This document shows positions 1-57,957 of a stretch of 57,957 nucleotides of DNA, piece by piece. The notes beneath the pieces are model-generated. The model did no database searches. It was given only the letters and a program-made list of their open reading frames with translations, and was not told the DNA's origin. How positions within the stretch are numbered: position 1 is the first letter of the stretch; each line of letters starts with the position of its first letter. The stretch comes from Bacillus sp. ISL-37. Its GTDB lineage: Bacteria; Bacillota; Bacilli; Bacillales; Cytobacillaceae. The translations under genes were made by a program, and so were the position numbers. Where the stretch lies: positions 1 through 57,957 of the forward strand of contig NZ_JAGGQL010000020.1 in NCBI RefSeq assembly GCF_018613315.1. The letters are read 5' to 3'.

Positions 1-41
1 GTGTGGAGCTGACTGATACTAATCGTTCGAGGACTTAACCA
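1..41 (+). rRNA. 23S ribosomal RNA, 3' end only
   Basis: The first ~41 bases match the conserved 3' terminus of Bacillaceae 23S rRNA, including the GGACTTAACC end. The rest of the gene lies upstream of the window. The 5S gene follows about 130 bases later, the usual 16S-23S-5S order. The exact mature 3' end is estimated from the conserved terminus. Confidence 0.93.
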
Positions 42-107
42 AAATAGATTACTCGTTTCTTCTTGAATTCTTCTTACACATTATCTAGTTTTGAGGGAAT
101 AAAGCTT

Positions 108-150
108 TTTGCGAAGCAAAATAGCTTTCATTAATTTGCGAAGCAAAATA
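108..150 (+). repeat. Direct repeat in the 23S-5S spacer
   Basis: A 16-base sequence, TTTGCGAAGCAAAATA, occurs at 108-123 and again at 135-150. Each copy holds a small self-complementary element (TTTGC-GAA-GCAAA), so the spacer RNA can form two equal hairpins between 23S and 5S. A role in rRNA processing or a simple duplication are both possible; the sequence does not decide. Confidence 0.6.
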
Positions 151-174
151 ACTGTCCTTTCCTTAATTAAATAG

Positions 175-290
<116 letters not shown>

Positions 291-296
291 ACATGA

Positions 297-328
297 AAGA
301 ACAGCTGTAATGGCTGTTCTTTTTTTTG
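297..328 (+). terminator. rRNA operon terminator
   Basis: A perfect 9-bp stem (AAGAACAGC / GCTGTTCTT, loop of 7) is followed by an uninterrupted T run, seven bases after the 5S end. Confidence 0.93.
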
Positions 329-359
329 TGGAAATTCCGAGAAAAATTTTCCTTTATAA

Positions 360-405
360 CATAATTTTGTCCAAATTATGAATTACCCTGGTATGTAATT
401 CATAA
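360..405. promoter_or_regulatory. Two overlapping inverted repeats upstream of the chemoreceptor gene
   Basis: CATAATTT (360-367) pairs with AAATTATG (373-380), and TTATGAATTAC (376-386) pairs perfectly with GTAATTCATAA (395-405). The two repeats share 376-380, so only one hairpin can form at a time in RNA; in DNA they would be adjacent operator half-sites. They lie about 90 bases before the start of the downstream gene. The function is unknown. Confidence 0.45.
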
Positions 406-495
406 ATACTAAACTCTTCCGATATAACAGTAGCATTTAATTTATTCATTTTTTGATGCAATGAATAACAGTTTACATCAAGGGGGAGCAATGTT

Positions 496-2202
496 TTGAG
501 AAAAAAGAGGGCTGGTTTGCAGTTGAAATTAGGGACTAAGATCAATTTGATTGTGTTGAGCACTGTTCTTATTCTTTCTGTAATAATTGGAGTTGTCGTG
601 ACCAAGGAAGTTAGAGAGGGAATAAAGGCTTTTGCGGTGGAAAAGGCTAAAGGAGATTTGGCACTAGGTGAACGATATATTAACAACAAATTCCCGGGAG
701 AGTGGGAAATAAGGAATGGTCAATTATTTAAGGGTGAGCAGCTTTTTAATGATAATTATGAGGTAGTGGATACTATTGGTGCCGATACAGGTGATACAGT
801 AACCATTTTCCAAGGAGATACTCGTATAGCCACAAACGTTATGCTTGAAGGGAAGCGTGCGGTGGGTACGAAGGTGTCTGAAGAGGTCGCAAATGTGGTT
901 CTGAAGCAAGGAAACCCCTATTATGGGGAAGCTGTGGTTGCAGGGAATTCCTATCAAACTGCATATACACCTATAGTGGATCAGAATGGCAAGGCGATAG
1001 GGATTTTTTATGTTGGGGCATCAGAAAAGACAATTGACACTATCTTAACTTCTTTTATGACAAAATTTTTGATTCAAGTCCTAATAGTCGTCATACTAGC
1101 ATCTATAGGAATCTATTGGTTTACGCGTAATTTGAAAAGGAGACTTGAGGCTATTTCTACAGCCCTGCTGAATGCGGGATCTGGTGATTTTACGACAGAT
1201 GTTAAAGATGACAGCGGCGATGAACTTGGCGATCTTTCAAAGAGTTATAACAAGATGAAAGAAAGCTTAAGCACAATGGTAAAAGAGGTTCTGGAAACCT
1301 CGGAACAAGTAGCTGCTTCTTCAGAAGAGCTGAATGCGGGTGCTGAGCAGACAAGTAGGGCTACCGAGCAGATTACAGAGGCAATCCAGCAAGTAGCAGG
1401 AGGTTCTGATGTCCAAACACAAGGTATTGAGGAAAGTGCAAGGGCATTAGAGGAGCTGGCTAAGGGAGTGGCCAATATAGCTGAAACTTCCTCATTAATA
1501 GCTGAATCGAGTATGGAAGCTGGTGACCATGCGAAAAAAGGCGGAGGATATGTTCAAGAAACGGCGAGTCAGATGAATATGATTCATTCTTCCGTTAACG
1601 AGACAGGTGCATTGATTAGTTCGTTAAATGAAAGGTCCAGACAGATAGGAAACATTTCAAAAGTGATTATCGAGATTGCGGATCAAACCAATTTGCTAGC
1701 TTTGAATGCTGCGATAGAAGCAGCGAGAGCTGGAGAACATGGGAAGGGATTTGCAGTTGTTGCTGCAGAGGTCAGAAAGCTGGCTGAACAATCACAAAAT
1801 TCCTCTTCTCAGATATCAGAGTTAATTAGGCATATTCAAACGGATATGGAACACTCAAATGATTCGATGGATCGGGTGAAAAAAGAAGTTATTAGCGGCT
1901 TGGGAATCGTAGAGGATACTCAAAGAAGCTTCCAGGAGATTCTTTTATCTATGGAAAATATGAGTGAACGAATCGAAGAGATGGCAGCCACGGCGGAACA
2001 GATGTCTGCGAGCACTGAGGAAGTATCCGCAACAGTCAATGAAGTCTCAACTATATCAAAGGAATCTTCCTTGCATAGCCAAAATGTAGCGGCTTCTGCG
2101 GAGGAACAATTAGCTTCAATGGAGGAAATAATAGCTTCGGCCAATAATCTATCAACAATGGCTGAAACTTTAAAAGATACGGTCAGCCGATTTAAAATAT
2201 GA
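496..2202 (+). CDS. Methyl-accepting chemotaxis protein with single Cache sensor domain
   Basis: A transmembrane chemoreceptor that signals to the CheA/CheW array. Residues ~17-36 form the first membrane helix, ~40-180 an extracellular single-Cache (sCache_3-like) ligand domain, and ~190-209 the second helix. A HAMP domain (~210-260) and a long coiled-coil signalling domain follow. The highly conserved tip ([20 protein letters not shown]) sits near residues 393-412. The start is TTG at 496, because the nearby ATG at 491 meets a stop after one codon; AGGGGG at 481-486 is well spaced for the TTG. The layout resembles B. subtilis YvaQ-type receptors. The ligand cannot be read from the sequence. 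No che genes are nearby, so it is a stand-alone receptor with its own terminator. Confidence 0.94.
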
Positions 2203-2205
2203 ATG

Positions 2206-2253
2206 AAAACCATCAAGCCTTCCCGGTCACGGATTTAGGCTTGATGGTTTTTT
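2206..2253 (+). terminator. Terminator after the chemoreceptor gene
   Basis: AAAACCATCAAGCC pairs with GGCTTGATGGTTTT across an 18-base loop, followed by a T run, a few bases after the stop codon. Confidence 0.9.
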
Positions 2254-2260
2254 AGACTGT

Positions 2261-2614
2261 TTAATATTTGATTGCAGTGTCTATTGTCGAATATAACTTC
2301 TCGTTCCTGGCTTCCACAAAGTATTGTTTTTGAACATACTCCTTCCCGCCATTCTCTTCGTACCAATTTTTAATGCGTTGCAGATGTTCTTTATCGCTTC
2401 TAACATGATTTTCTATTTCTATATAATCCTCATAGCTGTCATATTCCCAAATCGCAAATATCTCTGTCGTTGTCTCGTCATGTGGCAGCATCCATCTTCC
2501 TGTCAGTCTGGCTCCGTGCTTCAGTTGATTTGGCATGTTTATCTCAGTAAAAAGCTTATTGAATGGTTCTACAAAATCATTTTTTACTATGTAGAATTTA
2601 CGCCGATAAAACAA
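2261..2614 (-). CDS. NIPSNAP family protein
   Basis: A small soluble protein of about 117 residues. The opening FYRRKFYIVKNDFVEPFN, the middle QLKHGARLTGRWM and the later AIWEYDSYEDY are typical of bacterial NIPSNAP proteins, which fold as a dimeric alpha+beta barrel; their biochemical role is unsettled. The chosen start is TTG at 2612-2614, which has AGGGAG nine bases upstream. An in-frame TTG at 2675-2677 would add 21 residues with no family similarity. It is a single gene convergent with the chemoreceptor, and it lies just past that gene's terminator. No neighbour suggests a substrate. Confidence 0.85.
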   Translation of the reverse strand: MFYRRKFYIVKNDFVEPFNKLFTEINMPNQLKHGARLTGRWMLPHDETTTEIFAIWEYDSYEDYIEIENHVRSDKEHLQRIKNWYEENGGKEYVQKQYFVEARNEKLYSTIDTAIKY

Positions 2615-2833
2615 TATTAACAACTCCCTGTAATCTCTTATTTTAAAATGGTATCCTTTTCCATGCTCCTTCGTCAATCACCATCATTTTTATGTAAAGA
2701 AGTTTCAAATCATAAGGTTAAGGAAACCTTAAAATAAGAATCTTTTCGTTAGGGATTTTGCAAGTTGCTTTACAAGTGATTTGTTTAATGCGAACATTAG
2801 GGATTATTAGAAGAGATGTCTGGAGGGTTTTGA

Positions 2834-3376
2834 ATGCTGGAGAATAGTTTTGTCATGGTGGCCATCATCTTAATCATCAATATTGTGTATGTGTCTTTTT
2901 TTACAATCAGGATGATCTTGACGTTGAAGGGGCAGCGTTACTTAGCAGCTGGGCTCAGCACGATTGAGGTCGTTATTTATGTTGTTGGGCTTGGCCTGGT
3001 ACTTGATAATTTAAATCAGATACAGAATCTGGTTGCGTATGCTGTCGGCTATGGCATCGGTGTCATTGTCGGAATGAAAATTGAAGAGAAGCTGGCACTT
3101 GGCTATATTACGATCAATGTGATTACGAAAGAGTATGATGTGGATCTGCCAAAGGCTTTGCGCGCACTTGGTTACGGTGTGACGGATTGGGCTGCACATG
3201 GACTTGAGGGCGACCGGATGGCAATGCAGATTCTAACGCCGCGAAAATATGAATTGAAGCTGTACGAGAAAATCAAGGAGCTGGATCCGAAGGCATTCAT
3301 CATCGCGTATGAACCGAAATCGATCCATGGCGGGTTCTGGGTAAAATCGGTACGGAAAGGAAAGCTGTTTTCATGA
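2834..3376 (+). CDS. yebE: UPF0316 / DUF2179 membrane protein YebE
   Basis: An integral membrane protein of 180 residues. Three hydrophobic helices (about residues 5-27, 37-56 and 65-84) precede a cytoplasmic C-terminal DUF2179 domain (~100-170). Length and order match B. subtilis YebE, which also lies just upstream of yebG and purE. A GGAGG ribosome site precedes the ATG. The stop overlaps the yebG start by four bases (ATGA), so the two are translationally coupled. The molecular function of the family is unknown; DUF2179 is a ferredoxin-like ligand-binding fold in related membrane proteins. Confidence 0.9.
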
Positions 3377-3579
3377 GTAAGGGTAAAAAGAAGCAAATGT
3401 ACGAAGTCGGAGAACATGAATCAATCGATGAATGTCTTAATAGAATGAAGAAGGATGGATTCGCTCCTGTCCGCAGGATGGAGAAGCCGATTTTCAAGGA
3501 AGTTGAAAAGAATGGGACAGTTGAATATGAGCCTGCGGGCAGGCAGATCATTTTTGAAGCGAAGTTAATTGAGAGCTGA
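3373..3579 (+). CDS. yebG: NETI motif-containing protein YebG
   Basis: A 68-residue soluble protein with a basic start ([13 protein letters not shown]), then [20 protein letters not shown] at the place of the family's NETI motif, and a C-terminal beta-rich segment. It matches YebG of B. subtilis in size and position between yebE and purE, and it overlaps yebE by four bases. The function is unknown. After the stop there is only a weak hairpin (AGCTGAC / GTTAGCT, 3574-3591) without a good T run, so some transcription may continue towards the pur region. Confidence 0.88.
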
Positions 3580-3605
3580 CTTGCGTTAGCTGTTTAAAGC
3601 CCTAA

Positions 3606-3646
3606 ACACGAACAATATAAAATAAAAATTATTTAATGTTCGATTA
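3606..3646 (+). promoter_or_regulatory. PurBox pair (putative PurR operator) upstream of purE
   Basis: Two CGAACA-type boxes in inverted orientation, ACGAACAATA (3608-3617) and TAATGTTCGA (3634-3643), have starts 22 bases apart between their CGAAC cores. This is the layout of Bacillus PurR control sites just upstream of pur promoters. PurR binds these boxes when PRPP is low. The core bases are seen; PurR binding is inferred. Confidence 0.8.
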
Positions 3647-3650
3647 TAGA

Positions 3651-3680
3651 TTGACAATAAGTCGAATTAGTTGTTAATAT
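3651..3680 (+). promoter_or_regulatory. Sigma-A promoter of the purine operon
   Basis: A perfect -35 TTGACA (3651-3656) is followed by TAATAT (3675-3680) with an 18-bp spacer. It lies directly after the PurBox pair and before the riboswitch leader, so both controls act on this promoter's transcripts. Confidence 0.8.
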
Positions 3681-3708
3681 GTAAATGTCGAAAGTGAAAT
3701 TTAGTTTT

Positions 3709-3898
3709 CCCTCGTATAATAATGGGGATATGGCCCATGAGTCTCTACCCGGTAACCGTAAATCGCCGGACTATGAGGGAAAGTAGTTTTTAAGTGAAGG
3801 GAAAAGAAATCGCGTTCACTTATGGATTTCTTTGCGTATGCACCCGGACAGACTACTTTCTCTTCTATTTAGAGGAAGCAGTCTATCCGGGTTTTTTG
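3709..3898 (+). ncRNA. Purine riboswitch (guanine type) with expression platform
   Basis: The aptamer spans 3709-3779. P1 is CCCTCGTA / TATGAGGG, and the core has the ATAAT, GGATATGG, TCTCTACC, ACCGTAAAT and GGACTATG elements of purine aptamers. The base that selects the ligand (position 74 in xpt numbering) is C in GACTAT, which specifies guanine or hypoxanthine rather than adenine. GAAAGTAGT after P1 (3779-3787) can pair with ACTACTTTC (3852-3860), forming an antiterminator that blocks the 5' side of the terminator at 3842-3898. Ligand binding fixes P1 and favours termination, so purine excess shuts off purE-purD. Confidence 0.95.
3842..3898 (+). terminator. Riboswitch-controlled terminator before purE
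   Basis: ACCCGGA-C-AGACT pairs with AGTCT-A-TCCGGGT, with a second small stem (CTTCT / AGAGG) at the tip, followed by TTTTTT. The 5' arm contains the segment used by the competing antiterminator. Confidence 0.9.
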
Positions 3899-3925
3899 TT
3901 TTTTAACTCCAAAGGGGGTAAGTAT

Positions 3926-4408
3926 ATGACGGTTGCAGTCATTATGGGGAGCAAATCGGATTGGGAAACGATGAAGCATGCGTGTGACATACTGGATCAG
4001 CTGGAAGTTTCTTATATAAAAAAGGTGGTTTCAGCCCACCGTACGCCTGATCTTATGTTTGAATTTGCCGAGAAGGCCAGGGACGAAGGGATCAAAGTCA
4101 TTATCGCTGGGGCTGGCGGTGCGGCACATTTGCCTGGAATGGTAGCGGCGAAAACGACATTGCCTGTGATCGGGGTGCCAGTTCAGTCAAAAGCACTTAA
4201 TGGATTGGATTCACTGTTGTCGATTGTCCAGATGCCGGGTGGTGTGCCGGTTGCAACAGTAGCCATCGGAAAAGCTGGAGCAACAAATGCGGGTCTCCTT
4301 GCGGCGCAGATTCTTGGGGCATTTGACAGTGAAGTCGCCGAGAGATTGGAGCGGCTGAGGGAAGAAACAAAAACGTCAGTGATGGAAAGCAGTGATGAGC
4401 TTGTCTAA
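3926..4408 (+). CDS. purE: 5-(carboxyamino)imidazole ribonucleotide mutase PurE
   Basis: Class I PurE, cytosolic, 160 residues. It moves the carboxyl group of N5-CAIR to C4 to give CAIR, directly after PurK. The GSKSDWETM nucleotide-phosphate loop, VSAHRTPD with the catalytic histidine, and [14 protein letters not shown] are all present. The frame is open upstream into the riboswitch, but the true start is ATG 3926, preceded by AAAGGGGG and lying just past the leader terminator. It is the first gene of the purine operon and overlaps purK by 14 bases. Confidence 0.97.
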
Positions 4409-5555
4409 AGTGGTTTTACCGGGAGAGACGATTGGAATTATTGGCGGCGGCCAGCTTGGCAAGATGATGGCGCTCTCGGCAAAAGCGATGGGATTCAGAG
4501 TAGTCGTGCTGGATCCGACCGAAGATTGCCCATGCGGCCAGGTAGCTGATCAGCAGATTATCGGCGGTTACGATGACCTTGAAAAAATAAAGCGGTTATC
4601 AGAACAGAGTGATGTGATCACTTATGAGTTTGAGAATATAGATGCAACTGCCCTTGAATGGTTGAATAAAAATGCGTATGTGCCGCAGGGCACGGAATTG
4701 CTGCGAATTACTCAGGACAGGATAGAAGAGAAGCGCAACATCGAGGCAGCGGGTGTTCAGGTGGCTCCATATGCTGTTGTGGCAAGAGTGCAGGATGTCA
4801 GGGCGGGAATGGAAGAACTGGGATTACCTGCTGTCCTGAAAACAGCCAGGGGCGGTTATGATGGCAAGGGTCAGCTGGTTCTTAGGTCTATTGATGATAT
4901 CGATTTAGCAGAAACATTAGTCAGCCAGGGTGCATGTGTGCTGGAAAAGTGGATTCCGTTTGAAAAGGAAATTTCGGTGATCATCACACGCGGGACAAAT
5001 GGTGAAACGAGCGTATTCCCAGTGGCTGAGAATGTTCATAAGGAAAACATTCTGCATCAGACAATTGTTCCTGCAAGAATCACCATGAAGGCTGAAGCAA
5101 AGGCTATAGAAGCAGCGAAACAAATTGCGTCAGCATTAGGATTGGCTGGAACGCTGGCAGTCGAGATGTTTTTAGCTGAAAATGATGAGCTTTACATAAA
5201 TGAACTGGCGCCAAGGCCCCATAACTCGGGGCATTACAGTATCGAAGCCTGTGAGACGTCGCAGTTCGAACAGCATATCAGGGCAGTTTGCGGCTGGCCA
5301 TTGGGAAGTACGAACTTGCTGAAGCCGGCTGTGATGGTGAATATTCTGGGCCAACACCAGCAGCCATTGCTGGATAAAATCGCAGACTTGCAGGATTGGA
5401 AAATCCATTTATACGGCAAAAAGGAAGCCAAACATAAGCGTAAAATGGGCCACGTGACCCTTTTACGAGAAACAGTAGAAATCGCGCTTAATGAAGCTGA
5501 GAGAAGCGGAATCTGGGAAAGCGCAGCAGAAATGATCGGAGGACAAAAGAGATGA
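4395..5555 (+). CDS. purK: 5-(carboxyamino)imidazole ribonucleotide synthase PurK
   Basis: An ATP-grasp ligase of 386 residues that carboxylates AIR with bicarbonate and ATP to N5-CAIR. The N-terminal Rossmann-like [12 protein letters not shown], the [13 protein letters not shown] loop and the C-terminal [13 protein letters not shown] signature are intact. ATG 4395 is preferred; a GTG one codon earlier (4392) is also possible. The start lies inside the end of purE and the stop overlaps the purB start (ATGA), as expected for a tightly coupled operon. Confidence 0.96.
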
Positions 5556-6844
5556 TAGATCGTTATACAAGACCGGAAATGGGAGCAATTTGGACGGAGG
5601 AAAACCGCTTTAAGGCATGGCTCGAGGTTGAGATTCTTGCATGTGAGGCATGGGCAGAGCTAGGAGATATTCCTAAGGAAGACGTAAAGAAACTCCGCGA
5701 GAATGCCTCTTTTGATATTAACCGGATTAAGGAAATCGAGGAAGAGACGCGGCATGATGTCGTTGCTTTTACAAGAGCGGTATCAGAGACACTTGGAGAA
5801 GAGCGCAAATGGGTGCATTATGGTCTGACTTCAACTGATGTTGTGGATACGGCTCTATCCTATGTGCTTAAGCAGGCTAATGCGATTTTGCTGAAGGATC
5901 TTGAGAACTTTGTTGAGATTCTGACTAATAAAGCAAGAGAACATAAGAACACAGTCATGATGGGGCGCACGCACGGTGTTCATGCTGAGCCTACCACTTT
6001 TGGCTTGAAGCTGGCACTATGGCTGGAGGAAATGAAGCGTAATCTTGAGCGGTTTAAAATGGCGTCTCGCGGTGTCGAGTTCGGCAAGATTTCTGGTGCA
6101 GTGGGAACGTACGCGAATATCGATCCATTCGTGGAATCATATGTTTGTGAAAAGCTTGGTTTGCAGCCGGCACCGATTTCGACACAGACCTTGCAGCGTG
6201 ACCGTCATGCTTTCTATATGTCCACGCTTGCTTTGATTGCGACTTCGATTGAGAAGTTTGCGGTTGAAATCCGCGGTTTGCAAAAAAGTGAAACCCGTGA
6301 AGTAGAGGAGTTTTTTGCAAAGGGACAAAAAGGCTCGTCGGCCATGCCGCATAAGCGCAACCCAATTGGCTCTGAAAACATGACAGGGATGGCAAGGGTC
6401 ATCCGTGGCTATATGACAACCGCTTATGAGAATGTGCCGCTATGGCATGAGCGCGATATTTCACACTCATCTGCAGAAAGAATTATTTTACCAGACGCGA
6501 CAATCGCATTGAACTATATGCTTAACCGCTTCGGCAATATCGTGAAGAATTTGACGGTGTATCCGGAGAACATGAAGCGGAATATGGACCGGACGCTTGG
6601 CTTGATCTACTCACAGCGTGTGCTGCTTGCTTTGATCGACAAGGGGATGTCCCGTGAGGAAGCTTACGATACAGTTCAGCCAAGAGCGATGGAAGCATGG
6701 GAAAAGCAGGTGCAATTCCGCATCCTGATCGAAAGTGATGAAAAAATCGCGGGGCTTTTAAGCGAAGCGGAAATCGATGACTGCTTTGATTATAACTACC
6801 ATATCAAGCATGTTGATATGATTTTTGAACGACTAGGTCTTTAA
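5552..6844 (+). CDS. purB: Adenylosuccinate lyase PurB
   Basis: Acts twice in purine synthesis: it splits SAICAR to AICAR plus fumarate, and adenylosuccinate to AMP plus fumarate. It is a cytosolic homotetramer of the fumarase/aspartase superfamily. The signature [11 protein letters not shown] lies at residues ~261-271 and carries the mobile catalytic serine loop; TSTDVVDT and [10 protein letters not shown] form the other two active-site regions. Its 430 residues are normal. The ATG overlaps the purK stop. A 102-base gap follows before purC, the first real spacing in the operon. Confidence 0.97.
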
Positions 6845-6946
6845 TTTTTCAAAAAGGAACATAAATAGAGGGCGAGGTTATCCTTGCCCTTCCTTTAACT
6901 GCAGGTGACTGAAGATTGCCAATTATCTCAATCGGAGGGCGTTAAT

Positions 6947-7660
6947 ATGGAAGAGCTGTTATACGAAGGGAAAGCGAAGCGGATTTTCGCAACGGATGAC
7001 GAGCGGGTAGTAAGGGTGCAATACAAGGATTCAGCGACGGCCTATAATGGCGAGAAAAAGGCGGAGATTGTCGGCAAGGGCAGGCTGAATAACGAGATTA
7101 CGAGTTTGCTATTCTTGAAGCTTAGGGAAGCGGGAATCCAATCGCATTTTATCGAAAAAACTTCAGAGAATGAGCAGCTTGTAAAACGAGTTGCTATCAT
7201 TCCGCTTGAGGTGGTCGTGAGGAACTTTGCTGCTGGAAGCTTTTCGAAGCGGCTTGGTGTCGAGGAAGGCAAAAAACTGTCGAGACCAATCGTTGAGTTT
7301 TACCTGAAGGATGATTCACTTGGCGATCCGCTGATCACCGATGATCATGTAGATGTGCTGGATCTTGCATCAGCTGATGAGGTCGCAGAACTGAAGGAAG
7401 CGGCTATGAAAATCAATGAGGTTCTTGGCGGATTTTTCGCAGAGATCGGTGTTACTTTAATCGATTTCAAGCTGGAGTTTGGCAAGGACGCAGACGGCAG
7501 CATCCTGCTTGCGGATGAGATTTCGCCGGACACGTGCCGCCTTTGGGACATGGAAACACAGCAGAAGCTTGATAAAGATGTATTTCGCCGTGATTTAGGG
7601 AATCTGACAGATGCTTACGAAACCATTTTAACGAGATTGGGAGGACAATTGCATGTATAA
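6947..7660 (+). CDS. purC: SAICAR synthetase PurC
   Basis: Joins CAIR and aspartate with ATP to give SAICAR. It has 237 residues, the usual single-domain bacterial length. [10 protein letters not shown] (phosphate-binding start), [12 protein letters not shown] and the [13 protein letters not shown] signature are present. An in-frame GTG 42 bases upstream exists, but ATG 6947 has GGAGGG at a proper distance and gives the family N-terminus [11 protein letters not shown]. It overlaps purS by eight bases. Confidence 0.96.
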
Positions 7661-7907
7661 AGTAAAGGTGTATGTCACGTTAAGGGAAAGTGTTTTGGAT
7701 CCGCAGGGGACGGCTGTGAAAAGTGCGCTTGCGACACATGGTTATGAAGGCATCCAGGAGGTTCGCATCGGTAAATACATGGAGCTGACTTTGGATGAGT
7801 CGGTGAAGGATGTCGACGCTGCTGTGAAGGAGATGTGCGAGCGCTTGCTGGCGAATCCGGTGATTGAGGACTACAGGTATGAAGTCGAGGAGGTTGTTGC
7901 ACAGTGA
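7653..7907 (+). CDS. purS: FGAM synthase subunit PurS
   Basis: The small structural subunit (84 residues) of the three-part PurLQS enzyme, which turns FGAR into FGAM. PurS dimers bridge PurQ and PurL and help pass ammonia between them. [19 protein letters not shown] and the [10 protein letters not shown] strand are family-typical. It overlaps both neighbours by a few bases (purC 8, purQ 4), which favours equal synthesis of the complex subunits. Confidence 0.96.
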
Positions 7908-8590
7908 AGTTTGCGGTGATCGTATTTCCGGGTTCGAACTGTGACATTGACATGTACCATGCCGTAAAAGATGAGCTTGGCGAAGAAGCGGAGTATGTGT
8001 GGCATGATGCTGAAAGTCTAGAAGACTATGACGCTGTGTTGTTGCCAGGCGGATTTTCTTATGGAGATTACTTGCGTTCTGGCGCGATTGCCCAGTTCAG
8101 CAATGTCATGAAGGAAGTTGTCAAAGCTGCTGAAGTTGGCAAACCTGTTCTTGGTGTCTGCAACGGATTTCAAATTTTGCTGGAAGCGGGTCTCCTTCCC
8201 GGGGCCATGCGCCGGAATGACAGCCTGAAGTTCATCTGCAAGCAGGTAGAGCTAAAGGTGGAAAAAAATGAAACAATGTTCTCGGCTGGCTACGAACAGG
8301 GAGAAGTCATCACGATTCCGGTTGCGCACGGGGAAGGCAACTATTATTGCGATGAGGAAACGCTGTCTCGTTTGAAGGCTAATAATCAAATCGTGTTTAC
8401 ATACAATGGCGAAAATCCGAATGGAAGCCTTGAAAATATCGCAGGAATCATCAATAAACGAGGCAATGTCCTTGGCATGATGCCTCATCCTGAACGCGCG
8501 GTCGACGAGCTGCTTGGCGGAGCGGACGGACTGAAGCTTTTCAAATCGATCGTTAAACAATGGAGGGAAGCAAATGCGGTTAATGCTTGA
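7904..8590 (+). CDS. purQ: FGAM synthase glutaminase subunit PurQ
   Basis: A class I glutamine amidotransferase (228 residues) that releases ammonia from glutamine for PurL. The nucleophile is Cys86 in GVCNGFQ, and the His/Glu partners are in MMPHPERAV near the C-terminus. The start is GTG, overlapping the purS stop (GTGA). The 3' end overlaps purL by 17 bases. Nothing is unusual compared with B. subtilis PurQ. Confidence 0.96.
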
Positions 8591-10790
8591 ACCAAGTTCA
8601 GAGGAAATTAAACAGGATAAGATTTATCGTGAAATGGGACTGTCAGACAGCGAGTTTGCTTCTGCCGAAAAGATTCTTGGACGGGTGCCGAACTATACGG
8701 AAACAGGATTGTTCTCTGTTATGTGGTCGGAGCACTGCAGCTACAAGAACTCCAAGCCGGTGCTGAAAAAGTTCCCTGTCACGGGGGAGCGGGTTTTACA
8801 GGGCCCAGGCGAAGGTGCAGGAATTGTTGATATTGGTGATGGCCAGGCGGTCGTTTTCAAAATCGAGAGCCATAACCATCCATCAGCAATCGAGCCATAC
8901 CAGGGCGCTGCTACGGGTGTCGGCGGAATTATCCGCGACGTTTTTTCGATGGGAGCAAGGCCAATTGCATTACTGAATTCCCTCCGTTTTGGCGAGTTAG
9001 AATCGCCACGAGTGAAATATTTGTTTGAACAGGTTGTAGCAGGGATTGCAGGTTACGGAAACTGCATCGGTATTCCGACAGTAGGCGGAGAGGTTCAGTT
9101 TGACGCTGCTTATGAAGGCAACCCGCTTGTAAACGCAATGTGCGTTGGATTGATCAACCATGAGGATATCAAGAAGGGCCAGGCGCATGGCGTTGGCAAT
9201 ACCGTCATGTACGTTGGTGCGAAGACTGGCCGTGATGGAATCCATGGCGCGACATTTGCTTCTGAGGAATTGAATGAGGCATCTGAAGAGAAGCGTCCTG
9301 CGGTCCAGGTTGGCGATCCGTTTATGGAAAAGTTGCTTTTGGAAGCATGTCTGGAGCTTGTGAAAAATGATGCGCTTGTCGGGATCCAGGACATGGGCGC
9401 TGCAGGATTGACGAGTTCATCAGCTGAGATGGCGAGCAAGGCCGGATCCGGAATCGAAATGAATCTTGATCTTGTGCCGCAGCGTGAAACAGGTATGACT
9501 GCTTATGAGATGATGCTTTCTGAGTCCCAGGAGCGCATGCTGATCGTAGTCGAAAAAGGCCGTGAGCAGGAAATCGTAGATCTTTTTTCAAAATATGAGC
9601 TTGAAGCGGTGGCAATCGGAAAAGTTACGGATGACAAGATGCTTCGTCTTTTACATAAGGGGGAAGTGGTTGCTGATGTACCTGCGGATGCACTGGCTGA
9701 AGAAGCACCTGTCTATTACAAGCCATCAAGCGAACCAGCGTATTTCCGTGAGTTCCAGGCGATGGAAAATGATATCCCTAAAGTTGAAAACTATGAAAAT
9801 ACTCTTTTGCAGCTGCTGCAGCAGCCAACGATTGCAAGCAAAGAGTGGGTCTATGACCAATATGATCATATGGTGCGTACGGGCACGGTTGTGTCTCCTG
9901 GGTCCGATGCAGCGGTAGTAAGAGTTCGCGGCACAGAAAAAGGATTGGCGATGACAACCGACTGCAACTCCCGTTATATCTACCTTGACCCGGAAACAGG
10001 CGGGAAGATTGCCGTTGCTGAAGCGGCGCGCAATATTGTCTGCTCTGGCGGTGAACCGCTGGCGATCACGGACTGCCTGAACTTCGGGAATCCTGAGAAG
10101 CCGGAGATTTTCTGGCAGTTTGAAAAAGCGGTCGACGGCATGAGTGAAGCATGCCGAACATTGAGTACCCCTGTCATCGGCGGAAATGTGAGTTTGTATA
10201 ACGAAACGAACGGAACGGCTGTCTACCCGACACCAGTTGTCGGCATGGTCGGACTTGTTGAAAACTTGCAGCATGTAACGACGCAGCATTTTAAAAATGC
10301 TGGCGATTTGATTTATTTGCTGGGTGAAACAAAGGATGAGTTCGGTGGCAGTGAGCTGCAGAAAATGGTTTATGGCAAGATTTTTGGCAAGGCGCCTGAG
10401 CTTGATTTAGAAGTGGAAGCAAGCTATCAAGCGCAGATTTTAACAGCGATCAAAAATGGGCTGGTTGCTTCTGCGCATGATGTCGCCGAGGGCGGTTTGG
10501 CCGTTGCGCTTGCTGAATCCGTGATCGGCAGCAAAGGTTTGGGAGCTGAGGTAGTACTAGAAGGAAATGCTGTATCTGCCTTGTTCAGCGAATCGCAATC
10601 CCGCTTTATTTTATCCGTAAAACCAGAAAATCAAATCGAGTTTGAGAGTTTAACAGACGCGGTGTTGGTCGGAAAAGTCGTTGAAACTCCAGTCTTAAAG
10701 GTTGATGTCAACGGTGAGAGCGTGATCAATCAAGATGCAGAGGGGCTGAAAAAGGCCTGGAAAGGAGCCATCCCATGCTTGCTGAACTAA
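8574..10790 (+). CDS. purL: FGAM synthase subunit PurL
   Basis: The small-form PurL (738 residues) that performs the ATP-dependent amidation of FGAR, using ammonia from PurQ. It is a tandem duplication of the AIR-synthase fold: [21 protein letters not shown] marks the first half, and [10 protein letters not shown] and [14 protein letters not shown] the second. The ATG lies inside the end of purQ, preceded by TGGAGGG, and the 3' end overlaps purF by 16 bases. Confidence 0.97.
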
Positions 10791-12187
10791 AAGGCTTGAA
10801 TGAGGAATGCGGCGTTTTTGGAATCTGGGGACATCCCGAGGCAGCACAAATTACGTATTACGGGCTTCATAGCCTGCAGCACCGCGGCCAGGAGGGCACT
10901 GGCATTGTTGTGAGCGATGGAATGGAACTTAAGGGAAGAAAAGGCGAAGGCCTTGTGACTGAAATTTTTACGGCTGATGCAATGGAAGACCTACAGGGTG
11001 TAGGTGCTATCGGCCATGTCCGTTATGCAACAGCGGGCGGCGGGGGCTATGAAAATGTCCAGCCGCTGCTGTTCCAATCGCAGAGCGGCGGCCTGGCCCT
11101 TGCGCATAACGGCAATCTCGTAAATGCTGATGCGCTAAGGAATCAGCTTGAAGCCCAGGGAAGCATTTTTCAAACGAGTTCAGATACAGAGGTGCTTGCC
11201 CATTTAATAAAGCGCGGCGGCTTCAGCCAGCTGAAGGACCGTGTGAAAAATGCACTTCCGATGCTGAAGGGGGCTTACGCCTTTTTAATCATGACCGAAA
11301 CAGAAATGATGGTCGCGCTCGATCCGCATGGATTGCGCCCGCTTTCGCTTGGCCGCCTTGGCGATGCTTATGTCGTAGCTTCAGAGACTTGCGCCTTCGA
11401 TATCGTCGGTGCGGAGTTTGTAAGAGACATCCTTCCTGGAGAATTGTTGGTGATTGATGCAGACGGCCTTCATTCCGAGATGTACTCAATGAGCTCGGGC
11501 ACGGCAATCTGTACGATGGAATATATTTATTTTTCTAGACCAGACAGCAACATCCACGGCATCAACGTTCATGCTGCCCGCAAAAATCTCGGCAAGCAAC
11601 TTGCAAAAGAGGTGCCGATTCAGGCTGATGTTGTTACAGGTGTACCTGATTCAAGTATATCCGCGGCAATCGGGTATGCGGAGGAATCAGGCATTCCATA
11701 CGAAATGGGTTTGATCAAGAACCGTTACGTTGGCCGAACTTTCATCCAGCCTTCCCAGTCACTGAGAGAGCAGGGCGTGAAAATGAAGCTTTCTCCGGTG
11801 CGCGGGATTGTGGAAGGCAAGCGTGTCATAATGGTTGACGATTCGATTGTTCGCGGCACGACCAGCCGCCGGATTGTGAAGATGCTGAAGGAAGCGGGCG
11901 CGACCGAGGTGCACGTCGTCATCAGTTCGCCGCCAATTCAGAATCCATGCTTTTATGGAATCGATACATCTACCCGCGAGGAATTGATTGCCTCCGATCA
12001 TTCGGTCGAAGAGATTCGTGAATTGATTGGTGCCGACTCGCTGACGTTTTTGAGTGTCGAGGGCATGCTTGAGGCAATCGGGCACAATGAACCTGGCGAA
12101 ACAAGAGGTCAGTGCCTTGCTTGCTTTACCGGGAAGTACCCAACGGAGATCTATCCGCAAGCTGTGCCTGCTGGGCAGAAGTGTTAA
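10775..12187 (+). CDS. purF: Amidophosphoribosyltransferase PurF
   Basis: Commits PRPP to purine synthesis by making phosphoribosylamine. An 11-residue propeptide ([11 protein letters not shown]) precedes Cys12, which becomes the N-terminal nucleophile after cleavage, as in B. subtilis. The C-terminal phosphoribosyltransferase domain has [14 protein letters not shown]. Cysteines in AICTME, NPCFYG and CLAC match the four ligands of the oxygen-sensitive 4Fe-4S cluster. It has 470 residues. The operon is interrupted after this gene by a ~160-base gap holding a tandem repeat. Confidence 0.97.
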
Positions 12188-12191
12188 AGGA

Positions 12192-12290
12192 ATTAATGTG
12201 CCCGTAAAGAGCAGAATCAGTTAAAGGTCACATAAAAGTGATTAATGTGCCCGTAAGGAAGCGGGATGGCAATTAAAGGTCACATAATCC
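12192..12290 (+). repeat. Two-unit ~52-bp tandem repeat between purF and purM
   Basis: The core ATTAATGTGCCCGTAA occurs twice (TGCCCG at 12199 and 12248), and TTAAAGGTCACATAA occurs twice (GGTCACA at 12227 and 12279, exactly 52 bases apart). Within each unit GTGCCC and GGTCAC are complementary but for one mismatch, so each can fold. The same GTGCCCGT ... GGTCACA core makes up the array at the end of the window (57640-57932), so this is a dispersed family. It lies inside the pur transcript. Confidence 0.8.
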
Positions 12291-12350
12291 TTAAAGGAAG
12301 CGTCTACGACAAGAGACTTAGAGAATACAGCCAAATCGGAGGTAATGAAC

Positions 12351-13394
12351 ATGGCAAATGCGTATAAGCAGGCTGGTGTGGATATTGAGGCCGGGTACGA
12401 GTCGGTGGAAAGGATTAAAAAGCATGTGAATCGGACGGTCAGGCCTGGTGTGATGGGTGCATTAGGCGGTTTCGGCGGAATGTTCGACCTTTCCAGCCTT
12501 GGACTGAAGGAGCCGGTGCTCGTTTCAGGCACGGATGGTGTCGGCACGAAGCTGATGCTGGCATTCATGATGGACCGGCATGATACAATCGGCATAGATG
12601 CGGTCGCGATGTGCGTGAACGACATCGTTGTGCAGGGAGCTGAACCATTATATTTCCTTGACTATATCGCCTGCGGAAAAGCAGAGCCGGAAAAAATCGA
12701 GGCAATTGTCAGAGGGATTGCCGACGGCTGCGAGCTGGCTGGTTGTGCGCTGGTCGGCGGGGAAACCGCGGAAATGCCAGGGATGTACTCTCCGGAAGAA
12801 TACGATTTGGCTGGTTTTTCGGTCGGAGCCTGTGAAAAAGCTGATATCATCACAGGGCAGAAAATCAAAGAGGGCGATGTGCTGATCGGACTTGCATCAA
12901 GCGGCATCCACAGCAATGGCTACTCGCTTGTGCGCAAGGTGTTTTTCGAGCAGGCGGACTGGGAGCTTGACCGTTACGTAGAAGAGTTTGGCTGTACGCT
13001 GGGAGAAGAACTACTCAAGCCAACACGTATTTATGTAAAATCGGTGCTTGCCGCAAAGAAGCAGTTTGAACTCAAAGGGCTGGCCCATATTACGGGCGGC
13101 GGCTTCATCGAAAACATACCGCGGATGATGCCGGAAGGACTGGGCGCAAAAATCGAAGAGGGCAGCTGGGAAATTCCGCAGGTGTTCAAGACGATTGAAT
13201 CCCTTGGTGAAATTGAACGCAAGGATATGTATAATATCTTCAATATGGGGATTGGCATGGTAACGGCGGTGGATGCAGGAATTGCTCATGAAGTTGTGGC
13301 GTTTTTTAACAAAAACGGAGAGCAGGCTGCCGTAATCGGCACAATAACTGGCATTGAAGGAATCGAGATGAAAGTGGCTGGTGAAGAGCTATGA
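12351..13394 (+). CDS. purM: AIR synthetase PurM
   Basis: Closes the imidazole ring: FGAM plus ATP gives AIR. It has 347 residues. The N-terminal [15 protein letters not shown], the [13 protein letters not shown]-binding segment, and [11 protein letters not shown] are conserved. Of two in-frame ATGs (12345 and 12351) the second sits eight bases after GGAGGT and gives the family start. It is the first gene after the repeat-bearing gap and has its own strong ribosome site; the stop overlaps purN (ATGA). Confidence 0.96.
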
Positions 13395-13993
13395 AAAAAA
13401 TAGCGGTATTCGCGTCGGGAAGCGGAAGCAATTTTCAGGCGATTGCCGTCGCGGCACAAGCAGGTATCCTGAATGCTGAAATCTCGCTGCTTGTATGTGA
13501 TAAGCCAGGCGCATTTGCTGTCGACCGGGCTGAAATGTTAGGAATTCCTGCTCTGGTGATCAGTCCAAAAAGCTATCCTGCCAAAGCAGCATATGAGGCA
13601 GAGATTTTACAAAAGCTGATTAGCCTTGATGTCGAAATGATTGTGCTTGCGGGCTACATGCGCCTCATCGGGCCGACATTGCTTGAAGCATATGAAGGGA
13701 AAATCGTGAACATCCACCCGTCACTTTTGCCGGCCTTTCCTGGGAAGGATGCGATCGGGCAGGCGCTGGCAGCGGGAGTTGAGACTACAGGAGTGACGAT
13801 CCATTTCGTGGACGAGGGAATGGATACAGGACCGATCATTGCGAGCGCTGCGGTAAAAATCGATGCTAGCGAAACAAGGGAGTCGCTCCAGAAGAAAATA
13901 CAGCGGATTGAACACAACATGTATCCAGACGTTTTGGAGGAGCTGTTGAACGGAGAAGAGGAGGCAGTACAATGGGAAAAAAGCGTGCACTGA
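13391..13993 (+). CDS. purN: GAR transformylase PurN
   Basis: Transfers a formyl group from 10-formyl-THF to GAR, giving FGAR. It has 200 residues. [10 protein letters not shown] binds the phosphate, [10 protein letters not shown] holds the catalytic Asn and His, and [13 protein letters not shown] holds the catalytic Asp. It overlaps purM by four bases and purH by 22. The order purM-purN-purH-purD is the same as in B. subtilis. Confidence 0.96.
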
Positions 13994-15510
13994 TCAGTGT
14001 TTCGAATAAAGAAGGAATTGTAGAATTTGCGAAGGAACTTGTCGAGCTTGGATTTGAAATCGTCTCGACTGGCGGTACCAAAAAAGCGCTCAAGGAAGGT
14101 GGCGTTCCCGTCATTGGGATCAGCGATGTGACTGGTTTTCAGGAAATCCTTGAAGGCCGTGTTAAGACGCTGCACCCTAAAATTCACGGAGGCTTGCTTG
14201 CGAAGTACGACGATCCTTCCCATCAGGCTCAGCTGGCTGAAAATGAAATCGAGCAAATCGAGCTTGTCTGCGTCAACTTGTATCCTTTTAAAGAAACAAT
14301 TTCAAAGCCTGGCGTGACAGCGGAAGATGCGATTGAAAATATCGACATCGGCGGTCCAGCGATGCTGCGTGCATCAGCTAAAAATCATCAATACATAACA
14401 GTGCTTGTAGACCCTGCAGATTATCACCAGGTGATTGAAGAGTACAAGAATCAGAACGAAACAACAATGAAAACCCGTCGCCTTCTTGCTGCGAAGGTGT
14501 TCCGCCATACGGCTGCGTATGATGCACTGATTGCTGAATACATGACAGAACTTGCTGGCGAGGAACGGCCGGAAAAAATGACGGTGACTTACGAGCTGAA
14601 GCAAAGCTTGCGCTACGGTGAAAATCCGCATCAGAAGGCTGCTTTTTACCAGAAGCCGCTTGGTTCAGCCTTTTCAGTGGCGGCAGCGGAACAGCTTCAC
14701 GGAAAAGAGCTATCTTATAACAATATCAATGATGCAAACGCGGCTTTGCAGATTGTAAAAGAATTCTCTGAGCCGGCAGCGGTTGCGGTTAAGCATATGA
14801 ACCCTTGTGGAGTGGGTGTCGGTAAGGACATTTTTGATGCTTTCGGAAAGGCGTTTGAAGCGGATCCGGTCTCTATCTTTGGCGGGATCATCGCCTTGAA
14901 TCGCGAGGTTGATGGGGAGTCTGCCCGCAAGCTTTATGAAATCTTCCTTGAAATCATCATCGCTCCTTCTTTTAGCGACGAAGCTCTGGAAATTTTAACG
15001 GCGAAAAAGAATCTCCGGTTGTTGAAGGTCTCATTTGATGGTGAGGCTGCGAAGGAGAATACTCTGTCCTCTATTGAAGGCGGATTGCTTGTTCAGCAGC
15101 AGGATGCGTATGGATTTGACGATGCGGAAATCTCTGTACCGACAAAGCGTGAACCAACCGAGGCAGAATGGGAAGCCTTGAAGCTTGGATGGAAGGTTGT
15201 TAAGCATGTTAAATCCAACGCGATTGTCGTGGCGGATAAGGATATGACCTTAGGAATCGGCGCCGGTCAAATGAACCGAGTTGGAGCGGCTATGATTGCG
15301 CTGGAGCAGGCTGGGGCAAAAGCGGATGGAGCTGCGCTCGCATCTGACGCATTCTTCCCGATGGACGACACCGTCGAAGCGGCAGCAAAAGCTGGTATCA
15401 CGGCCATCATCCAGCCCGGCGGATCCGTCCGTGATGCAGATTCAATCAAAAAAGCGGATGAATATGGCATTGCGATGGTGTTTACCGGCGTAAGGCATTT
15501 CAGACATTAA
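13972..15510 (+). CDS. purH: Bifunctional AICAR formyltransferase / IMP cyclohydrolase PurH
   Basis: Performs the last two steps to IMP. The N-terminal cyclohydrolase domain (~1-195; [25 protein letters not shown]) precedes the AICAR formyltransferase domain, with RYGENPHQ and KHMNPCGVG (catalytic Lys-His) in its first half and the ATP/folate-binding KHVKSNAIV further on. Its 512 residues are normal. Translation starts within purN at an ATG after GGAGGCAG. A 70-base gap precedes purD. Confidence 0.97.
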
Positions 15511-15559
15511 TGGCTGGCAAGTGGTTTGGAATCACGCATTAAGTTAAAAGTAGTCCTGA

Positions 15560-16934
<1,375 letters not shown>

Positions 16935-16960
16935 AAAATCATCTCCTTTAGTTTAGTTGA

Positions 16961-16986
16961 AGCCCCCGGATTAATGGGGGCTTTTT
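16961..16986 (+). terminator. Purine operon terminator
   Basis: AGCCCCC and GGGGGCT form a 7-bp GC-rich stem around an 8-base loop, followed by TTTTTA. Confidence 0.9.
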
Positions 16987-17002
16987 AGTTCAGTATCTAA
17001 AG

Positions 17003-17275
17003 TTAACTTGGGTTATAAGGAATCCATCCTTCTGAATCCCCATTTTCGGCATTCTGCTGTTCCATCATATCCTGGCCTTTTTCATAGGCAGCGGTCAACG
17101 GGCAATAGCGGACAATCCCTTCTCCGACTTTCATTGCGCCCAACATCGCTATGAAGATATAGGAATCCTTCCACGGCCGTTTCACCATTTTCGATGTCGA
17201 CCAAGCGAGGATTGTCAGTCCTGCTGTAATCCTGACAAGTGCGTTGATGATCCCGATATTCGGTCGTACATTCAT
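17003..17275 (-). CDS. DUF2892 (YgaP-type transmembrane domain) protein
   Basis: A 90-residue protein. MNVRPNIGIINALVRITAGL is the classic DUF2892 opening: a short cytoplasmic start and an inner-membrane helix (~10-28), then a second helix (~40-57) with IVRYCPLTAAY. In YgaP this domain anchors a rhodanese domain; here it stands alone with a polar tail. ATG 17273-17275 is preceded by AAAGGAG. The role is unknown. It may share a transcript with the 37-aa gene downstream, although the hairpin at 16961 lies between them. Confidence 0.85.
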   Translation of the reverse strand: MNVRPNIGIINALVRITAGLTILAWSTSKMVKRPWKDSYIFIAMLGAMKVGEGIVRYCPLTAAYEKGQDMMEQQNAENGDSEGWIPYNPS

Positions 17276-17406
17276 ATCTCATCGCTCCTTTACTCCATTT
17301 TTACAGTTAATTTGAAATTCTTTAATGCGTTAAACAGTGAAATATGTTACGATAGTACAATAATGTAAGGGCTTACTTTTTGTGCAAATTTCGATTTTAA
17401 ACATGT

Positions 17407-17650
17407 GGCTCTGTTAAATCGATGTTATATATAACACTCTGTTGATGAAGTGGAAGGCGCGTAGACTCCTCCGAAAATGCTAACGCATTTTCATCGTGCG
17501 TGGGCAGGTTCATTGAAGCTTCTCAATGTCCTGCGGGATCAGCCGGCTAGGTGAGACCCCGCAGGAGCTTGCGACGAGGAAGCTCAGCGCCGGCCCCGCG
17601 GAAAGCGAAGCGCCTGGAACGAAAATCAACAGCCATTTTTTAACAGAGCC
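17407..17650. mobile_element. MITE-like Bacillaceae intergenic repeat (~244 bp)
   Basis: The element is bounded by perfect 12-bp inverted ends, GGCTCTGTTAAA (17407-17418) and TTTAACAGAGCC (17639-17650). Inside it lie GC-rich complementary segments (CCTGCGGG near 17530 with CCCGCAGG near 17560) and phrases such as GTGAGACCCCGCAGGAGC and CCCCGCGGAAAGCGAAGCG, which I recognise from a highly repeated Bacillaceae intergenic element. It has no coding capacity. No clear target duplication is visible. It lies between the DUF2892 gene and yerA and could be a transposase-mobilised MITE or a decayed element. Confidence 0.7.
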
Positions 17651-17677
17651 CTAACATAGAGAAAAGGGGAACATGGT

Positions 17678-19417
17678 ATGGAACAACGTTATCGATGGAA
17701 AAACAAACAATTGCGCGACCATGCTGCTGTTTTGGACGGCACCCTTTCACCGACGGTCTTATTGAAGAATGCGACATATTTGAACCAGACATTCCGCAAG
17801 TGGATGACTGCGAACATTTGGATTTACAATGACAGGATTGTGTATGTTGGTGAAAACCTGCCTGAAAATACAAAGCAATGTGAAATAGTGGATTGCACCG
17901 GGATGAAGCTGGTGCCGGGCTATATTGAACCACATGCCCACCCATTTCAACTTTATAATCCCCATTCTTTCGCTGCCTATGCATCGCAGACGGGGACGAC
18001 GACGCTGATTAATGACAATATGGTGCTGGCTTTACAATTAGGAAAAAAGAAAGCGTTTTCCTTTATCAATGAGCTGAATGACAATCCGGTCACGATGTAC
18101 TGGTGGTGCCGTTTTGATGCGCAGACTGAAATCCAGCATGAGGAAGAGGTCTTCTCCAACAGCAATGTCAGAGCCTGGCTCGAGCATGAGAATGTCGTCC
18201 AGGGCGGTGAGCTGACATGCTGGCCGAAGCTGTTGAACGGCGACGACATGATTCTTCACTGGATGCAGGAAACGAAGCGCCATCACAAGAAAATTGAGGG
18301 GCACTTTCCTGGTGCATCAGAAAAGACGCTCGCGAAAATGATGCTGTTCGGCGCGGATTGCGACCATGAGGCGATGACTGGCGAGGAAGTTCGCAGAAGG
18401 CTGATGCAAGGATATATGGTTTCATTGAGACATTCATCGATCCGTCCGGATTTGCCGAAGCTGCTGGATGAGATTCATGAACTGGATATTGCGGTGTACG
18501 ACCGTTTCATGATGACGACAGATGGGTCATCGACCGCTTTTTATGAAAATGGCGTGATGGATGAGCTGATTCGTATTGCAATTGAAAAAGGCGTTCCGGT
18601 CATCGATGCTTATAATATGGCGACGGTCAATGTGGCACGTTATTATAATTTTGAACATCTGCACGGCAATATCGCGACAGGCAGGATTGCGAATATCAAT
18701 ATTTTGAGTGATGAAATGAACCCGACACCTGTTTCGGTGCTGGCAAAAGGCCAGTGGGTGAAGCGTGATGGTGAAGCAATGGATGCAGCGAAAGAGCTGG
18801 ACTGGACCCAAATGGGCTTTGAGCCGCTTAAAATGGACTGGGACCTGACGGTGGATGATATGCAATTCTCGATGCCGTTTGGAATCAAGATGGAGAATTC
18901 GGTCATAACGAAGCCGTATTCGATTTCAATCGATGTGTCCGCTGAGGAACTGTCTACAAAGCATGATGAGTGCTTTTTCATGCTGATCGACCGAAATGGG
19001 CAATGGCGAATCAATACGATGCTGAAAGGTTTTGCGACCGAACTGCAGGGTCTTGCGAGTTCGTTTTCCAATACTGGCGACATCATTCTGATTGGCAAAA
19101 ACAAGCAGGATATGATGGCTGCTTTTAACAGGATGAAGGAGCTCGGCGGTGGCATAGTGGCGTGTGAAAATGGTGTGCCTGTCAAGGAGATTCCATTGAG
19201 GCTGCAGGGTATCATGTCCAGCCATCCTGTGACGGAGCTGATGGCGGAGGAGAAGAAGCTGCTTGAATATCTAAAAGAAAAAGGCTATAAATTCGCCGAT
19301 CCGATTTATTCATTATTATTCTTCAGTTCAACGCATTTGCCATATATCCGTATCACACAAGAGGGCATCTATGATGTGATGAAAAAAACGGTACTCTTTC
19401 CAACGATAATGCGTTAA
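17678..19417 (+). CDS. yerA: Adenine deaminase-family amidohydrolase YerA
   Basis: A 579-residue protein of the AdeC-like amidohydrolase family. A short beta domain precedes the metal-dependent barrel, opened by PGYIEPHAHP near residue 84 (HxH metal ligands). EGHFPGASEKTL and GADCDHEAMTGEE match AdeC metal and substrate segments, followed by the C-terminal adenine-deaminase domain with an FSNTGDII region. AdeC hydrolyses adenine to hypoxanthine and ammonia; YerA paralogs have not been shown to do so, and the active-site sequence differs (PHAHP instead of GHVHI), so the substrate is open. Neighbours are the same as in B. subtilis (yerA-yerB-yerC). Confidence 0.88.
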   Translation: MEQRYRWKNKQLRDHAAVLDGTLSPTVLLKNATYLNQTFRKWMTANIWIYNDRIVYVGENLPENTKQCEIVDCTGMKLVPGYIEPHAHPFQLYNPHSFAAYASQTGTTTLINDNMVLALQLGKKKAFSFINELNDNPVTMYWWCRFDAQTEIQHEEEVFSNSNVRAWLEHENVVQGGELTCWPKLLNGDDMILHWMQETKRHHKKIEGHFPGASEKTLAKMMLFGADCDHEAMTGEEVRRRLMQGYMVSLRHSSIRPDLPKLLDEIHELDIAVYDRFMMTTDGSSTAFYENGVMDELIRIAIEKGVPVIDAYNMATVNVARYYNFEHLHGNIATGRIANINILSDEMNPTPVSVLAKGQWVKRDGEAMDAAKELDWTQMGFEPLKMDWDLTVDDMQFSMPFGIKMENSVITKPYSISIDVSAEELSTKHDECFFMLIDRNGQWRINTMLKGFATELQGLASSFSNTGDIILIGKNKQDMMAAFNRMKELGGGIVACENGVPVKEIPLRLQGIMSSHPVTELMAEEKKLLEYLKEKGYKFADPIYSLLFFSSTHLPYIRITQEGIYDVMKKTVLFPTIMR

Positions 19418-19481
19418 AATATAACAGTGCATCTAGAGATAGACAGCCATGATCGAACTTGGAGATCAAGGGGTGGCGAAA

Positions 19482-20522
19482 ATGAGAAAAAAATGGATCG
19501 CTGTGCTGGCGGCCGCGATGGTGCTTACCGCCGGATGCAGCAGTAAAGAGACAGAGAAAAAAGAAGCAACAGAACATAAAGAAAAAGAGATTGAAGTAGA
19601 CGAGGTTGTCGCTCCGGAGGAACTGCCGTATCAATTCCCGCTGACCGGGGTCGGGACTGCTGAGGAGAGTTCTGACCGGGCGGTGGCCGTGGTGGTCAAT
19701 AACCATCCAAAGGCGCGTCCGCAATCCGGTCTTCACAAAGCTGACGTCGTCCACGAGGTCCTTGCAGAAGGAGACGTTACAAGGTTCGTGGCGATTTTTC
19801 AAAGCGAACAGCCTGAAAAAATAGGGCCGGTCCGCAGTGCGAGGGAATACTTCATTGACCTGGCATCCGGGTTTGACAGTTTCTTCATCGCCCATGGCTA
19901 TAGCCCTGAAGCGAAGGAAATGCTCGAAGGCGGAGCGATCGATAACATCAACGGAATGCAATATGATGGAACACTGTTCAAGCGGGCCGATTTCCGGAAG
20001 GCGCCTCATAATTCTTATATCACCTATAAGAATATTGTGAAGGGAGCGGAAACAAGAGGCTACGCACTTGATGAATTACCGGCTTCTGCAGTATTCTTGA
20101 GCAGTGAGGAAGCTGGACAGCTGGAAGGTACTCCTGCTGTGGAATTCATGGTAAAGTACGGTTCTCCGTCGTTCGATGCGATCTATGAGTACGACACGGA
20201 AAAAGAAAAATACCACCGTTTTAATGGCAGTGAAGAAACCGTTGATCTTGAAACAAAGGATCCTGTTCTGCTCGACAATATCCTTGTCGTGCAAATGGAC
20301 CATCAGGTAATTGATAGTGCAGGCCGCAGGGTCATCGATATGGCCTCCGGTGGCAAGGGATATCTGTTCCAAAAAGGAAAAGTGAATGAGATACAATGGA
20401 AAAATGAAGCTGGCAGGATCGTCCCTTATAAGGATGGGGGTAAAGCTGGTTTCGTTCCCGGGAAAACATGGATCAACATTGTCCCATCAATCAGCGATGT
20501 CTCATTCGACTCTCAACAATAA
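19482..20522 (+). CDS. yerB: DUF3048 lipoprotein YerB
   Basis: An exported lipoprotein of 346 residues. MRKKWIAVLAAAMVLTAGC is a type II signal peptide with lipobox LTAGC (Cys19), followed by a charged E/K-rich linker and then the DUF3048 domain: PLTGVG, VNNHPKARPQSGLHKADVV and GPVRSAREYF are characteristic. The start is ATG 19482, with AAGGGGTGG upstream; GTG 19473 and ATG 19449 are less likely because they would put extra residues before the signal peptide. It follows yerA by 64 bases and precedes yerC by 29, as in B. subtilis. The function is unknown. Confidence 0.9.
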   Translation: MRKKWIAVLAAAMVLTAGCSSKETEKKEATEHKEKEIEVDEVVAPEELPYQFPLTGVGTAEESSDRAVAVVVNNHPKARPQSGLHKADVVHEVLAEGDVTRFVAIFQSEQPEKIGPVRSAREYFIDLASGFDSFFIAHGYSPEAKEMLEGGAIDNINGMQYDGTLFKRADFRKAPHNSYITYKNIVKGAETRGYALDELPASAVFLSSEEAGQLEGTPAVEFMVKYGSPSFDAIYEYDTEKEKYHRFNGSEETVDLETKDPVLLDNILVVQMDHQVIDSAGRRVIDMASGGKGYLFQKGKVNEIQWKNEAGRIVPYKDGGKAGFVPGKTWINIVPSISDVSFDSQQ

Positions 20523-20551
20523 AATTCTGAGTGAATTAAGGGGTAGACTAT

Positions 20552-20863
20552 ATGCAAATTGATAAATTAAGAGGAAAAGAACTCGATCAATTATTCAAGG
20601 CGATTTTATCGCTGAAGGATCTCGACGAAGCATATCGCTTCTTCGACGACCTGGCGACAGTGAACGAAATCCAGTCGCTGGCACAACGCCTTGAAGTTGC
20701 CCGCATGCTACGTGAGGGCAAGACCTATCATAAAATCGAGACCGAAACAGGCGCGAGCACGGCAACAATTTCCCGTGTCAAGCGCTGCCTGAATTACGGA
20801 AACGATGCTTATGAAATGGCGCTGGAAAGACTGAAAGAGCAGGAAAACGCGGAAGCGAAATAG
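20552..20863 (+). CDS. yerC: TrpR-like regulator YerC
   Basis: A 103-residue helical DNA-binding protein of the YerC/YecD group in the Trp repressor superfamily. The helix-turn-helix lies at about residues 50-85: AQRLEVARMLREGKTYHKIE, then TGASTATISRVKRCLNYGN as the recognition helix. No tryptophan-operon genes are nearby, and the target and any co-repressor are unknown. It shares the transcript of yerB and ends at a good terminator. Confidence 0.92.
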   Translation: MQIDKLRGKELDQLFKAILSLKDLDEAYRFFDDLATVNEIQSLAQRLEVARMLREGKTYHKIETETGASTATISRVKRCLNYGNDAYEMALERLKEQENAEAK

Positions 20864-20875
20864 TTATTGACGAGG

Positions 20876-20907
20876 GCGGAACCGGGTGTGGTTCCGTTCT
20901 TTTTTAA
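20876..20907 (+). terminator. Terminator after yerC
   Basis: GGAACC and GGTTCC form a short stem (extended by GCG / CGT) around GGGTGT, followed by TTCTTTTTT. Confidence 0.85.
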
Positions 20908-20913
20908 TGCTGA

Positions 20914-21056
20914 AAAAATCGCAGGAAATTACCACTTCGCTATAAAAATGAAAATGTCGCTATAAAAATGAAAAATTCGCTATAAAACAAGATTTTCGCT
21001 ATTAAATCCATTTTTCCGCTATAAATAATGATTTTGCGCTATATAAAAGGAAAATT
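20914..21056. repeat. 20-bp periodic array with CGCTAT boxes
   Basis: CGCTAT occurs at 20938, 20958, 20978, 20997, 21017 and 21037 (steps of 20, 20, 19, 20, 20). A weaker CGC at 20920 precedes them. Between boxes the sequence is AT-rich and variable. No open frame or stem-loop explains it. The array fills the space between the yerC terminator and the DUF3231 gene. Confidence 0.85.
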
Positions 21057-21144
21057 CATCTTCTCTATGGTAATTACGAACCTTCCCGTATAAAATGGCC
21101 ATCCAAACAAAAAACTAACTAAAAATACGGGTAAGGGGTTAATC

Positions 21145-22182
21145 ATGAAACAGTTAAAGCCGATTCAGTTTGATACAAGCAAAGTCAGTCCCACTGAAAA
21201 GTTCACTAGCGTCGAAATGGCGAAGCTGTGGGCGACTTATATGGGGAATAGTCTTTCCAATCATATACTTAGGCATTTTCTTCAACATGTTGAGAATGAA
21301 GACATCAAAACACTGCTTGAGAATGCTTTTGGCCTTACCGAAAAATTCATGAGCAAAATAAAAGGATTCATGGAGAAGGAAAACTTCCCTGTACCCCAGG
21401 GCTATACTGAAGACGATTTCAACTCGGCTGCTCCGCGTTTATTTGAGGATGAGTTTTATGTCCATTATTTAAAATATGCGGCAAAAGCTGGTTTGAGCAT
21501 CTATGCGATTGCCCTTCCGCTGGTAATGCGGCTTGATATCAGGGAGTTTTTTATTCAATGCGGGATGGCCACGACAGAGCTTTTGGCGCAGATTAACGGC
21601 ATTTTGATGGATAAAGGCTTTATTATCAAACCGCCTGTCCTGCCGACTCCGGATTGAATTGATTTCATTAATCGAAAAAGTTACCTCGACGGCTTTGGCC
21701 GTAATCTACGGTCGCTCCATGCGCTTGAGGTGACCCATTTATATGACAACATCGAGAACAATGTCACAAGCAAAGCGTTGCTGATCGGATTCAGCCAGGT
21801 GGCGAGGAGCAAGCAACTGCGAGATTTTTTCATCAGAGGGATCGAAGTAACCGATAAAATGGTGGAGCAGATGAAAGCAAAGCTTCATAAGGAAAATCTG
21901 CCCTCACCGGCATTATTGGATCACTTGGTGACCAATTCAACGATTTCTCCCTATTCAGATAAACTGATGCTTAGCCATAAAGCGGATATGTTCTCGATGA
22001 AAATAAGGTCGATGGGGAATTCGATGGCCGTCAACGGACGCAAGGATATCGGGCTTTTATACGGGAAGGGCCTTATGAATGTAGCCCTATACGCAGAGGA
22101 TGCTGCAGAAATCCTGATTGAGCACGGCTGGATGGAGCAGCCGCCACATGCTGCTGACCGGAATAAACTGGCGACAGAGTAA
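21145..22182 (+). pseudogene. DUF3231 protein gene with one in-frame stop codon
   Basis: The frame is continuous over 345 codons except for a TGA at 21655-21657. The two halves are DUF3231 (ferritin-like, four-helix) domains: residues 1-170 (MKQLKPIQFDTSK ... VLPTPD) and a second copy downstream (LEVTHLYDNIENNVTSKALLIGFSQVAR). In family members the junction reads P-E/D-W-I-D, so the TGA replaces a conserved TGG tryptophan: a single base change. The start ATG follows AAGGGG. Either the gene is inactive, a shorter one-domain product is made, or the base is a sequencing error. Repeat arrays lie on both sides. DUF3231 proteins occur in multiple copies in Bacillaceae genomes and their function is unknown. 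Confidence 0.85.
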
Positions 22183-22189
22183 CAACACG

Positions 22190-22213
22190 AGCTTGCTGCG
22201 GCAGGCTTTTTTG
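22190..22213 (+). terminator. Terminator after the DUF3231 pseudogene
   Basis: AGCTTGC pairs with GCAGGCT (one G-T wobble) around a 4-base loop, followed by TTTTT. Confidence 0.7.
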
Positions 22214-22290
22214 CGTTTTATGGACTTAACTCTGTTCCGCATCGTTTGCTGGATTGAGTAGAAAAATTGGAAAAAAACCAGGTTATTTTC

Positions 22291-22390
22291 CAGTTCGCCA
22301 ATGAAATTTTATTATCGCCAATAAAATCATATTTTCGCCAATAAATTTTGAAAATCGCCAATAAAAACTGAAAATCGCCAATAAACTTGG
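22291..22390. repeat. 20-bp periodic array with CGCCAAT boxes
   Basis: CGCCAAT occurs at 22296, 22316, 22336, 22356 and 22376, exactly every 20 bases, with AT-rich variable sequence between. It has the same period as the array at 20914-21056 but a different box. It lies upstream of the symporter gene. Confidence 0.87.
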
Positions 22391-22448
22391 TTACTAGCTA
22401 ACTTTTACGGGTAGGGAGTAGGTAAAATATACATTTTGGAGTGAGTTG

Positions 22449-23876
22449 ATGGGGGCAAGCTTGACGGTTATTGCGATTGTGATTATTTATTTAGGCATCA
22501 TGATCATGATTGGGTATATATCTTCGAAAAAAATCAATGATAATGAGGATTTTCTTGTTGCAGGGCGTAAGATGGGACCTTGGCTGCTGGCAGGAAGCCT
22601 TGCCGCGACCGAGGTTGGAGGCGGTTCTTCTCTTGGTGTAGTTGAAAAGGCGTATGGCGAGTGGGGGCTGTCAGCCGTATGGTATGTCATTACAATGGCG
22701 ATCGCATTTATAGTGCTAGCGTTCCTCGCGCCGATGCTGCGTGAAGCGGCGGTCAAAACGGTACCCGAGTATTTCCGCAGGCGATATGGTGAAGCAAACT
22801 CTCTGGTTACATCAATCATTATGCTATTGCCGATGGTCGGACTGACGGCAGTGCAGTTCATCGCCTCGGCGACAATTCTATCAGTGATGACGGGCTGGAG
22901 CTACACAGTGTCGGTCATCATCGTTACGGTTGTCGTTACGTTATACAGCGTGATGGGCGGGATGTACAGTGTTGTTTACACAGATGTGGTCCAGTGGATT
23001 TTCATTATTGTCGGGATGGCGCTGATCATTCCTTTCACGCTTCAGGCTGGCGGCGGATTCGAACAGGTAACAGCCAATATCCCGGAGGCGAAATGGAGCC
23101 TTGTCGATGGCGCAGGCTGGGGAACGATCATTGCGCTCGTAGTGATGTATATTGCTTCTTTTACAGTCGGCCAGGAGGCGGTCCAGCGTTATTATTCAGC
23201 TAAAGACGGGAAGGCGGCGAAGCATGCTTCGTATATCACTTCTGTTGTGTATGTGTTGTTCGCGTTCATTCCAGCGGTGATCGGTCTGTTCATGTATGGG
23301 ATGGTCGAAAACGGCCAAATCGACGGGGGAATGCTGATGGAAAGAGGCGCACAGTATGCTTTGCCAGTGCTGGCAATGGAGGTGCTGCCGGATGTGGTCA
23401 CGGGCATCCTGTTCGCTGCGTTGATTTCGGCGACAATGTCCAGTGCGTCTAGCAATCTATTGGCGGCTGGATCTATTTTCACAAATGATATTTACCACCA
23501 ATATATCAACAAGAATGCAGCTGACGGGAAGCTTTTAAAAATGGTGCGTTATACAATGTATGTCGTTGCAGCGTTCAGTTTGCTGACAGCGATCTGGAAT
23601 GTCTCGGATATCATTACATTGCTCATGTTCTCCTTTACATTGAGAGCGGGCGGCGCATTCATTCCATATGTGCTCGGGCATATCTGGGAAAAAGCGAGCC
23701 CGGCAGGCAGCCTGGCATCCTTGTTCCTTGGAAGTCTGGCAGTCTACCTTGGCGAAAAAGAGATTATCAGCTTCTTTGGGCTTGATCCAATCTATCTTGC
23801 GCTGATTGTCAGCGGCATCAGTTTCTATATTTTTTCAAGGTTGTTCACAGAGCAATACGAGCATCGTGATTTATAA
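22449..23876 (+). CDS. Sodium:solute symporter family transporter
   Basis: A polytopic membrane protein of 475 residues of the SSS family, with about 12-13 hydrophobic segments. SSKKINDNEDFLVAGRKMGP after helix 1, GGSSLGVVEKAYGEWGLSAVW and the SATMSSASSNLLAAGSIFTNDI region in helix 8 (sodium site) are family hallmarks. It is not closely similar to the PutP gene at 47.7 kb, and no neighbouring enzyme hints at a substrate. ATG 22449 is chosen because GGAG lies seven bases upstream; a TTG lies one codon earlier. It is a single gene with its own terminator. Confidence 0.9.
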   Translation: MGASLTVIAIVIIYLGIMIMIGYISSKKINDNEDFLVAGRKMGPWLLAGSLAATEVGGGSSLGVVEKAYGEWGLSAVWYVITMAIAFIVLAFLAPMLREAAVKTVPEYFRRRYGEANSLVTSIIMLLPMVGLTAVQFIASATILSVMTGWSYTVSVIIVTVVVTLYSVMGGMYSVVYTDVVQWIFIIVGMALIIPFTLQAGGGFEQVTANIPEAKWSLVDGAGWGTIIALVVMYIASFTVGQEAVQRYYSAKDGKAAKHASYITSVVYVLFAFIPAVIGLFMYGMVENGQIDGGMLMERGAQYALPVLAMEVLPDVVTGILFAALISATMSSASSNLLAAGSIFTNDIYHQYINKNAADGKLLKMVRYTMYVVAAFSLLTAIWNVSDIITLLMFSFTLRAGGAFIPYVLGHIWEKASPAGSLASLFLGSLAVYLGEKEIISFFGLDPIYLALIVSGISFYIFSRLFTEQYEHRDL

Positions 23877-23885
23877 CTTTTCTTC

Positions 23886-23917
23886 AAAAAGCGTTCCTGG
23901 ATGAGGGGCGCTTTTTT
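23886..23917 (+). terminator. Terminator after the symporter gene
   Basis: AAAAAGCG pairs with CGCTTTTT across a 15-base loop, followed by a T run. Confidence 0.85.
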
Positions 23918-24007
23918 CTCGGCAAGAACCTTATGTTTCCTTTTTTATATATAACCAACAAATGCTATAATGGTGGAATGGATATATAGAATGGGGGCAA
24001 TTCTGGG

Positions 24008-24694
24008 ATGTACGATGTTCGCGAGTGGAGACATGTGTTCAAACTCGATCCAAATAAAGAGATAACTGATGAAGAATTAGATAGAATTTGCGAGTCTGGA
24101 ACCGACGCGATCATGGTGGGTGGGACAGATGGTGTCACTCTTGAAGGAGTCCTTGATTTAATGTCCCGGGTCCGCCGTTATACGGTTCCATGCATTCTCG
24201 AGGTTTCGACGATTGATTCGATCACACCGGGATTTGATTTTTATTTTATCCCGACGGTATTGAACAGTGGCAATCCACAGTGGATCACTGGTATGCACCA
24301 TGAAGCGGTCAAGGAGTATGGCGATCTGATGGATTGGGACGAGCTAAAAATGGAAGGCTATTGCATCCTGAATCCGGATTGCAAGGCGGCAAAGCTGACT
24401 CATGCGAAGACGGATCTTTCAATCGATGATGTACGGGCATACGCGATGATGGCGGAAAAAATGTTCAACCTGCCGATTTTCTATTTGGAATACAGCGGGA
24501 CATACGGCAACCCGGAGTATGTAGAAGCAGCCAAGGGAGTTCTCGACAACACTGTTCTTTTTTACGGCGGCGGAATCGAAACAGCAAAGCAGGCTGAGGA
24601 AATGGCCAAGCATGCCGATGTTATCGTGGTCGGGAATGTTGTTTACAGCAACCTTGACGAGGCATTGAAGACAGTTGCTGCAATAAAGAAATAA
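24008..24694 (+). CDS. pcrB: Heptaprenylglyceryl phosphate synthase PcrB
   Basis: A TIM-barrel prenyltransferase (228 residues) that joins sn-glycerol-1-phosphate to heptaprenyl diphosphate, making an archaea-like ether lipid precursor at the membrane. VGGTDGVT binds the phosphate, [11 protein letters not shown] and [13 protein letters not shown] are the other glycerol-phosphate sites, and VVGNVVY is near the end. ATG 24008 has GGGGG upstream. An extended -10 element TGCTATAAT lies at 23963-23971. It precedes pcrA, as in B. subtilis. Confidence 0.95.
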
Positions 24695-24759
24695 CGAAGT
24701 TGTATATAAGGATTTTATGAGATAAAATAAGAACAAATGTTTGTATGGTGGTGACGAGT

Positions 24760-26988
24760 GTGCAATATTTAACGGATAAATTACTGAATGGCTTGAACCC
24801 GGAGCAGCAGAAGGCTGTCAAGACAGTGGATGGACCGCTGCTCTTAATGGCAGGCGCCGGCTCTGGTAAAACTAGGGTTTTAACACACAGGATTGCGTAT
24901 TTGATGGTGGAAAAAGGAGTGAATCCTTACAATATCCTTGCGATTACTTTTACAAATAAAGCGGCTCGCGAAATGCGCGAGAGGATTCAAAAAATGATGG
25001 GCGGCGCGGCGGACAACATCTGGATTTCAACGTTCCACTCGATGTGTGTAAGGATTTTGCGCAGGGACATCGACCGTCTCGGATACAACCGAAACTTCAC
25101 GATCCTTGATTCGACTGACCAGCAATCTGTCATCAAGTCGATTTTGAAGGACAAGAATATGGATCCGAAAAAGTATGATCCTCGTGCGATCCTTGGAACA
25201 ATCAGCTCGGCAAAGAACGAGTTGATTACGCCGGAAGAATATGCGAAGACGGCGGGGGATTACTTTTCCCAGAAGGTCAGCGATGTGTATACGGAGTATC
25301 AGCGCAGGCTGCGCAAAAATAATGCGCTTGATTTTGATGATCTGATCATGACGACGATTACGCTGTTCATCCGCGTGCCTGAAGTGCTGGAGTATTACCA
25401 GCGCAAGTTCCAGTACATCCATGTGGATGAGTATCAGGATACGAACAGGGCACAATACATGCTTGTAAAATTGCTTGCGCAAAGATTCCAGAACCTTTGT
25501 GTTGTTGGTGACTCGGATCAGTCAATCTATCGCTGGCGCGGTGCCGACATTGCTAACATCCTTTCATTTGAAAAGGATTACCCAAGGGCAAGCGTGATCT
25601 TGCTTGAGCAGAACTACCGCTCGACGAAGAAGATTTTGCTGGCGGCGAATATGGTCATCCAGAACAATATGAACCGAAAGCCAAAAAACCTCTGGACTGA
25701 AAACGCGGAGGGCAACAAAATCATGTATTACCGTGCTGACAGCGAACAGGGTGAAGCACAGTTCGTCATCGGCAAAATCCAGGAGCAGATTCGCAATGGC
25801 CGCAAGCTGTCTGATATCGCGATTCTTTATCGTACGAACGCCCAGTCCCGTGTGATTGAGGAATCTTTCTTGAAGTCGAACATCGATTACTCAATCGTCG
25901 GCGGCATCAAGTTCTATGACAGGAAGGAAATCAAGGATATCCTTGCGTATCTCCGCTTGATTTCGAATCCTGATGATGATATCAGCTTGCAGAGGATCAT
26001 CAATGTTCCGAAGCGCGCGATTGGGTCGACTTCTATTGATAAAATCGCCAACTTCGCGACAATGCATGACCTGTCGATGTTCCAGGCCTTGGAGACGATT
26101 GAAATGATCGGACTAAGCCCAAAGGCGGAAAAAGCAGCGGCAGAATTCCGCAACCTGGTCAGTAATTACACTCACCAGCAGGAATACCTTTCGGTGACTG
26201 AGCTGGTGGAGGAAGTCTTAGATAAGACAGGCTACCGTGACATGCTAAAGGCAGAAAAATCGATAGAGTCACAGAGCCGACTTGAAAACATAGATGAATT
26301 TTTAACGGTAACAAAAAGCTTTGAAGAAAGCAGTGAAGATAAGAGCCTGGTGGCGTTCCTGACGGATTTGGCACTAGTTGCTGATATTGACCGCCTGGAT
26401 GATGACGGCGAGAAAAAAACAGATTTCGTCACATTGATGACATTGCACTCAGCTAAGGGTCTTGAGTTCCCAGTTGTCTTCCTGATTGGAATGGAAGAGG
26501 GCGTATTCCCGCACAGCCGCTCCTTGATGGAGGAGGATGAGATGGAGGAAGAACGCCGTCTTGCCTACGTGGGAATCACTCGGGCTGAAGAAGAATTGTT
26601 CATCACGAATGCGCAGATGCGCACCCTTTTCGGCCGTACGAATATGAACCCGGAATCACGGTTCATTAAGGAAATCCCGGCTGATTTGGTTGAAGACGCC
26701 GTGCCAAAAGTAAGAAGGCCTGCACCAACAAGCGGTGGCAGACCAGGCACTTCAGCAAGACCGTCAATCCCTACACGCGGTGCTGTATCTCGGCCGGTTG
26801 CTGCAGCCAGCGGCGGCGAAGGGATCGAATGGAAAGTTGGCGACAAAGCCCAGCATGGCAAATGGGGAACAGGAACCGTTGTCAGTGTCAAGGGATCGGG
26901 AGAAGGAATGGAGCTCGATATCGCATTCCCAAGTCCAACAGGCATTAAGCGCCTGCTGGCCAAGTTCGCACCGATTACAAAGGCGTAA
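24760..26988 (+). CDS. pcrA: ATP-dependent DNA helicase PcrA
   Basis: An essential SF1A 3'-5' helicase (742 residues) used in repair, plasmid rolling-circle replication and removal of RecA or RNA polymerase. [19 protein letters not shown] (Walker A), [12 protein letters not shown] (Walker B), [20 protein letters not shown] and [16 protein letters not shown] are the helicase motifs. A flexible linker leads to the C-terminal Tudor-like segment [20 protein letters not shown], which binds RNA polymerase. The start is taken as GTG 24760 ([13 protein letters not shown]), by comparison with B. subtilis PcrA and with GGTGGTG upstream; ATG 24745 would add five residues. Confidence 0.95.
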
Positions 26989-27013
26989 AAAATTTTTTAT
27001 AACACATTGAATA

Positions 27014-29168
<2,155 letters not shown>

Positions 29169-29274
29169 GCTCTTTTCGTAATTTGGGTACTTTTGCCTGA
29201 CAAGAGTAAAAATCGGTTACTGGATTTTTACGTTTATTATTGATTACTCTGGTGAGACGCATTTTCGAAAAGAG
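29169..29274. repeat. Palindromic element (MITE-like) after ligA
   Basis: GCTCTTTTCG directly after the ligA stop is repeated in inverted form, CGAAAAGAGC, at 29265-29274. Inside, GTAAAAATC (29206-29214) pairs with GATTTTTAC (29222-29230). The ~106-base unit could fold as one long hairpin and act as a weak terminator for ligA, or be a small mobile repeat. No target duplication is visible. Confidence 0.5.
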
Positions 29275-29363
29275 CCCGATTTCAATAATAAGGCGAAAGA
29301 ATAATTAGTCCGAAACACATAACTTATTACGAAAACCGCTACTAAAAAAGAGGTGTACACGCC

Positions 29364-30581
29364 ATGAGGAAGCTCTCAATGGTCGCTCTATCTCTTGTCC
29401 TTTTGCTGACGGCCTGTGCCCCTAATTTTCAAAAGCAGGAAGAGGTCGTCCAGGAAAAGGATGATGATACCAAGGAAAAAGCGATTATCCCGAAATATAA
29501 AATTTCAGACAAATATTACCGTACCATCATGCCGTTCGAGCCAGGGGAAGCCCGGGGCATGGTCGTCAACAATCTGAATACCCGCTATGACATTACTGAA
29601 TTTGAGACAGGTCTGATGCGGATTGCGCAAAATACATTTTCCACAGACAAGTACGTTTTCAAGGAAGGCCAGTATCTTGACGGCAGCACCGTAGCATCGT
29701 GGCTGGAACGTGAAATGACCCCGGCGCAGGTCGAGGCAAAGGAAAAAGAATTGCAGGCTAAGGCTAAAAAAGAAAAAAGTACTAAAAAGGTAATAGTGAA
29801 AAACCTGGGCCTGAACCCTGCCATCCCTGGCAATGGAGATGTGCACGAACAGAATAAAAAGAATCCAATTTATCTTGCCCATATCCTCGAGCATAACTAT
29901 CTCGTCCAATCAGGCGAAAAGGATACGTACCAGCTTGGCGGCATCGCAATCGGGCTGGCGTTGAACTCAGTGCACTATTATCGTGAGGAAGCTTATGGGG
30001 CAGTGTTCGAAAAAAACATTTCTCGTAAAGTTCTTGAAGCAGAAGGCAAAAAAATCGCCCAGGAAGTCATTAGCAGGATAAGAGGCATCGAAGAGTTGAA
30101 CAATGTTCCGATTACGATTGGATTGTTCGAACAGGAGAGCAGATCTTCTGTCGTCCCAGGAAACTTCTTCGCCTATGCCGAAGTTTCCCAGGGAAGCAAC
30201 AAGGTCGGCAGCTGGAAAGATGTGAAAGAAAAGTACATTCTGTTCCCATCCGCCGATGCTGAGAAGGAACACAGGGATGACCTGACATTCTTCCAGAACT
30301 TCAAGCAGGATGTTGAGGAATATTTCCCTAACTTTAACGGCGTCATCGGCAAAGGCTTTTATCTGGATGGTCAGCTACAGGAATTAAATATCGAAATACC
30401 TATCCAGTTCTACGGAGAAGCTGAAGCGATTGGATTCACCCAGTATGTAACAGGACTGGTTATGGAGCACTTCCCTAACTATATGTCCGTACAGGTCAGC
30501 GTATCCTCTGTACTGGGACAAGAAGCCTTGATCGTCAAGAAACCGGATCAGGATGAACCATTTGTGCATATTTATCAGTAA
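29364..30581 (+). CDS. camS: CamS family sex pheromone lipoprotein (YerH)
   Basis: A secreted lipoprotein of 405 residues. MRKLSMVALSLVLLLTAC is a type II signal peptide with Cys18, followed by an acidic/basic linker and the CamS domain (YYRTIMPFEPGEARGMVVNN; YLDGQLQELNIEIPIQFYGE). In staphylococci the processed signal peptide of CamS acts as a plasmid pheromone; in bacilli (YerH) the role is unknown. AAAGAGGTG precedes the ATG. It ends the conserved pcrB-pcrA-ligA-camS block. Confidence 0.92.
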   Translation: MRKLSMVALSLVLLLTACAPNFQKQEEVVQEKDDDTKEKAIIPKYKISDKYYRTIMPFEPGEARGMVVNNLNTRYDITEFETGLMRIAQNTFSTDKYVFKEGQYLDGSTVASWLEREMTPAQVEAKEKELQAKAKKEKSTKKVIVKNLGLNPAIPGNGDVHEQNKKNPIYLAHILEHNYLVQSGEKDTYQLGGIAIGLALNSVHYYREEAYGAVFEKNISRKVLEAEGKKIAQEVISRIRGIEELNNVPITIGLFEQESRSSVVPGNFFAYAEVSQGSNKVGSWKDVKEKYILFPSADAEKEHRDDLTFFQNFKQDVEEYFPNFNGVIGKGFYLDGQLQELNIEIPIQFYGEAEAIGFTQYVTGLVMEHFPNYMSVQVSVSSVLGQEALIVKKPDQDEPFVHIYQ

Positions 30582-30585
30582 AGAG

Positions 30586-30616
30586 AAGCAAAGAGCCGAG
30601 TGCTCTTTGCTTTTTA
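30586..30616 (+). terminator. Terminator after camS
   Basis: AAGCAAAGAGC and GCTCTTTGCTT form an 11-bp stem around CGAGT, followed by TTT. Confidence 0.92.
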
Positions 30617-30693
30617 TTTTTGAAAAAAGGTGAATCTAAAACTCAATTATTATCGTATATATTCTGAAAATTCTAATCAGAAGAGGTGGATAA

Positions 30694-30903
30694 GTGGCTG
30701 TTCAAAGCAGAGTAAGTCAAAAAGCAAAATGGAAATATGTATTCAAAACAGCTATGTTGTGGGCCTTTGGAATATCAACCTTTATTTATCTTTTTCAATG
30801 GGTGACTGGACAAGTAACTGAAGAATTCTCATCTATCTCCCTCGCTTTAATGTCCACCCTAATAGGGATAGTGGCCGGTGCAATCGTGCTGTTGCCTATC
30901 TGA
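30694..30903 (+). CDS. Small two-helix membrane protein, unknown function
   Basis: A 69-residue protein starting at GTG 30694 with AGAGGTGG just upstream. A basic amphipathic start (MAVQSRVSQKAKWKYVFKTA) is followed by two hydrophobic helices, ~20-39 and ~47-68, separated by an acidic turn (TGQVTEEFSS). I do not recognise a named family. It is 32 bases ahead of a lipoprotein gene and probably shares its transcript. Confidence 0.7.
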   Translation: MAVQSRVSQKAKWKYVFKTAMLWAFGISTFIYLFQWVTGQVTEEFSSISLALMSTLIGIVAGAIVLLPI

Positions 30904-30935
30904 ATTATGGCAGGGTTGTTATTTTGGAGGAGGCG

Positions 30936-31412
30936 ATGAGTGAAATGAAGCGTAGTTTTATCCTTGGTATGATTGGGCTTCTTTTACTAACAGGATGTTC
31001 AAACTCAACAGTGACAGAAGCAGATGGACAGGAAATTGAAAGATACATCAGTCAAGAAGTGATGGACCCGAATTTTGGCGGCGAAATTTTCAATGCATAT
31101 GAAATACTTGCCACCAATGAAGAGAAGGGTGAGATTTACTTATGGGCTTTGATTGAGGAGTATTACAAAGAAGGTGCTGAAGTTGAGCAAGGTTCGGGGA
31201 TGTCAGTGCCAATGGTGTTAAAGGTCGATCGAAGCGAGGGAGCCTTAAAGGTGATCAGTCACACTTTGCCTAGGGATGGAAGTTTTTACGCAGATGACGT
31301 TAAAGAAATGTTTCCTTATTTTGCAGAGATGAAAGCCCTGGATTACCCATCCATTCATATCAAAAAGTTGATTAAAGAAGTAGAAACCGAGGTCGCCGAA
31401 AAGTTGAAATAG
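30936..31412 (+). CDS. Predicted lipoprotein, unknown function
   Basis: A 158-residue exported protein. The signal sequence SFILGMIGLLLLTGC has a lipobox (LLTGC, Cys21), followed by a compact acidic domain with EIYLWALIEEYY and SVPMVLKVDRSEGALKVISH, which reads as an alternating beta-strand fold. GGAGGAGG precedes ATG 30936; ATG 30945 is a possible shorter start. No family name is recognised. The preceding small membrane protein may be functionally linked. Confidence 0.75.
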   Translation: MSEMKRSFILGMIGLLLLTGCSNSTVTEADGQEIERYISQEVMDPNFGGEIFNAYEILATNEEKGEIYLWALIEEYYKEGAEVEQGSGMSVPMVLKVDRSEGALKVISHTLPRDGSFYADDVKEMFPYFAEMKALDYPSIHIKKLIKEVETEVAEKLK

Positions 31413-31420
31413 AGGAATGA

Positions 31421-31453
31421 AAAAAGCAAAGAGCCGGGGTTCTTTGCTTTTTA
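31421..31453. terminator. Bidirectional terminator between the lipoprotein and DinB genes
   Basis: AAAAAGCAAAGA and TCTTTGCTTTTT pair around GCCGGGGT, giving T runs on both strands. It serves the gene to the left and the convergent DinB gene. The stem resembles the one after camS (AGCAAAGAGCC). Confidence 0.88.
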
Positions 31454-31909
31454 AATGCATTTTTTTATATCAAGAATTGTCTGTAAATGCATGCCTTCAT
31501 GGAAAATCGTCCGGGTTAATACTTGCTCGACTGTATGCATGCCCATTTCGGTTGGTGCGAATTCCTCTTCCAAGCGCTCGCCATATGAGTCTTTTATTCT
31601 GGCAGGCTGTGTTTTCAGCAGTTCTTTTAACTCGCTGACGGTAGGCGTTTCCTCGGTAAAATTGGCCGGAGAGGTGCCGTAGCCGAACCATGATTTAAAC
31701 TCTTCAGGGACATCTGCCGGCTCCTTTGTCACCGCCTGGATCCACAGATGTTGATCAAGATAAATATGGCCAAGGTTCCAGCGGATATTATTATTGAATC
31801 CAGCAGGAATTTTCTCGGCATCTTCTTCGGAAACCGTATCTGCTACTCCTAAAATATAGCTGCGATAGGATTCCAGTTGATTGAACAATACTTCATGCCG
31901 CTTTTTCAT
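31451..31909 (-). CDS. DinB family protein
   Basis: A 152-residue four-helix-bundle protein of the DinB/YfiT superfamily. The three metal-ligand histidines are visible: His48 in WNLGHIYLDQH, and the pair in FHEGMH near residues 137-141. Some members are thiol-dependent (bacillithiol) S-transferases, others are uncharacterised. ATG 31907-31909 has AAGGAG ten bases upstream. It is divergent from rocA, with a periodic array between them. The substrate is unknown. Confidence 0.88.
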   Translation of the reverse strand: MKKRHEVLFNQLESYRSYILGVADTVSEEDAEKIPAGFNNNIRWNLGHIYLDQHLWIQAVTKEPADVPEEFKSWFGYGTSPANFTEETPTVSELKELLKTQPARIKDSYGERLEEEFAPTEMGMHTVEQVLTRTIFHEGMHLQTILDIKKCI

Positions 31910-32008
31910 CTAAAATAGTCTCCTTTTTTGAATGCTAGATAAATATTCGCTAGATTATGGGGATTAACCTGCTGAAAATTAGTTTGATTTTATTACTAGG
32001 ATAGTTTT

Positions 32009-32120
32009 ATTGGCGAAAATTAGATTATATCGACCACATTTCTGAATATATCAGCGGATTTTATAATATATCGACCACTTTTTCGATTATATCGACCACA
32101 TTCACAAATATATCGACCAA
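32009..32120. repeat. ~21-bp periodic array with CGACCA boxes
   Basis: CGACCA occurs at 32031, 32072, 32093 and 32114, with a degenerate copy at 32052 (CAGCGG), giving steps of 21, 20, 21, 21. ATATAT precedes most boxes, and the rest is variable and AT-rich. It is the third array of the 20-21 bp class in the window, with yet another box. It lies between the divergent dinB-like and rocA genes. Confidence 0.82.
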
Positions 32121-32211
32121 CTCTGTAACGCCCAAAAGTAGCCCTAATTACAATATTGGCATAATAAAAATCAAGAAAATTCGCAATCCAAGACTTGCTA
32201 GTACGTTGGCA

Positions 32212-32241
32212 TTGAACACTATGAGACTCTCATGATAGAAT
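32212..32241 (+). promoter_or_regulatory. Sigma-A promoter of rocA
   Basis: TTGAAC (32212-32217) and TAGAAT (32236-32241) are 18 bases apart, with TG two bases before the -10. The cre site lies just downstream. Confidence 0.65.
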
Positions 32242-32250
32242 GGGAAAGGA

Positions 32251-32265
32251 ATGAAAACGTTTTAA
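32251..32265 (+). promoter_or_regulatory. cre site (CcpA operator) upstream of rocA
   Basis: ATGAAAACGTTTTAA fits the Bacillus cre consensus WTGAAARCGYTTWNN at every defined position. It sits 10-25 bases downstream of the -10 and 19 bases before the start codon, so bound CcpA-HPr(Ser-P) would block transcription when glucose is plentiful. Confidence 0.85.
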
Positions 32266-32283
32266 TACATAGGAGGGGATAGA

Positions 32284-33831
32284 ATGGTTCAGCCATACAA
32301 ACACGAGCCTTTCACGAATTTTAAAGATGAGGAACACCGTGAAGGATATCTTACAGGATTGAAAACTGTTGAAGGCTATCTTGGCCAGGATTATGACTTG
32401 GTGATTGGCGGAGAGAGAATCTCGACTGAAGACAAGATTGTATCTTACAACCCATCCAATACAGAAGAAGTTGTTGGACGCGTATCAAAGGCAAACCGCG
32501 ACCTAGCTGAAAAAGCGATGCAGGCTGCAGTTGAAGCGTTCAAGACTTGGAAAAAAGTAAAGCCTGAGACACGTGCAGATGTATTATTCAAGGCTGCTGC
32601 AATCATTCGCCGCCGCAAGCATGAGTTCTCAGCACTTTTAACAAAAGAAGCAGGTAAGCCATGGAACGAGGCAGATGCTGATACAGCAGAAGCAATCGAC
32701 TTCCTTGAGTTCTATGCCCGCCAAATGCTTAAAATCAAAGACGGTGTACCAGTAGAGAGCCGTCCAAATGAATATAACCGTTATGATTACATTCCTCTTG
32801 GAGTAGGAATCATCATTTCACCTTGGAACTTCCCGTTGGCGATCATGGCTGGTACAACAGTAGCAGCAATCGTAACTGGTAACACAGTTCTATTGAAGCC
32901 AGCTTCAACTACTCCAGTCGTTGCGGCTAAGTTTGTTGAAGTGATGGAAGAAGCAGGTCTTCCTGCAGGTGTCCTTAACTTCGTACCAGGAAGCGGCGCA
33001 GAAGTGGGCGACTACCTTGTTGACCACAAGGACACTCGCTTCGTAAGCTTCACAGGTTCACGTGACGTGGGTTTGCGCATTTACGAGCGCGCTTCAAAAT
33101 TGAGCGAAGGCCAAATCTGGCTTAAGCGCGTAATCGCTGAAATGGGTGGAAAAGACACGATGGTTGTCGACAAAGATGCTGATCTTGAATTAGCTGCTCA
33201 AGCAATCACGGCTTCTGCTTTCGGCTTCTCAGGACAAAAGTGCTCTGCATGCTCACGTGCTGTTATCGTTGAGGATGTATATGACCAGGTTCTTAACCGC
33301 GTGGTTGAGCTTACTAACGAGCTTAAGCTTGATGATCCTACAGATCAAAGCACATTCATGGGTCCTGTTAACGACCAGGGTGCGTTTGACAAGATCATGA
33401 GCTACATCGAAATCGGCAAGGAAGAAGGCCGTTTGATGACTGGCGGCGAAGGAGACAGCTCAAAAGGCTACTTCATCAAGCCAACAGTATTTGCTGATGT
33501 GGATCCAAAAGCTCGCATCATGCAGGAAGAAATCTTTGGACCAGTTGTCGCATTCGCAAAAGCAAAGGACTTCGACCATGCGCTTGAAATCGCGAACAAC
33601 ACTGAATACGGTTTGACTGGAGCGGTTATCACGCGCAACCGTGAAAACATCCAGAAGGCACGTGAAGATTTCCATGTCGGAAACCTTTACTTCAATCGCG
33701 GCTGCACAGGTGCAATCGTAGGTTACCAGCCATTCGGCGGCTTCAACATGTCAGGAACAGATTCAAAAGCTGGTGGACCAGACTATCTGCTTCTTCACAT
33801 GCAAGCGAAGACTACTTCTGAAATGTACTAA
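32284..33831 (+). CDS. rocA: L-glutamate gamma-semialdehyde dehydrogenase RocA
   Basis: Oxidises glutamate semialdehyde (from proline or arginine breakdown) to glutamate with NAD. It has 515 residues, the Bacillus RocA/PruA group of aldehyde dehydrogenases. [11 protein letters not shown] binds [11 protein letters not shown] closes the cofactor site, Glu286 in AEMGGKD is the general base and Cys320 in GQKCSACSR the nucleophile. AGGAGGGG precedes the ATG. No proline dehydrogenase or arginase is adjacent. Proline uptake (putP) lies 14 kb away in this window. The cre site suggests catabolite repression. Confidence 0.95.
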
Positions 33832-33843
33832 TACAGTCTTTGA

Positions 33844-33877
33844 ATCCCCTTCTCGTTTTGAGAGGGGGATTTTTTGT
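33844..33877 (+). terminator. Terminator after rocA
   Basis: ATCCCCTTCTC and GAGAGGGGGAT pair around GTTTT, followed by TTTTTT. Confidence 0.9.
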
Positions 33878-33905
33878 GTGTGATCAATTTTGATGAAGTT
33901 ACTTT

Positions 33906-34040
33906 TGCCAATGCAGAGAAGTTCCTTTTACCGTTTTAGCAACAGAACTGCAATTTGGGTAAAAGCAGAGGGTTTCCTTTTACCGTTTTGACAAAAGAAC
34001 CGCGTTTTGGGTAAAAGCAGAAGGTTTCCTTTTACCAAGA
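33906..34040. repeat. 52-bp tandem array between rocA and aceB
   Basis: GCAGAG/GCAGAA occurs at 33913, 33965 and 34017, and CCTTTTACC at 33924, 33976 and 34028: exact 52-base steps. In the second and third units GGTAAAAG and CTTTTACC are perfect 8-bp inverted arms around CAGAGGGTTTC or a variant. The rest of each unit (TTTTGACAAAAGAACCG) is also conserved. The period is not a multiple of 3, so it is not a coding repeat. Confidence 0.85.
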
Positions 34041-34235
34041 TGACATTTGGACCCCATACCGTGTTCTCGGTAGGACTTTTCTACCTTAAAGAGTCGGCTG
34101 TCCATGAAGAAGATAACTATACTCTAAACCTTGATCCACCAATTCTCCAGACTCTTTTTCTACTAAAAAGGGTCTCTTTGTTTATAGGGCATTTTCCTCA
34201 TTTTAAAAATTTTTCAGAAAAATTTAACAAAATAG

Positions 34236-34263
34236 TTGCAATCTAAAACATCTGTTATATAAT
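34236..34263 (+). promoter_or_regulatory. Probable sigma-A promoter of aceBA
   Basis: TTGCAA (34236-34241) and TATAAT (34258-34263) are 16 bases apart, about 50 bases before the aceB start. No cre-like site is visible between it and the gene. Confidence 0.65.
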
Positions 34264-34314
34264 ACATATTAGAGTTATTGGTACTGTACTATAACAAAGG
34301 GGTGAAGGCAGTAA

Positions 34315-35910
34315 ATGTCGACACAAACTACAGGAATTGAAATTGTAGGCAGCATGAAAAATGGATACGAAGGAATTTTGACACCAGAGGCTCTTGATTT
34401 TGTAGAGCGGCTTGAAAGGCACTTTGGCGAGCGTAGGGTAGAGTTGCTGGCGGCACGTGAAAATCGCCAGGCAGAAATCAATGCTGGCAAACTCCCGGAA
34501 TTTTTGCCGGAGACGAAGCACATTCGTGAAAGCGAGTGGACAATTGCGCCGCTGCCGAGAGACCTGCAGGATCGCAGAGTCGAGATCACAGGGCCAACTG
34601 ACCGGAAGATGGTCATCAATGCACTCAATTCCGGAGCGAAGATTTTTATGGCAGACTGCGAGGATTCAACTTCGCCGACATGGGAAGCGATTGTTGAAGG
34701 GCAGATTAACTTAAGGGACGCTGTTAACAGGACGATCTCTTTTGAAAATGCGAATGGAAAAAAGTATCAACTGAATGAAAAAACGGCTGTTTTAATGGTT
34801 CGCCCAAGAGGCTGGCACCTAGAAGAAAAACATGTATTGCTCGATGGCAACCCAATTTCCGGCGGCTTATTCGATTTCGCGATGTACTTTTTCCATAATG
34901 CGAAAAATCTGGTAGAGCAGGGCACAGGCCCATACTTCTACCTTCCTAAGATGGAAAGCCACCTAGAAGCGCGCCTATGGAATGATGTGTTCGTTTATGC
35001 ACAGAACCATCTTGGCATTCCACAGGGAACGATTAAAGCAACTGTTTTGATTGAAACGATTCTTGCTTCATTTGAAATGAATGAGATTCTATATGAACTG
35101 AAAGAGCACTCAGCTGGCTTGAACTGCGGACGATGGGATTATATTTTCAGCTATCTGAAAAAGCTTCGTTCACAGGATGATGTGATTTTACCGGATCGCT
35201 CACAGGTAACAATGACGGTTCCATTCATGAGATCCTACTCGTTGCTAACCATCCAGACTTGCCACCGTCGCAAGGCACCGGCAATGGGCGGAATGGCGGC
35301 GCAAATCCCGATTAAAAATGACGAGGAAGCAAATGCAGAAGCATTCGCAAAGGTACGCACCGATAAAGAACGCGAAGCGCGTGATGGCCATGATGGTACA
35401 TGGGTGGCACATCCAGGACTAGTACCGGTAGCACTTGAGGCGTTCAACAAGGAAATGCCTGAACCGAACCAGATTGAATCAGGGAAGCAAAAGGATGTTG
35501 AGGTGAAGGCAGCTGACCTGCTTGATGTACCAGAGGGCACTATAACAGAAGCCGGTGTGCGCATGAATATCAATGTCGGCATCCAGTATGTAGCCAGTTG
35601 GCTGAATGGCCGTGGTGCAGCTCCAATCCATAACCTGATGGAAGACGCAGCAACAGCGGAAATCTCCCGGGCTCAGCTATGGCAATGGATTCGTCATCCT
35701 AAAGGAGTCCTCGACGATGGCCGCAAAGTGACGGTTGAAATGTACCGTGAGCTGAAGGAAGAGGAGCTTGAGAAAATCAAGTTGGAAGTTGGCGAAGCTG
35801 GTTTTGAAAACGGGAAATTTGAGCAGGCTGCAGAGCTATTTGATGAATTGATTTTAAATGATGAGTTTGTTGAATTTTTAACATTGCCTGGCTATCAGGC
35901 TTTAGCTTAA
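34315..35910 (+). CDS. aceB: Malate synthase A
   Basis: The second glyoxylate-bypass enzyme: glyoxylate plus acetyl-CoA gives malate. It has 531 residues, the A-form length. [14 protein letters not shown] carries the catalytic arginine, [12 protein letters not shown] and [14 protein letters not shown] line the active site, and [12 protein letters not shown] and the GMAAQIPI region follow. AAGGGGTGAAGG precedes the ATG. It forms an operon with aceA, 46 bases downstream. This pathway lets cells grow on acetate or fatty acids and is absent from B. subtilis but present in many other Bacillaceae. Confidence 0.95.
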
Positions 35911-35956
35911 TAGATTGATAGATTCATATAAAAACAAACATTAGGAGGAACGAAAA

Positions 35957-37237
35957 ATGACTCAAGATCGTGTAAAGCAATTGCAGGAAAGCTGGGAAAT
36001 GGATAGCAGATGGACTGGAGTGGAAAGGACTTATACGGCGGAGGATGTCATCAAGCTTCGCGGTTCGATTGATATTGAACATACACTGGCACGCCGTGGT
36101 GCGGAAAAGCTTTGGAAGCTTGTAAAAGAGGAGGATTTCGTTAACGCTCTTGGTGCTCTGACTGGCAACCAGGCTGTCCAGCAGGTAAAAGCAGGCCTTA
36201 AGGCGATTTATCTGAGCGGCTGGCAGGTTGCAGCCGACGCCAACCTTTCTGGAAACATGTATCCTGACCAGAGCTTGTACCCAGCGAACAGCGTACCAGC
36301 TGTCGTTAAACGCATCAACCAGGCGCTTCAAAGAGCTGACCAGATTACTCACGGAGAAGGCGACGATTCCATCGATTGGTTCGCACCAATCGTAGCTGAT
36401 GCTGAAGCAGGATTTGGCGGACAGCTGAATGTATTCGAATTGATGAAAGGCATGATTGAAGCTGGTGCAGCTGGCGTTCACTTTGAGGATCAGCTTTCTT
36501 CGGAAAAGAAATGCGGACACCTTGGCGGAAAGGTACTGCTTCCTACTCAGACAGCAGTCCGCAACCTGATTGCTGCCCGACTTGCAGCGGATGTTATGGG
36601 AACACCAACTTTGATTGTTGCCCGTACTGATGCAAACGCGGCAGATTTGATCACGAGCGATGTCGATCCATATGATGCTCCGTTCATCACAGGCGAGAGA
36701 ACTCCAGAAGGTTTCTTCCGCGTAAAAGCTGGCCTTGACCAGGCAATCGCTCGCGGTTTAGCTTACGCTCCATATGCTGATCTCGTTTGGTGTGAAACAT
36801 CTGAGCCGGATCTGGATGAAGCTCGCCGCTTTGCAGAAGCGATCCATGCGAAGTATCCAGGTAAGCTGCTTGCTTACAACTGCTCACCTTCATTCAACTG
36901 GAAAAAGAAGCTGGATGATGAAACAATTGCGAAGTTCCAGGTCGAGCTTGGCAAGATGGGTTACAAGTTCCAGTTCGTTACACTTGCAGGTTTCCACGCC
37001 TTGAACCACAGCATGTTCGAACTGGCTCGCGGCTACAAAGAGCGCGGCATGGCTGCATACTCCGAGCTCCAGCAAGCTGAGTTCGATAGCGAACAATACG
37101 GCTACACAGCAACAAGACACCAGCGCGAAGTCGGAACAGGCTACTTCGATGATGTTTCAATGGTTATTTCCGGAGGAACTTCCTCAACGACAGCGCTAAA
37201 AGGATCTACCGAAGAAGCCCAGTTTACTACTTCTTGA
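35957..37237 (+). CDS. aceA: Isocitrate lyase
   Basis: Splits isocitrate into succinate and glyoxylate, diverting carbon from the two CO2-releasing TCA steps. It has 426 residues. The catalytic loop KKCGHLGGK has Cys186; [15 protein letters not shown] binds magnesium, and [11 protein letters not shown] and [12 protein letters not shown] are substrate-binding segments. TAGGAGGA precedes the ATG. It is the second gene of the aceBA unit. Confidence 0.96.
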
Positions 37238-37259
37238 TCATTAGTTACGGGTTTTCTCT

Positions 37260-37285
37260 CCGCCTGGGTTCTCCAACTCAGGCGG
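37260..37285 (+). terminator. Hairpin after aceA
   Basis: CCGCCTG and CAGGCGG form a strong stem, extended inside by GTT / AAC, but no T run follows. It may stabilise the aceA mRNA end rather than terminate. Confidence 0.5.
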
Positions 37286-37336
37286 GGATTCACCATAATT
37301 GTTTTGATTTTTCACCTTGCATTCTCCTATTTGTGT

Positions 37337-37370
37337 CCTTCTCTTCACTTGAAGAGGAGGTTTTTTTTGT
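37337..37370 (+). terminator. Terminator after aceBA
   Basis: CCTTCTCTTCA and TGAAGAGGAGG form an 11-bp stem with one T-G pair, followed by TTTTTTTT. Confidence 0.88.
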
Positions 37371-37482
37371 TTAAAATAGGTTAACCTTAAACTAGCACAG
37401 ACCTTTGGGCGGAATCATACATAATATTTATAAAGAGTTCTAGTTGGAGCACAGCATGAAAGTGAGACAAGGGGGGACGAAA

Positions 37483-37929
37483 ATGGGAAACAGCAAAGTG
37501 GATGAGTATTTGCAGCAAGGGATTCATGGGGCTAAGCAGACAAAGCCTGATGAAAGAAGGAGATTCCTTACAACAATCAGGGAAAGGGTCGTCATTGCGC
37601 TTACCCAGGGCGAGGTAATGAGAAAGGGCGTTGAACCTGAAGTCGAGCAGCTAATGGATAAAAACCGCGAAGCCCACCTCTTTTTAAACGGCAATATTTC
37701 ATATCCTTATTTATCTGAGTACATCAAAGCGGCGGAAAAACGGGGCATTGAGTTTACGATCGTGACCAATAAAGATTATGATTCTGAACTTGGGCTCGTT
37801 TTAGCACACCACCATGCGATTGATAAAGAGGAGATCTATCTTGGTAAAAAGAAACCCGTGATCCAAACGGCGCCTGCCAAGAAGAAAAAGGGTTTCCTGT
37901 CTGGCTTTGGGAAGTTATTCGGGAAATAG
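37483..37929 (+). CDS. yueI: YueI family protein (DUF1694)
   Basis: A 148-residue cytosolic protein of the YueI/DUF1694 family. VDEYLQQGIHGAKQTKPDERRRFLTTIRERV at the start, HLFLNGNISYPYLSEYIKAAEKRGIEF in the middle and LGLVLAHHHAIDKEEIYL are family segments; the tail is lysine-rich (KKKKGFLSGFGKLFGK). ATG 37483 has GGGGGG upstream and gives the family start; an in-frame ATG 39 bases upstream is less likely. The function is unknown. In B. subtilis yueI is next to the pncA/pncB homologs yueJ and yueK; here those are 14 kb away. Confidence 0.88.
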   Translation: MGNSKVDEYLQQGIHGAKQTKPDERRRFLTTIRERVVIALTQGEVMRKGVEPEVEQLMDKNREAHLFLNGNISYPYLSEYIKAAEKRGIEFTIVTNKDYDSELGLVLAHHHAIDKEEIYLGKKKPVIQTAPAKKKKGFLSGFGKLFGK

Positions 37930-37937
37930 AGACGAGG

Positions 37938-37968
37938 GAGCAGCCTTTTAGGTTAGCTCTTTTTTTTA
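37938..37968 (+). terminator. Terminator after yueI
   Basis: GAGCAGCC pairs with GGTTAGCTC (one bulge, one wobble) around TTTTA, followed by a run of eight T. Confidence 0.75.
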
Positions 37969-38056
37969 CGGTCATTTTCGGCTTCCAGCTTCGATTTTTT
38001 TTACTATAATTACGAAGGATTTAATGAATTTAAAAAGCCCAAAGTTTATAAAAGTG

Positions 38057-38117
38057 TTGATAAACGACACTGGTGTCGTTATAATAAAGTTAACCAAAAC
38101 GACATTAGTGTCGTTTT
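38057..38117 (+). promoter_or_regulatory. MFS-tetR promoter with two palindromic operators
   Basis: TTGATA (38057-38062) and TATAAT (38080-38085) are 17 bases apart. AACGACAC-TG-GTGTCGTT (38063-38080) fills the spacer between them. A second site, AAAACGACA-TTAG-TGTCGTTTT (38096-38117), lies just downstream, 35 bases centre to centre. Both share ACGACA-N4-TGTCGT. The first would block polymerase binding and the second promoter escape. The TetR gene at the end of this operon is the likely binder. Confidence 0.85.
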
Positions 38118-38134
38118 ATTATGGAGGGATGATG

Positions 38135-39400
38135 ATGGACGGTCTTTTAAAAAATAAAGGGTTTATTACGTTAATGCTTGCACAGTTAATATCAAGTATT
38201 GGTGACTGGTTAAGTGTTGTGGCAATCATCACGATGGTTGGATTGAAATGGGAGGCTTCTCCAATGGAGGTTTCCTTTATCATTCTATGTTTAGCTGTCC
38301 CAATGGCACTGCTTGGACCATTCACTGGAACGGTTGCTGACAGGTTTAACAGAAAGACGATCATGGTCTTGTCAGACGTGGTCAGAGCGGGGCTAATACT
38401 GATTCTTGCATTTACTGATTCTTTATGGACTGTCTATATTTGCTTGTTCATGGTCGGGATGCTCTCAGCTGTATTTGTCCCGGCGAAGAATGGTAAGCTT
38501 AAAGAACTGATTGAGCAAGAAAATATGAAAAGCGCCATGTCCATTACCTCCATGATTGATTCCGGAACGAAGGTGTTAGGCCCTTTATTGAGCGGCCTGT
38601 TGGTCTCGGCTTTTGGGACTAAAATGGTATTCTTTATCGATTCAGGCACCTTTGTAATTTCAGCGATTCTGTTGTTAGCTTTACCAAAGGCAACGGCTTC
38701 AATATCAATAGATTCAGATGAACCAGGAGGAGCTTCTTTTAAAGAGGATTTCTTGGAAGGAATTCGGTTTATCAGGGGAAATCGTTTCTTGATTGTTGGG
38801 ATAACGGTATTAGGGATCAGCCTGTTAATTTTACAGCTGTCTGACTCGCAAATCATCGTATTACTGAGGGAACTATCAAATGCCTCGCCTGATCTGTTTG
38901 GTTATATTGTAACTGCATCAGGTTTGGGAATGTTTTTTACAGGATTACTGTTGGTTAAAAAAACTGATTATAATGCTCTCATTCTGATGTTTATTGGAGT
39001 TTGTGGGATAGGCATCAGTTTTAGTATGCTGGCAGTATTGACACGAATGGACTTAGCGCTGCCCGTTTTATGGGGACCTGCTTTGGGATTGGTTGCTGGC
39101 TTCGCAGCTGGATTAGTATTCATTCCTTTCCAGGCTGCTGTTCAGATGGATACTCCGGTACACATGACAGGCAGGGTATTTGGCGTATTGAATAGCGTGA
39201 CCACCACTGCGACGATTATTGGGCCATTGGCTGGCGGGTTGCTTGCGACCATACTGGGAGTCATCCCGACATTTGTGATTACTGGCTTATTGTTGGTGGC
39301 AGTCTCGATCGTTGGTTTAATTTTTAAGAGCAAAATAGAACGGGGGAGAGAAAATGTCTCCGAAGGTCAGTCAGGAGCACATGGAACAGCGTCGAGCTGA
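38135..39400 (+). CDS. MFS efflux transporter
   Basis: A 12-helix major facilitator transporter (421 residues) of the MFS_3 / macrolide-efflux-like group. GDWLSVVAIITMV in helix 1, GTVADRFNRKTIMVLSD as the loop 2-3 signature, and a long helix 4-5 region (SAVFVPAKNGKLKELI) are present. Three ATG codons in a row (38129, 38132, 38135) are possible starts; the last is best spaced from GGAGGG. It overlaps the tetR gene by 47 bases, so the two are co-transcribed. The pair resembles yfiS-yfiR of B. subtilis. It probably exports a toxic compound, identity unknown. Confidence 0.9.
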   Translation: MDGLLKNKGFITLMLAQLISSIGDWLSVVAIITMVGLKWEASPMEVSFIILCLAVPMALLGPFTGTVADRFNRKTIMVLSDVVRAGLILILAFTDSLWTVYICLFMVGMLSAVFVPAKNGKLKELIEQENMKSAMSITSMIDSGTKVLGPLLSGLLVSAFGTKMVFFIDSGTFVISAILLLALPKATASISIDSDEPGGASFKEDFLEGIRFIRGNRFLIVGITVLGISLLILQLSDSQIIVLLRELSNASPDLFGYIVTASGLGMFFTGLLLVKKTDYNALILMFIGVCGIGISFSMLAVLTRMDLALPVLWGPALGLVAGFAAGLVFIPFQAAVQMDTPVHMTGRVFGVLNSVTTTATIIGPLAGGLLATILGVIPTFVITGLLLVAVSIVGLIFKSKIERGRENVSEGQSGAHGTASS

Positions 39401-39980
39401 TATTTTGAAGGCGGCACAGCAGGTTTTTATTGAGCATGGTTATGAGCGAGCCACAATGAAGCACATAATGGATGCTGCTAATATCAGCAGGGGCGGGCTG
39501 TATCAATATTTTTCAAGTAAAGAAGCAGTGTTTGAAACGATTTTGGAAGAATCATTAGCCATGGAATTAGATGAAACATTGGATATGATAAAGGAAAATG
39601 CAACATCTTATTGGGATATGCTCATGAAAATAATCTTTGGCGAGGATGGGGAGCCTGATGATGATATGGATCCTTTGTCGCCGGCAAAACTTGAGTTTTT
39701 TATCATAGGTAGAAATGATGACCATAGAAGAGAATATGGGAAAGTACGATACAACAATGGCTTGAAAATATATGCGACGATTATTGAACATGGTCAAAAG
39801 AGTGGGGAATTTAGCCTCAGGTTTGATCATCAAATCATTGCCCGTTCGATCATTTCATTTATCGATGGCTTGGCAGTAGAGCATGCTATGTTATCGAAGG
39901 AAGACTTGAAAATCAAAGAGCAGTCGATAGTATTTGTGGAATATTTGAAGCTGGCTTTAGGGATCAGTGACAAGGGTTAA
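39354..39980 (+). CDS. TetR family transcriptional regulator
   Basis: A 208-residue repressor. The N-terminal helix-turn-helix (residues ~15-60: RRADILKAAQQVFIEHGYERAT ... ISRGGLYQYFSSKEAVF) is typical. The C-terminal helical domain would bind the inducer. The ATG follows GGGGGAGAG and lies inside the end of the MFS gene. With two matching operators at the operon promoter, it most likely represses both the pump and itself until the pump's substrate binds. It resembles YfiR of B. subtilis. Confidence 0.92.
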   Translation: MSPKVSQEHMEQRRADILKAAQQVFIEHGYERATMKHIMDAANISRGGLYQYFSSKEAVFETILEESLAMELDETLDMIKENATSYWDMLMKIIFGEDGEPDDDMDPLSPAKLEFFIIGRNDDHRREYGKVRYNNGLKIYATIIEHGQKSGEFSLRFDHQIIARSIISFIDGLAVEHAMLSKEDLKIKEQSIVFVEYLKLALGISDKG

Positions 39981-40024
39981 AGATTTGGCAAGAGTACTGT
40001 CTTTACTGATCGCAAAACGTTCCT

Positions 40025-40051
40025 GGAGAATGGTGTTATTCACCATTCTCC
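40025..40051 (+). terminator. Strong hairpin after tetR
   Basis: GGAGAATGGTG and CACCATTCTCC form a perfect 11-bp stem around TTATT. Only TCTCT follows, so termination is probable but not certain. Confidence 0.65.
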
Positions 40052-40252
40052 TCTCTAATTAAGAGACTCAATTAGATCCGCAAGTTCCTTGGAGGTTTAA
40101 AATATTCCACAAAATAGTCTTCTTTCCTGCGATCACTAACCTCTCATGTTAAAATAGTACAAACAGTAAGGCATGTATTGCTTTAACGTGGAAAACTTTG
40201 CTATGATCATTATTATTATTATTGTCTGACGATTTACGATGGAGGTGCTTTT

Positions 40253-40543
40253 ATGTCAAGGATTTCTGAGGAGCAGGTGAAGCATGTCGCACACCTGGCG
40301 AGATTGGCGATTACAGAAGAGGAAGCGCAAATGCTGACGGACCAGCTGGATAAAATCATTACATATGCTGAGCAGTTGAATGAGCTGAATACGGATCATG
40401 TTGAGCCGACTGCACATGTGCTTGAAATAAAGAATGTCATGCGTGAGGACCGCGCTAAAGAGGGCCTGCCGCGTGAAGAGGTTTTGAAGAATGCGCCTGA
40501 GCATCAGGATGGCCAGATCAAAGTGCCAGGAATTATGGAGTAG
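40253..40543 (+). CDS. gatC: Asp-tRNA(Asn)/Glu-tRNA(Gln) amidotransferase subunit C
   Basis: The small subunit (96 residues) that wraps around and stabilises GatA within Gat[42 protein letters not shown] and LREDR-like [10 protein letters not shown] are family features. GGAGGTG precedes the ATG. It is the first gene of gatCAB, which in Bacillaceae makes Gln-tRNA by transamidation because there is no glutaminyl-tRNA synthetase. gatA follows after 11 bases. Confidence 0.96.
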
Positions 40544-40554
40544 GAGGACCGGCG

Positions 40555-42012
40555 ATGAGTTTATTTGAACATAAGATTTCGGAGCTTCATGAGCTTCTAC
40601 ATAAAAGAGATCTAAGCGTTTCCGACCTGGTTGATGAATCGTACAAGCGGATTGGCGAGGTCGAAGGCAAGGTCCAGGCGTTTTTAACATTAGATGAAGA
40701 AAACGCAAGGGCAGCGGCGAAGGCATTGGACGACAAGGTTATCCAGAACAAGCCAACGAGCAAGTTATACGGACTGCCTATTGGCATCAAGGACAATATC
40801 GTCACAAAGGGTTTGCGCACGACGGCGGCGAGCAAGATTCTCGAAAACTTTAATCCTATTTATGATGCTACTGTCATCCAAAAGCTGAACCAAGCTGAAA
40901 CAGTGACGATCGGCAAGCTGAACATGGACGAGTTCGCGATGGGTTCATCCAACGAAAACTCTGGCTTCAAAAAGACCTATAACCCGTGGAATCTTGACAG
41001 GGTACCTGGTGGTTCATCTGGCGGTTCGGCTGCATCGGTTGCAGCCGGGGAAGTACTGTTCTCTTTAGGCTCTGATACAGGCGGGTCCATTCGCCAGCCG
41101 GCATCATTCTGCGGAGTGGTCGGTATGAAGCCAACCTACGGGCTAGTTTCACGTTTTGGACTAATCGCATTTGCGTCTTCTTTGGACCAGATCGGACCAA
41201 TCACACGAAATGTAGAAGACAATGCTTTTCTGTTAAAAGCGATCGCGGGATACGATGAAATGGATTCAACCTCCGCAAACGTGGACATCCCTGACTATAT
41301 CGCTTCAATGACTGGCGATATAAAAGGACTTAGAATCGCTGTGCCGAAGGAATACCTCGGTGAGGGTGTGAACGAAGAAGTCCGCAAATCGGTAATGGAC
41401 GCGCTTGTTATCCTTGAGCGCCTGGGAGCAACATGGGAAGAAGTTTCCCTGCCGCACTCCAAGTACGCTCTAGCGACCTATTACTTGCTGTCTTCATCAG
41501 AAGCGTCAGCGAACCTTGCCCGCTTTGACGGTGTTCGCTATGGCTACCGTTCACCGAACGCGGAGAATCTGCTTGAAATGTACAAGATGACCCGTGAGGA
41601 AGGCTTCGGCGAGGAAGTAAAGCGCCGGATCATGCTTGGTACGTTTGCACTTAGCGCTGGCTATTATGATGCCCACTATAAGAAAGCACAGAAGGTCCGC
41701 ACGCTGATTAAGCAGGACTTTGAAAAAGTATTTGAACAATACGATGTCATCGTTGGGCCGACTGCTCCTACGCCAGCATTCAAACTTGGCGAGAACACAA
41801 GAGACCCACTGACGATGTATGCGAATGATATTTTAACGATTCCGGTGAACCTTGCGGGCGTACCGGCCATATCGGTTCCTTGCGGTTTTGATAAAGGTCT
41901 GCCGCTCGGACTGCAAATCATCGGACGCCATTTTGATGAAAACACTGTTTATAAAGTTGCCCACGCATTCGAGCAGGCGACAGATTTCCATAAACAACAA
42001 CCTGAGATGTAA
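40555..42012 (+). CDS. gatA: Asp-tRNA(Asn)/Glu-tRNA(Gln) amidotransferase subunit A
   Basis: The glutaminase subunit (485 residues, amidase signature family) that frees ammonia for tRNA-bound Glu or Asp. The Lys79 (GIKDNIV), Ser154 ([11 protein letters not shown]) and Ser178 (DTGGSIRQP) catalytic triad is intact. AGGAGGACC precedes the ATG. It is translationally close to gatC and gatB (13-base gap), as in B. subtilis. Confidence 0.97.
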
Positions 42013-42025
42013 AGGGGTGAAAACG

Positions 42026-43453
42026 ATGAAGTTTGAAACGGTAATTGGCCTTGAGGTCCATGTTGAATTAAAAACAGAATCGAAAATCTTTTCGGCGAGC
42101 CCGAACCATTTTGGTGCCGAGCCGAATACAAATACTAGCGTGATCGACCTTGGCTACCCGGGAGTACTGCCAGTCGTGAATAAAAAAGCGGTTGAGTACG
42201 CTATGAAAGCCGCTATGGCTTTGAACTGCGAAATTGCGGAGCATACGAAATTTGACCGGAAGAACTACTTTTACCCGGACAACCCAAAGGCTTACCAGAT
42301 TTCCCAATTCGACAAGCCGATCGGCGAGAATGGCTGGATCGAAATCGAGGTTAATGGTTATAAAAAGAAAATCGGCATTACGCGCATCCATATGGAAGAG
42401 GATGCTGGAAAGCTAACGCATGGCAATGGATATTCCCTCGTTGACTACAATCGCCAGGGAACGCCGCTTGTTGAGATCGTATCGGAGCCCGATATAAGCA
42501 CTCCGGATGAAGCGTATGCTTATCTGGAGAAACTGAAGTCCATCATCCAGTATACAGGCGTATCGGATTGTAAAATGGAAGAGGGTTCACTCCGCTGTGA
42601 CGCGAACATCTCAATCCGGCCTGTTGGCCAGAAGGAATTCGGCACAAAGACTGAGCTGAAGAACTTGAACTCATTCAACTTTGTGCGCAAAGGGCTTGAA
42701 TATGAAGAGAAACGCCAGGAACAGGAAATCCTTGCTGGCCGTGAAATCCAGCAAGAAACACGCCGTTACGATGATGCGAATAACACGACGATCCTGATGC
42801 GCGTAAAAGAAGGCTCCGATGACTATCGTTATTTCCCTGAACCCGATCTACCTGATCTTTACATTGATGAGGAGTGGAAGGCAAGAGTTCGTGCGGAAAT
42901 TCCGGAGCTTCCCGACGAGCGTAAAAAGCGATATGTCGAGGAAATGGGACTGCCAGCTTACGATGCAGAGGTGCTGACGGTATCTAAAGAAATGGCTGAT
43001 TTCTTTGAATCTGCTGTTGAAGCCGGAGCGGATCCGAAGCAGGCATCCAACTGGCTGATGGGCGAGTTCTCTGCTTATCTGAAGGCTGAATCGAAAGAGC
43101 TTCACGAAACAGCGTTGACTCCGGAAGGACTTGGCGGAATGATTCAGCTGATCGAGAACGGCACAATTTCCTCGAAAATTGCAAAACAGGTCTTCAAGGA
43201 ATTGGTCGAAAACGGCGGCGACCCAGAGAAAATTGTCAAAGAGAAGGGCCTCGTCCAAATCTCCGACGAAGGCGAATTGCTGAAGATCATCACCGAGATC
43301 ATTGATGCGAATCCGCAATCAGTAGAAGATTTCAAAGGCGGCAAGGACAAAGCAAAAGGATTCCTTGTCGGCCAGATCATGAAAGCAACAAAAGGCCAGG
43401 CGAACCCTCCATTAGTCAATAAACTGCTTGTTGAAGAACTGAATAAGAGATAA
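42026..43453 (+). CDS. gatB: Asp-tRNA(Asn)/Glu-tRNA(Gln) amidotransferase subunit B
   Basis: The kinase/tRNA-binding subunit (475 residues) that activates the misacylated tRNA with ATP and receives ammonia from Gat[19 protein letters not shown], the [17 protein letters not shown] magnesium/ATP site and the [10 protein letters not shown] signature are present; the C-terminal YqeY-like domain (~325-475) binds tRNA. ATG 42026 has AAGGGGTG upstream; the frame is open further upstream inside gatA but without a plausible start. Confidence 0.97.
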
Positions 43454-43458
43454 TAGCG

Positions 43459-43489
43459 AAAGCTGGCGAACCAATCGCCAGCTTTTTTG
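43459..43489 (+). terminator. Terminator after gatCAB
   Basis: AAGCTGGCGA and TCGCCAGCTT pair around ACCAA, followed by TTTT. Confidence 0.94.
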
Positions 43490-43672
43490 TCGATATTTCC
43501 CGGGAAAGGGGGGGATATACACTGAAAAATAGTCCTTTAAATACATATTCTTACAAACCCGGCGGTGCTATTATAAGCTTAAGAACGTAAAAGGGAGCTG
43601 GCCACTATTTTACTGAGAGATATTGACCTGGATTTACCTTATATAAAAAAAGACGTAGATATCAAAAATTTA

Positions 43673-44335
43673 ATGGCCAAGCATTCACTTATTGAACCCG
43701 AGGCGATTCGCTTAGATTATGAAGAGAATTGGAAGCAGAAAAGAGTGTTGTTTCGTGACCAGGTAAGGTGCATCGCCAATTTATACATTTTTTTGCTTGG
43801 CCGCTTTCCAACTGAGAACTCAAAGAAAATCCTCATTAATTGTATGGAATCTCCTGAAGATGAAGTGACTACCACCACAGATGGTTTCACAGAGGTTTCA
43901 GTGCAGCTGGACATAGATTCCTATTTTTCTTTGTCCAATTTGGAGAAGAAAAGACTTATACTTGAAATAATTAATGAGGGAATCGTCAAAGTTGCGAATG
44001 AGTACTCATGGGAACAAGTTGAATTTAATCGAATCACAGCCGAAATAAAAGAACGCAACTATGTGAACGAGTATGTTTGGGCACAAAAATCCTCTCCAGA
44101 TAGAAAGTATAAAGCAGAGGTATTTTGTACCCATGATATAGACTGTTTTACTGCAACGCTTAACATCAGGGACAAGAGATCAGGTGGTTTTGTAAAATCA
44201 AAAAAAGTCCTCCAAGAGAGGCCTCATGAACTGGTTTTTACTCAATATCTTGGGAGTTTAAAGTGGGTTTTTGATAGAACAGTAGTTATAACTTACCGGT
44301 GCAGGACAACTCAGTGGCTGGTTGAAAAAATATAA
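43673..44335 (+). CDS. Unknown protein, paralog of the frameshifted gene at 45586
   Basis: A 220-residue soluble protein of no family I can name. Its last ~80 residues (SSPDRKYKAEVF ... LQERPHELVFTQYLGSLKW ... TTQWLVEKI) align with those of the broken gene at 45586-46243 (KSPDKRYTAVVH ... EEAPNEIVYARFLGNAVW ... SSQWVGSI), so the two are paralogs on either side of the LRR gene. ATG 43673 has no ribosome site. The frame is open back to 43583, and GGGAG (43593-43597) is well placed for an ATT codon at 43607, which would add 22 residues. The setting suggests an immunity or immunity-associated protein. Confidence 0.7.
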   Translation: MAKHSLIEPEAIRLDYEENWKQKRVLFRDQVRCIANLYIFLLGRFPTENSKKILINCMESPEDEVTTTTDGFTEVSVQLDIDSYFSLSNLEKKRLILEIINEGIVKVANEYSWEQVEFNRITAEIKERNYVNEYVWAQKSSPDRKYKAEVFCTHDIDCFTATLNIRDKRSGGFVKSKKVLQERPHELVFTQYLGSLKWVFDRTVVITYRCRTTQWLVEKI

Positions 44336-44348
44336 AGGTGGTGTAAAA

Positions 44349-45566
44349 ATGGTAAGATTCCTGAAGGTTGGCAACGTCAGAATCCACGTTGATGAAGATG
44401 AAGACGGCAAAGTATCAGTGAAAATTAATGAAGACAATATCAAGGAATCAATAGCCTATATTCAAGAACACCAGATTAAGAAGGTGGATCTTTCTTATGA
44501 GCTGGATCACGTGAATTTCATTAGTGAATGTCCAGAAATTGAGAGTCTTTCCCTTGGGGGCGAAGACTTAAAGGATGTTACAGGACTTTACCATTTAAAA
44601 AATCTTAAGTCGTTGTCAATCAATGAAACCAGACCATCTCTGGAAATCGATTTTGAAAGAATCCCTTCGCTTGAAGTGATTTATGGACAGCTTCCGCCTA
44701 AAGCAAAAGGGATTGAGACACTGGAGAGCTTAAAAGAAATGGTGCTCTGGAGTTATAAACCAAAAACTAAGAATCTTGAACAATTTTCAGGGCTGAGGAA
44801 CCTGGAATCCCTGGAGCTTATCCAGTCTAATATCATCTCATTAATGGGAGCAAAGGGACTGGAAAGCCTGGAGAAGCTGGGACTTTACTATTTAAGGTCT
44901 TTTAATGATTTGAAGGATATAAAAGATCTATCAAAAAGCCTAAGAGTTTTGGAGATCGAGAACTGCAAAAAAATCGATGATTACACATCTATTTCAGAGT
45001 TAAAGGGTTTAGAAAAGTTATTAATAATGGATTGCGGGGATCTAGCTTCGATTCAGTTTATCAATCAATTGCCTCAATTAAAGTTGCTTGCTTTTGGAGG
45101 GACCACTGTACTCGATGGGGATTTATATCCGTGTGAATGTATAGAAGAGGTTAATTTTACACAGAAGAAACATTACACTCATCGATTGAAGGAATACAAA
45201 GCTGTAAGGAAGGAGGACACTGAAATTTTGGCAGTGCCACAATCGAATGATACAATGCCAACCGTTTTGTGGCGAAAGCGAATGGAGGAAGGAGACGATA
45301 TGTTCACCGAGGAGGCTATAGCAGCTTCAGAAAAAGCACTGCAGAGGTATGTCTCTTCTCTTAAGTCTTTGAAGACCCCTACAGAAAAGACCATACTGAA
45401 AAAGGTAAAAGAAGTCGTAATCGAATTTAACAGGCTTAACGAAGAATACGATTATTACATAGAAACACTGGAACGTGAAGAATTATATGAGTTCATCGCT
45501 GAGAAAGCACGGCAAGCCGGTCTGAAGACGGAAGATGATATAACTGAAGAGTGGAGAGAATGGTAA
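44349..45566 (+). CDS. Leucine-rich repeat protein of the immunity-like cluster
   Basis: A 405-residue cytoplasmic protein. After a short N-terminal beta segment, residues ~45-270 form degenerate leucine-rich repeats (LKNLKSLSI, LRNLESLELIQSN, LESLEKLGLYYL, LRVLEIENCKKI, LEKLLIMDC, LKLLAFGG). A separate helical C-terminal domain (~315-405) ends EELYEFIAEKARQAGL and ITEEWREW. ATG 44349 follows AAAGGTGGTG; there is no signal peptide. Bacterial proteins of this type are often found among SUKH-type immunity genes, as here. Its partner is not evident. Confidence 0.8.
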   Translation: MVRFLKVGNVRIHVDEDEDGKVSVKINEDNIKESIAYIQEHQIKKVDLSYELDHVNFISECPEIESLSLGGEDLKDVTGLYHLKNLKSLSINETRPSLEIDFERIPSLEVIYGQLPPKAKGIETLESLKEMVLWSYKPKTKNLEQFSGLRNLESLELIQSNIISLMGAKGLESLEKLGLYYLRSFNDLKDIKDLSKSLRVLEIENCKKIDDYTSISELKGLEKLLIMDCGDLASIQFINQLPQLKLLAFGGTTVLDGDLYPCECIEEVNFTQKKHYTHRLKEYKAVRKEDTEILAVPQSNDTMPTVLWRKRMEEGDDMFTEEAIAASEKALQRYVSSLKSLKTPTEKTILKKVKEVVIEFNRLNEEYDYYIETLEREELYEFIAEKARQAGLKTEDDITEEWREW

Positions 45567-45585
45567 AAGAGATGAGGGGTTCAAA

Positions 45586-46243
45586 ATGGAGTTGAAAGAA
45601 ATTATACTGTCTGACATGACAAACAGGCCAAAAAAGAACGAAATTGGTTTTAACCATCAAACCCGAATCTTTCAATTGTTAATGAGCAGATATTTAAAAG
45701 GAATTGAGACCAGTGAAGACAGGTATTTAAATATATACTGCATTGATAAAGTAAAAGAAATTGAGATTGATGATTATACCATTGAAAATGGACGGACCGT
45801 TAAGATCCCTTATAATCCGATTGAGTTTTTGAAACTTGATAGTGTTGAAGAAAAATATGAGGAGTATACAAGAATCCTTAATGACTTTATTGCTCCCGTT
45901 TTTGGGAGGTTGAACTGGGATTACTCTCCTGTCATTCATGCACTCGGAAAAATTAAAGAGCATAGTTACCAGGCTGAGTTCCTGTTAAAAAACACTCCCA
46001 AAAAGAGCCCGGATAAAAGGTATACAGCGGTAGTGCATGGGGTTCATAGTGTGAATACTTTTGTTGATCGCACAGATTTTTGATAAAGACGGCTTAAAGA
46101 TAAAAGAGAAGGTTTTGGTGGAGGAGGCTCCGAATGAAATAGTTTATGCTAGGTTTTTGGGAAATGCAGTCTGGAAAGGCAATCAAACATTCGAGGTCAA
46201 ATCAAAATCGAGCCAATGGGTTGGTAGCATAACAGTTGATTAA
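45586..46243 (+). pseudogene. Frameshifted paralog of the gene at 43673
   Basis: The frame runs from ATG 45586 (MELKEIILSDMTNR) to a stop at 46081-46083. The family's C-terminal part (IAQIFDKDGLKIKEKVLV ... SSQWVGSITVD) continues in the next frame up to 46243. Skipping one base near 46059-46064, in a CTTTTG stretch, restores one frame of 218 codons, almost the same length as the 220-residue paralog. A one-base insertion or a sequencing error explains it. AGATGAGGGG gives a ribosome site. It lies between the LRR and SUKH genes and overlaps the SUKH leader. Confidence 0.82.
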
Positions 46244-46259
46244 AGCAGGAGTGGTGCTC

Positions 46260-46802
46260 ATGTATAATGAATTTCTGAACAAAATAGAAAAGCTTTATAA
46301 AGATGACCGGAAAAAACTAAGGACTGGCACGCTTTTGTACGGGAATCTATATGAAGACCGCTGGCAAACTAATATTCAAAGGCCTCTGAACCTCGAAGAT
46401 TTAAATTCACTCGAATTGGAGATAGGCAATCTGCCAGAAGACTTTAAAGAATTCTTATTAACGGCGAATGGCTGCTACTTGTTTGATATCCTGAGGATTG
46501 CCGGTAAACAGGACGGTTATAAAGGGATGACCATCGAGGAGCAGATTCATCAGCCAATTTCATTTAGAAATATCCCACCTTATTTATGGAATAGAAAACG
46601 CCTGGATGGCTTATTTGTGTTTGCGGATTCGATGGCCACCGGAAGATTCTTTGTCTATAACGGAGAAGGCCAAATCCTTCAAATGGACATGAGGAGTTTC
46701 AAACCGATTGATACTTATCCAAATTTGATGGAATTACTGGAAGAAGTGTTCGAGGAAGGCGAGAGATTGGTCTTGAATAAGGACTATCTTGATTTTGATT
46801 AA
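46260..46802 (+). CDS. SMI1/KNR4 (SUKH) family protein
   Basis: A 180-residue soluble protein of the SUKH superfamily, common bacterial immunity proteins against nuclease and other polymorphic toxins. LNSLELEIGNLPEDFKEFLLTANGCYLFDILRI is the SUKH core; LFVFADSMATGRFFVYNGEGQILQMDM and a helical LMELLEEVFEEG end follow. AGGAG lies eight bases before ATG 46260. It is the last gene of the cluster and is followed by a clear terminator. No toxin gene is visible within the window. Confidence 0.87.
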   Translation: MYNEFLNKIEKLYKDDRKKLRTGTLLYGNLYEDRWQTNIQRPLNLEDLNSLELEIGNLPEDFKEFLLTANGCYLFDILRIAGKQDGYKGMTIEEQIHQPISFRNIPPYLWNRKRLDGLFVFADSMATGRFFVYNGEGQILQMDMRSFKPIDTYPNLMELLEEVFEEGERLVLNKDYLDFD

Positions 46803-46811
46803 GATAGTATG

Positions 46812-46836
46812 AAGGCCCTGACAGAAGGGCCTTTTT
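46812..46836 (+). terminator. Terminator of the immunity-like cluster
   Basis: AAGGCCCT and AGGGCCTT form an 8-bp stem around GACAGA, followed by TTT. Confidence 0.9.
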
Positions 46837-46838
46837 CG

Positions 46839-47582
46839 TCAATCCAGACCATCATCCATTATGATGCTGAACAGTGCTTCCTTATCCAATACTGAAATGG
46901 CAAGATGCGTATTAGTAAAGATCATATAGACTGGCGTTACGTTTGTCGTAAGTTCAGGATAACGCTCTTTTAGCCCATTAATATCATCAGATATTTGGAA
47001 GGAATCAAGCTTCGCCTTTACTTCGTCGGGAATGTCATACTTTTCAGAATCTCCACGTGGAACAATGGCCAGTACAGATAGTTTCTCAGTATCCTTCGAA
47101 AGGAAATCATAGTAATTGGGCAAGTCTTCTATCGCTAAGTTGACGAAATAGGTGCTGAAAGAGTTGAATTCCTCATCCCAGCCTGCTGTTATCTGGAAGA
47201 GAATGTTCTGGACGGTTTGGCTTTTTGGTATCAGAATGGTATCGCTTTGCGCAGATAGTTTCTCCCCGCCGGGAACAGAATTAACCTGGGTAATGCTGAT
47301 TTGTTTTGGTTTTTTGTCTGCGGGGAAGGTTACCGTTAATTTCTGTCTTTCCATGGCTTTAGATGGAATCGTTCCTGCCATCAGTTTAATGGGTTCTTCA
47401 GTAGTCTGCCGGGTGCCATGCCAATTGTATCCTCCTGTAAAAACCGCTATTTCCTCACCTTCAATTGTCACAACTGGCAAGGGCGGCTTTTCTTCCTTAT
47501 ACAATTTATAGCGATCCATGGCAATCAACATACTCAAAAGTAATAAAGCAGCTGTTCCGTAGATTAATAGCTTTCTTTTCAT
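46839..47582 (-). CDS. Membrane-anchored exported protein, unknown function
   Basis: A 247-residue protein with one N-terminal hydrophobic helix (residues ~5-22, LLIYGTAALLLLSMLIAM) and no lipobox, so it is a signal anchor or an uncleaved signal. The rest is extracytoplasmic and beta-rich (IAVFTGGYNWHGTR; LTVTFPADKKPKQISITQV), with an Ig-like feel in its middle, and ends in a small alpha/beta part. GAGGGG precedes the ATG. It is convergent with the SUKH gene. I do not recognise a named family. Confidence 0.75.
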   Translation of the reverse strand: MKRKLLIYGTAALLLLSMLIAMDRYKLYKEEKPPLPVVTIEGEEIAVFTGGYNWHGTRQTTEEPIKLMAGTIPSKAMERQKLTVTFPADKKPKQISITQVNSVPGGEKLSAQSDTILIPKSQTVQNILFQITAGWDEEFNSFSTYFVNLAIEDLPNYYDFLSKDTEKLSVLAIVPRGDSEKYDIPDEVKAKLDSFQISDDINGLKERYPELTTNVTPVYMIFTNTHLAISVLDKEALFSIIMDDGLD

Positions 47583-47664
47583 TATTTTCCCCTCAGTTAT
47601 TAATTTATCATTATATAAATTCCATCAATGATATGTAATTTCCTGTAAGATTTTAGCGGAATAT

Positions 47665-47702
47665 GAAATAAAAATGCCACAGAGAAAGGCTCTCTGTGGC
47701 AT
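47665..47702 (-). terminator. Terminator of putP
   Basis: On the minus strand ATGCCACAGAGA and TCTCTGTGGCAT form a perfect 12-bp stem, followed by TTTTATTTC, just after the putP stop. Confidence 0.93.
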
Positions 47703-47707
47703 CGAGT

Positions 47708-49183
47708 TTAGGATTTTAAGTTTTCAACACTCATATCAAATTCTTTTTCAATCTCAGGATTTGGTCTGTATGTTACCAAGCTGACAACAACTGAAATAAT
47801 CAGGTTGATGATGAAGCCTGGGACGATTTCGTACATCACATCGCTTAAGCCGACATTGCTCCAGATGACAACGGTAGCGGCACCGGCAATCATACCGAGA
47901 ATCGCGCCCCAGTTGGTCATTTTCTTCCAATACAGGCTTAGAATGATGATAGGTCCGAACGCTGCACCGAAGCCTGCCCATGCGTATGCAACCAGGCCAA
48001 GGATCGTATCGTTTTGCACCCATGCAAGTGCTGCGGCAATAATCGCTACTGCGAGAACTGCCAAACGCCCGAAAAATACGTACTGCTTATCTGATTTTTC
48101 TTTTTTGAATATGATTTTGTACAAGTCCTCAGTCAGTGCGCTGGATGTAACGATCAGCTGGGACGAGATGGTGCTCATGATCGCTGCAAGAACGGCTGCT
48201 AGCATAAGACCGGCAAATAACGGATGGAAGAAGATTTGGCCGAGCACGATGAAGACTGCCTCTGGGTTATCCAATTTAACATCCGGATTCTGTGTAAAAT
48301 AAGCTAGACCGATCAAAGCAGTCAGTATTGCCCCAATTAAGGAGAAGATCATCCAGCCCATGCCGATTCTTCTTGCACTCTTTGTTTCTTTTATTGATGT
48401 GATTGCCATGAAACGGGTGATAATATGTGGCTGACCGAAGTAGCCAAGGCCCCATGCTGCGGTTGATATGATGCCGAGCACAGTTGTACCTTTGAATAAA
48501 TCAAGCAATGCAGGGTCGATCGAACGGATGGTATCGAACGTTTCTGCAGGTCCTCCTGTTTTCGCGAAGCCGATAATCGGCACGAGCAGCAAGGCGAGAA
48601 GCATCATCATGCCCTGTATAAAATCTGTGTAACTTACCGCAAGGAAACCGCCGAATAGTGTGTACGCCACAACTACAGCGGAAACAAGCAACAAGCCGGT
48701 ATGGTAATCTAGGTCGAATGAACTTTGGAAGAAAACAGCTCCGGCGACCATTCCGGAAGATACGTAGAAGGTAAAAAAGAGTAGGATAACAATTCCGGAT
48801 ACAATTCTTAAAAGCTTTGTATCATCTTTAAAACGGTTTTCAAGGAAGCTTGGAATCGTGATGGAGTCATTTGCTACATGTGTGTAAGAACGAAGTCGAG
48901 GTGCTACATAAAGCCAGTTGAGATATGCGCCGACGGTCAATCCGATGGCAATCCATGCACTCGCTAAACCGCTTACATAAATTCCACCTGGAAGACCCAT
49001 CAGCAGCCAGCCGCTCATATCAGCTGCTCCGGCGCTAAGTGCTGTGACTGCTGGACCAAGCGATCTGCCGCCAAGCATGTAGTCAGTCAGATTGCTTGTC
49101 TTTTTGTAGGAATACCAGCCGATATAAAGCATCGCGGCCATGTATATCCCGATGGCAATGATTTGATACATTTCATTGGACAT
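47708..49183 (-). CDS. putP: Sodium/proline symporter PutP (or osmoregulated OpuE)
   Basis: A 491-residue, 13-helix SSS-family transporter that takes up proline with sodium. DYMLGGRSLGPAVTALSAGAADMSGWLLMGLPG is the strongly conserved helix 2-3 region of PutP/OpuE, and the helix 8 segment TISSQLIVTSSALTEDLY contains the sodium site. CAAAGGGGG precedes the ATG. In B. subtilis the homolog next to gatCAB is OpuE (osmoprotection); PutP serves proline as food. Sequence alone does not separate them here, but rocA in the window favours proline use. Confidence 0.93.
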   Translation of the reverse strand: MSNEMYQIIAIGIYMAAMLYIGWYSYKKTSNLTDYMLGGRSLGPAVTALSAGAADMSGWLLMGLPGGIYVSGLASAWIAIGLTVGAYLNWLYVAPRLRSYTHVANDSITIPSFLENRFKDDTKLLRIVSGIVILLFFTFYVSSGMVAGAVFFQSSFDLDYHTGLLLVSAVVVAYTLFGGFLAVSYTDFIQGMMMLLALLLVPIIGFAKTGGPAETFDTIRSIDPALLDLFKGTTVLGIISTAAWGLGYFGQPHIITRFMAITSIKETKSARRIGMGWMIFSLIGAILTALIGLAYFTQNPDVKLDNPEAVFIVLGQIFFHPLFAGLMLAAVLAAIMSTISSQLIVTSSALTEDLYKIIFKKEKSDKQYVFFGRLAVLAVAIIAAALAWVQNDTILGLVAYAWAGFGAAFGPIIILSLYWKKMTNWGAILGMIAGAATVVIWSNVGLSDVMYEIVPGFIINLIISVVVSLVTYRPNPEIEKEFDMSVENLKS

Positions 49184-49244
49184 AATCTTTCCCCCTTTGT
49201 TATTGCGAAAAATTATTAAAAAAAATATTGCTAATACAATTAAT

Positions 49245-49274
49245 ATTCTATCATTTCAAATAAATGATTAACAA
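49245..49274 (-). promoter_or_regulatory. Probable putP promoter
   Basis: On the minus strand TTGTTA (49269-49274) and TAGAAT (49245-49250) are 18 bases apart, with TG before the -10, about 60 bases upstream of putP. Confidence 0.6.
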
Positions 49275-49291
49275 TCTATTTTTTCGCCAAA

Positions 49292-49314
49292 ATTACTATT
49301 CCATAAATAGTAAT
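49292..49314. promoter_or_regulatory. Palindrome upstream of the putP promoter
   Basis: ATTACTATT (49292-49300) and AATAGTAAT (49306-49314) are perfect 9-bp inverted arms around CCATA. The site lies 17 bases upstream of the putP -35, a typical place for an activator. The binder is unknown. Confidence 0.55.
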
Positions 49315-49338
49315 TTACTTTTTTAATATATCTATAGT

Positions 49339-49372
49339 GCAAAAGAATAACCATGGCTCGAAAGCCATGGTT
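49339..49372 (-). terminator. Terminator of plsY
   Basis: On the minus strand AACCATGGCT and AGCCATGGTT form a 10-bp stem around TTCG, followed by ATTCTTTT. Confidence 0.88.
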
Positions 49373-49377
49373 AATGT

Positions 49378-49998
49378 TCACATCTTAAGATCTTTTGGGG
49401 GAAGGCGGTCGCCCTTCACTTTTTTATCATTGATTTTCGGTTCGTTTCCGCTAAAAAAGTTCTGCAGATTAGAACGATGGAGGAAAATAAGAAATATTAT
49501 AAAAGCAGTAAAGATGAATGGCTCATGAATTTCCGGCGAGACAAATGAATAAATGAGCATCGCGATTCCCACTGAAATCGAACCCATGAACACATATTTG
49601 GTCAAGAAAACGACCGCAATAAAGGTCACATACACAGCCAGGAACATTCCAATATCAACAATCAGCAGTGCCCCTGCCGTCGTTGCAATTGCCTTGCCAC
49701 CGCGGAATCCTGCGAAAATTGGGAAACAGTGCCCAATCACGGCAATTAAGCCCGCGTACAGTGGCTCGACAGGAGAATCGAAGATCAGCGGAAGAGAAGC
49801 GGCAAGCATCCCTTTTGCGACATCCACAAGGAGGACGACAATCGCTGCCCGCTTGCCCATGACCCGCAATGTATTCGTCGCACCAGGGTTTTTACTGCCG
49901 TGGTCCCTGATATCAACATGGAAAAAATATTTGCCAATCAATAACGCAGTTGGAATGGATCCAACCAAATATGCTGCCAATAGACACATCCAAGTCAT
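49378..49998 (-). CDS. plsY: Glycerol-3-phosphate acyltransferase PlsY
   Basis: A five-helix membrane enzyme (206 residues) that acylates glycerol-3-phosphate from acyl-phosphate, the first committed step of phospholipid synthesis with PlsX. GSIPTALLIGKYFF, the SKNPGATNTLRVMG motif and GHCFPIFAGFRGGKAIATTAG carry the catalytic His, Ser and phosphate-binding residues. ATG 49998 has AAAGGGTG upstream. It is a single minus-strand gene before putP. Some Bacillus carry parC/parE near plsY; they are not in this window. Confidence 0.95.
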   Translation of the reverse strand: MTWMCLLAAYLVGSIPTALLIGKYFFHVDIRDHGSKNPGATNTLRVMGKRAAIVVLLVDVAKGMLAASLPLIFDSPVEPLYAGLIAVIGHCFPIFAGFRGGKAIATTAGALLIVDIGMFLAVYVTFIAVVFLTKYVFMGSISVGIAMLIYSFVSPEIHEPFIFTAFIIFLIFLHRSNLQNFFSGNEPKINDKKVKGDRLPPKDLKM

Positions 49999-50474
49999 AA
50001 AGTGTCACCCTTTTAATCTAGTTAAATAATTTTATTCTGAAATAGTCCAGGTCAGAAGGTTTATTTTACCGAGCCAATCATTTCTTGATAAGTAGGGACA
50101 GTGCTGAAAACGTGTGTTCTGCAGGCAGTGAATAGACTGGCCGAAACCTTCGGGAACTATTATGCCGTTTTTAACGTCTGTTTTATCAAAGCCACTTTGT
50201 AGTCTTCTTTTACTGAAACACGTTAGGTTTGTTGATATTAAACTGGAACACAATGTTGAGCAAGATAATCCGAATGGCGTGCGGGCAGAAAAGCGAGTAC
50301 TTTTGCTAAGCTTTAGATCGGGTAATAAGATCTGTGTAAGCTACCTATATTACGGGTGTTGGCTTCCAATTTATGTAACCATTCTCTTTGTATTGTAAAA
50401 AAGAATGAGTAGGAATGGAAGAGTTTTTCGAAAAATACGATAGTTAACACTTTGATTTAATAGTGGGTTTCTTT
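49999..50474. other. Intergenic stretch without a recognisable gene
   Basis: About 480 bases between plsY and the dgkB promoter. Open frames of 73-78 codons exist on both strands, but none has a ribosome site or familiar sequence. On the minus strand TTCTGA and TAAAAT, 17 bases apart close to plsY, could be its promoter. I see no repeat or strong hairpin. It may be a decayed gene. Confidence 0.5.
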
Positions 50475-50504
50475 TTGGCAAATGGACAGAATTTAGTTTA
50501 TGAT
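50475..50504 (+). promoter_or_regulatory. Probable dgkB promoter
   Basis: TTGGCA (50475-50480) and TATGAT (50499-50504) are 18 bases apart, about 100 bases upstream of the dgkB start. Confidence 0.6.
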
Positions 50505-50605
50505 ATATCCGGTACGATCGATATTGAGGTAATTGCCTGGATAGAAGTAATGAGCTATGATGTAAAAGGATGGAATAAAAAACCATATTAAGTAGGATGA
50601 TGGGT

Positions 50606-51547
50606 ATGAAAAGAGCAAGAATCATTTATAATCCGACTTCGGGTCGTGAGATTTTTAAAAAGCATCTTGCGGAGGTCTTGGTAAAGCTGGAGAATGCCGG
50701 TTATGAGACATCATGCCATGCAACGACAGGTGAGGGGGATGCGACGCAGGCTGCTAGAATTGCGGTTGAGCGGCGCTATGACCTGGTGATTGCGGCTGGC
50801 GGAGATGGCACGATCAATGAAGTGGTCAATGGAATCGCTGAACAGGAATACCGCCCGAGAATCGGCGTCATTCCAGTCGGCACAACAAATGACTTTGCGC
50901 GCGCGCTCCATATTCCAAGGGATATTGAGGCTGCGGTCGACATCATTGTTAAAGGCGAAACGATTCCGGTTGACGTAGGCCGAATTAACGATAAATATTT
51001 CATAAATATTGCAGGCGGCGGCAGGCTGACAGAGCTGACATATGAAGTTCCAAGCAAACTCAAGACAATGCTGGGTCAGCTCGCTTATTATCTAAAAGGA
51101 ATTGAGATGGTGCCATCCATTCGTGCTTCTGAAGTGACGATTGAGTATGATGGCAAGTTGTTCGAAGGCGAGGTCATGATGTTCCTTGTCGGGCTAACGA
51201 ATTCAGTCGGCGGCTTCGAACGCCTGGCTCCGAACTCGTCGATTAATGATGGATTGTTTTCTTTATTGATTTTGAAGAAGACGAACCTGGCTGATTTCAT
51301 TAGAATTGCCTCTCTTGCGGTCCGCGGTGAACACATCAATGACCCAGGCGTAATATACACACAGGCAAATCGGATCAAGGTGCAATCCAAGGAAACTGTC
51401 CAATTGAACCTAGACGGTGAATACGGCGGCAATCTGCCAGCTGAATTCGAAAACCTGTTCAGGCACATCGAAGTCTACGTACCACTCGACGAAATCCGTC
51501 CTGAAGACCGGCCGGAGAACCTTGAATTGAATTTTAAAGCAGAATAA
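50606..51547 (+). CDS. dgkB: Diacylglycerol kinase DgkB
   Basis: A soluble, membrane-associated lipid kinase (313 residues) that returns diacylglycerol, a by-product of lipoteichoic acid synthesis, to phosphatidic acid. MKRARIIYNPTSGREIFKKH is almost the same as in B. subtilis DgkB; GGDGT at residues 65-69 is the nucleotide site, and GVIPVGTTNDFARAL and LNLDGEYGG are family motifs. Of three in-frame ATGs, 50606 fits both the family start and the AGGA spacing. In B. subtilis it follows gatB; here about 7 kb separates them. Confidence 0.95.
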   Translation: MKRARIIYNPTSGREIFKKHLAEVLVKLENAGYETSCHATTGEGDATQAARIAVERRYDLVIAAGGDGTINEVVNGIAEQEYRPRIGVIPVGTTNDFARALHIPRDIEAAVDIIVKGETIPVDVGRINDKYFINIAGGGRLTELTYEVPSKLKTMLGQLAYYLKGIEMVPSIRASEVTIEYDGKLFEGEVMMFLVGLTNSVGGFERLAPNSSINDGLFSLLILKKTNLADFIRIASLAVRGEHINDPGVIYTQANRIKVQSKETVQLNLDGEYGGNLPAEFENLFRHIEVYVPLDEIRPEDRPENLELNFKAE

Positions 51548-51552
51548 TTGGG

Positions 51553-51580
51553 AACCACTCCTTGATTGGAGTGGTTTTTC
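51553..51580 (+). terminator. Terminator after dgkB
   Basis: AACCACTCC and GGAGTGGTT form a perfect 9-bp stem around TTGATT, followed by TTTC. Confidence 0.93.
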
Positions 51581-51629
51581 TGTGTGTTGGGATAGGGTAT
51601 AGGAATCTACTATAGATTATTTGAAACCA

Positions 51630-51775
51630 GGTTTGATATTAACTTTGACTTCGGACAAAACGAAGAGGAGAAGCCGAGGTTTTGTATGAACCTGGTGTGA
51701 CTTGGGACAAAACGAAGAGGAGAAGGTGAAGTTTTGTCTGAACCTAGTGTGACTTCTGACAAAACCTTATCCGGT
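51630..51775. repeat. 52-bp tandem array between dgkB and pncA
   Basis: GACTT followed by GACAAAAC starts at 51647, 51699 and 51751, exact 52-base steps; the third copy breaks off after the left arm. In the second unit GACAAAAC and GTTTTGTC are perfect 8-bp inverted arms around a purine-rich 17-base loop (GAAGAGGAGAAGGTGAA), followed by TGAACCTAGTGT. The first unit's right arm has one change. A weaker half unit precedes 51647. Confidence 0.85.
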
Positions 51776-51900
51776 GTCCCTGTTGAATAATATATCCAAA
51801 AACTAACCAACCAAAATACCTTCCCGATATGAAAAATTTGCCTGCAAATCATATTTGGAAGAAAATAAAAGATAATAAGATAAAAGGGTGTGGATACATA

Positions 51901-52452
51901 ATGGGGAATAAGGCGTTGATCAATATCGACTATACGTATGATTTCGTGGCGGATGACGGCAGGCTGACTTGCGGCGAGCCGGGACAAGCGATTGAAGAGA
52001 AGCTTGTCGGAGTGACGAAGGAGTTCATCGAAAAGGGTGACTATGTTGTTTTCGCGATTGATGTCCATGATGAGGGCGATGAGTTCCATCCGGAGACGAA
52101 GCTCTATCCGCCTCATAATATCCGCGGTACGAAAGGCAGGGATTTGTTCGGCAGCCTGCAGGGAGTTTATGAAGAAAATAAGCATCTCGACCATGTGCAT
52201 TATATCGACAAAACGAGGTATTCGGCATTCGCGGGAACGGACCTTGAGATCAAACTGCGCGAGCGAGGCATCACAGAGGTGCATCTCGTCGGTGTATGCA
52301 CCGATATTTGCGTCCTTCACACGGCAGTCGATGCTTATAATAAGGGATTTAAGGTTATTGTGTATAAGGATGCAGTTGCTTCCTTTGACCAGATTGGCCA
52401 CGAGTGGTCGCTTCGCCATTTTGAAAGCTCGATTGGCGCGGAGGTAAAGTAG
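51901..52452 (+). CDS. pncA: Nicotinamidase PncA (isochorismatase-fold cysteine hydrolase)
   Basis: Hydrolyses nicotinamide to nicotinate for NAD salvage. It has 183 residues. The triad is Asp10 (INIDYTYDF), the Lys in YIDKTRYSAF and Cys137 in GVCTDICVLHTA; DVHDEGDEFHPE matches the metal-binding loop. ATG 51901 has AAAGGGTGTGG upstream and gives the family start; the frame is open 24 codons further upstream. pncB follows within 95 bases, so the two consecutive steps are encoded together, like yueJ-yueK in B. subtilis. Confidence 0.93.
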   Translation: MGNKALINIDYTYDFVADDGRLTCGEPGQAIEEKLVGVTKEFIEKGDYVVFAIDVHDEGDEFHPETKLYPPHNIRGTKGRDLFGSLQGVYEENKHLDHVHYIDKTRYSAFAGTDLEIKLRERGITEVHLVGVCTDICVLHTAVDAYNKGFKVIVYKDAVASFDQIGHEWSLRHFESSIGAEVK

Positions 52453-52546
52453 CAGCCATTTGCAAGGCCACATGGTGCGGAGCGTAGTTTCATTTTATCC
52501 GCTGTTTGGTCTAGCAGTTCATGGCAGTATATTTGGAGGTTTTTTG

Positions 52547-54022
52547 ATGAGTACTAAATTCACAGACGATAGCTTAATGCTACACACGGACTTATACCAA
52601 TTAAATATGATGGAAACGTACTGGCGTGATGGCGTCCATAATCGCCGTGCGGTGTTTGATTTGTTTTTCCGCAAGCTTCCTTTCGGCAATGGCTATGCCG
52701 TTTTTGCCGGTCTTGAAAAAATCATCAACTATATTGAAAACTTCGGTTTTACAGAAGGTGATATTCAATACCTGCGGGAAGAAGGAAGTTTTGATGAGGA
52801 TTTTCTTGCCTTTTTAAAAGAAATGCGTTTTACAGGCACCATCCGTGCGATGCAGGAGGGTGAGATTGTCTTTGCCAATGAGCCGCTAGTCAGGGTCGAT
52901 GCACCGCTTGCTGAAGCGCAGCTGATTGAAACGGCGCTTCTGAATATCGTCAATTATCAGACATTGATTGCGACGAAGGCTTCACGAATCAAACAGGTTG
53001 TAAAAGATGAAATCGCGATGGAGTTCGGTACCCGCCGTGCGCATGAAATGGATGCGGCACTTTGGGGTACGCGCGCTGCTTATGTTGGAGGCTTCGATTC
53101 TACCAGCAATGTGCGTGCGGGCAAACTGTTCGGCATCCCGATTGCGGGAACGCATGCCCATTCAATGGTACAGGCTTACAGGGATGATTACACCGCTTTT
53201 AAAAAATATGCTGAAACGCACAGGGACTGCGTATTCCTTGTCGATACGTATGATACGCTGAGATCAGGTGTGCCGAACGCAATCAAAGTGGCAAAGGAAT
53301 TCGGGGATAAAATTAATTTCATCGGCATCCGTCTCGACAGCGGGGACCTCGCATACCTTTCAAAGGAAGCTCGTAAAATGCTTGATGAAGCCGGTTTTAA
53401 AGATGCAAAAATCGTAGCATCCAGCGACCTGGACGAGTATACGATCATGAACCTGAAAGCCCAGGGTGCGAAAATTGATACATGGGGAGTTGGCACGAAG
53501 CTGATCACCGCTTATGAACAGGCTGCTCTTGGCGCAGTTTATAAAATTGTTTCGGTCGAGCGTGGCGACGGAACGATGGAGGACACCATCAAGATTTCCT
53601 CCAATCCGGAAAAGGTGACGACCCCTGGTATCAAAAATGTATACAGGATCATTAACAAAGCCAATAATCGTTCAGAGGGGGATTACATCACACTGGAGGA
53701 CGAGAATCCACAGCAGGAAAAGCGCCTGAAGATGTTCCACCCGGTCCACACATTTATCAGCAAGTTTGTCACCAATTTTGATGCTCGGGATCTGCATCAC
53801 GATATCTTTAAAGAGGGAAAGCTTGTGTACGAGCAGCCAAGCCTGGAAGAAGTCCGCAAGCATTCTAAATACTGCCTAGGTGTTCTATGGGAAGAATACA
53901 CACGTATGCTCAATCCCGAAGAATATCCAGTCGACCTCAGCCAGAAATGCTGGGACAACAAAATGCGCAATATAGAAGAAGTGAAAGAGAAGGTCATGGA
54001 GATGACTGGAGAGAATTTGTAA
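52547..54022 (+). CDS. pncB: Nicotinate phosphoribosyltransferase PncB
   Basis: Converts nicotinate and PRPP to nicotinate mononucleotide, with ATP. It has 491 residues, the Gram-positive PncB length. LMLHTDLYQLNMMETYW, the EFGTRRAHEMDAALWGTRAA phosphohistidine/PRPP region and GVGTKLITAYEQAALGAVYK are conserved. ATG 52547 follows TTGGAGGT; the open frame upstream lacks family sequence. Together with PncA it rebuilds NAD, the cofactor of LigA and RocA. Confidence 0.95.
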   Translation: MSTKFTDDSLMLHTDLYQLNMMETYWRDGVHNRRAVFDLFFRKLPFGNGYAVFAGLEKIINYIENFGFTEGDIQYLREEGSFDEDFLAFLKEMRFTGTIRAMQEGEIVFANEPLVRVDAPLAEAQLIETALLNIVNYQTLIATKASRIKQVVKDEIAMEFGTRRAHEMDAALWGTRAAYVGGFDSTSNVRAGKLFGIPIAGTHAHSMVQAYRDDYTAFKKYAETHRDCVFLVDTYDTLRSGVPNAIKVAKEFGDKINFIGIRLDSGDLAYLSKEARKMLDEAGFKDAKIVASSDLDEYTIMNLKAQGAKIDTWGVGTKLITAYEQAALGAVYKIVSVERGDGTMEDTIKISSNPEKVTTPGIKNVYRIINKANNRSEGDYITLEDENPQQEKRLKMFHPVHTFISKFVTNFDARDLHHDIFKEGKLVYEQPSLEEVRKHSKYCLGVLWEEYTRMLNPEEYPVDLSQKCWDNKMRNIEEVKEKVMEMTGENL

Positions 54023-54026
54023 TGTC

Positions 54027-54060
54027 AGGCTGCTTTCCCAGGATGGAAGGCAGCTTTTTT
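54027..54060 (+). terminator. Terminator after pncAB
   Basis: GGCTGCTTTCC pairs with GGAAGGCAGCT (one T-G pair), followed by TTTTT. Confidence 0.88.
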
Positions 54061-54168
54061 AAGTAAATGAATCTATAAATTTGATGTGAATTCCCTGTTT
54101 TATCCAAAGGATTTCCCCTAAGGATACAGAATTATTAAAGAACGAATCTTTTCTAAGGATGTTGCCGT

Positions 54169-55242
54169 ATGAATGACCAGAGGACAGCAGTAGATTATGA
54201 ACAGTTCATACCTAGGGAAACAGGCTTCATATTCAAATTCATCAAAAAAGACAACCAATTCATCCATACTTTTATCGAAGGCAAGCTCATAGAAAAGGTC
54301 GGTCTTTGTCCTGACACAGTAACTGGAAAATCGCTGTGTGAATTTTTGCCGCCTGACCAGGTATTACGCAAAGAGTTTTTTTACGAAAAGGCGTGGAATG
54401 GGGAGCAGGTCAACTATGAAGGAAGCTTTGGCGGTGTTCACTATTTGGCAATCTTGAATCCTGTTATTCAAGAAAACCATACTATTGAGGTAATCGGGAC
54501 AGCGATCGATATCACCAACGAAAAAAACAGAGAAAAGCAGGCACAGCAAATGGAGAAGCTTGCTGTAGTGGGCGAGCTGGCAGCAGGAATCGCTCACGAA
54601 ATCAGGAATCCGCTCACATCCATGAAAGGCTTTGCTAAAATCGTCAAAGAAAGCGTTACGGAGCAAAAGTTGGTTCCGTACCTTGATATCATGCTGGATG
54701 AAATGGAAAGGATTAATCAAATCGTAAATGAATTCATGTTCATTGCCAAACCTCACGAGAATGTTAATTTTCAATATGCGAACTTTAGTAAACTGATTAA
54801 GGATTGCATCACCTTCATGGAACCACAGGCTAACCTTAAAAGTATAAAAATAGAATCTAATGTTCACATTGAATATATATTGACCTGTGACCAGAACCAG
54901 ATGAAGCAAGTGTTCATTAATCTCCTCCAGAATGCAATCGAAGCGACGGGGAACAACGGCCATTTTATCTTCGTAAGGCTTGAAGAAGTGAGTGGGGAAT
55001 CGGTCATGGTCACGATTATTGATAAGGGCTGCGGAATACCAGAATCAAGGTTGAATCGTCTGTTTGAGCCTTTCTACTCGACGAAGGAAAAAGGGACGGG
55101 CCTGGGGTTGCTCACCTGCAAACGAATTATCGACCTTCACCAGGGCAGCATTGATATCGAAAGCCAGCCTGGGGAAGGCACAACCATACGTATCGTGCTG
55201 CCACGGCATAATATTGTAGAACCATTGCTGATTGCAGAATAG
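54169..55242 (+). CDS. Orphan PAS-domain histidine kinase (sporulation-kinase type)
   Basis: A soluble sensor kinase (357 residues) without membrane helices. An N-terminal PAS-like domain (~10-115) precedes the HisKA phosphoacceptor (AAGIAHEIRNPLTSMKGF, His143) and the ATPase domain with N (NLLQNAIEAT), G1 (DKGCGIPE), F (FEPFYSTKEKGTG) and G2 (GLGLLTCKRI) boxes. The H-box is of the KinA-KinE type that feeds Spo0F in the sporulation phosphorelay. No response regulator is adjacent, as usual for those kinases. AAGGATG serves as ribosome site. Spo0F as its partner is inferred. Confidence 0.88.
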   Translation: MNDQRTAVDYEQFIPRETGFIFKFIKKDNQFIHTFIEGKLIEKVGLCPDTVTGKSLCEFLPPDQVLRKEFFYEKAWNGEQVNYEGSFGGVHYLAILNPVIQENHTIEVIGTAIDITNEKNREKQAQQMEKLAVVGELAAGIAHEIRNPLTSMKGFAKIVKESVTEQKLVPYLDIMLDEMERINQIVNEFMFIAKPHENVNFQYANFSKLIKDCITFMEPQANLKSIKIESNVHIEYILTCDQNQMKQVFINLLQNAIEATGNNGHFIFVRLEEVSGESVMVTIIDKGCGIPESRLNRLFEPFYSTKEKGTGLGLLTCKRIIDLHQGSIDIESQPGEGTTIRIVLPRHNIVEPLLIAE

Positions 55243-55243
55243 A

Positions 55244-55279
55244 ATGTGTCATGCTTCTTTTAGGAGCATGGCATTTTTG
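55244..55279 (+). terminator. Terminator after the histidine kinase
   Basis: CATGCT and AGCATG form the main stem, extended by AATG / CATT around a small internal loop, followed by TTTT. Confidence 0.8.
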
Positions 55280-55368
55280 CTGTCGTTCCAGATGGTTTAT
55301 CTGTTAGAATAAAAGAATATATCCTCAATATCCCTCAACATTTTCTCACTGAAAGGAGCCACCTCACT

Positions 55369-57501
55369 ATGCTGCAAAAAGCCCATGAATTATTGCAAAA
55401 CCATTTTGGCTATTCCTCATTCCGGATGGGGCAGGAACAGGCGATCTCATCTGTGCTGGAAGGTGAAAACACTGTCTGTGTCATGCCGACTGGAGGCGGA
55501 AAATCGATTGTCTATCAAATCCCGGCGCTCGTGCTGCCTGGGACAACCATTGTCATTTCTCCGCTGATCTCCCTGATGAAGGACCAGGTCGATACGCTCA
55601 CCCAGCTTGGCATTCCGGCAACTTACATCAATAGCTCGCTGACTGCCGGTGAAGCTGCCGCGCGAATGGATGATGCCAGGAACGGAAAGTACAAGCTGTT
55701 GTACATCGCGCCCGAGCGACTGGGATCCTGGGAGTTCATCGATGACCTGCAGGATATGGATATTCCTCTGATCGCCGTCGATGAAGCGCACTGTATTTCC
55801 CAATGGGGACATGATTTCCGACCTAGCTATCTGCAGATTTCCGGACTTGCTGATCGTTTGCCGAGAAAGCCAATCGTGCTCGCCCTGACGGCAACCGCGA
55901 CCCCGAAGGTAAGGGAAGATATTTGCGCATCGCTAAAAATAAATCCTGAGAACACGGTTATCACTGGATTCGAGCGCAGCAACTTAAGTTTTTCCGTTGT
56001 CAAAGGCCAGGATCGCCAGGCATACTTAAAGGATTTTATCAAAAAGAATGAAAAGGAAGCTGGCATCATTTATGCGGCGACCAGGAAAATCGTCGACCAG
56101 CTGTATGAATGGCTGCAGAAGGAAGGCTTCAATGCGGCCCGCTATCACGCAGGCATGAACGATGAAGACCGAAACCGCGAACAGGAACGATTTTTACAGG
56201 ATGAAGCTACTGTGATGGTTGCAACTTCAGCATTCGGAATGGGCATTGATAAAAGTAACATCCGCTATGTCCTGCACTTCCAGATGCCGAAGAATATGGA
56301 GAGTTACTATCAGGAGGCTGGCCGTGCCGGGCGTGATGGCTTGGACAGTGAATGTACCGTGCTTTATTCGTCGCAGGATGTCCAGGTGCAGCGCTTTTTG
56401 ATCGACCAGTCAGCAGACCGCGAGCGAATTGCGCCTGAGCTGGAAAAATTGCAGCAAATGGTCGGCTACTGCCATACCGAGGAGTGCCTGCAATCCTATA
56501 TCCTTCACTATTTTGGCGAAACAGAGACAGTAAAATGCGGACGCTGCGGTAATTGTACGGACGCTCGTGAGACACAGGATGTCACGAAGGATGCGCAAAT
56601 GGTGCTGTCGTGCATCATCCGGATGGGGCAGAAATACGGAAAGGCGATGACAGCCAATGTTTTGACCGGCTCAAGGAATAAAAAGGTGTTGGAATTCCGC
56701 CTGGATAAATTGCCGACGTACGGACTGATGAAGGATCGTAATGCCAAGCAGATCAATGACCTGATCGAATTCCTGATTTCCCAGGAGCTGATTGGCGTCG
56801 AGCATGGCACCTACCCGACGATTTATGTACCTGAAAAAGGGAAGGATGTCCTGCTTGGAAAAACGCAGGTTTTCAGAAAGGAAGCAGTGCAAATCAAGCA
56901 GGTTTCCAATGATGATCCATTGTTTGAAGAACTTCGTGAACTGCGGAGAGAGGTCGCTTCTGGGGAGAAAGTGGCGCCGTTTATGATTTTCTCGGATTCC
57001 ACGTTGAAGGACATGTGCCTTAAGCTGCCGCTGACGGATGCTGAGTTCCTCAATGTGGCTGGAGTGGGAGAACACAAGCTGCAGAAGTATGGTTCGCCAT
57101 TCATTCAGCGGATCATCGAGTTCTGCGAGGAGCATCCGGAGCGCGAGCCTGTGATGAATGCCGTTGCGGAACCAGCCAGGAAGCCGGCGAAAAAAGCAGT
57201 CGGGGATTCCCATCTCGAAACGTACAAGCTGCATCAGGCGGGAAGGACAGTTGCTGAAATCGCCGCGAGTCGCGAGCTGGTGGAAAGCACGGTTGAAAAT
57301 CACCTGATTCAGTGCATCCAGCAAGGAATGGAAGTCGATTATGACTTGCTGATTCCAGCTGAGCATATTGAAAACCTCGAGCGAGCCGTTGACGAAGCTG
57401 GCCGTGACAGGTTAAAACCAATTAAAGAGTTGCTGCCTGATGAGGTTAGCTATTTTATGATCAAAGCATTCTTGTATATGTCCAAGAAAAAGGTACATTA
57501 A
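55369..57501 (+). CDS. recQ: ATP-dependent DNA helicase RecQ
   Basis: A 3'-5' superfamily 2 helicase (710 residues) for repair and recombination. TGGGKS (41-46, Walker A), DEAH (138-141) in VDEAHCISQWGHDFRPSY, TSAFGMGIDK and QEAGRAGRDG (motif VI) are the helicase motifs; CGRCGNC is part of the RecQ zinc site. A winged helix, an HRDC domain (~515-590) and a C-terminal helix-turn-helix (SHLETYKLHQAGRTVAEIAA) follow, the full-length Bacillus RecQ plan. AAAGGAG precedes the ATG. Confidence 0.95.
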   Translation: MLQKAHELLQNHFGYSSFRMGQEQAISSVLEGENTVCVMPTGGGKSIVYQIPALVLPGTTIVISPLISLMKDQVDTLTQLGIPATYINSSLTAGEAAARMDDARNGKYKLLYIAPERLGSWEFIDDLQDMDIPLIAVDEAHCISQWGHDFRPSYLQISGLADRLPRKPIVLALTATATPKVREDICASLKINPENTVITGFERSNLSFSVVKGQDRQAYLKDFIKKNEKEAGIIYAATRKIVDQLYEWLQKEGFNAARYHAGMNDEDRNREQERFLQDEATVMVATSAFGMGIDKSNIRYVLHFQMPKNMESYYQEAGRAGRDGLDSECTVLYSSQDVQVQRFLIDQSADRERIAPELEKLQQMVGYCHTEECLQSYILHYFGETETVKCGRCGNCTDARETQDVTKDAQMVLSCIIRMGQKYGKAMTANVLTGSRNKKVLEFRLDKLPTYGLMKDRNAKQINDLIEFLISQELIGVEHGTYPTIYVPEKGKDVLLGKTQVFRKEAVQIKQVSNDDPLFEELRELRREVASGEKVAPFMIFSDSTLKDMCLKLPLTDAEFLNVAGVGEHKLQKYGSPFIQRIIEFCEEHPEREPVMNAVAEPARKPAKKAVGDSHLETYKLHQAGRTVAEIAASRELVESTVENHLIQCIQQGMEVDYDLLIPAEHIENLERAVDEAGRDRLKPIKELLPDEVSYFMIKAFLYMSKKKVH

Positions 57502-57503
57502 GG

Positions 57504-57528
57504 CGAAGCCCGCGGGCTTCGTCTTTTT
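57504..57528 (+). terminator. Terminator after recQ
   Basis: CGAAGCCCGCGGGCTTCG is a perfect palindrome, followed by TCTTTTT. Confidence 0.9.
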
Positions 57529-57639
57529 CCTTTTCAATGTATCTATAAAAGGAATTATTTAAAGTTTATCGTCACGAGTTTAATGTTCCCATACAACAGC
57601 ATCCCCGGAGTTTATCGGCACATAACCGGTTTGAATGTG

Positions 57640-57945
57640 CTCATGAAACAGTGTGATTAGTGCCCGTGAAAGAAGAAATCGAAAGAGCACGGTCACAAGA
57701 AGGGGAAACATGTGCCCGTGAAAGAGGAAATCGCAAGAGCACGGTCACAAGAAGGGGAAACATGTGCCCGTGAAAGAAGAAATCGAAAGAGCACGGTCAC
57801 AAGAAGGGAAAACATGTGCCCGAGAAGGAGGAAATCGAAGTAGCACGGTCACAAGAAGAGGAAACATGTGCCCGTGTAAGAAGAAATAGAAAAAGCACGG
57901 TAACAAGGAGCGGAAACAGGTGCCCGTGAAAGTATAAACAGTAAA
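57640..57945. repeat. Six-unit 52-bp tandem array downstream of recQ
   Basis: TGCCCG occurs at 57661, 57713, 57765, 57817, 57869 and 57921: five steps of exactly 52 bases. A unit consists of GTGCCCGTG, a purine-rich 19-base loop (AAAGAAGAAATCGAAAGAG), CACGGTCAC (complementary to the first arm but for one mismatch) and a 15-base spacer AAGAAGGGGAAACAT. The whole unit is conserved with scattered changes. No gene is seen here; the only long frames run through the repeat and 52 is not divisible by 3. Degenerate traces start near 57610. Confidence 0.92.
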
Positions 57946-57957
57946 TAGTGCGTACAA

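Follow-up and report, generated by a model that had tools for sequence, protein, structure and literature searches.

The window, that is, the whole stretch of 57,957 nt analysed here, carries four tandem arrays with a 52-bp step, all of them located between genes (Table 1). The pur array separates purF from purM. The 33.9 kb array is found 3' of an aldehyde dehydrogenase (rocA-like) gene and its terminator, and 5' of a malate synthase gene. The 51.6 kb array is flanked by a lipid kinase (DAGK-type) gene and an isochorismatase gene, and the 57.6 kb array lies downstream of recQ and extends to the contig end (flanking genes assigned by Pfam). This last array holds four exact GGTC-N19-GCCC hairpins, which start at position 57691 and follow each other at 52-bp steps. 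Its left flank and the array itself are found in a second copy at the right end of contig C39 (L005), and the arrays explain at least one assembly break, that at the right end of the window. The pur and 57.6 kb arrays share one family, so that the four arrays represent three families. Four intergenic arrays of three families, three with an exact 52-bp step, had been described in an earlier note on this DNA, and TRF and the box positions confirm them. The note also listed five, two, two and one steps; these counts are correct and their order is not, as the five steps belong to the 57.6 kb array and the single one to the pur array (12.2 kb). The 49-base step that it assigned to the pur array is indeed present: the two GTGCCC boxes are separated by 49 bp and the two GGTCAC boxes by 52 bp, which indicates that a single arm is displaced. 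The pur array is missing from the TRF output and is defined by its box positions.

Table 1. Positions of the repeat arrays of the window, with their boxes and hairpins.
Feature	Position	Strand	Basis
pur array, between purF and purM	12192..12290	+	motif positions; flanking genes by Pfam
pur array, boxes	GTGCCC 12198 and 12247; GGTCAC 12226 and 12278
pur array, one complete 27-bp hairpin GGTC..GCCC	12226-12252
20-21 bp word array (TATATCGACCA), 5' of aldehyde dehydrogenase gene	32026..32119	+	TRF
52-bp array, family GGTAAAAG/CTTTTACC, perfect arms, 2.2 copies	33922-34036	+	TRF, 0% indels
33.9 kb array, 27-bp hairpin GGTAAAAG..CTTTTACC	33958-33984
52-bp array, family ACAAAAC/GTTTTGT, 2.3 copies	51646-51765	+	TRF, 0% indels
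52-bp array, family GTGCCC/GGTCAC, 5.2 copies	57660-57932	+	TRF, 0% indels

A search of the source genome with GTGCCCGT..GGTCAC returned 44 units. Almost all of them belong to series with a 52-bp step; their arms are constant, and their loops are specific to each array. The same genome contains 69 matches to the GGTC/GCCC tandem pattern described below, and its 19 TRF arrays, one locus being counted twice on two contigs, all sit between ORFs. The period was measured in a sample chosen regardless of repeats, which comprises the window and L010-L020 (278 kb, 159 intergenic regions). Each of the distances 21, 41, 42, 52, 104 and 156 bp between repeated 9-mers is found in 6-9 regions, versus 0.1-0.6 regions in block shuffles. 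A period of 51, 52 or 104 bp is found in 9 of the 14 intergenic arrays of this sample with a period of at least 40 bp, one of which had been labelled coding through a spurious ORF. In 20 of 33 arrays, the 52-bp consensus has a stronger inverted repeat than its composition shuffles (P<=0.05); the 33 include several orthologues and one locus present twice. Chance and coding repeats are ruled out as the origin of the arrays by the shuffles and by the location between ORFs. The spacers are near-identical within one array rather than unique, as they would be in a CRISPR array.

The commonest unit consists of a 27-bp imperfect hairpin, 5'-GGTC-N19-GCCC-3', followed by a spacer of 25 bp (24-26). In the GTGCCC/GGTCAC family, the distance from GTGCCC to GGTCAC is 31 bp and that from GGTCAC to the next GTGCCC is 21 bp, which together make 52 bp; these distances correspond to three and two helical turns, at about 10.4 bp per turn (other arrays were measured by hand). 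The same arms, span (37 bp) and 52-bp step are found in a genome of another genus (G069), together with a quite different, T-rich loop. Other 52-bp families of the same genomes are devoid of GGTC/GCCC boxes. Distances of up to 130 bp between neighbouring hairpins, counted without the cluster filter over the fetched loci (303 hairpin matches), are 51 (11 cases), 52 (165), 53 (18) and 102-106 bp (157), with no others; most of these loci had been chosen by pattern match, though the gap of the pattern was free. The offset between GGTC and GCCC equals 19 in 241 of the 257 cases with another GGTC 51-53 bp further. Among 121 pairs of adjacent units, restricted to units with exact boxes, we counted 598 substitutions and 18 indels, a ratio of 0.030 indels per substitution, the corresponding ratio for orthologous intergenic DNA being 0.093. 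The search pattern partly imposes the T.C mismatch at positions 3-25 and the constant length of the 27-bp hairpin.

We searched 397 genomes of the order for two GGTC-N19-GCCC hairpins separated by a gap of 10-40 bp. This search returned 932 matches in 53 genomes, 39 of which contain at least four, and the reversed pattern returned 15. The pattern is absent from the other 344 genomes, and the element is thus not essential. Sequences were displayed for at least nine families (f1, f2, f6, f11, f14, f29, f42 and f44, with f30 from a second search). Among the matches listed, gaps outside 24-26 bp came from G201, G225, G262, G377 and G397 and resemble coding repeats. Outside the order, 360 genomes of the same class (within a set of 398) gave 15 isolated matches in 13 genomes, fewer than with the reversed control; none of the 15 forms a 52-bp repeat, and the one with a gap of 26 bp (G804) has unrelated halves. 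A scan of named-organism contigs gave at least 119 stretches, mostly single chance matches. Among the matches listed, arrays of 52 or 104 bp occur only in Siminovitchia fordii (L021), in Bacillus sp. ISL-41 (L110), and in L099 and L131, both labelled Chryseobacterium sp. ISL-80, which we take for a misnamed Bacillus-like genome; L045, also among them, carries an unrelated 105-bp GC-rich repeat. We recognised no description of these arrays in the literature searched (titles and starts of abstracts), which leaves their absence from print unproven.

The two arms of the hairpin vary together. In 56 array consensuses, positions 6-22 to 10-18 are Watson-Crick paired in 54-86% of cases versus 25-40% expected, a difference at the resolution limit of 1000 shuffles, which do not preserve the relatedness of arrays. 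Co-variation is also observed in 35 distinct stems, where it is strongest from 7-21 to 10-18, and it extends to the outer positions 1-4. Stems from genomes of the order include GGTCAAATAGA..TCTATACGCCC, GGTCGTTCAT..ATGAACGCCC and GGTCACTATGA..TCATAGTGCCC, and several different stems coexist within one genome (G018, G010). The form with a perfect stem, GGTC..GACC, has 97 matches in 28 of the 397 genomes, about one tenth of those of the T.C-mismatch form; the perfect-stem matches listed are mostly at 52 bp, and this form is equally common or commoner in G014, G142, G162 and G311. The mismatch and the GGTC/GCCC boxes are therefore not universal among 52-bp arrays. The earlier note had judged the 52-bp period to be beyond chance, and the block shuffles, far below the observed recurrences, bear this out. 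Unit lengths peak at 52 bp in the genome and over the order, across unrelated sequences, rather than spreading evenly, and the arms do co-vary between families, both in line with its predictions. Its placement of all arms on the same helix face agrees with the box distances of 31 and 21 bp and with the steps of 20-21 and 40-42 bp in a second class of arrays; this placement and the protein phasing that it suggested remain conjectural, as no protein was found. The common GGTC-N19-GCCC format, the preference for a mismatch, the distribution across the order and, most of all, the replication polarity described below go beyond the note.

Orthologous sites give some indication of the history of the arrays. 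Between purF and purM, the GTGCCC family is present in the source genome, G004 and G012, and other genus mates have arrays of 21-bp words (GTGCAATTA or GGGAGATT) or no array. Downstream of the rocA-like gene, 52-bp arrays are found in the source genome, G019, G014 and G005, and here too several species carry 21-bp words in place of the 52-bp array, or no array at all. An array can thus be retained from one species to another, and a given site may hold arrays of different types. Copy number differs between orthologous arrays. An IS256-type (Mutator, PF00872) element lies inside an array of G019 with an 8-bp duplication, and IS256-like genes split two arrays of G325, which shows that disruption is tolerated.

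The orientation of the arrays follows replication. The GGTC-to-GCCC strand runs with the fork in 70 of 73 arrays from nine genomes in which dnaA was located (by search, or by eye at a contig start, with the terminus assumed opposite the origin). The agreement is complete in G018 (17/17), G010 (15/15), G240 (8/8), G019 (7/7), G122 (6/6), G016 (4/4), G238 (4/4) and G142 (1/1). All three exceptions belong to G325 (8/11), in which arrays split by insertions were counted as two; merging them gives a total of 69/71. Polarity also agrees with local GC skew in 50 of 56 arrays. With respect to neighbouring genes, 19 of 56 arrays, selected by a cluster filter that favours 52-bp steps, agree with both flanking genes, 10 oppose both, 17 lie between convergent and 4 between divergent genes, and 6 could not be placed; of the 10 in opposition, 8 still follow GC skew. 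The majority coding direction of the locus agrees with the array in 46 cases against 10, as expected from the correlation of genes and replication with each other. Because of this correlation, only the opposing arrays can tell the two possible causes of polarity apart, and transcription and replication are incompletely disentangled. Base composition was rejected as the cause, since four of five clearly C-rich GGTC strands (L255-L259, -0.16 to -0.28) still follow local skew.

Folding strength was considered as another cause of polarity. In 52 of 56 arrays, the more stable fold is that of the complement of the GGTC strand, the leading-strand template (mean -5.75 versus -4.51 kcal/mol); this also applies to 12 of 13 arrays of a second GGTC/GCCC set. 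Among 17 arrays of other 52-bp families, however, the strand that runs with the fork has the weaker fold in 4 and the stronger one in 11, with two ties. Folding strength is thus rejected as a general cause, although the rule holds for GGTC/GCCC arrays.

As the folding rule fails in the other families, we assign polarity to the site itself and place first a model in which the arrays are a tandem, fork-polar chromosomal DNA element whose boxes lie on one helix face and are read by a putative protein; we give this model a probability of roughly 40%. Each unit presents two inverted boxes, 5'-GGTC and GCCC-3', over a 27-bp span with a complementary inner stem and a spacer of about 25 bp. The boxes, alternating two and three helical turns apart, would all face the same side of the helix. 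The GGTC-to-GCCC strand moves with the fork and is thus the lagging-strand template. A putative DNA-binding or DNA-processing protein might then read the boxes, and also the hairpin when the strand is single, and might pack side by side along one DNA face; only the polarity compatible with passing forks would be kept. The rigid span and pitch favour recognition of double-stranded DNA, and the co-varying inner stem, which differs between arrays of one genome, points to pairing. We know of no single protein that would explain both observations, which is the chief weakness of the model; the presence of several stems per genome is also awkward for one sequence-reading protein. As to function, a role in chromosome organisation or at the fork would be a guess.

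The arrays might instead be neutral satellites that grow by slippage and are lost by deletion whenever their orientation places the stronger hairpin on the lagging-strand template, which would yield polarity in the absence of function. Such a process fits the better folding of the leading-strand template in both GGTC/GCCC sets, the variable copy number of orthologous arrays, and the excess of convergent over divergent sites, as for tolerated insertions. Chromosomal integron attC arrays provide a precedent: as reported in PMC5371416, these hairpins are conserved in structure more than in sequence, and their orientation depends on replication such that the better-folding strand serves as leading-strand template, a rule obeyed by 25 of 30. 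GGTC/GCCC arrays follow this rule. Its failure in other 52-bp families goes against the neutral process, which in addition leaves unexplained the exact 27/52 geometry, the low indel rate and the boxes common to at least nine families. Bacterial minisatellites (VNTRs) are likewise tandem, variable in copy number and homogenised within an array, but here unit length and format are common to unrelated sequences across genera and families. We regard a purely neutral origin as rather unlikely. A direct relationship with attC arrays is also at odds with the absence of gene cassettes and the spacers of only 24-26 bp. Sites of the attC type end in core boxes, unlike the GGTC/GCCC ends of the present hairpins.

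Mobile hairpins offer another route to polarity, in which remnants of an IS200/IS605- or REP-like element that moves via single-stranded lagging-strand DNA insert on the lagging-strand template and grow into arrays at the landing site. The preferred mismatch and the strand polarity are in keeping with this, as are the patchy occurrence within families and the case of G240, where one hairpin is found at many loci with different spacers. Like REP/BIME, the arrays are short imperfect extragenic palindromes in many copies and tandem clusters, with alternating inverted motifs, and are targets of insertion sequences; unlike REP/BIME, they have a fixed 27 + 25 bp format at a 52-bp pitch and fork polarity. 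No GTAG or CGTC tag is common to the palindrome feet of 56 flanked consensuses, inspected by eye, the foot being GGTC/GCCC with variable neighbours. A search for Y1_Tnp (PF01797) had no match in the source genome and was positive in 5 of 14 control genomes, so that mobility by a RAYT gene, or by the TnpA (Y1) transposase of an IS200/IS605-type element, is rejected for that genome. Arrays also persist at orthologous sites. The 57.6 kb array has no match in plasmids or phages, and no 52-bp array is present in the 27 viral contigs that match the pattern, each of them once; a phage or plasmid origin is rejected on these grounds. Altogether, a mobile origin appears unlikely.

A role as polarity signals that SpoIIIE/FtsK or SMC would read in double-stranded DNA during chromosome translocation or segregation is suggested by the strict polarity, the helical phasing and the GAAGGG-like runs in many loops (G 0.48-0.68 at positions 13-15 of the logo), which recall the SpoIIIE signal of B. 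subtilis. However, the loops are pyrimidine-rich in several families (G226, G412, G369), the loops, inspected by eye, vary and do not show one and the same oriented G-rich octamer in every element, and arrays of G018 and G010 are scattered over the replichores, by eye without an increase towards the terminus, which makes this role improbable. RTP-Ter sites, like other polar fork sites, are imperfect inverted repeats with polarity, and their half-sites are unequal; the present elements differ in forming tandem arrays spread along both replichores. Finally, transcribed RNA hairpins (3' UTR stabilisers, terminators or regulatory RNA), which would account for the co-variation of the stems, for the location of the pur array between two pur genes and for the frequent convergent sites, are very improbable given that co-directional neighbours agree just 19 to 10, that 8 of 10 opposing arrays follow replication, that a fixed 25-bp spacer needs no RNA reason, and that Rfam 15 at gathering score returned only 5S rRNA and a purine riboswitch in the window, leaving the arrays unmatched, and nothing in six array loci. 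As far as tested, the arrays match no known family among the Rfam, Y1_Tnp, plasmid and phage comparisons.

Returning to the protein-read, fork-polar element, it may represent a new kind of chromosome element, although we consider the odds to be somewhat against this: an order-wide array, flexible in sequence and fixed in geometry, with a dedicated protein, a polarity set by the fork and distributed directional docking. If read by a protein, the arrays would constitute a distributed directional system on bacterial chromosomes that is so far unnamed; even if neutral, they preserve a natural record of the way in which repeats are shaped by the polarity of replication and by helical pitch. The array format is conserved over many genera while the sequence drifts, and the simple pattern used here is available for annotating any genome of the order.

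A second class of array in the 278-kb sample has periods of 20-21 and 40-42 bp. Both 9-mer ladders are seen in the source genome, in a genus mate and in other genera, and are weaker in other families. The word array that precedes the aldehyde dehydrogenase gene of the window belongs to this second phased class, which is probably a phenomenon separate from the 52-bp arrays.

A second class of intergenic array consists of 9-11 bp words, among them TATATCGACCA, TTATAGCGA and TTATTGGCGA, that recur at 20-21 bp steps and are separated by non-identical spacers. Most members of the genus carry such an array upstream of the rocA-like aldehyde dehydrogenase gene, where the word, either TATATCGACCA or AATTCGACCA, switches jointly across all units. 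The purF-purM gap (loci L140-L159) differs in its repeat class between species of this one genus, and in several of them it is short and devoid of repeats.

In two compared genomes, G019 and G325, IS256-type (Mutator) transposase genes lie within or adjoining 52-bp arrays, the Pfam check of these genes covering the one from G019 only. The G019 insertion is bordered by an 8-bp duplication, TGAGCTAG. The right ends of the window and of contig C39 of the same genome (locus L005) share one left flank followed by the array, which indicates that the assembly breaks at this array. Sequence at the window's extreme right end may not be reliable. Own-genus arrays were more frequent on one replichore (12 vs 5 in G018 and 12 vs 3 in G010, main contigs).

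Positions of features in the window and in fetched loci (L-numbers)
Feature	Sequence	Positions	Remark
20-21 bp word array	window	20937-21043	
20-21 bp word array	window	22295-22385	
20-21 bp word array	window	32026-32119	
20-21 bp word array	L015		
20-21 bp word array	L017		
Purine riboswitch aptamer	window	3692-3793	upstream of pur operon
Shared flank and array	window	57540-57957	contig end
Shared flank and array	L005	6000-6483	contig end
IS256-type transposase gene(s)	L341	1485-2660	at 52-bp array
IS256-type transposase gene(s)	L264	3370-4593	at 52-bp array
IS256-type transposase gene(s)	L263	1531-4237	at 52-bp array
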